From contig OZ014425.1 in the NCBI GenBank assembly GCA_963965975.1, positions 4,539,501 to 4,603,500 on the forward strand: 64,000 nucleotides of DNA. Reading direction: 5' to 3'. This stretch comes from Xestospongia bergquistia. Taxonomy: Eukaryota; Porifera; Demospongiae; Haplosclerida; Petrosiidae. The translations under genes and the position numbers were made by a program. Below, one piece after another: positions 1 to 64,000 of this stretch (within the stretch, counting starts at the first letter, position 1; each line of letters begins with the position of its first letter). Under the pieces are notes generated by a model. The model saw nothing but the letters and a program-made list of their open reading frames with translations. It was not told the origin of the DNA and did not search any database.

Positions 1-1499
1 GTCGTTATTAATATTAATATTAATATTATGTTAATAAATTTACTTACATGCAATATCAATAACAGGATTACGAATGAAAGCAGCTTTATAACTATCCTAT
101 AATAACATGTAATAATTGGATATGATGTCATAATGACTCACAGGATATTGACCAATGAGATGAGCTGTAATAAACCCACCATGTGATCCACCTGTCACTA
201 TCATACGATCTCCATCAGCCTCTCCATTTTTCACAATAGTCTCTGCAGCATACTATAACATTATATAAAGTACTGTAGCCGGCAAAAAAACCTGTTTACC
301 TGTGTGTCCTGTATATCAAGTGTTCCTACTTTACCAAGTAAACTTGTAATTGCATCTTGTCCAAATCCCATAGAACCATTGTAGTTAACTGTGTGTAAGG
401 AGAGAGAGAGAGATTATCATTACAGGTAACAAAGTTTCTAACCTAACAAAACACCAAACCCTAGTGCTACAAAGCAAGCATTCCAAGTTATAAAATCAGG
501 AAAACTTCCAGCATGAGGACCACCATGAGGAAAAACAATTAAAGGAGGGGGTGAGGGAGATGAGACAGGTGAAACAAAGATAGATTGATAGGACAGTCCA
601 CCTTTAAAATAAATAGATTGTTTTAATAATAAATAAGATATAACATTTACCTCCTTTTCTATTCAAATCAATAATTCTCCATTTTATTTTCTCAGATAAT
701 GATGTACTAATTGATGCTAAATAGAATGCACAATATATCACAGTTATTATTTATTATAATTATATAATATTAATATTATAGTTATTATATTTATTATAAT
801 ATACAGTAACTAACCTATTTCACAAAAATTAGTTTGTTTGAAGCCTGTTGTTACACTGGAATCATTTGGTAGCTTAGCAACAAGCTAGAGGAAATACATT
901 TATCTACTCATGACCTTTTGCCCATCTATGCATTCATTTGTCTGTCCATTTGTATGTTAGTCTGTCCATTTATTTTTTCATGGATCCATTCATATATCCA
1001 TACAAAATAGATGTCAAACTCACTATTTTTGTTGGTTGGGCGGGGTTTGTATAACGAACTACTATCAATCCATTCCATACATCTAGTACATTATATGTAC
1101 CAATATCAGTAGCAGCTGTCATACAATGAACATCACCAGTTACAGTATCAACACATAATATATGATGTAATGACATCTGCATGTCACTGTAATAAAGGTA
1201 CCTCCCATTTGGTCCCCAACAACGCTTTGGTAGAAAAAATGTATAAATACCAGTGAATCCAGTGTCTATGAGAGAGGAAGGAAGGGAGGGAACAAAAGAA
1301 CAAAGTATGAAGGAAGGTAGTGAAAAAAGGAAGATAGAGGAAAAAAAGGAAGTAAACAAATGGAAGTAAGAGAGGAAAGAGAGAGAGAGGTAATAATTTC
1401 TATTTTACTGTTCCAATCTCCTGCTAACCTGTTGGTTTGTTGATGATATCAATTAATGTTGTCACAGATTTAATTTCCCAATCAATCTATATAATGGTA

Positions 1500-1558
<59 letters not shown>

Positions 1559-2963
1559 GGTTTATTAAGTACATACTTGTTTGAGTCTAGCACATGGTCT
1601 ATGAGGACTAGGTAGATCAGCGTCACACTCTAAGAATATTAGTTTATTGCCTTGTGGATTAAATCTTGACTTTAAATGTACTTATTATTGTCTGTGAGTG
1701 CAGCTTGGAAAAAGGAAGACGGTTACTATGGAAACAGATACTGACTAAACTTACTAGAGGAGTTTTTTCTCAAGATCAGCAAACAAATAAAGTGGACCTA
1801 TATAATGACATCATTATGACATCATTGCTAATTAATCCTACTTTCGGTTAAAACAGTAGACAAACCCAAGTTTTAAAGAGAAATTATCATATCCAATAAA
1901 TATCAGTTCATTAGTACTATCAGGTACCCATTGAGCCAATCCACATGACAAATTATCAGGACAATCTACTATAATACATTCTTCAGTAGATATATCAATG
2001 ACAACCACTACTGGTTGAACAACAGAGGTTAGACGTTCTCCCCAGTGTTCACGAAATTTATATTCTGAGCCCTGATGACAAGAGAATATGAGAGAACATA
2101 AGGTCAAGAGAAATCGTGTCTCTCACTGGTTCTTTATCAGACTCTCCTTTCTTCTTCTCTTTTTCTTCTCCTACAAAATACAAGAGTACTAGATAACAAA
2201 GATGTCTGATAGCTTACCAGACACTTTCTTAAAATAAGAGACACCTTCTGGTACTTTCTTCTCTGCAATATAGAGTAGTTTGGTCCCATCAGATGAGAGT
2301 TGAAAACTTCCAAATTGATCTGAAAACAAATTATGTGAACAGCTAACAATGACAATCTAATACCATCATCATTAATGTCCCCATGTTTCTTGCCAAATTG
2401 CTCTTTAACATTAAGACTCTTTACCAAATAATTAGACTGCCATATCTAGGGATATCCATAAACTCATGAAAAATTTAATATTAAAATATATTTTACTTCA
2501 ATAAACTGTTGTGGTTCTGCTGTCTTCTCTGCTTTAGATGTTTTGTCTTTTACTAATGTTGCCTTCACTCCTCCACTGACTGAATAACTCTCCATACAAC
2601 TGAAAATAAATGATAAGAAAATATTAGTGTCAGAGAATAGACACAGACTCAGTCCTTAATAGTTCTGGACTGAGTCTGCGTGCATGAATCAACTTATTCA
2701 ACTACATACATTGATGTAGCATCTCGTTGAAAATTGCTAGCTATTACTACATCATATTTGTCTTCATGTGTGCTCTGCAAAATGTAAGACTTTGCAAAAC
2801 ACACTTTCTTTCCTCTGTCCAAGTCTCTCTGAGACCAGTTCACTTCTACTTCACACGACCCACTCTCAGACGGAAAAATACGAGCTGATGTAGCTAGTGG
2901 TAACTGTGCCACTTCCCTGTAGAGCTTGCAAGCATCTTCTTGAAAAGAACCAGAGTTAGCCAT
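1..2963 (-). CDS. APEH: Acylamino-acid-releasing enzyme (acylaminoacyl peptidase), C-terminus cut by window edge
   Basis: Serine peptidase of the prolyl oligopeptidase family (S9C) that removes N-acylated residues from blocked peptides in the cytosol. The first exon is 2710-2963, starting at the ATG at 2963. Further short exons run leftward: a beta-propeller part with segments near 2137-2430, 1838-2107 and 1010-1260, then the alpha/beta hydrolase part. Near 490-540 the hydrolase entry motif reads FPHGGPHAG. Near 195-235 the nucleophile elbow reads GGSHGGF, the form typical of APEH, with the catalytic Ser. The last piece visible (1-60) reads RNPVIDIA, also typical. The Asp and His of the triad lie beyond the window, so the gene is partial only because of the edge. 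An ATT microsatellite (about 1501-1557) lies in an intron. The family call is secure; internal exon borders are approximate. Confidence 0.88.
1501..1557. repeat. ATT trinucleotide microsatellite
   Basis: About 19 uninterrupted ATT units in an intron of the APEH-like gene. Confidence 0.95.
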
Positions 2964-3038
2964 GTGTGCAAAAAAGTAGGTGTGGTCACATCTTGGGTGT
3001 GTCCATATGTTTAAGCCACACCCATTGCCTTATTGATC
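2964..3038. promoter_or_regulatory. 75-bp divergent intergenic region (APEH / LAMTOR5)
   Basis: Only 75 bp separate the two divergent start codons (2963 minus, 3039 plus), so both 5'UTRs and both core promoters must lie here or inside the genes. No TATA box is evident. Bidirectional promoter function is inferred from spacing alone. Confidence 0.5.
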
Positions 3039-3479
3039 ATGGAAGGTCATTTAGAAAGCCAAGTCACAGAGATGTAAGTTACTATTGATATACTCTATAT
3101 GTTAGTCTATTGTCTTCTCTGATTCAACAGTTCTCAAACTCCAGGAATAGTCGGTGTAATATGTACTGACCCTCAGGGACTCTCATTGGCTGGTATGTCA
3201 ACAATGTTCCAATATTTCTAGATTAATGGCCTTTTTAGCTCGAGGTACACTTAAACCTGAGTCAGCAGGCTTAGTAGCAGGGCTAGCTACTCAAGCTAAT
3301 TCTCTTAAAATGGGTACTGGAGAAGATGACAAACCTACTGTAGTAGTTGAGTTTGATACTGGGTAAGATGGTTGATTCATAATGTGTTTTGTTTACTGTC
3401 TCTCCCTCCCTCCCTCACTTTCAGAAACATTATGATCAAGAGTCAAGCCAAATCCACACTTGCTGTTCACAAAGTGTGA
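3039..3479 (+). CDS. LAMTOR5: Ragulator complex protein LAMTOR5 (HBXIP), four exons, 91 aa
   Basis: Roadblock-type subunit of the lysosomal Ragulator scaffold that recruits Rag GTPases and mTORC1. Exons 3039-3073, 3131-3192, 3239-3362 and 3425-3479 join in frame to 276 nt, with GT-AG introns of 46-62 bp. The product begins MEGHLESQ, contains GVICTDPQGLSL and ARGTL and ends NIMIKSQ...LAVHKV, matching the family at the beta-strand core (CTD-QGL, RGTL) and at the C-terminal NI-I-K and AVHK positions. Its 91 aa equals the usual length. It is too split to appear as one open frame. The next features rightward are FReD genes on the other strand. Confidence 0.93.
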
Positions 3480-3614
3480 TATTTGTTATTAATGTTTATT
3501 AAAATTATACAACTTTGTTAAATTTATTTAATAATGTTATCAAGTTATATTATTACTGAATATGTCTCATTTCAAACAATATATTCCTGAAAAAACAAAT
3601 TGTTGTATCAACTA

Positions 3615-4270
3615 GTGACTGTTAATTACAATAAACTTCCATCTCTGTAAACTAGCTGACACCTTCCCTAGTCTTTCTACAGTACTCCAATATTACTATT
3701 AACAGGTCCTCCATTGAGTAGAAATAACATACAACAATTAAACCACCAGGTTCCTTTGTAGTGTATAGTGTATAATTAACCACATTTATCATTGTAATTA
3801 CATTTAGCAGAGAATTTCATACCATTCAGATCTGAAAACATGTACACCATCACTAATTAGTTCATCTCCAGCAGTACCATTGTATCCTCCTGCATTAAGT
3901 GTGTACTTAGTAAGATCATCTCCAATACTGAATGTAGAGTACTGGGCATAAGCTGTGTTATTTTCAAAGTCTCCAAGATCCACTCATAGAGTCTTTGTTC
4001 CATTTGGTGTAAGACAATGTACTTTACTAAAGCCTAGCCAAAATTCTCCAGTAGATTACCAAAACCTTCCTCATAGTCAATCCAGTTAAGTGTGTACTCA
4101 GTAATACTGTCTCCAATATTGAATGAGGAGTACTGGGTATAAGTCTTGTAGATGGAATGGAAGATGATCTTTCTGACCATATTCTGTTAAATGAATTGTC
4201 TTTCCACTATTACTTAATGTACAGCAGTATTGTTCATAAAGAGAGGGTCCATGTTGTCCCATACTATAAT
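3615..4270 (-). pseudogene. Degenerate fibrinogen-related gene remnant
   Basis: Both halves of a FReD exon (about 3615-4135) and part of an A-type N-terminal exon (about 4140-4270) are recognisable against the intact gene at 4540-5533. The frame is broken: the region after the GGYNGTAGD equivalent is deleted or substituted, and stops occur. A stretch at 4085-4140 repeats part of the TLN...SIG segment, which suggests an internal recombination. It is the left end of the array. Confidence 0.75.
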
Positions 4271-4539
4271 CACATAATCCAGAGTGTAATATATATATAG
4301 TATTATATTAGTATATGACTAACTATTGTATTAATGACTGTTGTATTAATGACTCTGTTTTATTGTAAAATATATTCTTATAATAAGGAGCACATGTTAA
4401 CATAATTAAAATAACTTTATAAACTGGTAATTTAATATTGATAATGAAAACAATAGTTATTTTATTAATTAAAACAAAATAACTCTATTTGTAATAATAA
4501 TAATCACAGTGTTTGTTAATATGGACATGTATCAGTTAG

Positions 4540-5533
4540 TTAATTATGACGTACTTTCATCTCTGTAAACTTCAGTGAGTATGTGCCACCTTTCCAGTTA
4601 GACCACACTACTCCACTGTAAAGACTAACTGGTCCTCCATTGGGATGGTAAGGTGCATTGAGATGAGATTTCATACAACCATTAAACCACCAGGCTCCTT
4701 TCCAGATGTTGGCACATGAAGCAGGAATATTATCATTGTCATTATCTTTTGTAGAGAACTTCATACCATTGGAACGAGTTGCAAAATGGCTGTATTTAGG
4801 ATCAGTGACCAATGCATCTCCAGCAGTACCAGAGTATCCTCCTGCATTAAGTGTATACTTAGTAGTACTGTCTCCAATACTGAATGTAGAGTACTTGGAA
4901 TAAGCTGTGTTATTTTCAAAGTCTCCAAGATCCACTCGTAGAGTATTTGTTCTATTTGATGTAAGACGATATACTTTACTCAAGCCTAGCCAAAATTCTC
5001 CACTAAGATCACCAAATCCTTTCTCATAGTCAGTCCAGTTACGATAAAAATCAACAGATCCATCTTGTCTCCTTTGAAAGACAGTCCATCCCCCACCATC
5101 AGTCTCCATATCACAATAGACCTAGTAGAGGACAGTATAGGATACAATACATATATCATTTATTACCTCAAATGGTGTCTGTCCATCAGGGTTAATAATA
5201 TATATACCACTAGTAGTATAACCTGACTCAAACCATTCCTTACAATCTGTTAGTAGAGCTGATAGATGTAGATATAGTAATAAAATATAGATAATAGATA
5301 CTTATCTTACATGGACAAGAACTAGGTCTTGTAGATGGACAGAGGATAAACCTAGTGAGGTCATTATCTTTAAAATGAAATCTCTTTCCCTTATTACTGG
5401 ATATACAGCAGTATTGTTCATAAAGAGAGGGTCCATGTTGTCTTATGTTACAGTCAGCTATACAATGAGAGGATCCTTCTCCTATACTAGTAATATCAGG
5501 AGTTAGTAACACTAACAACAAGAGAGCAGCCAT
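4540..5533 (-). CDS. Secreted fibrinogen-related (ficolin-like) protein, A-type, about 294 aa
   Basis: Proteins of this family are secreted lectin-like recognition molecules; the ligand here is unknown. Exons are 5311-5533, 5167-5246 and 4540-5121, with GT-AG introns and phases that fit exactly. Exon 1 encodes a signal peptide (MAALLLLVLLTP) and a short Cys module with EQYCC and CP-TRPSSCP. Exon 2 (80 nt) carries CKEWFESG...NPDGQTPFE, the N-terminal edge of the fibrinogen domain. Exon 3 opens VYCDMETDGGGWTVFQRR and holds the calcium-site motif KDNDND and GAWWFNGC near the C-terminus, as in ficolins and tachylectin-5. I chose MAA at 5533; an in-frame ATG at 5554 would add seven residues before the hydrophobic core. 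No collagen-like region is present. Confidence 0.88.
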
Positions 5534-5554
5534 TGTATCAACATCTACAAACAA

Positions 5555-6590
5555 GTGAAGATTTATTGTTTTATTCAGTGAGTAGTTGATAATATCAGAA
5601 ATAATTTTGGAGGTGTTGACAAACTTTTGTTCACATAAGAGTTATAATAATTATATATTACTATAAGGAAACTGTCAAGTTAAATACTTTCCTATTATCA
5701 AAGTGGCTAACAGCTATTGTTTGCTTACGTCAAAAATATCATAAAATATCATGTACATAGACAATATGTTTTAAGATGACACAGATATACATTAAATATT
5801 GTACAAATGTTTAGTTATATATTAATATATAGCATTAAATTGATACTGTTAGAGGTAAACTAATGCATGAAGTTTTCTATCAAAGACAACAGCAGTAATA
5901 ATTGAAGTTCTGGTTCATAAATGCCATATAGTTGAATGGAGCTTGATCAATGCACAGTATCCCAACTCAATGTATATTATCATCTCTACCAATGGAGTAT
6001 CAGATCAATTATAAATACAATAAATCATATATCCTTATATCACTTTATGAAAATAGTCCACTATACCAAATTAAAATGTATATGTTATTAGACAAGACCC
6101 TTGTGTAATTGAATTCCACAACAAATAGAGAGATAGTTGATTGAGATAAAAACTCATATACTGTAATTAATATAAATATATTTTAATTATGATACATGTA
6201 ACAATACCATAATTAATTTTGTTACAGGATAATAGACCTTATGACAATTGTTATTTGTGGTTGTTAGTAATATAATATACATTATACTAGCTATATAAAT
6301 GATGTAAATATATATTATCATGTGACTTGATGATGTATATCATGTGACTTGATGATGTATATCATGTGACTTAATGATATGTATCAAATTATATTTATTA
6401 TAAAGTAGTTTGTTATTTTACAAATAATTATAGTATCAGAGCATTCATAAAAATTCAAATAAATGACTGACTTATTATTAGCATATTAATTGGAATACAC
6501 AACTACATACATTACATACATTACAAAACAAAGCATAACAAATAGTTACAATTATAATTTATAACAAGTGATCATTTTAATACAATTAGA
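5555..6590. other. AT-rich spacer with a short tandem repeat
   Basis: No coding signal was seen. About 6315-6380 holds three copies of a 22-bp unit around TCATGTGACTTGATGATGTA. The rest is AT-rich unique-looking sequence. Confidence 0.6.
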
Positions 6591-6865
6591 TAGATGGAGG
6601 TCAATAATAAACTTTTAATAATTTTGTTTCTTTTAGGATCATTGTATATTAGAGCAACTGAACACACACACATATGCAGATATATTATGATCAAGAGTCA
6701 AGTTAAGTCAACACTGTTCACATAGTGTGATACTATTATTATAATGTATTAATAAACAGTTTATTAACTATTAAAGTTTGTTGAAACTATATCATAATAA
6801 TTGTTAACACAATAAAGATTAACTTAACAATAATGTCAGATAACATTAATAAACAACAGTATCTG
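6590..6865. repeat. 3' flank block shared by subtype-2 FReD genes
   Basis: The stretch from about 6600 (after TAGATAGATGGAGG) to 6865 resembles 18170-18423. Both lie directly downstream of the two FReD exons of the ALNY...TVSGYSGNASDG subtype, so the duplicated unit includes 3' flanking sequence. Confidence 0.65.
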
Positions 6866-7811
6866 TTAGTTGTGATGAATCATCATTTTAGTATATGTGA
6901 GAGAATTAGAGCCTTTCCATGGTACCCAATGAACATCACTATTATAAAGACCATTTAGATTACAACCATTTATATAACATTTACGAAACCACCAACCACT
7001 TTGATAATAAATACCACAGTTCACAGAACCAGCTATGTTATTATCTCTGTCTTTGGTTGTAAACATCATTCCATTTTGTGCAGCCATTCCATCTGAAGCA
7101 TTACCTGAATAACCAGATACTGTTAGATTATAATTTAAAGCACTACTTCCAATACTAAAATATGAATATTTAGCAAATGCCTTCTCTCCTACAAAACTTT
7201 CCAAGTCTACTCGAAGTGTATTTGGAGATAAAATATTGGTCAAATGATGTGTTTTACTGAGTCCTAGCCAAAATTCTCCAGTAAGGTCACCAAAGCCTTC
7301 CTCATAGTCAATCCAGTTACGATAAAAGTCAACAGATCCATCTTGTCTTCTCTGAAAGACAGTCCATCCACCACCATCAGTCTCCATATCACAGTAGACC
7401 TAGTAGAGGACAGTATAGGATACAATACATATATCATTTATTACCTCAAATGGTGTCTGTCCATCAGGGTTAATAATATAGATACCACTAGTAGTATAAC
7501 CTGACTCAAACCATTCCTTACAATCTGTTAGAGTTACCAGAGCTGATATATGTAGATATAGTAATAAAATATAGATAATAGATACTTATCTTACGTGGAC
7601 AAGAACTAGGTCTTGTAGATGGACATAAGATGATCTTTTTTGCACCATCTTCTGTTAAACGAATTGTCTTTCTTTTGTTACTGGATATACAGCAGTATTG
7701 TTCATAAAGAGAGGGTTCATGTTGTCCTATATTACAGTCAGCCATACAGTGAGAGGATCCTTGTCCTATACCAGGAGTTGGTAAGACTAACAAAAATAAA
7801 ATAGCTGCCAT
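6866..7811 (-). CDS. Secreted fibrinogen-related protein, A-type module with subtype-2 FReD, about 276 aa
   Basis: Exons are 7595-7811, 7445-7524 and 6866-7399. The N-terminal module is the A type (MAAILFLLVLPTPGIGQG then the EQYCC region). The FReD exon starts like the other copies but diverges after GEFWLGLSK. It has a 'subtype-2' centre (KAFAKYSYFSIGSSALNYN, SGYSGNASDG), a KDRDNN calcium-site variant, GWWFRKC and the ending TKMMIHHN instead of TEMKVRRN. The ligand-side half therefore differs strongly from its neighbours while the N-terminal half is nearly identical, as expected from recombination or gene conversion between copies. Confidence 0.86.
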
Positions 7812-9246
7812 TTTAACTACCCTCTGTAAGTAATATATATGTTATATTGTAATAGTGATGATAAAGTATGAATATTTACAATTTTTATATACCACATCAT
7901 AGTAATGACATTATGTTAATATAATATGATGTACTATAATATATTATAATGTATAATATTAGTAAGTTATAATTGCTCACTCACTAAATAAACTGGTCAT
8001 ATATCTTTATATTGGTCATATCCATTATCATTACCAAATTCTTACTAGGTCTCAGAAATGAGGAAATACAGTAAAGGACATAGTATAATAGATAAAGACT
8101 TGTACAAATTACATAACTTACTATTACTAAGATATATAGTATCCAATGGATATTACGTTAGATACTAACTATTATTAATATTTATTATTATCTATTGAAT
8201 AGTCATCATTATTTGTGAGTAGCTAATGATGAATACTTAATATCTACTCAACAGATAGATACTCTTGAATATTAATAGTATTCAATTATTAATATTAGCT
8301 ATAATGATTGCTACTAATAACTAATAATCTATAGAGAACACACTTAATGTAGGAAGGTACTCTTGTATTATTGTTACTAGTAATCTATAGAGTACCCACT
8401 TAATGTAGGAGGGTACTCTTGTAGTATTGCTACTAATAATCTATAGAGTACCCACTTAATGTAGGAAGGTACTCTTGTATTATTGTTACTAATAATCTAT
8501 AGAGTACCCACTTAATCTACAGAGTACCCACTTATTGTAGGAAGGTACTCTTGTATTATTGTTACTAGTAATCTATAGAGTACCCACTTAATGTAGGAAG
8601 GTACTCTGGTATTATTGTTACTAGTAATCTATAGAGTACCCACTTAATGTAGGAAGGTACTCTGGTATTATTGTTACTAGTAATCTGTAGAGTACCCACT
8701 TAATGTAGGAAGGTACTCTGGTATTGCTAGAGATGGATTAATTACTGATATAACTTGGGACTAGTGGACATAATTATAATGGAATGAAATTAAAACAATT
8801 ATTGTATTAATATAATTATTAATTATTGATGTAGTTTATATAATTATACTATAAAAAATTAATTTTATCAAAATTAATCAATTAGTAACTTACTTTGGTA
8901 AATTACTATTGTGTGATTAACAAAGGTAGATTATTAGATTGTTTGTTGCTTGGCAAACAATTTAGCAGTGAGTACTTCAATGAATTTTGAGTTCAATAGT
9001 AATCCACTCATGTAAGCTACAAATGATTTGTTGAAGTACATATTAATTGTTACAGTGATATAATGAATTATTAATTAATGTTACAGTGATATAATGAATT
9101 ATTAATTACTTGTTACAGTGATATAATGAATTATTAAATTACAGAATATTTGTAGCACAATAAAATATAATAAAGACATTTTTCAATAATTGTTAAATAT
9201 TGGTTACTCCCAAACATGTTTTAATTAATATTTGTTACTATATTAC
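7812..9246. repeat. Duplicated spacer block upstream of A-type genes, with a 56-bp minisatellite
   Basis: No gene was seen in the spacer. It is homologous to 14440-15493, in part to 17390-18070, and to 25195-26170, always upstream of an A-type FReD gene, and so forms part of the amplified unit. The minisatellite at 8324-8722 is expanded only in this copy. Confidence 0.75.
8324..8722. repeat. 56-bp tandem repeat (minisatellite), about 7 copies
   Basis: Units begin TAATCTATAGAGTACCCACT at about 8324, 8381, 8437, 8493, 8513 (a 20-bp partial unit), 8569, 8625 and 8681. They are nearly identical, and each contains GGAAGGTACTCT. The homologous spacers near 14960-15000 and 25665-25710 carry one unit or part of one. 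Confidence 0.92.
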
Positions 9247-9521
9247 CTATATATCTAATTTAAGATTATCTCTAGTACATAAATTTATTTCTATACAAGT
9301 ACAAGTGAGATCTTTTTCCTCCTTATCCTCAGCCTTACAACTATACAGATACTCTATAAGAAACAGTTAGTAATAACAAATAGGACAACAGTGATATTAT
9401 AAAGAAACAATACTATTACTTTACTGTATATACCTTGTGGATCTGTTGGACAGTTTGCTGTCACACCACATATGTAAACAACAATAGCTAGAAAAAGAAC
9501 AATGTTGTATTTCACCTTCAT
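9247..9521 (-). CDS. Stand-alone B-type N-terminal module, small secreted Cys-rich peptide (64 aa) or truncated gene
   Basis: Two exons (9434-9521 and 9247-9353) join in frame. Exon 1 is the B-type signal peptide, MKVKYNIVLFLAIVVYICG, then NCPTDPQ. Exon 2 begins EYLYSCKAEDKEEKDLTCTC like the full B-type genes. After CIE the sequence switches to unrelated DNA and stops about 15 codons later. There is no fibrinogen exon before the next copy. Either this is a truncated pseudogene or it makes a mature peptide of about 45 residues with four or five Cys. The same breakpoint recurs at 15494-15768, so the truncated form was itself duplicated. An upstream ATG at 9569 would extend the N-terminus without a better signal peptide. 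Confidence 0.5.
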
Positions 9522-9699
9522 TTTATTAAGACACTTTATAAGAATAATGTGTTGTGTTTTCAGACACAAAATCTCTCTTTAAATAAGCTTGGATTGAAGT
9601 GTCAGATCATCATTGCACCCGCCTCTTACCTGTACAATACAATACAGTACAGTACAGATAATCTCCCCCTCCTTCCCCTCTTCCTCCCTCTCTGTGTGT

Positions 9700-9946
9700 T
9701 GTTATTATCATAACTTGAATATTAGTAATATAGTAGTACACACAATATGACACAGTAAACATTACAATAATAACTATAATATAAAAGACACATACTATTG
9801 TTAGTTAGACATATCTCATATCAAACAATTTGTAATAAATTATCTAGTTAAAAAAAAACATAATTGTTAAAATTGTAAATAAAAAGTAATAATTGTTATC
9901 TGATTGTATCAAAATAATATATAGTGTATATAATAATGAGTGACTG
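9700..9946. repeat. Array-wide 3' flank block (first copy)
   Basis: A block of about 230 bp beginning near TTGAATATTAGTAATATAGT and containing CACAATATGACACAGTAAAC precedes (on plus) the stop end of most FReD exons. Copies occur at about 10455-10687, 13230-13465, 15955-16182, 20850-21087, 22250-22478, 23975-24203, 27694-27905 (after the hAT element) and 31090-31291. It probably includes the 3'UTR. Confidence 0.8.
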
Positions 9947-10303
9947 TTAATTACGACGAACTTTCATTTCTGTGAACTTGAGAGAGTAAGTGTTACCTTT
10001 CCAGTCATACCACAGTATTCCACTCCAATCACTAACTGGTCCTCCATTGGGATGATAAGGTGCATTGAGATGAGATTGCATACAGGAATTAAACCACCAA
10101 GCTCCTCTCCATAACCTAGCACAACCACCATTATTGTCTTTAGTAGAAAACTTACTACCATTGTGGTTATGTGCAACAGGCCAATTTGTATCATTAATTA
10201 GACCATCTCCAGCATTACCAGAATATCCTCCTACATTAAGTGTGTACTCAGTAGTATTATCTCCAATACTGAATGTAGAATGTACAATATTATTGTTTAT
10301 CAT
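9947..10303 (-). pseudogene. FReD gene truncated to the C-terminal half of the last exon
   Basis: The frame from [21 protein letters not shown] to TEMKVRRN is intact and matches subtype 1. The first half of the domain and all upstream exons are missing. At about 10280-10300 the sequence switches to the spacer that holds TACTACCAGCAGGTCTACC, which also occurs near 13110, 26945 and 30910. It has no start codon, signal peptide or first disulfide, so it is a deletion pseudogene. Confidence 0.82.
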
Positions 10304-10687
10304 ATCATGTACTTATCATACTACCAGCAGGTCTACCAGTTATGTACATATGTATTGTATAGTACTTAATATATAGTACAGTACATGTAATCTCCCCTCC
10401 CTCTCCTCCTTCTCCCTGCTCTCTGTGTACGTAATTTACATTTGACAACATAATAAAGTTTATATTTAAGATAATATTAGTAATATAGTAATATACACAA
10501 TATGACACAGTAAACACTACAATAATAAATAACTATAATATAAAAGACATATACTGTTGTTAGTTGGACATATATCAAACAGTTTGTATTAAAATATGTA
10601 AAACGTAGTTGTTAAACGACTTGTAAATAAAAAGCAATAATTATTATCTATTGTATAGAATATATAGTATATAATAATGAGTGACTG

Positions 10688-11993
10688 TTAATTACGACGA
10701 ACTTTCATCTCTGTAAACTTGAGAGAGTAACTATCACCTTTCCAGAAATACCAATTTATTCCTTTCCATCTGCTAACTGATCCTCCATGATAGTAAGGTC
10801 CATTGAGGTGAGATTGAAAACATTCAGTAAACCACCAAGCTCCTTTCCAGTGTGTGGCACATGAACCACTATCCTTATCATTGTCATTGTCTTTAGTAGA
10901 GAATTTCGTACCATTGTGTTTATGGTCAACAGGAAAAGTTGCATCATTAATTAGACCATCTCCAGCAGTACCATTGTATCCTCCTACATTAAGTGTGTAC
11001 TCAGTAGTATTATCTCCAATACTGAATGTAGAGTACTGGGCATAAGCTGTGTTACTTTCAAAGTCTCCAAGATCCACTCGTAGAGTGTGGTTTGTTCCAT
11101 TTGATGTAAGACGATGTACTTTACTTAAACCTAACCAAAATTCTCCACTAAGGTTACCAAACCCTTCCTCATAGTCAGTCCAGTTACGATAAAAATCAAC
11201 AGATCCGTCTTGTCTCCTCTGAAAGACAGTCCATCCACCACCATCAGTCTCCATATCACAATAGACCTAGTAGAGGACATTAAAATATACAATACATATA
11301 TTAATCAAAGTTTATTTAAAAAATTCTAAAAAATTCATGAAATGTAGAGATGATGGTACAAAGATCCCAGAATAGGAGTGGTAGTATAAAAATCTCAACA
11401 AAGTAGCTACATTATAGAATCTTACTTCAATATTTCTTTTAAATTAATAATTAGCTATAATATTGTAATAAATATCTCATGCAAATAAGTCTATTTCTAC
11501 TGTGGTCTTGTTTAATAGAAGGTATCATCATCCCTACATTCCATGACTTTTAAAGAAATTTTAATATAATTGTAGAGACATGTTTGTTAAAGACAATGCT
11601 ATACCTTAAAAGATGACATGTTGTCAGGTTTAATAGAATAGATACCATTCTTATTCTGTCCCTTCCTCAAAGCATCAAGACAGTCAAGATAAGGTACTTC
11701 AGGAATAGTAGGTGGATCATCAACAAAACAAGTACAGTTGTACATTCCTGTCTCCTTTAGTTCTATACAAGTACAAGAGAGATCTTTTTCCTTCTTATCC
11801 CTAGCCTTACAACTATACAGATACTCTATAAGAAACAGTTAGTAATAACAAATAGGACAACAGTGATGTTATAAAGAAACAATACTATTACTTTACTGTA
11901 TATACCTTGTGGATCTGTTGGACAGTTTGCTGTCACACCACATATGTAAACAGCAATAGCTAGAAAAAGAAAAATGTTGTATTTCACCTTCAT
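10688..11993 (-). CDS. Secreted fibrinogen-related protein, B-type, about 295 aa
   Basis: Exons are 11906-11993 (signal peptide and NCPTDPQ), 11605-11825 and 10688-11266; lengths of 88, 221 and 579 nt keep the frame. Exon 2 replaces both the A-type Cys module and the 80-nt exon. It encodes EYLYSCKARDKKEKDLSCTC, a second Cys pair (YNCTCF), then CLDALRKGQNKNGIYSIKP, which supplies the N-terminal edge of the domain. The FReD exon is subtype 1 with KDNDNDKDSGSCATHW and GAWWFTEC. Its variable segment (DATFPVDHKHNG) differs from the other copies. All key Cys and the calcium motif are present. Confidence 0.87.
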
Positions 11994-12040
11994 TTTATTA
12001 AGACACTTTATAAGAATAATGTGTTGTGTTTTTGGACGCC

Positions 12041-12062
12041 AAATCTCTCTTTAAATAAGCTT
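12041..12062 (-). promoter_or_regulatory. Conserved TATA-like element upstream of B-type genes
   Basis: On the minus strand, TTATTTAAAGAGAGATTT lies 50-65 bp upstream of the B-type start at 11993. It is kept at the same distance upstream of the B-type starts at 9521, 15768, 19766, 22998 and 29265. Position and conservation suggest a core promoter; function is inferred. Confidence 0.4.
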
Positions 12063-12319
12063 GGATTGGGGTGCCAGATCATCATTACACCTGCTTAGTC
12101 ATGCTCTCACCTGTTCAGTACTGATATGATAGTAAACAAACCATATCTAGATGCTACAGGTATACTTCTTAGATGTAGTAGATAGCATTATGTTATTGAT
12201 TATAAACAAATGCTGATTCAGTGACATGTCAGCTCTTTGTAGTTGTTTATGGTTTTTTCTAAAGGAACTACCTCAACATTATTAGAGCTGACTTATCATT
12301 TTAAGGTCATATCAACTAA

Positions 12320-13060
12320 ATAATGAGTGACTGTTAATTATAATAACATTCATCTCTATAAACTTGAGGGAGTAGTTGTCACCTTTCTAACCATACAAAA
12401 TTATTCCACTAATAGTCCTTCATGATAATTGAGTGCATTGAGGTAGGATTTAAAAACACCAACTCCTTTCCATCATTTAGCACATAAATCACTACTATCA
12501 TTGTCATTATCTTTAATAGATGATTCCACACTATGGCATCAGCAATTTCTAACTAATTTTAAATATAGAAATTAATTGAGCTATATGAACGTGATAGAAT
12601 TCTGAAAAAAGTTAACAGAACGTTTCGGCCAAAGGCCTTCATCAGCTGTTTAAGAAACATTGGCAAAAAAACAGTCACTTATATAGCAATGCATGATGTT
12701 TACAGTTATTATGTAGGCCAGAAGTTGTCCTAGGAAGATAGAAAAGGACGCTAAGTTGTACCATGTTGGAGATCACGAGTACAGAGTTGTACCACGAAGC
12801 ACGAAAAGGACGCGAACTAGTTAATTAAATTATAGGGGGAGTGGCTGTAAGTTATTACTAAAAGTCAACAGATCCATCTTGTCTCCTTTGAAAGACAGTC
12901 CATCCACTACCATCAGTCTCTATATAGGAATTGTAGAGGACAGTTAGGGTACAATCTCTATTGACTATTACTGGATATACAGCAGTATTGTTTATAAAGA
13001 GAGGGTCTGTGTTGTCCTATGTTACAGTCAGCCATACAAAGAAAAGGATCCCTGTAGGTA
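12320..13060 (-). pseudogene. Degenerate FReD pseudogene split by an insertion
   Basis: The FReD exon end (about 12320-12550), its start (about 12863-12925) and an A-type exon 1 piece (about 12965-13060) are recognisable, with stops and frame breaks. Its sister copy at 20116-20790 is continuous. In this copy about 240 bp of the middle is replaced by about 300 bp of foreign sequence (12556-12862). Confidence 0.78.
12556..12862. mobile_element. Foreign insertion in FReD pseudogene, possible retroelement fragment
   Basis: This stretch is absent from the sister pseudogene at 20116-20790 and from all other FReD copies. It contains ACGTTTCGGCCAAAGGCC followed by TTCATCAGC, a sequence style I associate from memory with terminal parts of retroelements in invertebrate genomes. 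It also has a repeated GAGTTGTACCA / AAAAGGACGC pair. No coding frame and no clear terminal repeat or target duplication was found, so the class is not established. Confidence 0.45.
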
Positions 13061-13465
13061 GACAATCCCTATAGGTAGACAATGTCATTTTATCATATCA
13101 TGTACTTATCATACTACCAGCAGGTCTACAGTTAGGTAGATATGTATTGTATAGTACTTAATATACAGTACAGTACAGGTAATCTCCCCCTCCTTCCTCC
13201 CTTCCTCTCTCTCTGTGTGTTGTTATTAACATAACTTGAATATTAGTAATATAGTAGTACACACAATATGACACAGTAAACATTACAATAATAACTATAA
13301 TATAAAAAGACATATACTATTGTTAGTTGGACATATCTCATATCAAATAATTTGTAATAAATTATCTAGTTAGAAAAACAACATAATTGTTAAACTTGTA
13401 AATAAAGAACAATAATTATTATCTAATTGTATCAAATATATAATGTATATAATAATGAGTGATTG

Positions 13466-14439
13466 TTAATTACGACGAACTTTCATCTCTGTAAACTTCA
13501 GAGAGTAACTATCACCTTTCCAGTCATACCAAATTATTCCATTCCATGTACTAACTGATCCTCCATGATGGTAAGGTCCATTGAGGTGAGATTGAAAACA
13601 TGCATTAAACCACCAAGCTCCTTTCCAGGATATGGCACATGAACAACAACTATTATCATTGTCTTTAGTAGAGAAGCTTGTACCATTGTGGTTATATCCT
13701 GGATTATTATCAGTAATAAGACCATCTCCAGCAGTACCAGAGTATCCTCCTACATTAAGTGTGTACTCAGTAGTATTGTCTCCAATACTGAATGTAGAGT
13801 ACTGGGCATAAGCTGTGTTGTTTTCAAAGTCTCCAAGGTCCACTCGTAGAGTATTTGTTCCATCTGGTGTAAGACGATGTACTTTACTCAAACCTAGCCA
13901 AAATTCGCAATTAAGGTTACCAAACCCTTTCTCATAGTCAGTCCAGTTACGATAAAAGTCAACAGATCCATCTTGTCTTCTCTGAAAGACAGTCCATCCA
14001 CCACCATCAGTCTCCATATCACAATAGACCTAGTAGAGGACAGATAATATAGGATACAATATATATATCATTTATTACCTCAAATGGTGTCTGTCCATCA
14101 GGGTTAATAATATATATACCACTAGTAGTATAACCTGACTCAAACCATTCCTTACAATCTGTTAGTAGAGCTGACAGATGTAGATATAGTAATAAAATAT
14201 AGACAATAGATACTTATCTTACATGGACAAGAATTAGGTCTTGTAGATGGACATAAGATGATCTTTTTTGCACCATCTTCTGTTAAATGAATTGTCTTTC
14301 CCTTGTTACTGAATATACAGCAGTATTGTTCATAAAGAGAGGGTCCATGTTGTCCTATATTACAGTCAGCCATACAGTGAGAGGATCCCTGTCCTATACC
14401 AGGAGTTGGTAAGACTAACAAAAATAAAATAGCTGCCAT
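13466..14439 (-). CDS. Secreted fibrinogen-related protein, A-type, about 286 aa
   Basis: Exons are 14223-14439, 14079-14158 and 13466-14029. The A-type signal peptide and Cys module are almost identical to those at 7811 and 22069. The FReD exon is subtype 1 with GNLNCEFWLG, where an extra Cys replaces the usual Gly or Ser. The variable loop is TDNNPGYNHNGTSF, the calcium-site region KDNDNSCCSCA has three Cys close together, and GAWWFNAC follows. The additional Cys residues are unusual and could permit an extra disulfide or dimerisation. The reading frame is complete. Confidence 0.86.
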
Positions 14440-15493
14440 TTTAACTACCCTCTGTAAGTAATATATATGCTATGTTGTAATAGTGATGATAAAGTATGAA
14501 TATTTAGGATTTTTGTATACTACATCATAGTAATGACATTATGTTAATATAATATGATGTACTATAATGTAATATAATGTATAATATTAGTATGTTCTAG
14601 TTGCTCACTCACTAAATAAACTGGTCATATATCTTTATATTGGTCATATCTATTATCATTACCAAATTCTTACTAGGTCTCAGAAATGAGGAAATACAGT
14701 AAAGGAAATAATATAATAGATAAAGACTTGTACAAATTACATAACTTACTACTACTAATGATATATAGTATCCAATGGATATTACAGTAGATACTAACTA
14801 TTATTAATATTTATTATTATCTATTGAATAGTCATTATTATTTGTGAGTAGCTAATGATGAATACTCATTAGATACTCAATAGATAGTAATGATACTCTT
14901 GAATATTAATAATATTCAATTGTTAATATTAGCTATAATGATTGCTACTAATAACTAATAATCTATAGAGTACACACTTAATGTAGGAAGGCACTCTGGT
15001 ATTGCTAGAGATGGATTGATTACTAATATAACTTTGGGGCTAGTAGACATAATTATAATGGAATGAAATTAAAACAATTATTGTATTAATATAATTGTTA
15101 ATTAGTGATATAGTTTATATAATTATATTATAAAAATTCATTTTATCAAAATTAATCAATTTGTAACTTACTTTGGTAAATTACTATGTGTGATTAACAA
15201 AGGTAGATTATTAGATTATTTGTTGCTTGGCAACCAATTTAGCAGTGAGTACTTCAATGAATTTTGAGTTCAATAGTAATCCACTCATGTAAGCTACAAA
15301 TGATTTGTTGAAGTACATATTAATTGTTACAGTGATATAATGAATTATTAAATTACTTGTTACAGTGATATAATGAATTATTAAATTACAGAATATTTGT
15401 AGCACAATAAAATATAATAAAGACATTTTTCAATAATTGTTAAATATTGGTTACTCCCAAACATGTTTTAAATAATATTTTTTACTATATTAC
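14440..15493. repeat. Second copy of the A-type upstream spacer block
   Basis: Aligns by eye with 7812-9246 over nearly its whole length, lacking only the minisatellite expansion. No gene was seen. A short repeat with CAGTGATATAATGAATTATTA (two copies near 15335-15385, three near 9055-9140) differs in copy number. Confidence 0.75.
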
Positions 15494-15768
15494 CTATATA
15501 TCTAATTTAAGATTATCTCTAGTACATAAATTTATTTCTATACAAGTACAAGTGAGATCTTTTTCCTCCTTATCCTCAGCCTTACAACTATGCAGATACT
15601 CTATAAGAAACAGTTAGTAATAACAAATAGGACAACAGTGATATTATAAAGAAACAATCCTATTACTTTACTGTATATACCTTGTGGATCTGTTGGACAG
15701 TTTGCAGTCACATCACATATGGAAACAGCAATAGCTAGAAAAAGAACAATGTTGTATTTCACCTTCAT
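15494..15768 (-). CDS. Stand-alone B-type N-terminal module, second copy (64 aa) or truncated gene
   Basis: Exons 15681-15768 and 15494-15600 join in frame. The product is almost the same as that of 9247-9521, with the same switch after TCTCIE to the INLCTRDNLKLDI tail. Exon 1 differs at SICDV against YICGV. That both copies keep an open frame and splice sites is compatible with a functional small secreted peptide but also with recent duplication of a dead end. Confidence 0.48.
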
Positions 15769-16182
15769 TTTATTAAGACACTTTATAAGAATAATGTGTT
15801 GTGTTTTCAGACACAAAATCTCTCTTTAAATAAACTTGGATTGAAGTGCCAGATCATCATTACACCTGCCTCTTACCTGTACAATACAATACAGTACAGG
15901 TAATCTCCCCCTCCTTCCCCTCTTCCTCCCTCTCTGTGTGTTGTTATTATCATAACTTGAATATTAGTAATATAGTAGTACTCACAATATGACACAGTAA
16001 ACATTACAATAATAACTATAATATAAAAAGACATATACTGTTGTTAGTTGAACATATCTCATATCAAATAATTTATAATAAATCATCTAGTTAAAAAACA
16101 ACATAATTGTTAAAATTGTAAATAAAAAGCAATAATTATTATCTGATTGTATCAAAATAGTGTATATAATAATGAGTGACTA

Positions 16183-17164
16183 TTAATAACGACGAACTTT
16201 CATCTCTGTAAACTTGAGAGAGTAACTAATTCCTCTCCAGCTATACCACAATATTCCAGTCCAATCACTAACAGGTCCTCCATTGGGATGATAAGGTGCA
16301 TTGAGATGAGAATTTAAACAGTTATTAAACCACCAAGCTCCTTTGTAGTGAATTGGACAATAATCACCACTTGCATTATCATTGTCATTGTCTTTAGTAG
16401 AGAATTTCATACCATTGTGGCTATGCCCACCATTTAATGAATCACCAGCAGTACCAGAGTATCCTCCTACATTAAGTGTGTACTCAGTAGTATTGTCTCC
16501 AATACTGAATGTAGAGTACTGGGCATAAGCTGTGTTACTTTCAAAGTCTCCAAGATCCACTCGTAGAGTATTTGTTCTATTTGATGTAAGACGATGTACT
16601 TTACTTAAACCTAGCCAAAATTCTCCATTAAGGTCACCAAACCCTTCCTCATAGTCAATCCAGTTACGATAAAAATCAACAGATCCATCTTGTCTTCTCT
16701 GAAAGACAGTCCATCCACCACCATCAGTCTCCATATCACAGTAGACCTAGTAGAGAACAATATAGGATACAATACAAATATCATTTATTACCTCAAATGG
16801 TGTCTGTCCATCAGGGTTAATAATATATATACCACTAGTAGTATTACCTGACTCAAACCATTCCTTACAATCTGTTAGATTTACCAGAGCTGACCGATGT
16901 AGATATAGTAATAAAATATAGATAATAGATACTTATCTTACATGGACAAGAACTAGGTCTTGTATATGGACATAAGATGATCTTTTTTGCACCATCTTCT
17001 GTTATACGAATTGTCTTTCCCTTGTTACTGGATATACAGCAGTATTGTTTATAAAGAGAGGGTCCATGTTGTCTTATATTACAATCAGCCATACAGTGAG
17101 AGGATCCCTGTCCTACACTAGTGATATCAGGAGTTAGTAACACCAACAACAAGAGAACTGCCAT
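16183..17164 (-). CDS. Secreted fibrinogen-related protein, A-type, about 288 aa
   Basis: Exons are 16942-17164, 16792-16871 and 16183-16746. Exon 1 belongs to the MAVLLLLVLLTPDITSVGQG version of the A module, closer to the copy at 5533 than to its neighbour at 14439. The FReD is subtype 1 with a shortened variable loop (SLNGGHSHNG), the calcium site KDNDNDNASGDYC and GAWWFNNC. It ends VRRY, not VRRN. ATGs at 17176 and 17224 are in frame; I prefer 17164 because the hydrophobic core follows directly. Confidence 0.86.
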
Positions 17165-17224
17165 TGTAACTAGCATGTGGATTGATTGTAAACTGTTAAA
17201 AACTGGAGTATTTTTATATATCAA

Positions 17225-18423
17225 AGTATAGTTACATTATGTCAGTATTTTACTATATGTCAATGTATTATATTGCACTATTATTATATGTAGAAATTTG
17301 ATAGATCATTATTACAAAGTGATCAGTTACTTTATTGAATTGTTGACTAGTCTGGTGTAAAATGTTTAATGTAGCACTTAATACCACATCATAGTAATGA
17401 TATTATGTTAATATAATATGATGTACTCTAATGTATAACAGACAAACTGATCATATATCTTTATATTGGTCATATCCATTATCATTACCAAATTCTTACT
17501 AGGTCTCAGAAATGAGGAAATACAGTAAAGGAAATAATATAATAGATAAAGATTTGTACAAATTACATAACTTACTATTACCAATGATATATAGTATCCA
17601 ATGAATATTACAGTAGATACTATCTATTGTTAATATTTATTATTATCTATTGAAGTCATCATTATTTGTGAGTAGCTAATGATGAATACTCATTAGATAC
17701 TCAACAGATAGTAATGATACTCTTGAATGTTAATAGTATTCAATTGTTAATATTAGTTATAATGATTGCTACTAATTAACTATTGAATATATATTTAACA
17801 TAGGAGAGTGCTCTTGTATTATTGGAGATGAACTAATTACTGATATAACTTGGGACTAAAACAATTATTGTATTAATATAACTATTAGTTATTGATGTAA
17901 TTTATATAATTATACTATAAGTATTAATTTTATCAAAATTAACCACATTGGTAAATTATTATGTGTGATTAACAAAGGTAGATCATTAGATTATTTGTTG
18001 CTTAGCAACTAATTAAACAGTGAGTAATTCATGTGAATTTTGAATTCAATTAGTAATCCACTCATATAAGATTATATCCAACAATACTAGAGTATCTTCC
18101 ATTAATGTGTACTCAGTAATATTGCTTGTTAACTGGTCAGATATAATTAATTTTTTGGGTTGTAATAACCATTTTATAATTTTATTTCTTTTAAAGGTCA
18201 TTGTATATTAGAGCAACTGAACATGCACACACACAGTTATAATATTATGATCAAATTCAAGTCAAATCCACACTTTCCACATAGTGTGATAATGTTATTA
18301 TAATGTATTAATAAACAATTATTAACTATTGAATTTTGTTATAATTGTATCATAATAATTGTTAATACAATAAACATTAACTTAACAATAATGTCAGATA
18401 ACATTAATAAACAGCAATATCTC
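17225..18423. repeat. Spacer with partial copies of array blocks
   Basis: About 17390-18070 is a shorter, diverged copy of the A-type upstream block (compare 7812-9246). About 18170-18423 is the subtype-2 3' flank block. A FReD-like scrap with GTGTACTCAGTAATATTG sits near 18105. No open gene was seen. Confidence 0.65.
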
Positions 18424-19766
18424 TTAGTTGAGACGGATCATCATTTTAGTAAATGTAAGATGATCAGGGTAATTCCATGGTACCCAATGAATTACATTAA
18501 AATAATGTTTCATTGAGTCATTATTATAAAGACCATTTAGATTACAACCACCTACATAACATTTATGAAACCATCAAGCACTTATATAACTAGTGCCACA
18601 GTTGTCATAAACAGCTGTTATTATCTCTGTCTTTGGTTGTAAACATCATTCCATTATGTGCAGCCATCCCATCTGAAGCATTACCTGAATAACCAGAAAC
18701 TGTTAGAATATAATTTAAAGCACTACTTCCAATACTAAAATATGAGTATTTAGCAAATGCCTTCTCTCCTTTAAAGCTTTCCAAGTCTACTCGAAGTGTA
18801 TTTGGAGATGTAATATTAGTCAGACGATATATTTTACTGAGTCCTAGCCAAAATTCTCCACTAAGGTCACCAAACCCTTCCTCATAGTCAACCCAGTTTC
18901 GATAAAAGTCAACAGATCCATCTTGTCTCCTTTGAAAGACAGTCCATCCACCACCATCAGTCTCCATATCACAATAGACCTAGTAGAGGACATTAAAATA
19001 TACAATACATATGTTAATCAAAGTATATTAAAAAAAATTCTAAAAAATTCATGAAATGTAGAGATGATGGTACAAAGATCTCAGAATAGGAGTGGCACTA
19101 TAAAAATCTCTACAATGTAGCTACATTATAGAATCTTATTTCAATATTTCTCTTAAATTTATAATTAGCTATAATATTGTAATAAATTTCTTATTGTTTT
19201 CTTGCCAATAAAACTGTATGGTCTTTGTTTCAATTATGGCTATTATTTTTATATTGCTATTTCTACTTTGGTCTTCTTTGATAGAAGATATCATCATTCC
19301 TACATTCCATGATTTTTAAAGAAATTTTAATATAATTGTAGAGATAAATATCATGTTTGTTAAAGACAATGTTATACCTTAAAAGATGACATGTTGTCAG
19401 GTTTGATGGAATAGACACCATTCTTATTCTGTCCCTTTATAAAAGCATCAAGACAATCAAGATATTGTCCATCAGGAGTAGCAGGTGGATAATTAACAAA
19501 ACAAGTACAGTTGTACATTCCTGTCTCCTTTAGTTCTATACAAGTACAAGAGAGATCTTTTTCCTCCTTATCCTCAGCCTTACAGCCATACAGATACTCT
19601 ATAAGAAATAGTTAGTAATAACTAATAGGACAACAGTGATGTTATAAAGAAACAATCCTATTACTTTATTGTATATACCTTGTGGATCTGTTGGACAGTT
19701 TGCTGTCACGCCACATATGTAAACAGCAATAGCTAGAAAAAGAACAATGTTGTATTTCACATTCAT
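18424..19766 (-). pseudogene. B-type FReD pseudogene with subtype-2 domain
   Basis: Exons 1 and 2 (19679-19766 and 19378-19598) are intact B-type. The FReD exon begins at 18979 and matches the subtype-2 gene at 6866-7399, down to the ending MMIR. At about 18618, after KDRDNN, a frameshift leads to an immediate stop (SCL*). Just beyond, the Trp expected in AWWF is a TGA. The remaining sequence (KCY, CNLNGLYN, TKMM) is still recognisable. It is the only B-type gene here with a subtype-2 domain. Confidence 0.88.
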
Positions 19767-20115
19767 TTTATTAAGACACTTTATAAGAATAATGTGCTGT
19801 GTTTTTGGACACTAAATCTCTCTTTAAATAAGCTTGGATTGAAGAGCTAGATCATCATTACACCTGCTTAGTCATGCTCTTACATGTTCTGTACTGATAT
19901 GATAGTAGACAAACCATATCTAGATACTATACACATATAATATCTATTCTTATATGTAGTAGATAGCATTATGTTATTGATTATAAACAAATGCTGATTC
20001 AGTGACATGTCAGCTCTTTGTAGTTGTTTATGGTTTTTTCTAAAGGAACTACCTCAACATTATTAGAGTTGACTTATCATTTTAAGGTCATATCAACTAA
20101 ATAATGAGTGACTGT

Positions 20116-20790
20116 TAATTATGATAACATTTGTCTCTGTAAACTTGAGGGAGTAGTTGTCACCTTTCTAATCATACCAAATTATTCCACTAATAGTCCT
20201 TCATGATAATTGAGTGCATCGAGGTAGGATTTAAAAACACCAACTCCTTTCCATCATTTAGCACATAAATCACTACTATCATTGTCATTATCTTTAATAG
20301 ATAATTTCAAACTATGACATCAGCAATTTCTAACTAGTCAATCTCTAGTAGTACCTGAATATTCTCCTACATTAAGTATGTACATAGTAATACTGTCTCC
20401 AATACTGAATTTAGAATACTAGGTATAAGCTGTGTTATTTTCACAGTCTCCAAGATCCACTTATAGAGTATTTATTCCACTTGATGTAAGACGATGTACT
20501 TTACTTAAACCTAATCAAAATTCTCCAGTAAGGTTACCAAACCCTTCCTCATAGTCAACCCAGTTATGATAAAAGTCAACAGATCCATTTTGTCTTCTCT
20601 GAAAGACAGTTTATCCACTACCATCAGTCTCTATATAGACTTGTAGAGGACAGTTAGGGTACAATCTCTATTGACTATTACTGGATATACAGCAGTATTG
20701 TTTATAAAGAGAGGGTCTGTGTTGTCCTATGTTACAGTCAGCCATACAATGAGAGGATCCCTGTAGGTAGACAATCCCTATAGGTAGACA
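20116..20790 (-). pseudogene. Degenerate FReD pseudogene
   Basis: A nearly full-length FReD exon with many substitutions and stops (for example GACAGTTTATCC where others have GACAGTCCATCC), followed by an A-type exon 1 fragment (20670-20765). It is the uninterrupted sister of 12320-13060 and relates to 23340-23825 and 29620-30340. These four form an older, decayed lineage within the array. Confidence 0.8.
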
Positions 20791-21087
20791 ATGTCATTTT
20801 ATCATATCATGTACTTATCAGTCCCGTCTCTCTCTCTGTGTTGTTATTAACATAACTTGAACATTAGTAATATAGTAGTACTCACAATATGACACAGTAA
20901 ACATTACAATAATAACTATAATATAAAAAGACATATACTGTTGTTAGTTGGACATATCTCATATCAAACACTTTGTAATAAATTATCTACTTAAAAAACA
21001 ACATAGTTGTTAAACTTGTAAATAAAGACAACTAACTGTTATCTGATTGTATCAAATATAGTGTATATAATAATGAGTGACTGTTAA

Positions 21088-22069
21088 TTACGACAAAATT
21101 TTATCTCTATAAACTTTAGAATAAGTGTTACCTTTCCAGTCATACCACAGTACTCCACTAGAACTACTAACTGGTCCTCCATTGGGATGGTAAGGTGCAT
21201 TGAGATGAGATTGCATACAACCATTAAACCACCAGGCTCCTTTCCAGATGTAGGCACATGAAGCAATGATATTATCATTGTCGTTATCTTTTGTAGAGAA
21301 CTTCATACCATTGGAACGAGTTGCAAAATGGCTGTATTTAGGATCAGTGACCAATGCATCTCCAGCAGTACCAGAGTATCCTCCAGCATTAAGTGTGTAC
21401 TTAGTAGTACTGTCTCCAATACTGAATGTAGAGTACTTGGCATAAGCTGTGTTGTTTTCAAAGTCTCCAAGATCCACTCGTAGAGTGTTTGTTCCATGTG
21501 ATGTAAGATGATGTACTTTACTTAAACCTAACCAAAATTCTCCACTAAAGTTATCAAACCCTACCTCATAGTCAATCCAGTTGAGATAAAAGTCAACAGA
21601 TCCATCTTGTCTTCTCTGAAAGACAGTCCATCCACCACCATCAGTCTCCATATCACAGTAGACCTAGTAGAGGACAGTATAGGATACAATACATATATCA
21701 TTTATTACCTCAAATGGTGTCTGTCCATCAGGGTTAATAATATATATACCACTGGTAGTATTACCTGACTCAAACCATTCCTTACAATCTGTTAGTAGAG
21801 CTGACAGATGTAGATATAGTAATAAAATATAGACAATAGATACTTATCTTACATGGACAAGAACTAGGTCTTGTAGATGGACATAAGATGATCTTTTTTG
21901 CACCATCTTCTGTTAAATGAATTGTCTTTCCCTTGTTACTTGATATACAGCAGTATTGTTCATAAAGAGAGGGTCCATGTTGTCCTATATTACAGTCAGC
22001 CATACAATGAGAGGATCCCTGTCCTATACCAGGAGTTGATAACACTAACAAAAATTAAATAGCTGCCAT
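21088..22069 (-). pseudogene. A-type FReD gene with nonsense codon in signal peptide and C-terminal frameshift
   Basis: Exons are 21853-22069, 21709-21788 and 21088-21663, and most of the domain is open (METDGGGW to KGNTYS). Two lesions are visible. Codon 5 of the signal peptide is TAA (plus 22055-22057), one base different from the TTA Leu codon in sister genes, and no ATG follows within the hydrophobic core. Near 21110-21125 a frameshift changes the end from SLKFTEMKVRRN to SKVYRDKILS; the other frame still reads LKFIEIKFCRN. The domain is close to 31292-31873. It is probably a very recent pseudogene. Confidence 0.8.
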
Positions 22070-22478
22070 TTTAACTACCCTCTGTAAGTAATATATATGC
22101 TATGTTGTAACAGTGATGATAAAGTATGAATATTTAGAATTTTTATATACCACATCATAGTAAACCCGCTTCCTCTCCTCACCCATCTCTCTTTATTGTA
22201 ATTAACATAACTTATTTACATTTAACAACATAACAAAGTTTATATTTAAGATAATATTAGTAATATAGTAGTACACACAATATGACACAGTAAATATTAC
22301 AATAATAACTATAATATAAAAAGACATATACTGTTGTTAGTTGGACATATCTCATATCAAACAATTTGTAATAAAGTATGTAATTAAAAAACAATATAGT
22401 TATTAAACTTGTAAATATAAAGTAATAATTATTATCTGACTATATCAAATATATAGTGTATATAATAATGAGTGACTG

Positions 22479-22998
22479 TTAATTACGACGAACTTTCATC
22501 TCTGTAAACTTGAGAGAGTAGCTATCACCTTTCCAGTCATACCAAATTATTCCATTCCATGTACTAACTGATCCTCCATGATAGTAAGGTCCATTGAGGT
22601 GAGATTGAAAACAAGAATTAAACCACCAGGCTCCTTTCCAGGATATGGCACATGAACCACCACTATTATCATTATCATTGTCTTTAGTAGATAAGTTTGT
22701 ACCATTGTGGTTATATCCTAAATTACTATCAGTAATAAGACCATCTCCAGCAGTACCAGAGTATCCTCCTACATTAAGTGTGTAATTGGTAGTATCATCT
22801 CCAATACTGAATGTAGAGTACTGGGCATAAGCTGTGTTATTTTCAAAGTCTCCAAGATCCACTCGTAGAGTATTTGTTCCATCTGGTGTAAGATGATGTA
22901 TTTTACTCAAACCTAGCCAAAATTCTCCATTAAGGTCACCAAACCCTTCCTCATAGTCAGTCCAGTTGAAAAAGAACAATGTTGTATTTCACACTCAT
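22479..22998 (-). pseudogene. Chimeric deletion pseudogene: B-type signal exon fused into the FReD exon
   Basis: From 22479 to about 22968 the FReD exon is intact from NWTDYEEGFGD to VRRN. To its right, instead of the exon start (METDGGGW...DFYR), the sequence becomes B-type exon 1 read from its ATG at 22998 (MSVKYNIVLF), with the B-type promoter region beyond. The rest of exon 1, exon 2 and the first 30 or so codons of the FReD exon are missing. The joint is out of frame: the ATG frame hits TGA a few codons after it. The joint lies at an A-rich GAAAAAG-like stretch, which suggests microhomology. Confidence 0.85.
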
Positions 22999-23339
22999 TT
23001 TATTAAGACACTTTATAAGAATAATGTGTTGTGTTTTTGGACACCAAATCTCTCTTTAAATAAGCTTGGATTGAAGTGTCAGATCATCATTACACCTGCT
23101 TAGTCATGCTCTCACCTGTTCAGTACTGATATGATAGTAGACAAACCATATCTAGATACTACAGGTATACAATATCTATTCTTAGATGTAGTAGATAGCA
23201 TTATGTTATCGATTATAAACAAATGCTGATTCTTTGACATGTCAGCTCTCTGTAGTTGTTTATGGTTTTTTCTAAAGGAACTACCTCAGTGTTATTGGAG
23301 CTGACTTATCATTATAAGGTCATATCAACTAAATAGTGA

Positions 23340-23825
23340 GCGATTGTTAATTATGATAACATTCATCTCTGTAAATTTGAGGGAGTAGTTGTCATTTTTC
23401 CAATCATACCAAATTATTCCACTAATAGGTCCTCCATGATAATTGAGTTCATTGAGGTAGAATTTATAAACACCAATTCTTTTCCATCATTTAGCACATA
23501 AACAACTACTATCATTGTCATTATCTTTAATAGATAATTTCACACTATGACATCAGCAATTTCTAACTAGTCAATCTCTAGTAGTACCTGAATATCCTCA
23601 TGCATTAAGTGTGTACTTAGTAATTCTGTCTCCAATACTGAATGTAGAGTACTGGGCAAAAGCTGTGTTATTTTCAAAGTCTCCAAGGTCCACTCATAGA
23701 GTATTTATTCCATTTGATGTAAGATGATGTACTTTACTCAGACCTAACCAAGATTCTCCATTAAGGTTCCCAAACCCTTCCTCATAGTCAACTCAGTTGA
23801 GATAAAAGACAACAGATCTAACAGG
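23340..23825 (-). pseudogene. Degenerate FReD exon
   Basis: A full-length but decayed copy of the FReD exon with several stops, including TGA within the GGYSG region and TGAGTTGA for the NW position. It stops at about 23820, where the sequence switches to the spacer containing AACAGGTCTACCAGTTAG. The upstream exons are missing. Confidence 0.78.
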
Positions 23826-24203
23826 TCTACCAGTTAGATACACATGTATTGTATAGTACTTAATGTACAGTACAGTACAGGTAATCTCCCCCTCCCTCTC
23901 CTCTCCTCTCCTCCCCCCTCTAGTTATTTAGTTAATAGTTATTTTATCTCTCTGTGTGTTGTTATTATCATAACTTGAATATTGGTAATATAGTAGTACT
24001 CACAATATGACACAGTAAACATTACAATAATAACTATAATATAAAAAGACATATACTGTTGTTAGTTGGACATATCTCATATCAAACAATTTGTAATGAA
24101 GTATGTAATTAAGAAACAACATAGTTGTTAAACTTGTAAATAAAAAGTAATAATTATTATCTGATTGTATCAAATATATAGTGTATATAATAATGAGTGA
24201 CTA

Positions 24204-25170
24204 TTAATTACGACGAACTTTCATCTCTGTAAACTTGAGAGAGTAACTATCACCTTTCCAGTCATACCAAATTATTCCATTCCATGTACTAACTGATCCT
24301 CCATGATGGTAAGGTCCATTGAGGTGAGATTGAAAACATGAATTAAACCACCAAGCTCCTCTCCATAACCTGGCACAACCACCATTATTGTCTTTAGTAG
24401 AAAACTTACTACCATTGTGGTTATATCCTGGATTACTATCAGTAATAAGACCATCTCCAGCAGTACCAGAGTATCCTCCTACATTAAGTGTGTACTCAGT
24501 AGTGTTGTCTCCAATACTGAATGTAGAGTACTGGGCATAAGCTGTGTTGTTTTCAAAATCTCCAAGATCCACTTGTAGTGTGTTTGCTCTATCTGATGTA
24601 AGACGATGTACTTTACTTAAACCTAGCCAAAATTCTCCAGTAAAGCTGCCAAACCCTTCCTCATAGTCAGTCCAGTTGAGATAAAAGTCAACAGATCCAT
24701 CTTGTCTTCTCTGAAAGACAGTCCATCCACCACCATCAGTCTCCATATCACAGTAGACCTAGTAGAGGACAATATAGGATACAATACATATATCATTTAT
24801 TACCTCAAATGGTGTCTGTCCATCAGGGTTAATAGTATAGATACCACTAGTAGTATTACCTGACTCAAACCATTCCTTACAATCTGTTAGAATTACCAGA
24901 GCTGATATATGTAGATATAGTAATAAAATATAGATAATAGATACTTATCTTACATGGACAAGAACTAGGTCTTGTGGGTGGACAGAAGATGACTTTTTTT
25001 CGATCATCTTCTGTTATACGAATTGCCTTTCCCTTGTTACTGAATATACAGCAGTATTGTTTATAAAGAGAGGGTCCATGTTGTCCTATGTTACAGTCAG
25101 CCATACAATGAGAGGATCCCTGTCCTATACCAGGAGTTGATAACACTAACAAAAAGAAAAGAGCTGCCAT
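24204..25170 (-). CDS. Secreted fibrinogen-related protein, A-type, about 283 aa
   Basis: Exons are 24954-25170, 24804-24883 and 24204-24758. The FReD looks like a mosaic. The calcium-site segment SKFSTKDNNGGCARLWRGAWWF is shared with the truncated copy at 9947-10303, while the variable loop TDSNPGYNHNG and the ending SHLNGPYHHGGSVSTWNG match 13466-14029 and 22479-22968. In exon 1, AKKII is replaced by RKKVI (DDRKKVIFCPP). The frame is intact. An ATG at 25194 is upstream of the preferred start at 25170. Confidence 0.86.
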
Positions 25171-25194
25171 TTTAACTACCACTGTACGTAACAT

Positions 25195-26170
25195 ATATGC
25201 TATGTTGTAACAGTGATGATAAAGTATGAATATTTAGAATTTTTATATACCACGTCATAGTAATGACATTATGTTAATATAATATGATGTACTATAATGT
25301 ATTATAATGTATAATATTAGTGTGTTCTAGTTGCTCACTCACTAGACAATATATCTTTATACTAGTCATATCCATTATCATTACCAAATTCTTACTAGAT
25401 CTCAGGAAGAGGAAATACAGTAAATGAAATAATATAATAGATAAAGACTTGTACAAATTACATAACTTACTATTACTAATGATATATAGTATCCAATGGA
25501 TATTACAGTAGATACCATCTATTGTTAATATTTATTATTATCTATTGAATAGTCATCATTATTTGTGAGTAGCTAATGATGAATACTTAATATCTACTCA
25601 ACAGATAGTAATGATACTCTTGAATATTAATAGTATTCAATTATTAATATTAGTTATAATGATTGATACTAATTAACTATTGAGTATACATTTAATGTAG
25701 GAAGGTACTCTGGTATTGTTTGATATGAACTAATTACTGATATAACTTGGGGCTAGTGGACATAATTATAATGGAATGAAAATAAAACAATTATTGTATT
25801 AATATAATTATTAATTATTGATGTAGTTTATATAATTATACTATAAAAATTCATTTTATCAAAATTAATCAATTCGTAACTTACTTTGGTAAATCACTAT
25901 GTGTGATTAACAAAAGTAGATCATTAGATTATCTGTTGCTTAGCAACTAATTAAACAGTGAGTATTTCATGTGAATTTTGAGTTAATAGTAATCCACTCA
26001 TGTAAACTACAAATAATTTATTGAAATATTTATTAATATTTACATTGATTAATGAATTATTAATTTACAGAAAAATTGTAGTATAATAAAATGTAATAAA
26101 GATATAACATATATCTTTCTATAATTGTTAAATATTGGTTATTCCCAAACATGTTTTTAATTAATATTTG
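25195..26170. repeat. Third copy of the A-type upstream spacer block
   Basis: Aligns by eye with 7812-9240 and 14440-15490. No gene was seen. Near 26060-26170 it reaches the region that in those blocks leads into the stand-alone B-type modules, but the B module itself is absent here. Confidence 0.72.
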
Positions 26171-26214
26171 TTACTACATTTCCTATATATCTAATTTAAA
26201 ATTATCACTATTTG

Positions 26215-26400
26215 ACCATTGTCTTTTGAATGAATTGACTTTCTTCTGTTACTAGATATACAGCAGTATTGTTCATAAAGAGAGGGTCATGTTGTCCCAT
26301 ACTACAATCAGTCATACAGTGAGAGGATCCCTGTCCTAAGCTAATAATATCAGGAGTTAGTAACACTAACAGCAAAAGAACAGCCATTGTAACTAGGATG
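26215..26400 (-). pseudogene. Isolated A-type exon 1 remnant
   Basis: The MAVLLLLVLLTPDII signal peptide, the EQYCC part and a piece towards the lost donor can be read. One base is missing in the CATGTTGTCC segment, which breaks the frame, and no donor follows. It is homologous to 30185-30340 and is followed, like it, by the 26400-26900 block. Confidence 0.75.
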
Positions 26401-26925
26401 TGGATTAACTGTTAAAAACTGCAGTATTTCTATATATCATAGCATGTTACATTAAGCCAGTACTTTACTATACTTTAATGTATTATATTGTAGTATAATG
26501 ATATTTAGTAATATACGTAAATTTTGATGGATAATTACTGATCATTACTGATTATTTTATTGAAGTGTGGGGGAGGGGACTGGTCAGATATAAATGTTTT
26601 GGTTGCAATTAATATTCTAGTAAGTAATTATTAATACAAAGTCAATGTCAAATTAAAACTGTAACAAGCAGGGTTATCCTCAAACATGTATAGATTGATG
26701 GATGAATAATAATATGAATGAATGGATGTATAGATAAACAGATGTACCAAAGAATGGATGAATAGATAGATGGACAGATGGATAGACTAGAAGGAGGTTA
26801 ATTATCATAAATGATTTCTCATTTAATACATTTTATTATTCATAACATATACTCATTACATTTCTCTCATTTATTACAGCAGCTATTATTAGAGTCACTA
26901 TAGGTAGACAATATTTTTCTTCATC
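26400..26925. repeat. Duplicated spacer block with GGATG-rich simple repeat (copy 1)
   Basis: Nearly identical to 30345-30890, including GAAGTGTGGGGGAGGGGACT and a degenerate GGATGGAT/GAATGAAT stretch at about 26690-26790. No gene was seen. Confidence 0.82.
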
Positions 26926-27125
26926 ATATCATGTACTTATACTACAGCAGGTCTACCAGTTAGGTACATATTTATTATATAGTACTTAATATACAGTACA
27001 GTACAGGTAATCTCCCCCTCCCTCTCCTCTCCCCTCCTCCCCCCTCTAGTTATTTAGTTAATAGTTATTTTATCTCTCTGTGTGTTGTTATCATCATAAC
27101 TTGAATATTAGTAATATAGTAGTAC

Positions 27126-27693
27126 CAGACATGGGGCCAAGTACTTTTGAAAGTACTTAAGTAAAGTACAAGTACTTTCAAAAAATCTTAAGTACAAGTA
27201 CAAGTACAAGCTCCAATAATTAAAATGTACTTAAGTATAAGTACAAGTACTTTAGAAAGTACTTAAGTACAAGTACAAGTACAAATGTCTCAACTGGTAG
27301 GTAATGAATTTGGGAGTGGTTATTAGTTTTTGGCAGTCAAACAGAATTACAATAATGGTACATTATCATTATTACATCTTATAAACATTAGCTGTTCGAA
27401 TCTGTCATCGCTTAGTCTACACCTTTCTGGTGTGAAAACCTTTCCCGCAATGCTAAATAGCCTCTCTACAGCTGAAGATTTGATCAATAACATTAGAAGG
27501 ACTTAAAAGACTTAAAGGTACTTCAAAGTACTTATAAGTATTTAAGTACTTGCAAGTACATACCTCAGTACTTGAGTACAAGTACAAGTACTACGCAAAA
27601 ATTAAAAAAGGACTTAAGTACAAGTACAAGTACTTTCATAGATGTACTTATAGTACTTAAGTACAAGTACCAATGTACTTGGCCCCATGCCTG
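27126..27693. mobile_element. hAT-type DNA transposon, non-autonomous, 568 bp, with TIRs and 8-bp TSD
   Basis: The ends read CAGACATGGGGCCAAGTAC (left) and the inverse of CAGGCATGGGGCCAAGTAC (right). The flanking 8-bp duplication AGTAGTAC is at 27118-27125 and 27694-27701. Eight-base duplications and CA-G starts fit the hAT superfamily. Subterminal regions are full of AAGTACTT / AAGTACAAGTAC motifs. The core keeps a relic of a transposase C-terminus on the minus strand (see next entry). Homologous FReD flanks elsewhere, for example near 22265-22280, have a single uninterrupted AGTAGTAC, that is, the empty site. Confidence 0.92.
27350..27500 (-). pseudogene. hAT transposase C-terminal (dimerisation domain) relic
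   Basis: The minus strand encodes SSAVERLFSIAGKVFTPERC followed by RLSDDRFEQLMFI, the conserved hAT dimerisation motif (ERLFS-AG). The rest of the transposase is absent, so the element could move only with a transposase supplied elsewhere. Confidence 0.85.
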
Positions 27694-27905
27694 AGTAGTA
27701 CACACAATATGACACAGTAAATATTACAATAATAACTATAATATAAAAAGACATATACTGTTGTTAGTTGGACATATCTCATATCAAACAATATGTAATA
27801 AAGTATGTAATTAAGAAACAACATAGTTACTAAACTTGTAAATAAAGAGCAATAATTATTATCTGATTGTATCAAATATATAGTGTATATAATAATGAGT
27901 GACTG

Positions 27906-29265
27906 TTAATTACGACGAACTTTCATCTCTGTGAACTTGAGAGAGTATGTGCCACCTTTCCAGTCATACCACAGTATTCCAGTCCAATCAATAACAGCTC
28001 TACTATTAGGATGATAAAGTGCATTGAGATGAGATTGCATACAGAGATTAAACCACCAAGCTCCTTTGTAGACAATGGCACAGGAATCAGCAGTATTATC
28101 ATTGTCATTGTCTTTAGTAGAAAACTTCATACCATTGAGGTAATGTTCACCAACTCCATTTAATGCATCTCCAGCAGTACCAGAATATCCTCCTACATTA
28201 AGTGTATACTCAGTAGTACTGTCTCCAATATTGAATGTAGAGTACTGGGCATAAGCTGTGTTACCATCAAAATCTCCAAGATCCACTCGTAGACTGTTTG
28301 TTCCATTTGATGTAAGACGATGTACTTTACTCAAGCCTAACCAAACTTCTCCAGTAAGGTTACCAAAACCTTCCTCATAGTCAGTCCAGTTACGATAAAA
28401 GTCAACAGATCCATCTTGTCTTCTCTGAAAGACAGTCCATCCACCACCATTAGTCTCCATATCACAGTAGACCTAGTAGAGGACATGAAAATATACAATA
28501 CATATATTAATCAAAGTTTGTTAAAAAATTATAAAAATTAATGAAATGTAGAGATGATGATACAAAGATCTCAAACAAGATCAGAATAGGAATGGCAATC
28601 TAAAAATCTTTACAAAGTAGCTACATTATAGAATCTTATTTCAATATTTCTTTTAAATTTATAATTAGCTATAATATTGTAATAAATTTCTTATTGTTTT
28701 TTATGCCAATCAAACTATGTGGCCTTTGTTTCAGTTATGGTTACTATTTTGGCACTGCTATTTCTACTGTGGCTTTGTTTGATTATAGGTATCACCATCC
28801 CTATTCCATGATTTTTAAAGAAATTTTAATATAATTGTAGAGATAAGTATCATATTTGTTAAAGACAATGTTATACCTTAAAAGATGACATGTTGTCAGG
28901 TTTGATAGAATAGACACCATTCTTATTCTGTCCTTTCCTCAAAGCATCAAGACAATCAAGATAATGTACTTCAGGAGTAGCAGGTGGATCATCAACAAAA
29001 CAAGTACAGTTGTACATTCCTGTCTCCTTTAGTTCTATACAAGTACAGGAGAGATCTTTTTCCTTCTTATCCCTAGGTTTACAACTATAAAGATACTCTA
29101 TAAGAAATAGTTAGTAATAACATATAGGACAACAGTGATGTTATAAAGAAACAATAGTATTACTTCATTGTATATACCTTGTGGATCTGTTGGACAGTTT
29201 ACTGTCACATCAGATATGTAAACAGCAATAGCTAGAAAAAGAACAATGTTGTATTTCACATTCAT
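27906..29265 (-). CDS. Secreted fibrinogen-related protein, B-type, about 291 aa
   Basis: Exons are 29178-29265, 28877-29097 and 27906-28472, with the same lengths (88 and 221 nt) as the gene at 10688-11993. The signal peptide is MNVKYNIVLFLAIAVYISDV. The FReD is subtype 1 but starts METNGGGW instead of METDGGGW. Its variable loop is ALNGVGEHYLNGMKF, its calcium site KDNDNDNTADSCA, and GAWWFNLC follows. The end of the pocket region reads YHPNSRAVIDWTG, diverging from NGGPVSDW elsewhere. The frame is intact. The hAT insertion lies just beyond its 3' end, within the 3' flank block. Confidence 0.86.
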
Positions 29266-29619
29266 TTTATTAAGACACTTTATAAGAATAATGTGTTGTG
29301 TTTTTGGACACCAAATCTCTCTTTAAATAAGCTTGGATTGAAGTGTCAGATCATCATTACACCTGCTTAGTCATGCTCTCACCTGTTCAGTACTGATATG
29401 ATAGTAGACAAACCATATCTAGATACTACAGGTATATAATATCTATTCTTAGATGTAGTAGATAGCATTATGTTATCGATTATAAACAAATGCTGATTAA
29501 TTGACATATCAGCTCTCTGTAGTTGTTTATGGTTTTTTCTAAAGGAACTACCTCAGTGTTATTGGAGCTGACTTATCATTATAAGGTCATATCAACTAAA
29601 TAGTGAGCGATTGTTAATT

Positions 29620-30340
29620 ATGATAACATTCATCTCTGTAAATTTGAGGGAGTAGTTGTCATTTTTCCAATCATACCAAATTATTCCACTAATAGTCCTC
29701 CATGATAATTGAGTGCATTGAGGTAGTATTTAAAAACACCAACTCCTTTCCATCATTTAGCACATAAACCACTACTATCATTGTCATTATCTTTAGTAGA
29801 TAATTTCACATTATCGAGATGACATCAGCAATTTCTAACCAGTCAATCTCCAGCAGTACCAGAATATCCTCCTACATTAAGTGTGTACTTAGTAATACTG
29901 TCTCCAATACTGAATGTAGAATACTGAGCATAAGCTGTGTTATTTTCAAAGTCTCCAAGATCCACTCATAGACTGTTTGTTCCATTTGATGGAAAGTGAT
30001 GTACTTTACTCAAACCTAACCAAAATTCTCCACTAAGGTTACCAAGACCTTCCTCATACTTACTCAGTCCAGTTATGATAAAAGTCAACAGATCCATCTT
30101 GTCTCCTTTGAAAGACAGTCCAAACATCGCCATCAGTCTCCAGACTGATAGACTTGTAGAGGACAGTACAGGATACAATCTCTATTGACTATTACTGGAT
30201 ATACAGCAGTATTGTTCATAAAGAAAGGGTCCATGTTGTCCTATGTTACAGTTAGCCATACAGTGAGAGGATCCCTGTCCTAAACTAATAATATCAGGAG
30301 TTAATAACACTAACAACAAGAGAGCAGCCATTGTAACTAG
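29620..30340 (-). pseudogene. Degenerate FReD pseudogene plus A-type exon 1 remnant
   Basis: The FReD exon (about 29620-30150) has several frameshifts and stops: an extra TACT in the region of the DYEE motif near 30055, and ACATCGCC for the ACCACC of the GGGW codons. It is followed directly by an A-type exon 1 (30185-30340) without exon 2. Same older lineage as 12320, 20116 and 23340. Confidence 0.8.
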
Positions 30341-30344
30341 CATA

Positions 30345-30890
30345 TGTATTCATTGTAAACTGTTAAAACTGCAGTATTTCTATATATCATAGCATGTTAC
30401 ATTATGCCAGTACTTTACTATACTTTAATGTATTATATTGTAGTATAATGATATTTAGTAATATATGTAAATTTTGATGGATAATTACTGATCATTACTG
30501 ATTATTTTATTGAAGTGTGGGGGAGGGGACTGGTCAGATATAAATGTTTTGGTTGCGATTAATATTCTAGTAAGTAATTATTAATACATAGTTAATGTCA
30601 AATTAAAACTGTAACAAGCAGGGTTATCCTCAAGCATGTATAGATTAATGGATGAATAATAATATGAATGAATGGATGTATAGATGAACAGATGTGCCAA
30701 AGAATGGATGTATAGATAGATTAACAGATGGATAGATGGATAGACTAGAAGGAGGTTAATATTAACCTTATCATAAAATGATTTCTCATTTAATACATTT
30801 TATGATTAATATCATATAATCATTAAACTTCACTCATTTATTACAGCAGTTACTATTAGAGTCACTATAAGTAGATAATATCATTGTTTA
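30345..30890. repeat. Duplicated spacer block (copy 2)
   Basis: Near-identical to 26400-26925. No gene was seen. 30890-31090 continues with the TACCAGCAGGTCTACC spacer and the pyrimidine-rich CTCCCCTCC stretch that recurs across the array. Confidence 0.8.
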
Positions 30891-31291
30891 TCATATTATG
30901 TACTAATCATACTACCAGCAGGTCTACCAGTTAGGTACATATGTATTGTATAGTACTTAATATACAGTACAGTACAGGTAATCTCCCCTCCCTCTCCCCT
31001 CCCCTTCTCCCCCTCTCTCTCTGTATTGTTATTTACATAACTTGTTCTTTACATTTAACAACTTAACAAAGTTTATATTTAAAATAATATTAGTAATATA
31101 GTAGTACACACAATATGACACAGTAAATATTACAATAATAACTATAATATAAAAAGATACATATTGTTGTTAGTTGGACATGTCTCATATCAAACAATCT
31201 ATAATAAAGTAGGGAATTTAAAAACAATATAGTTGTTAAACTTGTAAATAAAAAGCAATAATTATTATCTGATTGTAATAATGAGAGATTG

Positions 31292-32282
31292 TTAATTACG
31301 ACGAACTTTCATCTCTGTAAACTTGAGAGAGTATGTACCACCTTTCCAGTCATACCACAGTACTCCACTAGAACTACTAACTGGTCCTCCATTGGGATGG
31401 TAAGGCGCATTGAGATGAGATTGCATACAACCATTAAACCACCAGGCTCCTTTCCAGATGTAGGCACATGAAGCAATGATATTATCATTGTCATTATCTT
31501 TTGTAGAGAACTTCATACCATTGGAACGAGTTGCAACATGGCTGCGACTTGCATCAGTGACCAATGCATCTCCAGCAGTACCAGAGTATCCTCCTGCATT
31601 AAGTGTGTACTTAGTAGTACTGTCTCCAATACTGAATGTAGAGTACTTGGCATAAGCTGTGTTGTTTTCAAAGTCTCCAAGATCCACTCGTAAAGTATTT
31701 GTTCCATCTGGTGTAAGACGATGTACTTTACTCAAACCTAGCCAAAATTCTGCAGTAAGGTTACCAAAGCCTTCTTCATAGTCAACCCAGTTGAGATAAA
31801 AGTCAACAGATCCATCTTGTCTTCTCTGAAAGACACTCCATCCACCACCATCAGTTTCCATATCACAGTAGACCTAGTAGAGGACAGTATAGGATACAAT
31901 ACATATATCATTTATTACCTCAAATGGTGTCTGTCCATCAGGGTTAATAATATAGATACCACTAGTAGTACTACCTGACTCAAACCATCCCTTACAATCT
32001 TTAAACACTATTAAAAATTAAATCAATACATGTACAAGTACATTGTTGTTTACCTGGACAAGTGCTGGGTAATATAGATGAACAAGGAATAAACCTAGTC
32101 AAGCCTGAATTGTCCATAATATGAAATATCTTTCCATTGTTACTAGATGTACAGCAGTATTGTTCATAGAGTGATAAGGTTTTTTGCTCCAGTAGACTGT
32201 TATAATCATCTAAACAATCAGAAGATCCTTCACTTGTACTAGTAGTTAACAATACCACAATTAACATCAAGATAGCCACCAT
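31292..32282 (-). CDS. Secreted fibrinogen-related protein, divergent A-type, about 296 aa
   Basis: Exons are 32054-32282, 31919-31998 and 31292-31873. The N-terminal module is a diverged A type: MVAILMLIVVLLTTSTSEG, then SSDCLDDYNSLLEQKTLSLY and EQYCC. The Cys spacing is kept but about half of the residues have changed. Exon 2 reads CKGWFESGSTTSG. In contrast, the FReD exon is close to those at 4540 and 21088 (TDASRSHVATRSNG loop, KDNDNDNIIASCA). An ordinary domain behind an old N-terminal module again indicates domain-level exchange. Upstream in-frame ATG at 32333. Confidence 0.86.
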
Positions 32283-32339
32283 TTTTATGTTGTTCTTTTC
32301 ACTGAGCAATGATGTAAGGATTGATTCCTTCATTCTTTA

Positions 32340-33568
32340 CATATTAGGCACCATATCAAATTCAGTTATCTTAATGTGTTATAGTAAACATATATGTACT
32401 TCAAAGTGTATAAATAATACATTTCTTGGCTTCTCGTAGAATGCAGGGACTAGTATACTGTCTACTGTCTGGAACATATGAAGTTATTAAAGTCAATTGT
32501 GATACTAAAAATAGTCTTTGGGAGTGCTGCTAACTTCGATACTAAAAATAGAACATTTGCATAATACAAAGTTAAAAAGGATACATAATAATATTATATA
32601 ACAAATGACATTTTAGAGTACAACATAAACATTTAAGCAAAATAAAAATAGCGAGAATAATATCATTCAATATAATATTCACAGGTAAAAGTTATAATAC
32701 AGTTTTATATTCTGTAAACTTGTGAGAGTTATAATCACATTCAATTTATATTATTGAAGTATTAGAACTTTTTATTATATTATGTTGACAAGAATTAGTT
32801 TTTGTAAATGGACAAAAGGACCTTTTGGATCATATTCTGTTAAACAAAATAAATTGTTTTAAATTAACTATATAAATTGATATTTATTCTAACAGACTAA
32901 AAAACAATAGAGATGGTTTAAATGATAATTCAATCCTCTTACTATGACAATCAACAAAGATGTATTATTTACAAGTTCCATTGAATTGTTGATATTATTA
33001 GTTGATTTAGGAAAAAGGTAACCATGTTGCAACAATATTAAATTTATTAATCAAAATGTTTATTAGAGACAGTCCATCCACCACTATCAGTCTCAGTAGA
33101 CTTAGTAGACAGCTTTAAAATATAACTCTACTTGAAAAGGAGTTGACTGATTTTGTTAACATTGTTGACATCTTATGATATAATATGTGAGAACTTAGCC
33201 AATAGGTTTAGTGTGATACTGATGAAGACAATAGACTTACTGTAGTAGTTAAGCTTCATACTGAATTCAATAGTGTTGATATTGTTTAAAATTGTAGATA
33301 GAATATTGAAATTGAAATTTTTTATTATTATTATAAATCAATTAACTTAATGTCATGATGTAGTAATACTCTCTACTAAATAATATTATAATATTTAATA
33401 TTAAAACAAATACTATATATTGCTGCATAATAATTTAGTTAAAGGAAATGTATTAAATCAATTTACTATTATTGATTATATTAATAAGTAATGTCACACG
33501 TATTGTGATGATTTGTTAAGAAAACATTTTGTTAATATAATGTGAGTTATTAATAATAATGTATTAAG
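32340..33568. other. AT-rich region with scraps of FReD sequence
   Basis: No intact gene. Fragments recall FReD genes on the minus strand: TCTGTAAACTTGTGAGAGTT (32712-32731), an A-type exon 1 end near 32790-32845, and GACAGTCCATCCACCAC near 33068. These are probably very old remnants. Confidence 0.5.
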
Positions 33569-33787
33569 TTATGGACAAGAACTAGGTCTTGTAGATGGAC
33601 AGAGGATAAACCTAGTGAGATCATTATCTTTAAAATGAAATCTTTTCCCCCTATTACTAGATATACAGCAGTATTGTTCATAAAGAGAGGGTCCATGTTG
33701 TCCCATATTACAGTCAGTCATACAGTGAGAGGATCCCTGTCCTATACCAGGAGTTGGTAACACTAACAAAAAGAAAAGAGGTGCCAT
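33569..33787 (-). CDS. Stand-alone A-type exon 1: 72-aa small secreted Cys-rich peptide or orphan exon
   Basis: A fully open frame from MAPLFFLLVLPTPGIGQG through EQYCC to CPSTRPSSCP, ending in TAA exactly where other copies have their splice donor (TGTCCA then T-GTAAG). No exon 2 or FReD exon follows to the left for several kb. The mature peptide would have six or seven Cys. It may be an orphan exon left by a deletion, but the signal peptide and Cys pattern are undamaged, unlike the other isolated copies near 26215 and 37400. Confidence 0.5.
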   Translation of the reverse strand: MAPLFFLLVLPTPGIGQGSSHCMTDCNMGQHGPSLYEQYCCISSNRGKRFHFKDNDLTRFILCPSTRPSSCP

Positions 33788-33789
33788 TT

Positions 33790-34300
33790 TAACAAGCCTC
33801 TGTAAGTAATATATATGTTATGTTGTAATAGATGATGATAAAGTATGAATATTTAGGATTGTTGTATACCACATCATAGTAATAATATTATATTAATATG
33901 CTGTGCTGTACTATAATGTATTATATTCTATTATTATATAATTAGTACGTTGTAATTAAATTAATTACTCATTTACTAGATACTATTGTTTGTTAATTAA
34001 TCAAGTAATTCTTTAAAAATAATGTAATACTATTATCTAATTAACAATTTAGTGATCTTATCAATGATGAGTCAAGTAGTCATGTATATATCAGATTATG
34101 TTAAAACTAATTGGTTGTTTTAATTAACCAATTAAAGTTTTATTCTAATTGCTAAAACTATCCTTTTACAGAATAAGAGGTGATTGATCTATTGGTACCT
34201 AACATTTGTCAAACATTTCTTACTGCTTGTTTCAGTAGATTAACACTAGTCAAACTAGTCATACTTGTTTATACTAGTTGAACTGGTCATACTTGTTTAT
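33790..34300. repeat. Left copy of segmental duplication flank
   Basis: Homologous to about 37500-37890, including a palindromic AATTGGTTGTTTTAATTAACCAATT element (here near 34109). About 34235-34320 has degenerate ACTAGTTAAACTGGTCATAC repeats, apparently the remains of the mucin-like coding repeat seen at 41090-41600. Confidence 0.7.
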
Positions 34301-34304
34301 TATA

Positions 34305-35911
34305 CTAGTTAAACAAATTATACCTGTTTATACTAGTTAAACTGGTCATACCTGTCTCTGTCATTGCAATGGTGGTCAGGCTACTCATACTTGTTACTGA
34401 GGGTTTAATACTAGAGGCTGTTACAGTAGTTGATGATATGTCACAATGATAGGAGAGAGAAAGATTAGCACTACGTGGTAATGACCCATTTCCATTATCA
34501 AATAATAATGTACTCTTATTAGTATATAATGATTGGGATATATTCCCATTATAAAGACTCCAAGATCTACAAAGAGATATTATAACATAATATAAAGAGA
34601 TAGTACTCACTCATTCTTGTAACATAACTCATATTGTTCCAATGTTATATTGACTTGACTAAGACTCCAGATATCTTTATTAATAGTATAGTTCTCTTGT
34701 ATCCAACTCAATGAGAATTCACTGATATTATTATTAAGACATGTTGTAATTAATGTATTCTGACTACTACTAGGAGAGTAGATTGGAACATTATATAAAC
34801 TACTACCATTAAAATAAGACCAGTATTTGTTACCCACTGGTACAAAATATGCCAAAGGTGATGAAGTATCTTCAGTATGTAGAGAGAGAAGGATAACATT
34901 AGGTGATGTATCAGTACATGGACTAGGTCCAATGAATTGAGTTAATTGAAGTAAGAAACTTATAATTCTGAGAAGAAAGCAATATATTCTATTTATTGAT
35001 ATATAAAGACATTACCTACATTATATTGTCATTATTATTACAAATATTCTCTTTATAAGTAGTAGGTGAAGATGATAGAGTAACAGGTGTAATAACTTGA
35101 AGATCTAACATTGGGGATGTTGCTTGACGACTTCCTATATGTCTATTCTTAGGAGGACTTGGTATTCCTTCATAATCAGGATCACTAGTAAAATAAAGAC
35201 ATCCATTTGAACTATCACATTCATTAAAATTAAATGAGATATTTGAATTAAAAAGATCCCAACCAGGGGTTTCCTCATTATTAAAGTCTTGTTGATATAT
35301 TTGTCGATAACATCCATTGTGTTGTAGAGATATACTGATGTTGTCTAACGCCCACACTTCACAATTAGTACGAGCTGCTCTGTATGTCTGATTCCATGCA
35401 AAACGTACTGTTTGATTTAACAGTAGATCATTGTTAATAGTAATGTTATAAAGATATGGTCCAACAGCTGATGAGGTAGTAAATGGGACAATATATGTAG
35501 TAGTATCATTATATGTTAAATTAAGGAATGATGAGTTAATGGAGGACACTTTGAGAATATTTTTATTACTTCTAGCATTATTAACTTCTGTTCCATGTAC
35601 ATAATAGAAATGAAGTGGAACAACTGTAGTATTGTCTATTAATGCTTTAATGAGAACACCTTCATTTGGTACTTTTAATGAATAACATGAGTCATTAATA
35701 GGTGGTTCTGTATAGTTAAGAACTAGTGAAAATTCTAAGTTACTGGGAGAGAGAGAGAGAGAGAGAGAGAGTTATCAGTACTATATCAGCATTAATATAA
35801 GACATATATGACTTACATTTCAACATCTCCAGCTTTAGTTGACAGGTAAAGAAGAGACAAGACACAGAGACACACACTGTTAAAATAGATTGATTGTTTT
35901 AACTTGTTCAT
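34305..35911 (-). CDS. 5'-half duplicate of the adhesion GPCR gene: ectodomain only, probably secreted or a pseudogene
   Basis: Exons 35817-35911, 35020-35742, 34611-34967 and 34305-34566 reproduce the first four exons of the receptor at 37995-43100 with identical lengths for exons 1-3 (95, 723 and 357 nt). They encode a signal peptide (MNKLKQSIYFNSVCLCVLSL), the reelin-like module and the following N-glycosylation-rich domain. The fourth exon keeps only a short piece of the Ser/Thr-rich region and ends in a stop after SINRYNLFN. HRM, GAIN/GPS and 7TM parts are absent. The product, about 475 aa, would be a soluble ectodomain. All frames are open. Alternatively it is a dying copy. Confidence 0.65.
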
Positions 35912-37390
35912 CTCACTTGTCTACTAAATAGTATATAATACAAATATTGACAATATATATATAAACTCTGCTGTTTACTAATTACTATGGAATTTGTTTA
36001 AACAAATGATTTCTTAGAAAGGACATGTATATGATATCTAAGAATGTCCTGTTATAAATTCCATAGAAATAGTCTTCACACATAGGCCTAGAATTGATGA
36101 AATTTCTTTCATTTAACTAAACAGATGTCAAATGAAATCTTTTTACATAAACTACATCACTGTCAAGTATTGATCAATATATATTAGTTATGAAAACAGA
36201 CTACATCTTAACAGGTGTAATAACTTGAAGATCTAACATTGGGAATGTTGACTTAATGACTTGTTACTCCATTATAGCTAGGACTACTAGTAAAATAAAG
36301 ACAATCATTTAAACTATCACATTGAACAAGGATAAGTATTATCAGGTGTGTAGTTGAGAAATAGTGAGAATTTTAAGACACTAGAGTGAGAGAGAATGAG
36401 AGAGAGAGAGCAGTCAGCAATGTTCCTATAATTATGTTAAAATAATTATATTAATCTATTTAATAGATACATTACCAGTAATATAATAGTATTTAACTTA
36501 CATACATTTTAACATATCCAGCTTTAGCTGACAGGTAAAGAAGAGACATGAGACAGAGATACACAGCAGTAAACATGACTAATTCACTAACTGTGACTGT
36601 CTACCTTCTAACTCTATCTTTATATCATATTAAGAATGTAGGTATGAAATGTTATTGATATAGTGGTACTAAATTAAATAGTTATATATATAAGATCAGG
36701 AAGCTATCTTATCAATTAAGTATTTAAAGTGCTGACTCAGTAACTCTATACAAGTTTGTACTCACTACATTTAATAATTAGTACATAATATAATAATATA
36801 TTATACATAATGTGTTCTCAAATAATTCTTGAAATAATGAATTTATATATTTACAGTCAAACTCAATAGTTCATTACCAAGTATCTGTGAATAAATGTCA
36901 TTATTACAATATATTAGTGGTATCTATTATATATATCTGGTATGACATGTTTATTGTATATAAAATCAATATTGTTTGTGTTGTGTGTTTAACAAGTAAC
37001 AATGTCAAGTCTTTACAATTATAACATCTGTTTGTAAAAGAACAATTGTCTCTGGTAATGTTTTATGATTTCAAAGTGAACATAGTTTTATAAGGAGAGA
37101 TTATATAATTATTAGATTAGACTTTTAAAATAAGAAAACTTATTATACACATGTTATATTACATAATAGGTATGTAATAAGTAATATAAAGGAGTCCTTT
37201 ATGTATTATTGATGTATTGTTTATAATGTACAACATATACTATATTACATAATATATAATAAGTAATATAAAGGAGTCTTATAGATGTATTGTTTATAAT
37301 ACACAATAGAGGAACTAGTTCTCATTTTGTATTCTATTATAAGGTTTAACTATAATATTCTAAAGGTTGGTACATATTAGGTAATTATAA
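35912..37390. other. Spacer with a third, degenerate receptor 5' remnant
   Basis: On the minus strand near 36500-36580 an exon-1-like piece reads MFTAVYLCLMSLLYLSAKAG. Near 36205-36330 a piece of exon 2 is recognisable but broken. About 37150-37310 holds a duplicated segment with AGTAATATAAAGGAGTC. Otherwise AT-rich with no gene seen. Confidence 0.6.
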
Positions 37391-37394
37391 TGTT

Positions 37395-37520
37395 TAGATA
37401 TTAATTGTAATTATAACTGGATATATAGCAGTATTGTTTATAAAGAGAAGGTCTATTTAAGGGGATCACTATACCAGGAGTTGGTAACACTAACAAAAAG
37501 AAAAGAGCTGCCCTAACTAC
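37395..37520 (-). pseudogene. A-type FReD exon 1 remnant
   Basis: The CAGCAGTATTGTTTATAAAGAG and ACCAGGAGTTGGTAACACTAAC segments of exon 1 are present with an internal deletion, and the start codon is lost. It mirrors the orphan exon at 33569-33787; both lie at the same place in the two halves of the segmental duplication. Confidence 0.7.
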
Positions 37521-37994
37521 CCTCTATAAGTAATATATATATTTTATGTTGTAACAATGATGATAAAGTATGAATATTGAGGATTGTTGTACACTAACCA
37601 CATCATAGTAATAACATTATGTTAATATAATATAATGTACTATAATGTATTATATTCTATTATTATATAATTAGTACGTTGTAATTAAATTAATTACTCA
37701 TTTACTAGATACTATTGTTTGTTAATTAATCTAATAGTCCTTCAAAAATAATATAATATTATTATCAAATTAACAATTTAATGATCTTATCAGATGATGA
37801 GTCAAGTAGTGTTGTATATATAAAGAGAATATGTTAAAACTAATTGGTTGTTTTAATTAACCAATTAAAGTTTTATTCTAATTGTGTTAAACATTAATAA
37901 TAACAACATAATTAAGTAACTAACAAAACAACAATACATTATTACATTTTAGTATTATTAATGTTATGATTTATTAACTGTTAGTAATTTAATA

Positions 37995-43100
<5,106 letters not shown>

Positions 43101-43389
43101 TTCCCTTGTCTACAAAATAATACAAATGTTAACAATACATATTTATAACGTTTACTAATTACTATGGAATTTGGTTAAACAAATAACATGTATATGTTAT
43201 GTAATGAGATATAGGAGTGTCTTGTTATAATTTCTATAGTAATAGCCCTCACACATAGACCTAGCATTCATGACATTTCTTTCATTTAACTAAACAGATG
43301 TCAAATCAAATCTTTTACATAAATTTACATGACTGCCAAATGTTGATCAATATATTAGTAATGACAACAGACTACATCTTAATATCTTA

Positions 43390-43740
43390 TTACAGATGTA
43401 ATAACTTGAAGATCTAATATTGAGGATGTTGACTTAATGACTTGTTACTCCATTATAGCTAGGACTACTAGTAAAATAAAGACAATCATTTAAACTATCA
43501 CATTATGTTCAGTCATTCTATCTGTAGCATTATCTGAATAACCAGAAACTGTTAGAGTATAATTTAAAGCACTACTTTCAATGCCAAAAGATGAGTACTT
43601 AGCAAAAGTATTTTCTCCATCAAAGCTTTCTAAATCAACTCAAAGTATATTACGATGAGTCTTGTCTGAACTTCGACTGTGTTTAGCTACACCAAGTTGT
43701 GTAATATGATGAGGTTTGCTCAAACCCAGCCAAAACTCAA
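43390..43740 (-). pseudogene. Receptor exon 2 scrap joined to a subtype-2 FReD remnant
   Basis: About 43390-43503 matches part of the receptor exon 2, as in the remnant at 36210-36320. At about 43505 it passes directly into a decayed FReD exon of subtype 2 (SALNYTLTVSGYSDNA, FAKYSSFGI, GLSKPHHI) with a stop before VDLESF. It shows that FReD sequence once extended to both sides of the receptor. Confidence 0.75.
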
Positions 43741-44167
43741 ACTGAAGGCATATCTCTTACACTAGATAAAGGAAAGTGCAGCTAAATTATAAAGAAATAT
43801 TATTATTAATATCTGATAAGTATCAATTCAATAGAACCACCATAGGTGTGTCAATCATGATGCCTTCAACTGTAATACAATAAAGTATTCTTTATTATTT
43901 GTATTTAATTGATTTCATGATTTTAAAAAAGTAAGAACTTTTAACAACAATTTACTACAATTAAAATTAAAAGACTAGAAACTTTCTATGAAGGTCGATC
44001 AGAACTGATTAAATTATAATATAGAACCTTCTTTTTATACTGCATCACATTTCTGTACAAACTTTATAATATTTCAATGCAAATTTTTGGATAGTTATTC
44101 TCTTCTAAATACATAGCTCATCTTGTAGTGGCCACACCCACGTGGCACCACGTGGTCTGAGTAAGAC
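43741..44167. other. Intergenic, AT-rich; promoter region of the helicase gene at its right end
   Basis: No gene was seen. The last 60 bp (GTGGCCACACCCACGTGGCACCACGTGG near 44128-44155) contain two CACGTGG E-box-like motifs just upstream of the start at 44168. Confidence 0.5.
44128..44156. promoter_or_regulatory. Two CACGTGG E-box-like motifs before the helicase start
   Basis: CCACGTGGC and CCACGTGGT occur 14-40 bp upstream of the ATG at 44168, in otherwise AT-rich sequence. CACGTG is bound by bHLH factors in animals; function here is inference. Confidence 0.4.
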
Positions 44168-47100
44168 ATGCTTGGGTTTCTTTACAATAAAGTGAAGGAG
44201 TCTGTTTGGGGCTCTAGTCAACAGGAGAGAGATCAAAGTTCCAGAAAAGTTGAAAATATGAGAAGAGAAGAAGAAATTACTCAATTTACAGGTCGTGTAA
44301 CACAATATGATAGAGTCACATCATCAGGTATGATTGATCACTCAGTGTACTTTGACCTTTCAGTGGTAATTGGAGGAATAAAACCACAGGTAATCATTGT
44401 ACATGTACATACATGTATATTCTAGACTATACTAGGTTGGTGTTAGTGTCCATGTACAAGCAACAAGACAACATGCTTTAGCAGGATGGAGAGCAACCAA
44501 AGTGAGTGACAGTGTTTTAAAATCCATTAAACATTAACTATATATATTTACTACTTAATATTCTTACTATATATTTTGTAACATCACTGTTAATTATTTT
44601 AAAATAGCTAATAATGAATTTTTGAGACATGTTTATAATCTATCTCTCTAACAAACAGGTTCAACTCATTAATCAATGGCAACCAGAGGAACATACTAAT
44701 ATTCATAATATTGTAGGTTATGTTATTGATGAAGGACGAACTAGTTGTATTGTCTTCTGTGGAGAAGATGAAATAGTTTTTCATCGAAATTCAGTCAATG
44801 GAAGTTATTACCCTCGACAAGGGGACTGGGTCATGTTGAAATTATTGAAACAAGATGGGGAGGTGTCTGTGACCGAAGTGAAACCTCTAAGACAAAAAAC
44901 AGTCACTGGATGTATTGAATGGTTCACAGGTGACCCAAGCTTATGAATTATTTATAACCTTAATGATTTAATTTGTCAGGTCGTCATGGTACTATTGACG
45001 GGGATATTGGGTTTACTTTGGGGGTGTGTCAAGGAGGGTACACCCCACAGGAAGGAGATACAGTGACAGTGGATTGTGTTGAGTGTAAGCATCACAATAT
45101 GGGATGGAGAGCTTTAAAAGTGTTGCCTAGCAACCTTCAAATTCCACAGACTCAAAGGTATGTGTTATAATAGTTGATGATGTATTATTTTTGTGTTAAG
45201 TTTGTTAGAATTGAAGCCATTTTCTTTGGAGACGAAACATGAAAAGTTTGGTGTCATAGTCAGTGGTCAAGGAGATTTTGGAGAGGTAGAATTGGGGAAG
45301 AAAAGAACTACCACTTTCACTGTTATGTAAGTCATTTAAGAGGCTGATCATATATTGAGTTATGTCATTAAATCATATTTTAGTAATGGAAGTGATAGTG
45401 ACCACACCCTTCTCTTTTGTGCACCTGTTTCACTTAAAGATCAGTTGAAAATTGATGAAATTAAACGTAATAATAACTGGGGTATAGATAATGATGGACG
45501 TGAAGAAGATGAACAAGAAAACAACAGTACTGTGTTGTTACGACCAGGATCAGTACTTGAAGTATCTGTAGAACTAACACCAAAGTAATAATCCCCTTAT
45601 ATGTCATTGTCAATAACTGTTTATATTTACAGAGTTTTAGGTCGACTTGGATCAGCTATTGTATTCAAATTTGATGAATTTAGAATTAATTTAACTGTAC
45701 ATGCAAGGATCATTGATAAAAATATGTATCTACTGGAGCCCTCAAAACCTTACATAGTTAGTATCCATTATTACTTCGGTCAATGTCTCTTTTCTTAGCC
45801 TCCATCTCAGAGGAAAACTGGACTAGGTTTGAGATATCAGGAGCGACTTAAAGCTTGTTCTGTACCTGGTCAACGTCCAATGAGGTATAATCCAGTAATA
45901 GAGGCCGCTTAAGATAATGTACTATAGTCTGTAGTAGGAACATTGTTAATACATTAAATATTCAATTAATGAATTAATAGCTATTTATTGAACTGAATTG
46001 ACTATATACTGTAACAAATAGATCAAATGATTTTCTTGTTTTTCTTAATTTTTTTTGTTTTTCTATTTATTGTTAATGTCTTGTTTTATTTATTGTTGAT
46101 TATAGGAAACGAATGCAACGTTTACCTCACAAACTCAAGCAGTATCCAGTACCTGATGATATACGTGAGTGTATGGATCTTCAAGAAGACATAACATTTG
46201 TTCATCCTCAACTTTTGGAACCACTCTCCTGGGATAATTATCAGGAATATTTCTCAACATTATTGTACTGTGAAGAACTTCAATTGGAATTAAATATACG
46301 AGAATTTGATATTAAAAAAGTATAAAATACTAAAAAATAAATGTCTTTTTGAATTACAATTAGGCCTCTATGTACCCACGGGGTCCTTACCTGGCTTTGG
46401 GAGTGCCTGGACTTGCTGAAGGTCGTCCCTCTCTCCTTGTTGGTGATAGAGTGATTGTATGTGAACCTGGTTAGCCCAAACATAAAATGTACAATGTTAG
46501 TTGTGTGTGTTTAGATGGAGATGAAAGATCTGAACATTTTGAAGGTTTTATTCATGAGGTAAGTAGATGATTTATGATAATATTAATTCATTAGTACAGT
46601 ACTTGTTTTAAGGTTCATGGCAACGAAATTTTGATGCAGTTTTCGGAGAGTTTTCATGATCGTTTTCAAAATGAAGATTATGATATTATGTTCACGTTTA
46701 ACAGGTAATGTACTGGTAAGATTACTGTAGATTACTAATAATTAATATTAGATTACTAATAATATACTGATATATAGGACTCCAGTAAGAAGGATGCATC
46801 AGTCTGTGGAACTAGTACCACAACTAGGACACAAAGGTAAGTAGAACAATGAAATTATTTGAACTAACTTAGCAATATTCCAGCTCTTTTTCCTACTTCA
46901 CCTTCGGCTGTTTCTCCTCTTTTTCGCATCCCTCCCTCATCTTTCTTTAACCCCCAACTTAATGAGCGCCAAAAAGCTGCTGTTGCTAGGATACTTGGAG
47001 CTCAAGGACGACCTGCTCCCTATGTGGTATTTGGACCTCCTGGTACTGGGAAAACAGTGACATTAGTAGAGACAATATTACAGGTGTACAAACTGAGTGA

Positions 47101-48837
47101 AGGAAGTTGTCGAATATTAGCTTGTGCACCTTCTAACAGTGCAACTGATCTCATAGTGAGGATATCATGTGACCTGCATGTGATCTATTTAAGTGTGCAT
47201 GACGTAGATATACATATATATATGACTGATGTAATATTAACCCAATCTTATAGGCAGAGCATGTGTTGATCAATGGTCACTTGGAGCCTGGTATTCTAGT
47301 GAGGCTAAATGCTCTCCAACGTGCTACTCCAGTCTCACCAGTTCTTCTTCCTCACTGTATGGACACTGATGATGTTGACATGGCAGCAAGACATAGGTTA
47401 GAGAAATTTAATAAGAGTAACAGTCAATCCTTCTTTTAGAATTATTTTATCTACTTGTGTCACAGCTGGTATACTCTATAATCTGGCTCTCCCCGTGGGA
47501 CACTTTACCCACGTCTTTGTTGATGAGGCAGGACAAGCTACAGAACCAGAGTGTCTAATACCACTTGGTTTACTGGTAGGAACAGATAGACAAGTAAGGA
47601 TGTAGTTGATAATGTACTGGTTTGACAGGTTTTTGTAGCCTGTTTTAGCTGGAGATCCACACCAACTTGGTCCTGTTCTACAATCTCGTCTTGCAATCTC
47701 ACATGGACTTGGGGTGTCTCTGTTAGAGAGATTAATGAACCGTCCTGCTTATCAAAGAGATGAAACAAAATTCAAAGATCATGGCTCCTATGATCCACTG
47801 CTAGTCAGTAAAAGCTATACATTTAAATTTAAATCTATTTTTTTTTGAAGTAGGTCACCAAATTAATTGTAAATTATCGTTCTCATGAATCATTGTTGAG
47901 CCTTTATTCTAAAATATTCTATCACAATGAATTAAAGCCAGCTGCTGAAATATCCCTCACTCATTCTTTAGTCAATTGGGAAGGACTTACCACTCCTGGA
48001 TTTCCATTACTATTCCATGGACTATTGGTAGGCAACTCAATAACATTGTAATCTTATTAATTGTTATAATGATGGGGGTCATCTCATTTATTGTAGGGTG
48101 AAGATATTAGAGAGGGTAACAGTCCTTCTTGGTTCAATCCAGTAGAGGCTGTTCAAGTAGATGATTTCTTTTTATTCTGATATCTCACATTATAATCACA
48201 CAGGTTGTTAAATATGCTCAAAGTATATTAAGTGGATGTCCTCTATTGACAACAAATGATATTGGTATCATTACTCCGTATCGTAAACAAGTTGAAAAGA
48301 TACGACTTCTCCTTCAAAGAACAGGACTGGAAGATATAAAGGTAGTCAAATATTACAATGGAATGAAATCTTCATATTATATTTAGGTTGGATCTGTAGA
48401 AGAATTCCAAGGGCAAGAGAAACAAACTATTATCATGTCTACAGTATGACTGCAGTTGAAATATTGTTACTTAATAAATCTGTTGTTAGGTACGATCCAG
48501 TCAAGATTTAGTGGACTTTGATCTGCAACATAATCTTGGGTTCTTAAGTAATCCTAAGAGGTTTAATGTATCTATTAGTCGAGCACAAGCATTGCTTGTG
48601 GTGGTTGGTAACCCAAATTTATTAAATAAGGTATTAACTATAGACATTAAAATCCTTGAAAGTATAGAGACATTTTGATGGTAATGTTTTTATCTGTAGG
48701 ATCCTTACTGGTGTCAACTTCTAGACTATGCTATTGAAAATGGAGCTTATGTTGGATGTCCATTACTTAAAGAATCACTGGAACATAACTTGGACTCACT
48801 TCAGTCACTTGACAACACGACTGTACAATTAACATAA
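44168..48837 (+). CDS. MOV10L1: MOV10L1/MOV10-like SF1 RNA helicase
   Basis: Upf1-like superfamily 1 helicase; MOV10L1 feeds piRNA precursors to processing, MOV10 acts in mRNP silencing. Many exons, beginning 44168-44389, 44436-44501 and 44659-44929. The N-terminal third has three weakly similar beta-barrel repeats ([59 protein letters not shown]), the arrangement I know from MOV10L1 and not from MOV10. Helicase motifs follow: GPPGTGKT at 47033-47056, [10 protein letters not shown] from about 47522, GDPHQLGPV (near 47650), NYRSHESLL (near 47875), [12 protein letters not shown] (near 48400) and [15 protein letters not shown] (near 48570-48605). The stop is at 48835-48837, convergent with CDC16. 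Roughly 1,100 aa. Assignment to MOV10L1 rests on the N-terminal repeats. Confidence 0.85.
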
Positions 48838-48932
48838 CTATTGACTGACTTTATATTGATTGTAACATTTAACCACAGGTTTATATAATTTCATTGCTAA
48901 TACATAATTTATTTTAAATGTTCAATATATTG
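48838..48932. other. 95-bp convergent intergenic region
   Basis: The helicase and CDC16 stop codons lie 95 bp apart, facing each other, so their 3'UTRs probably overlap. Poly(A)-type signals such as AATAAA are not obvious. Confidence 0.5.
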
Positions 48933-50639
48933 TCAGTCGGTTTGCATTACAGATGATGTACTTGAAGCAGATAACAAGTCGCTAGTATTAGGAACATCTT
49001 TGGAATATATATCATAGGCAAAGGTGAGATCTGAAAGTGGAACAAATTTGAGAGGAACAGCAGCGAGTTCATTGACAGCAATTTGAAGAATTTCTATAGT
49101 AAATCGGTCTTCTCTTCTTAGACGTAAACTTTGATTACAATACTGTACAACATTAGTATAGTCCTCCATAAGAAGATACACAAATGCAATAGAAGATAAT
49201 GTACTTGGTTCATTGGGAATAAGTTGGAGTGCTTTCATATGGGCATCAAGAGCTTCATTAAATTTGTTTTGTTTTCTAAGCACGTGACCTAAGTTGTTAT
49301 AGAGAGGTTCCCACGTAGGAAGAGTGACATGGGGATCAACTTTTTGTAGATGAAAAATAGCGCGAGTGAAATATTTCTCAGCTTTGACATAGTTTTCAGT
49401 GGAGGCAAGGACTAAACCAATTTCTTGAAACAAAGCTGGGTTATTGGGAGCAAGTGAAAGTGCATTTTTGAAGAAAGAAGTTGCAATTGGAAGATTTCCT
49501 GTCACAAAATACTCCTTCCCTAAGTACATCAGTGGTATATATGAAGCACGCATATATCGGGCAGCATGACTAAATGCTGCAATAGCTTGATCATGTTCAC
49601 CTTCAGATGCAAAGGACAGACCAAACGCTACATGAGCTGGTGCAAAGTGAGGATCTAAGTTGATTGCCTTTGCAAGATATCGTCTTGTTTGGGGTTGTTT
49701 ACCAGCAGTATAATAATAGGAGCTTACAGCATACCATGCTAGAGGTAGTTCAGGAAAATGTTTGACTAAATCATGACCAAGGGCATACAACTTTTTAGTT
49801 GATTTGCTAATAACACAACAGGCAATGGAGACAAGTAGAGTAGGCATGTGATAAGGGTCTTTTTGTAGAATGGATAATGTTTGATGCGAGCATTTCTCAA
49901 TGTTCATATATTGTAGAAATTTAGTGGCAATGTTGCATTGAACATCAATGCTATTTACCAGAGCTTGACAAAACTGTGGTAAAGAAGCCACTTTATCATG
50001 GTGATGAAGTTTGGACTGGTATAAATATTTCAAGACCTTTTCTTCCTCTATACTACACTGTTTCATGGGAAGATTACTCATAAGAGATTGCTCATCGTCA
50101 GCTGGGAGAGCATGCATTGAGTACAAACGTTCTAAAGCTTCTTCACAATATATATCCTCAAGTATGGCATCTTTGTAGCAAATTATTGCTTCTTGTGTGT
50201 TACCAGTGTATTCGTATGCTTTACCCAATAGGACATGAGTAGGTGCAGTCACATTACAAAGTCGTTGAGAAGGGATGTCCTCCTCCTTTTTGTCCTCTCC
50301 TGTTTCTGTACACATCTCCTCCATAGGATTTGACTGTAACAATCCAATCACCTCTTCCCATGCTTTACAGGCAGCAAAGCATCTAGCTGCCAGATATCTC
50401 AATGCAGAAGATTGACTGAGTAAGGTGGAGTTCTGTAAGTAATGTGCTGCTCTTTTGTATTGGCCACTGGCATAAAGAGATTGACAATATAGAATTACAT
50501 CATCCACTTCGCCTCCTGAGAGCAAGATGGCTTTCTCGGCCCAAAAGACAGCACTATCAGGAAGAAGTTTGCTACAATAGTCTTCTGCTAATCGTCTGGC
50601 TTTCTCCAAAACACTCTCCATTGCCATGTGGGTAATCAA
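48933..50639 (-). CDS. CDC16: Anaphase-promoting complex subunit 6 (CDC16), single exon, up to 568 aa
   Basis: TPR scaffold subunit of the APC/C ubiquitin ligase. An uninterrupted frame holds the family's N-terminus (KARRLAEDYCSKLLPDSAVFWAEKA) and a string of TPRs in the C-terminal half: LAWYAVSSYYYTAGKQPQTR, RYLAKAINLDPHFAPAHVAF, PLMYLGKEYFVTGNLPIA and YNNLGHVLRKQNKFNEALD. The length is near the usual 560-620 aa. Absence of introns is unusual beside such intron-rich neighbours and might reflect retroposition, although no second copy can be seen here. The first Met is at 50639; Met codons at residues 5 and 7 are alternative starts. Confidence 0.92.
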   Translation of the reverse strand: MITHMAMESVLEKARRLAEDYCSKLLPDSAVFWAEKAILLSGGEVDDVILYCQSLYASGQYKRAAHYLQNSTLLSQSSALRYLAARCFAACKAWEEVIGLLQSNPMEEMCTETGEDKKEEDIPSQRLCNVTAPTHVLLGKAYEYTGNTQEAIICYKDAILEDIYCEEALERLYSMHALPADDEQSLMSNLPMKQCSIEEEKVLKYLYQSKLHHHDKVASLPQFCQALVNSIDVQCNIATKFLQYMNIEKCSHQTLSILQKDPYHMPTLLVSIACCVISKSTKKLYALGHDLVKHFPELPLAWYAVSSYYYTAGKQPQTRRYLAKAINLDPHFAPAHVAFGLSFASEGEHDQAIAAFSHAARYMRASYIPLMYLGKEYFVTGNLPIATSFFKNALSLAPNNPALFQEIGLVLASTENYVKAEKYFTRAIFHLQKVDPHVTLPTWEPLYNNLGHVLRKQNKFNEALDAHMKALQLIPNEPSTLSSIAFVYLLMEDYTNVVQYCNQSLRLRREDRFTIEILQIAVNELAAVPLKFVPLSDLTFAYDIYSKDVPNTSDLLSASSTSSVMQTD

Positions 50640-51081
50640 TTATACGGAAAACATTCTACACTATTTTCCGTATACTATCGTATACTATACAACAATAACG
50701 TGGATTAAAACTTGATTTTGAAGAGCACACATGTATTATTTTAAATAAACACACCCAAAAAGTAAATAATAATCTATATGATACAAAAAGATTTGATTGA
50801 TGACAAAAGGTGAGCAAATTGATTCAAAAAAGTAGTGCAAACCAGTTTTAAAAACTAGTCAAATAAGAAAATAACGATGGGGTATGACCATTGAATTATT
50901 ACAAGACATGATTTAGAAAAAAAAGAAAGAATAATGAGTATAAACTTACGAAAATGGGATCATAATAAAACAATGAATCAAGGTAACATATATGAAAAAC
51001 TTTAATACAAAAAGCAGCTTTGATTATTATTAGACACAAAAAATGTAAGAACCAAACCTTGATTCTCTCAATGAGGGGTAG
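50640..51081. other. Intergenic, AT-rich
   Basis: Upstream of CDC16 and downstream of the forkhead gene. An imperfect repeat ATTTTCCGTATACTATCGTATACT lies near 50660-50690. No gene was seen. Confidence 0.5.
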
Positions 51082-53926
51082 CTAAACACAAACGACTTCT
51101 GGGGTCTCTTCCCCGGGGTGTGTGGCTCTCTCAGAGGAGGGACAACTGTTGTTAGCGAGGCAAAGAAGAGCATCTGCACCTCGTAAATCATCTAAACTAG
51201 ATGACCTACATACAAAATAATGTAACATATAAAATACTACTAAAGAACATGTACACACACAAATACCTGGATTCATGAGAGAGAGGTGGAGAACTATTGT
51301 CACAGTATCCACTATCTGCCAAAGAACAGTCAGCATCAGTACTTTCTGTCTCATCCTCATCTTCCTCACTGTCTTCACTTACATCAGTGTTATAATCATC
51401 ATCAACTAATAATATACTATAATATAATTCCAATATAACCACACACACACAAACCTTTCATATCATCATCTTCTTCAACTATCTTCTTTCTCTTAGTTTG
51501 TCTTCTACTTTGTTTGGTTGGTCTTCTAGTTGTCTTCCGTTTTGTCTTTCTTCTCCCTCTCCTGCTCTCTCTGACCTCCTCAGTCCCTCCAAGGATCATT
51601 TCTGCAGCAGCCAAAACCTCTTCCAAATTTAACCCACTCCTACAATACAAATTGCAGACTATGAACAATGTACCACAATCACTTTAATGACCACTAAATA
51701 TAGATTACTCTACTCTTTACTCCAGGTTTTACTTATTATATTACCATTACTTAGGACGCCTTTCCTGTTTACCTTGATGAGGTAGGTGTGGATGGAGGTG
51801 TAGGCAACTGAGTATAGCAATGGTCGTGATGAATAGCTTTGATAATTGCAGGGTTTACCCCACCATTCTCTGCACCACTGATAAGACAAATAGATAATGC
51901 TGCATCACGTTCAGCAGCATCAAGACCTTTATCAGACACAGCAAGCTCAAGTTCCTCCCTAAGAGCAGCTGCAAGAAGAGACAAGAGATGCATACTTCAT
52001 ATGACATATACTACTATAGTTTATAAGGTGTACACTGGCTATCAGTAAAGTTTGGAAAACATAAAAGAGACAAACAAATGAAGCAATCAAAGTGTTCGAG
52101 GTCTAAAGGTTACAGACTAACAAAATAGATCTATTATAAAATAATTTCATGGATAGTTAAGTTCTGAAGAGGGTCACTTGAAACCCAAATAAACAGAAAG
52201 TGTTAGGTTTAGAATATCGAGTTTCAGTCAATGTTACAAGTGATATAACTAAGGCAAGCCATGCAAATATATGTATGGGTTCACTTAGTAGGCTGTAATC
52301 TGATTGGCTAGTTGGTGTGTGACAGTAATAACATTACAACTGGTATTGAATAAACAATAATTGAACACGTCTATTACCATAGCAACAAGGAAAACAAGTA
52401 GACTTACCAATCATACTCCTGTAGTAAAAGGGAGAGAGAGAGAGAGAGAGAGAGATTAAAACCACATGTATAACAATCACAAAAGAAATGAATACAATCA
52501 GAAACAAAAGTTAACAATTGAATTTTGATTTGTTTAGTAGTATAATCGTGACATGTGACACATGAATAACTTTAACTTAAACTGGAGTCAACACTTGTCT
52601 AAATTATATTCATAATTTAAGAGAAGAAATGAATATTCCAAATTGAAATTCTATACTATCAAAGCTTTGCTCCATTTATCCATCAAACAATTAACGTACC
52701 AGTCTCTATCCATCCACCAATCAAATAATTCACCTATCAATTCATCCATTTGTCCACCATCAACCTGTCCATCCATCCATCCATTTACTCTAAAGATTAT
52801 GTAATCAAGTCCAATTAACACATCTCTAGTAAGGTTATACTTATCGCCTATAGACACAGACTGTAGGTCCATATAATGCACATCACCTCTTTCCATATAA
52901 GGAATGTAATACCTGTTAATTCATAGGTGTTTCATGTTAGCATACATCTATTCAAAATACATCAACACTAACAACATCAATACACAACTATGACTGACTA
53001 ATTAAAGTGTAACATACTTTGGAAAATAAGGAGGGATGAAGTATTTGTGATAAGGATGGTAGGGATTAAGTTTGAGAGCAGTGAGAAGACTTTCTCGATA
53101 AGCAGAGTCCACAGTCCAAAGACCACCTTTTGTAACAACAGATTTACTCTGAAAGAGAGAGAGAGAGAACACAATAATATTCATACACACAGATCATAGT
53201 ACTTCAGATGTTGTCATTAATGATATACATGGCTTGAATACACACAGTGTACAATATCCTTGGGCAATGTATATCAATACAAATGGGGACTCTAAATTAA
53301 CTTTATAATACCACAAGTCCAGTAGATATCACGTGTGAACGTACCCTTCGTGAGAATTTCTCAACTTTTTTGAAGCATTTGTTTAATGATAGGTTATGAC
53401 GTATTGAGTTTTTCCAACCTGGTGAAGCGGTACGATAATATGGGAACTTCCATTGTACCCACTCGTAGATTTGTTTAACAGGAAGAGTCTTTGTTGGGGA
53501 GCTCTCTAAAGCCATGAAAATCATACAGGCAAATGACAGTGGTGGCTTTTGAGAATCCTCGCCATTGTAGCGTTTGTTCCTCACACTTAGGACCACGTTA
53601 AGCATCTTTTCAGCTGAGTTACTTGACCCTTTACGTGGTCTGAGCTGTTCACCAGTAGCTGTCTTGTCTGAAGCTTTACCTGACTCTGATCTTGGTCTCC
53701 TGATGGATCGAGTTCCCATGGCGCTGACTCTGTGAGGAGATCCGGTGAGAGCGTTACACATGGTGTTTAAAACACCAGGATTCTGTAGCCAGTTCAGACT
53801 CGTTAGTTCATCGTCTGGTCGATGATGGCGGACAGTAACTTCAGCTTCTCCTGTAGAAAAGTCGGTGAGAGAGCTTGGCTGAAGACTAGGCAGTGAGACG
53901 GGAAATATTTGCGATGTAGCCAGCAT
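51082..53926 (-). CDS. Forkhead transcription factor, FoxN2/3 (CHES1) type, 479 aa
   Basis: Nuclear DNA-binding regulator. Eight exons (53345-53926, 53018-53148, 52841-52912, 52408-52418, 51773-51968, 51455-51639, 51267-51405, 51082-51205) sum to 1,440 nt in frame. The N-terminus has [12 protein letters not shown], a motif of the FoxN2/3 group. The forkhead domain runs [40 protein letters not shown], then [20 protein letters not shown]. Wing 2 follows in exon 2 ([30 protein letters not shown]). The C-terminal half has a basic stretch ([20 protein letters not shown]), an acidic stretch ([11 protein letters not shown]) and [12 protein letters not shown]. The start at 53926 is the first in-frame ATG; a TTG-started extension was rejected. 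Confidence 0.87.
52408..52418 (-). other. 11-nt microexon of the forkhead gene
   Basis: GAGTATGATTG between an AG acceptor and a GTAAGT donor. It links the AA ending exon 3 to the CTGCTC of exon 5, giving K-S-M-I-G-A. Without it the phases of exons 3 and 5 do not fit. Confidence 0.7.
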
Positions 53927-54470
53927 GACTGAAAAACTTGTCAATTCACAATGGCGAACTAAGACACGGTCGTTTTTTATCTCAGGATACTGTACGTAAC
54001 AGATGACTTATCAATCAACACTTTAGTGATACTTTTAACACTAGCCAGAGGGAATTTCTACTAGAAAGCTAGACCCTCAAGGAGTTAGAAATAAAAGGAA
54101 GATAGCTCACGTGTCTTGTTTCTGTTATTCGATGAACATAGAGATGGGTTGGTTGCTATGCAACCATGACAATAGTTAATTCCGTTGCCATGGACATAAC
54201 TCTCTAAAAAACACCACAACTTATAAAGCAACTGGTTTTATTAATTTTTAATATAGTGGTATGGACAATGAAGCAGATCAGATGTGAAAGATATTATGTT
54301 AAATAAAAACATGGATTTGAGACCTATGCAAATGCACATGATGTAATATGATATCCATAACTGTTATACTGTGAGAGAAAAATAAAAAAAAGTAAGATGA
54401 TATTATAATTACTGTTATTACCTCAAAATAAAAATGATCAGAAAAAGAATGCTACCATCTATAAATAATA
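53927..54470. other. Intergenic region upstream of the forkhead gene
   Basis: No gene was seen. A GC-richer part near 54100-54200 contains GGTTGCTATGCAACCATGACA, an RFX X-box-like palindrome (GTTGCTATGCAAC), about 230 bp upstream of the forkhead start. Confidence 0.5.
54151..54170. promoter_or_regulatory. X-box-like palindrome (RFX site candidate)
   Basis: GGTTGCTATGCAACC matches the RFX consensus form GTNRCC-N(0-3)-RGYAAC closely. It lies upstream of the forkhead gene and downstream of the docking-protein gene. A regulatory role is inference. Confidence 0.4.
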
Positions 54471-57400
54471 CTAATTATAATATGATAAGCGACAGTATGG
54501 TTCTTCTTTATGAGGCATTGATGGTACAAAACTTGTATTTTCATAGTCTGTATGGAAAAAATACATTAAAAATACTTGTATTATTTGTAAAACATATTAT
54601 TTAATAGAAACACATCAAAACTTTTTAAAAACTAATTGGTGCCTACATTATTGACTGTTATAGGTGTGACCAGCAACTCTTATTACTATGGTTACAATAT
54701 AAACTTCATAATTATTACAATTAATTTACTATTTCTAATAAACTGCTACAAATATCAACTCACATCTTGATTTAGGGGATTCTCTTTCATTAGCACTACC
54801 AGTGTCAAAAAAGATAACATTTGAAAGAGAAGAAGGAGAAGGAGAGTGTGGACTTAAAGGAATAATTTCTGGTTCACTAAAACGTCTCTCTCTTATTGGA
54901 CCAACTACATAAAGATAATATAAATAATTGAATTAATGATATATCTTACTTTTTATAAGTTGACCATATGTGTCATCATCACCTTCATTTTGTGATAAAT
55001 TCATAGCTGGTTCAAGCATATCATAATCTGTGTCTGATATTATAAGCAAAGTAAACAATATAAATACTCAGTACCCACTTACTGATATCTGGCAATGACC
55101 CACATAGACTGTCAGATTTTTTCAGTGAAGGTTCTATAAATGATTATTAAATTAGTACAGTTTATTTTTAACCCCATTACAAACATGATTTAGCTTCACT
55201 TTCTATTTACCTCTTCTAACTACTACCCTTCTGGTTCTTGGTATTGGAATTGGAGGTATTATCTCATAATTGGCTGGTCTTATTAAAGCTGGAGCTGATG
55301 TTGCATTTCTACCTTGAGTGATTGGTGGGCTAGGGTTTTTTGATAGAGCACTGACGGGGACTTCGTAATCAGAAGGTTGTTGGGGACTGTCTTGTTGAGT
55401 ACTGGTTGTATTTGTTGGGAATTCGTAATTTGATTCTACATTAAAAGTGCAAGTTTTAGTAGGCGATGTAGAGGTTCCATTCTGTGGTGTACGAGTTTCT
55501 AGTTTGAGTCGGGGCTTTGGTATTGGAGGGGATCCAAGATGTGGTTCTGTTGAAACAAAGAAGGATACTTTTAGAGACAAACTGAGTTTGCATTAGAGGT
55601 AAAGAAAACTATTATTATTTTCAGAATAAAAATAAACAAAACGAAGACTCTACAACGATCAAACATTAATTCATTGTATTTATTATAGTAGTTGATATAT
55701 AACTTACTTTCTTGATCAGGGGTAGGAGGTAAGGGACGTTTTTTATGATCACCTGTGGGCAATTTCCTTGGGAGTGGTCTGGGTCCTGTATATGAAGCAC
55801 ATGTTTTAGCATATGATAAACGTATGTATCTACATTCGATACCTTCAAGCGGGAAATCTCTTCTCTCTGGTCTTTCGTCCAAAACAAACTTCTCTAAAAA
55901 ATTGTTTACATGAAAGATGTTCTTTTTTATTCTATCCTACCTTGTAATCCTTCATAACAACTATTAGGTCTGTATAATAATCATAGAGAAAAGAAAAATA
56001 AAATTCATTTATATATTTAAAAAATTGGCAGCGGTGGGATTCGAACCCACGCCATTTACATGACTGGTGCCTAAAACCAGCGCCTTAGACCACTCGGCCA
56101 CGCTACCACACGATAGCAATGACTGAGAAATGGTCATTAAGAACAAGGTGCCTCACCTTTGTGTTGACTTTAAAACATCCTAGAGTAAAATAGACACAGA
56201 TTATATATTTTATGGTGAAAATGTACAGTACGAGCACATAAAATAAGTGTCTTGGCATGTAGTAATATAGTTTAGATTTCTTCATCAACACAAATATTTA
56301 GCTTGTTATAATTAAATGCATAACTAACTATGTACATGCTATGTATTACTATAAAGACAACACAACAGTAAGCATAACATAAACTATTATACATTTTTTT
56401 CATAAGATATGATGAGACTAGTACTCTTTTTACTATGAAAGATAAGCAGTAATTATATCATGTTATTGTAGACTGCTGTTTACTAGCAAGTACAACAACT
56501 TACAACCAAGTTTAGCCAAATCAATTAGAAGTAGTGATACAAACATTGAAACAGCTGGACTAACTTACCAAAGATGTTTGTCTGACAGCTGGTCTGGATT
56601 GAGACCTTTGATAGAAATAAAACCAAATAATTACTAGAGATATATTGATAGGAAGTACAGTACTACTAATAAATAAATTTACTATATAATACCTACAATC
56701 TACAATAAAATCATCTGTTTGGTGAGATCTAGGCAGTAACTTACTTTCTTCTTTGAAATTCAGCACCTTCCAGGTCTTGAGTTTGAGTCTATATAACAAT
56801 TTTAAATTTTCAGTAATCAAATAAAGATAATTAATTATAATATGGAAAGTGAGTAGTACCTCAGGAATTTTAGCATTTTGTTCATTACTAAAGAGTAGTT
56901 CATTCAAGATTTCCATCCAGTCGTGTTTCTCTGTTGGTGTATCAGCTGCAAGATGGTACCTCCTATCTTTTGTACATACATCCAACACATGCTTATGTCC
57001 TTTAATAGGAGCACTGCCAGATACTCTATTGCAATTAGTCAAATCAATAATGCCTGGATAGAGTTTAAAAAAACATACAACTTGAGGAAGTGTCCATTCC
57101 AATAATGTATCATCTATAGAATATTATTATTAGTAAATGAACAAGCTAATTAAAATATGTATATCTATGTTTGGAGTTCCATTTGAATTGTTATTGATTG
57201 TGTCAGGATGATGACAATTGTCTCATGCATATCTGTGCTCACATGTACACTCACACACTCACATATCATAACATACAATAGTGAAACTGTTTTATAAAAT
57301 ACACTTTCAGTATGTCAAACGAACCATGGACAAAATATTATAATTCTTTAGTGCTATAGATACATGTGGTATTGATACATTTCTAAGATTGCAATAATCT

Positions 57401-57712
57401 ATTTGAGGTTAGCAGACATTATGTTTATTAACAGTCACTACTTATAGATTGGCTGTTAAAATCAATGCATAAGTAAAATGACTGAATTTTGTAATAACCT
57501 TTAGGATCAGCTAATTTTCTGGCCTCGCTTTCATTCTGGTAGTACTCTAGTCGTACAAATCGTTCAGCTAAAGGATATGAACGTAGAGAGTCACGCAATA
57601 CGAACCATCGTCGTCGCCATTGTGACATCGGTGGAGCATCGCCGGGCGGACTTTTCGTCAAGTAACCAACTTTGACTACTTCGTTGTTGTGAGTCACAGT
57701 ACTACGATACAT
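54471..57712 (-). CDS. Gab/DOS-like docking adaptor: N-terminal PH domain, tyrosine motifs and proline-rich tail
   Basis: Membrane-recruited scaffold for receptor tyrosine kinase signalling. Exon 1 (57499-57712) starts the PH domain (VVKVGYLTKSPPG, MSQWRRRWFVLRDS, LEYYQNESEARKLADPKG). The next exon (about 56860-57111) completes it: IDLTNCNRVSG, HVLDVCTKDRRYHLAADTPT, DWMEILNELL with the invariant Trp. Many short exons follow, with GPRPLPRKLP, KKRPLPPTPDQ and PPIPKPRLKL for SH3 binding. Likely phosphotyrosine sites are SNYEFP, SDYEVP, ANYEII, TDYDML, DTYGQL and DYENT (Grb2-type YxN). The stop is at 54471. Domain order and motif types fit Gab/DOS, but overall similarity outside the PH domain is low, so no symbol is given. 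Middle exon borders are approximate. Confidence 0.72.
56027..56107 (-). tRNA. tRNA-Leu (anticodon UAG)
   Basis: The minus strand gives GGTAGCGTGGCCGAGTGGTC at the 5' end and a complementary acceptor end CGCTGCC. It has a five-pair anticodon stem CTGGT/ACCAG around TTTAGGC (anticodon TAG), a long class II variable arm and a T arm GTGGGTTCGAATCCCAC. 81 nt, without intron or encoded CCA. It lies in an intron of the docking-protein gene, on the same strand. Confidence 0.95.
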
Positions 57713-57821
57713 AATCCAATGGTTTTTCTAGCACAATAAACGGATTATAAAAATTGCAGAGGAGTTTGAGTTTTGATTTCAAGCGCTGAATGAAGGTGTG
57801 GCTAGGGTGGGCTTGAATAAC
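57713..57821. promoter_or_regulatory. 109-bp divergent intergenic region
   Basis: Separates the docking-protein start (57712, minus) from the AAA+ ATPase start (57822, plus). Likely a shared bidirectional promoter; this rests on spacing only. Confidence 0.5.
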
Positions 57822-60143
57822 ATGGAGATTGCGTGTTGTACAGAAAAGTTAAAGAAATGGCTGGACTCAACGCCTGTTCACGGATATAAGACAGTAAGAG
57901 AAAGGGTGTTGTTAGGGTGTAAGTAAAGTCTATATTTCAAGACCAAAAAAGCCAAGCATTGAATGTCTCTTATCCTCCCATTTATATGTAGAACAAAACC
58001 GTTCTTCAAGAGCATTTCAATACTCAACCATACCCATTCTTTGAGACAGATATTTTAAAATTTACCAGACAACCTGAGCGTAAAGATTTGACAAGCTATG
58101 GTGTACTTTACTGGTGCCAAGTTCAACAGAAATTCATTGAAAAGATAAACAGTGATCGTTTAAAGAAGGTATATGATTATGACACTTGTATGATTGGTCA
58201 ATTTGCTCTATGATTGAAGGTATTCCATTATGTCGAAACAGCACCCTTACTGTGTTTCCTAAGTGATTTCCTGTCACCACTGGATACATTCTTGAGCAAA
58301 TATGAAGCTACTTGCAAGAGTAAACAAGGACATATGAAGGGACAGGAAATAGAGGAGCAAATCAATGGGAAGAATCCTTTATTTGTGGAAGGACTGGAGT
58401 TTTATTGTTTAATCAAATCACGACTCCAAGAAATGAAATATTACTGGAGAATCGTCGTTAGCAAAGCTCTTCCTGAACATTTTAGAGGTGAAATTGTGAT
58501 CAAACTTGAGTATAAACATGTTTTCATTCCATTAGGTTTTGTTGAAGCTTATCAACATCTATTGATATCAACAATGGCTGACGATCTGCTTCCTAGTTGT
58601 AAATCTATTATGCACGACTGCTACTCAGAGAACTCCAAACCACGTTATCTACAGCTTTGTGATAGCTTAAAATTGACTGAGAAGGTACAGATATGTCCAT
58701 GAGTGTGTCATTACTTTCTCTATGCAGGAACAAGAAGCAATGCATTATATATTCATGAGGAATGCAGGCATCATTTTCTCTAAAGTACATAAAATATTAG
58801 AACACTGAGCTTTAGTTAGTATTCATCTATGTCTCTTTGTAGCTCCATAATTCTTATTCTTTTGATTGTAAGGACACAGGTGGCATTACTGGTAGCCATA
58901 GTAACAGCATGGCAATGGCAGCTGCTTTATTTGCGGAAATGAATGGATATGAAATGTGTAAGTTGTAAAAAAACTAACCTAATGTTTGGTTTGGGACTTC
59001 ACGTACTTGTAGCTATGTTAACTTTAACGTATACATTGTATGAACAAACTGTGATTATTGGTCATAACTATTAATTCTATGCATATCATTCTGCTAGATG
59101 AGTTTTTCAGTGAAAGCCGGACACACCTAAAACAAGAGTTGTTTGCAGCTGAAGATGAATTCTCTTCTCTTCTGAATTCTATGTTCTTAAAAATGCCTCC
59201 AACAGTCGTAAAAGCATGGTAAATGTGTGTATCAATAATTCTTTATATATAGAATCTTTCTCTCTCTCTTCAGCTGTGGTTGTACTCTCACTGCAGAAGA
59301 GCTTTACAAGGTTGATAAAACAGTTATGGGTGACATCCTTAATGCAGAGAAGGAAGAAGATGAAGAAAAAAAAGAATTGACAACAAAAGAGGTTGAAGAG
59401 AAAGAGACAGATTTGAATGGAGGTGAGAATGACGAAGATGAGATGATAGAACTGGAAGCTATTTTGAGAGCTTGTGATGAAGTTCAGGAGAAAGTTCAAG
59501 GAAGTGTGAAGTCAGAGGAAGGAGGTGAAATATTGTATTACAAGTTTGTTATAACTCTAATTATAATCAAATACAAAGTAGACACATTAATTTTAGTAAT
59601 TGTAATTAATTTTATTGTAATTGGTAATCAATTATAATACAAAGTTCAAAAGTTATGTGAATGTTGTTATGCTATTGACTGCCTTGTAATAATGGACTTT
59701 ATTGTATATATTATTAGTGTAGTGACATCATGTACATTATATAGTATGTATGACAAACCTCAAGTTAGTGTCAATTTGTCAATTTCAGACTTTAAGATTT
59801 TGTTATCTTAATAGTTATTACAAAATATTGATGAGATAATTAAAAAGTAATTGTAATGTAATCATTATTCAATAATAATTATAGTGGTTAATTAAATTAA
59901 AAAGTAATTGTAATGTAATCATTATTCAATAATAATTATAGTGGTTAATTAAACCTATGTAATTACAACATCGCTGTTGTATTATAATATGTCTAACTCT
60001 ATTAATTGTTCATATATTTTTGTAGAAACCAAAGGAGAGTCACAGCCATACACAACTGATTTAGAATATTTGGAAGACAACTTTGAGGTCATATCTCTTT
60101 AACTAATTTCTGTCATTTCTACTTAGTTGTATTGGCAATTAAT

Positions 60144-60186
<43 letters not shown>

Positions 60187-63100
60187 GTTGATAGAGACGT
60201 TAGTCAAAGCAAGAAAGACAGAGACAAGTGATGATATGCTTCTACTTCGACCAGATCAGCGACGTCCAGAAGCAGTTCTAAGAGAAATGAAGGCCAAAGC
60301 TAGAAGTATTACAGCAAAAATTGAAGGAAGAATGAATGCGACACGAAGATCAGGTGGTAAGAACATATTAACAGTTAATATTAGTAGTAATTAATGTATT
60401 AATAGCTTGGCTACCTCGTTTGGAACGATTAGCTGAATTACGTAGACTTGACAAATTTGAGAAGAATGCTCTCCTTACACTCACAGGATGTATGGTATCA
60501 CGCAATTTAAGAGATTCAGGTTCTAACAGGACACTTCTCTATACAGTTTGTATTCTGATCTCATCTCTCTTTAGGTCACAATGATTCAGTCTTTCGTCAT
60601 AATATTAATATTGGTTTATTGATTGGTCTGTTTTGTGAGGGTCTCGAAGAGCAGATCAAAGCACGAGTTTATTTTTATCGGAATTCTCATCTTGTGAGGT
60701 AAAAGAGAAATCAGCTAGAAACATTGTTTATGTCCTGTCTGTAGTGAGGGTCTAGTTCATGTTTCTGATCCTCCTCTATTGAGTCGAGGAAACTTCTTGG
60801 ATTGTGGCGTTGAACTGGATAGACGTCTTTTAGACTACATTGTTGGACTGGATACTGAAATTAACGAGCTAGTTGACGGGAGTGTAAGAGAATAAATAGA
60901 TTAATTAATTGACACAATAGTCTTTGTTCTCCATTAGGATCTTTATACACCTGACACAAGTTTGTCTGATGTTGCACTTCCTACTGATCAACGTCAACTT
61001 CTACTCAACACTTTTGATTCATTTGAAAAGTTTCAGAAGGTATGACATGAAATTTGTTCTTCTAAATCCAGAATCTCTTTTAGACATGTAAGGAACTCAA
61101 ATTAAGCACTCACGGCTACAGCAAAGGACTTTGTTTATTGTTTTATGGTCCGTCAGGAACAGGTATTATAGTTTGAACCATTTAAGGAAACTCTCTGTGA
61201 CTAAATTCACAGGTAAAACAATGACAGCTAATGCTGTAGCAAATTACCTTGGGAAGAAGCTCCTCCTAGTAACAGTCTCAATATTAACAGAGGCACAAGT
61301 TACCAAGGTATTAAAATAGCCCCACTATACAATGCAAACCTTTATGACTAGTTTAATAAAATGGATGAGTAATTGTTTTTTTAATAGGATTTGTTACGTT
61401 TCTTGTTTAGAGAAGCTAAGATTCATAATTCTGTTATTTTCTTTGATGAGTGTGAGACACTCTTTGAAACTCGTGATAATCGATCAAACACATCTCTAGC
61501 TCTCCTCCTCACTGAAGTAAGTTGTGTGCAGTTTCAAGAGAATATCAATTTTCTTTGTCATCATTAGATAGAACAATATGATGGCATTATTTTTTTAGCT
61601 ACAAACAGACATCAAGATTTGGATGAAGCAATGCACAGACGAATTCAATTAGCATTACCTTTCTCTGTTCCTGACTACACCTTGAGAATGGAGATATGGA
61701 AATCTCATGTCCCTGGTAAGAAAGGAAAGGAGAACATGAAAACATTAACTATTTTTCTCTTTAGCTGAATTAACTAATAAAGAGACCATTGATTGGACAA
61801 GTTTAGCACAAAACTATGAGTTAACTGGCGGATTAATCAGAAATGCTGTCCTCAGTGCTATATCATTAGCAGCTAAGAAAAGCAGTACAAATGAAGACAG
61901 CACTATTGGTATTAACCTCTCATCTGAGGACCTACACAAAGGTGCTAAACTACAACTAAGGTGGGAGGAATTACTTTGGTGTAGATAGCTATTGACAAAA
62001 TTTGTCTCAACATGCAGAGGACTTCTAGAAATGGTAGATTTTGAACGAAGGATTATACCTACCTATGGACTGGATGAAGTTGTGTTAGAGACTTCAACGC
62101 ATAAACAAATTGAAGTTATAATAAATGCTGGTATATAAATGAATCATTATTGGCATTATTGCTATATAGATCTGTCTTTCTAGGCAAAACACACAAGTTT
62201 ATTAGTACACAATGGGGTTTCAATGGAGTAGCTGGTGAAAATGTAGCACTGGTTGGTGGCATTGTTTGCTTGTTATGTGGACCAGCTGGTGTTGGAAAGA
62301 CTGCTATAGCTCACTCTATTGCGTATGAATTGGGACAACCGATAAAAGTAAACAGAGATGTTCTGACTCTTCTTTTTTCACTCGTGTTTTTTTAGGAAGC
62401 TAACTGTACTGAGCTTCTCTCTCACACTGTGTCCACTAATCCAAGAGGTGGTAGAAGTATTTCCATCTTTTTCCGTGATGCTCAACGCGCTAATGCTATC
62501 ATTGTGTTGGATGGAGCTGAGTTCATTCTTGGATCTGCATCAAGTAATGATGTTGTATTGAGTGTGCAATGTAAAGCTTATCATTAAATGACTTAGGTTC
62601 TCTTCTCAGTGGTCTTATAGGATGTGAGAGTTACTCATTGGCTTATCAGATAGAGCATTATCCAGGTATGGTTATTTTAACATCTCGACAAGAGGCAGGG
62701 CTGTTAGATTTAGGAAGACTACCAGGACTGAGGTAAACAGAGGTGTTTCAGTATAACCAGTGTATGTTGTGTTCTTTTGTAGATTTGTTGTACCTTTGAG
62801 GCCACCTGGAATAACTTTGAGAGAGAAAATATGGAGGAAATTGTTGCCTAAAAAAGCACCTGTAGCTATAAATATTGACTTTGCACAGTTAGCAGAAAGG
62901 TACATAACATTACAACACTGCTGTGGGTTCAGTCCATAATGTCAACTCTCATAATTCCATTCCCATATGTTCATTCCTATAATATCATTTTGGGAGTTGA
63001 CATAATATGTATTAATTCATCCTTGTAACCATAGATTTACTCTTACTGGTGGAGAGATAGCCAGGGTGATTTGTTCTGCAGCTGAGATTGTAGCAGCTGC

Positions 63101-63203
63101 TAGTGAAGTGCACATCGATACAGCTTTACTTGTAAAGGCTGCAGAAGATCACATGATATCGAGCGTTTCTGGAAGAACTCAACACTTGTCATTATTTTTA
63201 TAG
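57822..63203 (+). CDS. Tandem AAA+ ATPase with large unrecognised N-terminal region, about 1,150 aa
   Basis: I do not recognise a named gene. About 24 exons, beginning 57822-57893, 57992-58168 and 58220-58684. The N-terminal 400 or so residues have no domain I know (HYVETAPLLCFLSDFLSPLD; KDTGGITGSHSNSMAMAAAL; then CCGCTLTAEELYK). A Glu/Lys-rich linker (about 59340-59520) and a helical stretch follow. The segment LPRLERLAELRRLDKFEKNA to LLDYIVGLD (about 60405-60860) resembles the winged-helix region preceding AAA domains in some bacterial ATPases. AAA-1 has GPSGTGKT (split by an intron at 61163-61212), VIFFDECETLF (about 61433) and IIFLATNR. AAA-2 starts near RRIIPTYGLDEVVL and has GPAGVGKT (62279-62302), but its Walker B reads VLDGAEFIL, lacking the usual DE. 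A remodelling or chaperone role is inferred from fold only. Confidence 0.8.
59837..59955. repeat. Direct repeat of about 60 bp, two copies
   Basis: AAAAAGTAATTGTAATGTAA to ATTATAGTGGTTAATTAAA occurs twice in tandem inside an intron of the AAA+ gene. Confidence 0.9.
60147..60186. repeat. CT dinucleotide microsatellite at an intron acceptor
   Basis: About 19 CT units run directly into the CTAG acceptor before the exon starting TTGATAGAGACG in the AAA+ gene, forming an extended polypyrimidine tract. Confidence 0.95.
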
Positions 63204-63720
63204 CTTATGCACTATATCTGATAATGTTATGTATTGTTTGAATAACTCTAGCTAATTTATGAAAGAAATCCCAACAATATAAACAACAGGGAATTTTATT
63301 TAAGGGAACAAACTTATCTTTGTTCATTTTTATAACTGGCCTCCTACATGGAACCAGGCATCATCAATTTTTTTGTTGTATATTTTAAGGATACCAAGAT
63401 ACTTCAATATTAATTGCTCCCTAACTTGCCAGGCATCATCAATTCTGTTGTGTTTCTTATATTGATATTAACCATACAAGTTTAAAATCAATGTATTATT
63501 TTAAGTGAGGGAGCTCCAGTTATATACCTTCTCCCAACACTCCATTCTTCAACATTAGCAACAGCAGTAGTACCATCAAAAAATCTTAGTACAATTTATT
63601 ATTAATACTTGTTTAAAGTACTTATTTTAATTGAAGGGTTAAAAATACTCATTTATAAACTATAAGTCCATTATAATTATTACCATTTAATAACCTGTGC
63701 ATTATTAATTATAATAAACG
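63204..63720. other. Intergenic, no gene seen
   Basis: AT-rich. A short direct repeat CAGGCATCATCAATTyT occurs at about 63357 and 63432. Nothing else was recognised. Confidence 0.5.
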
Positions 63721-63824
63721 TTATTCACTGAGCTGACACAGCAATGCTCCTCCCATTGATATCCAATAATCTTGAGACTTATTTGAAGGAATTTGGACTG
63801 CCACTACAAAATTTGTGGAATGGC
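63721..63824 (-). CDS. Probable terminal exon of a minus-strand gene entering from the right
   Basis: After a CTCTCTACAG acceptor, 104 nt are open in one frame ([33 protein letters not shown]) and end in TAA. The amino-acid composition looks coding and the exon size fits the genome, but I do not recognise the protein, and only intron-like sequence is visible to the right. Confidence 0.4.
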
Positions 63825-64000
63825 CTGTAGAGAGAAAGAAAGAAACAAACTACTACTTATACAGTATTATTAATGAGTAAATTGATAGGAACAGATCTAA
63901 AACACTTTAGACAAAGAATGCTATCAATTAACAGTATATGTGACCTGATTTGCAAAAAAGGACCACTTCTGTCAAAACATTTGTGACTTGATTTGTAAAC

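Follow-up and report, generated by a model that had tools for sequence, protein, structure and literature searches.

Mosaic fibrinogen-like lectin genes in a sponge tandem array, probably reassorted by exchange through a conserved block of the last exon

A tandem array of fibrinogen-like lectin (FReD) genes in the sponge Xestospongia bergquistia consists of mosaics. Two N-terminal types are paired with two FReD subtypes, the 5' and 3' halves of the genes give conflicting trees, the last exon of the copies on contig C15 carries a recombination signal, and its variation is concentrated at positions aligned with a known ligand pocket. We consider it likely, at a probability of roughly 0.7, that these genes arose by non-allelic homologous exchange, mainly through a conserved block of exon 3, which reassorted 5' halves and ligand-binding halves. 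The array lies in the window, the 64,000-nucleotide stretch analysed here, and the whole genome yielded at least 151 FReD domain matches.

All four module pairings occur in the window

We rebuilt the models of all ten FReD genes in the window. Each comprises three exons, and both the genes and about 12 further FReD remnants lie throughout on the minus strand; eight genes have an open frame from end to end and two are broken. Exon 1 measures 217, 223 or 229 nt in A genes, followed by an exon 2 of 80 nt, and B genes have an exon 1 of 88 nt and an exon 2 of 221 nt. All third exons start in phase 0. Their first residues read VYCDMETDGGG, which the first-pass annotation had given for every gene, in nine of the ten; gene 27906 has VYCDMETNGGG.

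The proposed array of interchangeable modules was borne out, with both N-terminal types found on both FReD subtypes. Type A is joined to subtype 1 in the open genes 4540 (4537..5533; exons 5533-5311, 5246-5167, 5121-4540), 13466 (13463..14439; exons 14439-14223, 14158-14079, 14029-13466), 16183 (16180..17164; exons 17164-16942, 16871-16792, 16746-16183), 24204 (24201..25170; exons 25170-24954, 24883-24804, 24758-24204) and 31292 (31289..32282; exons 32282-32054, 31998-31919, 31873-31292), as well as in the previously unlisted gene 21088 (21085..22069), which is interrupted at codon 5 by a stop and whose end is altered. Type A with subtype 2 is represented by the open gene 6866 (6863..7811; exons 7811-7595, 7524-7445, 7399-6866). 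Type B is joined to subtype 1 in the open genes 10688 (10685..11993; exons 11993-11906, 11825-11605, 11266-10688) and 27906 (27903..29265; exons 29265-29178, 29097-28877, 28472-27906), and to subtype 2 in gene 18424 (18421..19766; exons 19766-19679, 19598-19378, exon 3 from 18979), whose exon 3 stays open for 124 codons.

The remnants include an orphan B exon 1 with partial exon 2 that, by eye, reads into a stop (9284..9521), a second similar B orphan (15531-15768), an orphan A exon 1 that by eye lacks a GTAAG donor (33571..33774) and further A exon 1 pieces (26217-26387, 30177-30331). At 22479..22988, a B-type exon 1 start is fused straight to mid exon 3, and other exon 3 remnants lie at 3712-4143, 9947-10279, 12334-12520, 12859-12925, 20115-20636, 23347-23818 and 29614-30142.

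The FReD begins within exon 2

The Pfam profile PF00147 (Fibrinogen_C; cut-off 22 bits) matched nearly full-length, over positions 4/5-219 of 221, in A 4540 (251.7 bits, from residue 76) and B 10688 (267.7 bits, from residue 77), so that the FReD starts with the final 26-27 residues of exon 2. This segment is recognisably similar in the two types (36% over 44 aa, E about 1e-4), and upstream of it we found no convincing A-B similarity; the description of two unrelated N-terminal modules is thus compatible with the upstream portion and fails for the exon 2 end. An oligomerisation or attachment role had been suggested for the N parts; neither gave a Pfam match at E<=1. PF00147 was the only Pfam domain of the A and B proteins, with no IgSF domain found, and a collagen-like N region was likewise lacking, as judged from the Pfam searches and from the absence, by eye, of a Gly-X-Y run. 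When the N part of B (residues 1-103) was used as a database query, none of seven candidates scored at E<=0.01. The window proteins are probably secreted, as suggested by a signal-peptide-like start read by eye.

The two halves of the genes tell different histories

Beyond the window, 5' exons of types A and B are found on contig C8 as well, where they precede an exon 3 of the C8 type. Elsewhere on C15 lies a third N type, C; C15 also has a mostly non-FReD last exon, with which a PDB search returned no match at E<=1. A pattern for the start of exon 3 gave 60 hits and found none in loci L001-L003 and L008, parts of the 2.39 Mb C8 cluster, or in L017 on C14. The exon 3 tree took 52 of these, eight being left out as shortened or non-FReD; the AU test on types A and B used 44 rows for exon 3 and 43 for the exon 2 end, which was not recognised in one row. 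The 19 C8 loci (L029-L047) are not a random sample because they were picked for an A exon 1 or B exon 2 shown by prior searches.

At the exon 2 end, A and B split at 100/100 and a C8 clade was rejected. The exon 3 tree instead followed chromosome, with the two types intermingled, and 26 C8 genes of both types formed one clade at 100/100. For exon 3, the AU test rejected a single B clade across all rows (p=2e-6) and also for the C8 copies (p=3e-5) and the C15+C4 copies taken separately. Pairwise identities tell the same story: at the exon 2 end, same-type copies share 0.78-0.85 vs 0.47-0.55 for same-locus copies, and in exon 3 this relation is reversed. According to the AU tests, the conflict between the 5' and 3' halves is far beyond chance, and separate trees of exons 1/2 and exon 3, the comparison that the first-pass annotation had put forward, disagree both between chromosomes and in the window.

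Most placeable switches lie inside exon 3

Exchange had been placed at the boundary between intron 2 and exon 3. Intron 2 indeed holds one junction: in B10688 (11267..11604, minus strand) this intron is chimeric, its start resembling C8 B introns and its last ~35 nt a C15 A intron, with inverted repeats between. The introns at 18980-19377 and 28473-28876 are built in the same way, so that all three window B genes have one common junction, and their 5' flanks and 5' halves are 92-95% alike. The intron 2 fusion thus looks like a single event that was later copied, not like the repeated exchange envisaged there.

The other switches that could be placed fall within exon 3, at about nt 150 and nt 300. 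Subtypes 1 and 2 are alike over its first ~150 nt (0.83-0.97 identity in 30-nt windows), identity falls to 0.49 at nt 150-180, and the 3' flank is again shared. Between C8 A/B sister pairs, unusual likeness appears only past about nt 300, and gene 21088 is itself a mosaic, with a 5' half like 13466 and an exon 3 end like 31292. In a set of 12 A genes, exon 3 becomes less linked to the 5' half past about nt 100, an effect due largely to one divergent pair, upon removal of which the distance correlation test loses its power. The PHI test gave p=0.001 both for the eight window genes and for 14 C15+C4 genes, and was not significant for 19 C8 genes (p=0.098).

The conserved first half of exon 3 was apparently the main route of exchange. 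In gene 4540, the proposed exchange tract is the first 300 nt (4822..5121, minus strand) and the predicted variable ligand-binding part is the remainder (4540..4821, minus strand). Silent divergence is 0.135 in the conserved block vs 0.35 in the variable parts. The phase-0 boundary, previously credited with keeping the frame, is not essential to exchange, since homologous exchange inside exon 3 preserves the frame in any case.

Variation is concentrated at pocket-equivalent positions

We mapped the copies onto FIBCD1 by alignment alone, because an AlphaFold model of the Amphimedon queenslandica protein P0007 (28-row alignment) was discarded at a mean pLDDT of 45.5. Residues equivalent to the pocket had a mean entropy of 1.49 vs 0.51 at other sites (p=0.0002) and vs 0.80 in the same half (p=0.008). 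Downstream of the conserved block, variation thus falls on residues predicted to match FIBCD1 ligand pockets, and the two putative calcium aspartates stay: the Asp393 position is D in 13 of 14 copies and the Asp395 position in 12 of 13. The position of Cys414 is C in 13 of 14. The equivalents of Arg412 and His396 are scarcely variable, although they are pocket positions, and variation is seen at two calcium positions that rely on main-chain oxygens. In 13 of the 14 C15+C4 rows (A21088 left out), pN/pS was below 1 everywhere, reaching 0.81 in the variable part and 0.07 in the strongly kept calcium loop; positive selection, looked for by pN/pS in these rows, was not seen.

N modules are also mixed in Amphimedon queenslandica

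A. queenslandica has A and C modules too, with best matches at E 1e-25 to 1e-29 for A and 1e-17 to 1e-23 for C, and both are attached to a single FReD type. We used 33 proteins from among 120 database entries listed, P0057 and P0061 being typed A by default; a second comparison of A/C mixing took 30 of them, without P0058, P0067 and P0061. Whereas the N modules are shared with X. bergquistia, the FReD is mostly species-specific (31 of 33 in one species clade), and type B was assigned to none of the 33. For the 26-residue N segment, a species clade was not rejected at 0.05 (p=0.065), the segment being short and five of the 33 skipped for end misfit. The mixing of N modules on a shared FReD thus extends to this second sponge, with the N-part evidence being short.

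Discussion

In the reading that we favour, each gene would consist of a type-specific 5' half (flank, exons 1-2 and the first ~26 FReD residues), a conserved block of ~100 codons at the start of exon 3, and a variable half that binds the ligand. The block is common to any two copies, and exchange mainly within it, by gene conversion or unequal crossing over, would reassort 5' and ligand-binding halves in frame and keep the block alike among the copies of each cluster. In at least one case, the exchange from which the window B genes originated, the site would have been intron 2.

Unequal exchange that recurs where intron 2 meets exon 3, enabled by phase 0, could account for the chimeric intron 2 of the B genes and for the flip of the C8 vs C15 signal between exon 2 and exon 3. 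Given that these genes share one junction, and that exon 3 itself contains both the switch between subtypes 1 and 2 and the stretch shared by C8 A/B pairs, we consider this version improbable. A neutral origin deserves more weight, though we still think it unlikely: gene conversion in the array would homogenise the conserved part of exon 3, the loops would be weakly constrained and new pairings would bring no benefit. The pN/pS values below 1 and the many broken copies and remnants fit such a by-product, but variation is uneven in the variable half, with its excess at pocket-aligned residues, and the calcium loop is strongly kept. Selection may have favoured diversification, and the proteins may take part in microbe recognition.

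False mosaics from collapsed or mis-joined repeats are conceivable where tandem copies are highly similar, but the same kind of mixing at C15, at C8 and in A. queenslandica proteins, which were sequenced separately, makes assembly error very unlikely. It is harder still to credit that combination happens at the RNA level, by splicing of alternative first exons to common last exons: the orphan 5' exons starting at 9284, 15531, 26217 and 33571 fit this idea, yet by eye the B orphans reach a stop and no donor follows the A orphan at 33571, and all ten genes possess a complete set of exons 1-3, splice sites included. Whole-gene duplication without inter-gene exchange is next to negligible, for although it fits the tandem arrangement and the similarity of the B genes in flank and 5' half, it predicts congruent trees, which the AU tests reject, and sits poorly with the PHI result.

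Sponges are animals without antibodies. If exchange through the conserved block is correct, a mosaic modular FReD repertoire would be placed near the animal base, two N modules being mixed in Amphimedon as well, and a conserved block as exchange tract with pocket residues downstream would be a rule to seek in other lectin families. More tentatively, sponges may possess a germline combinatorial lectin system, in which several N modules (A, B and C, perhaps with others) would be linked to five or more kinds of last exon (subtypes 1 and 2, that of C8, one of C's own and the mostly non-FReD one on C15) through the block as a standing recombination tract. Such a system would predate the split from A. 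queenslandica, and combinations and copy numbers would differ between individuals. No modular mosaic FReD repertoire in sponges was described by title or abstract among the open-licence PMC papers searched.

Several known systems offer parallels. The FREPs of the snail Biomphalaria glabrata are reported to be a multigene invertebrate FReD family diversified partly by gene conversion, with somatic diversification also reported, and thought to serve recognition (PMC7588048, PMC12074976). The sponge genes resemble them as a multigene FReD family and differ in that IgSF domains precede the FReD in FREPs. In the purple sea urchin, the Sp185/333 (SpTransformer) genes are described as clustered, closely linked mosaic immune genes, with recombination and gene conversion proposed (PMC1988830). 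The window genes are likewise clustered mosaics whose segments give conflicting trees; the proteins are unrelated, and here differing N parts are joined to a FReD lectin domain. In the sponge Dysidea avara, another species with other genes, several fibrinogen-domain genes are reported to change expression after exposure to microbial molecules (PMC6208332).

By sequence, the sponge proteins have the FReD fold of the PDB matches FIBCD1, ficolins and tachylectin 5A. FIBCD1 and ficolins carry other N parts, and the collagen-like region of ficolins, like the IgSF domains of FREPs, found no counterpart in the sponge proteins. As far as alignment can tell, the latter mostly keep the aspartates of the calcium site and the Cys-Cys loop that adjoins the acetyl pocket, and several residues of the putative pocket itself vary from copy to copy.

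Results

The window lies on contig C15 of an assembled genome of 146 Mb in 21 contigs. Between 3.7 and 33.8 kb, it carries ten genes for the fibrinogen-like lectin domain (FReD) on the minus strand, each built of three exons; eight of the ten read openly through all exons, and about a dozen FReD remnants lie beside them. Scoring 150 of 239 candidates genome-wide gave at least 151 matches to Fibrinogen_C, and a script scan of the genome loci examined yielded 60 exon-3 starts. Proteins of the sponge Amphimedon queenslandica are the closest named near-full-length relatives (e.g. database protein P0007, 58% over its full length); unnamed database proteins rank above them, but over part of the protein (P0005, 82%). 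The source of the DNA is thus likely to be a demosponge related to A. queenslandica.

Two N-terminal modules precede the last exon: type A, with exons of 217-229 and 80 nt, and type B, with exons of 88 and 221 nt. According to the exon lengths, both types have a phase-1 intron 1 and a phase-0 intron 2. Pfam assigns the final ~26 residues encoded by exon 2 to the start of the FReD; they are recognisably alike in A and B, while sequence comparison revealed no convincing similarity upstream of it and a Pfam scan assigned no family to the N parts before the FReD. We found at least 43 matches to A-type exon 1 (40 of 85 candidates scored) and at least 40 to B-type exon 2 (40 of 68), both, among the candidates scored, on C15 and C8, with a few on C2 or C4. 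A third module, type C, occurs at 4.19-4.22 Mb of C15 (loci L009-L012), joined either to a subtype-1-like exon 3 or to its own, divergent FReD exon 3. In three C copies, the last exon encodes 222-239 residues that look different after the first part (VYCDMKGT.CD.KGGWT...) and do not form a full FReD; in the one scanned, the PF00147 match was confined to residues 1-43 and below cut-off, and the one tested had no match at E<=1 in a PDB search.

The first-pass annotation had proposed that modules are swapped by exchange at the intron-exon 3 boundary, with conflicting exon trees as support, and such a conflict is what we observed: the exon 2 end groups by type, exon 3 by chromosome. For the 78-nt exon 2 end (43 rows), A and B split with support of 100/100 and a C8 clade was rejected. 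In the exon 3 tree (52 rows), 26 C8 genes form a single clade (100/100) with A and B intermingled, and the C15/C4 genes intermingle A, B and C. For exon 3, a tree constrained to a single B group was rejected with the full set of 44 A/B rows (p=2e-6; nine label changes), and also within C8 (p=3e-5; six) and within C15+C4 (p=2e-80; three).

The A and C modules of A. queenslandica are homologous to those of this genome. In a joint tree built on the short N segment, type A parts from type C at 100/99 whatever the species, although a grouping forced by species was not rejected at 0.05 (p=0.065). Of the 33 A. queenslandica FReD halves, 31 form a clade of that species (99/94) that contains types A and C intermingled; the remaining two join a C-own lineage of this genome (98/89). 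Within the species clade, a tree keeping the 7 C rows as one group apart from the 23 A rows was rejected (p=0.02; P0061 excluded).

Switches in likeness were located inside exon 3 and in intron 2. The two subtype-2 genes, 6866 (A) and 18424 (B), match subtype 1 at 0.83-0.97 before exon 3 nt ~150 versus 0.35-0.69 after it. They share 86% over an 822-column alignment beginning at the exon 3 start and 90% in the 3' flank, and the exon 3 tree places them with the C7 genes (100/99). In five C8 A/B pairs, drawn from three sister groups, the identity between partners is about average for A/B pairs up to nt 300 and mostly well above average thereafter (0.69-1.00 at nt 360, mean 0.70, four of five above the mean; 0.81-0.95 at nt 420, mean 0.72). 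Gene 21088 is closer to 13466 in its 5' half (98%, versus 83% to 31292) and closer to 31292 at the exon 3 end (95%, versus 84% to 13466). Among 12 A genes, distances over exon 3 nt 0-100 correlate with those of the 5' half (0.55), and beyond nt 100 the correlation is weak or absent (maximum 0.32 at nt 250-350, p=0.018); this test becomes uninformative once the divergent pair 31292/C4 is removed, because the 5' half then fails to correlate with itself (p=0.23). The PHI test rejected absence of recombination for 8 window genes and for 14 C15+C4 genes (p=0.001 in both cases, the lowest value that 1000 shuffles allow); its signal was not significant for 19 C8 genes (p=0.098).

Intron 2 measures 338-404 nt in the three window B genes and 42-84 nt in C8 B genes. 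In the window genes it starts like the C8 B introns and ends in ~35 nt that match the C15 A intron (~45 nt) at 86-89% in two of them; the alignment shows this end in the third as well. Its middle is flanked by ~50-nt inverted repeats. We read this sequence pattern as a probable single fusion that was copied afterwards.

In the C15 set, exon 3 hardly varies over its first ~100 codons, silent sites included (pS = 0.135 in this block versus 0.35 in variable parts), and the block is common to copies regardless of N module. Downstream, variation lies on loops surrounding a conserved DNDND loop. We mapped the pocket by sequence alignment to the FReD protein FIBCD1, using ligand and calcium residues described in passages of PMC3908420 and PMC10825690. 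The eight pocket-equivalent positions have a mean entropy of 1.49, exceeding the 0.51 of all sites (p=0.0002) as well as the 0.80 of the half in which they lie (p=0.008), and the aspartates aligned with two calcium-binding Asp of FIBCD1 are kept. Against this pattern count two nearly invariant positions among the eight and two variable calcium positions with main-chain oxygens. The pN/pS ratios (block, 0.34; variable part, 0.81; calcium loop, 0.07) may reflect tolerated or diversifying change, short of proof of positive selection.

Several further features were recorded in the window. A 56-bp tandem array (8320-8725, within the stretch 8320-8749) and single sites at 14969-15027 and 25676-25741 carry a stretch with 77-81% likeness to exon 3 nt 256/263-321, inverted relative to the genes. 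The 3' flank of B gene 27906 holds a 568-bp insertion (27126-27693) with ends CAGACATGGGGCC...GGCCCCATGCCTG, the 8-bp direct repeat AGTAGTAC on either side and AAGTAC-rich repeats inside; we presume that it resembles a non-autonomous hAT element. At 3.00 Mb of contig C2 (L048), as at 33.6-43 kb of the window, A-type exon 1 copies adjoin a gene whose unusual N part (VSTISLYYVIISL...RSWSLYNGNISQSLYTNKS) is common to both places. The edge of the window thus appears duplicated on C2, where inspection found FReD exon 3 solely as remnants. A Ser/Thr-rich receptor-like gene is present in two tandem copies at 34305-42983, with a 7tm_2 (secretin-family) match at 38549-38881 (25.1 bits, cut-off 20.6). 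Domain matches mark an AAA_11 helicase-type domain (46868-47269), a TPR/ANAPC3-type protein (48933-50639) and a forkhead domain (53303-54007); a PH match (57428-57727) is slightly under cut-off.

Discussion

Misaligned exchange within the conserved exon 3 block is the probable mechanism of the mixing: it would let every 5' half combine with every downstream half while keeping the frame. In the open-licence PMC titles and abstracts listed by our searches, we found no description of modular FReD mixing that crosses types and chromosomes and recurs in two sponge species. FReD lectins are already known, as are invertebrate immune gene families that undergo gene conversion or recombination, according to portions of PMC7588048, PMC12074976 and PMC1988830.
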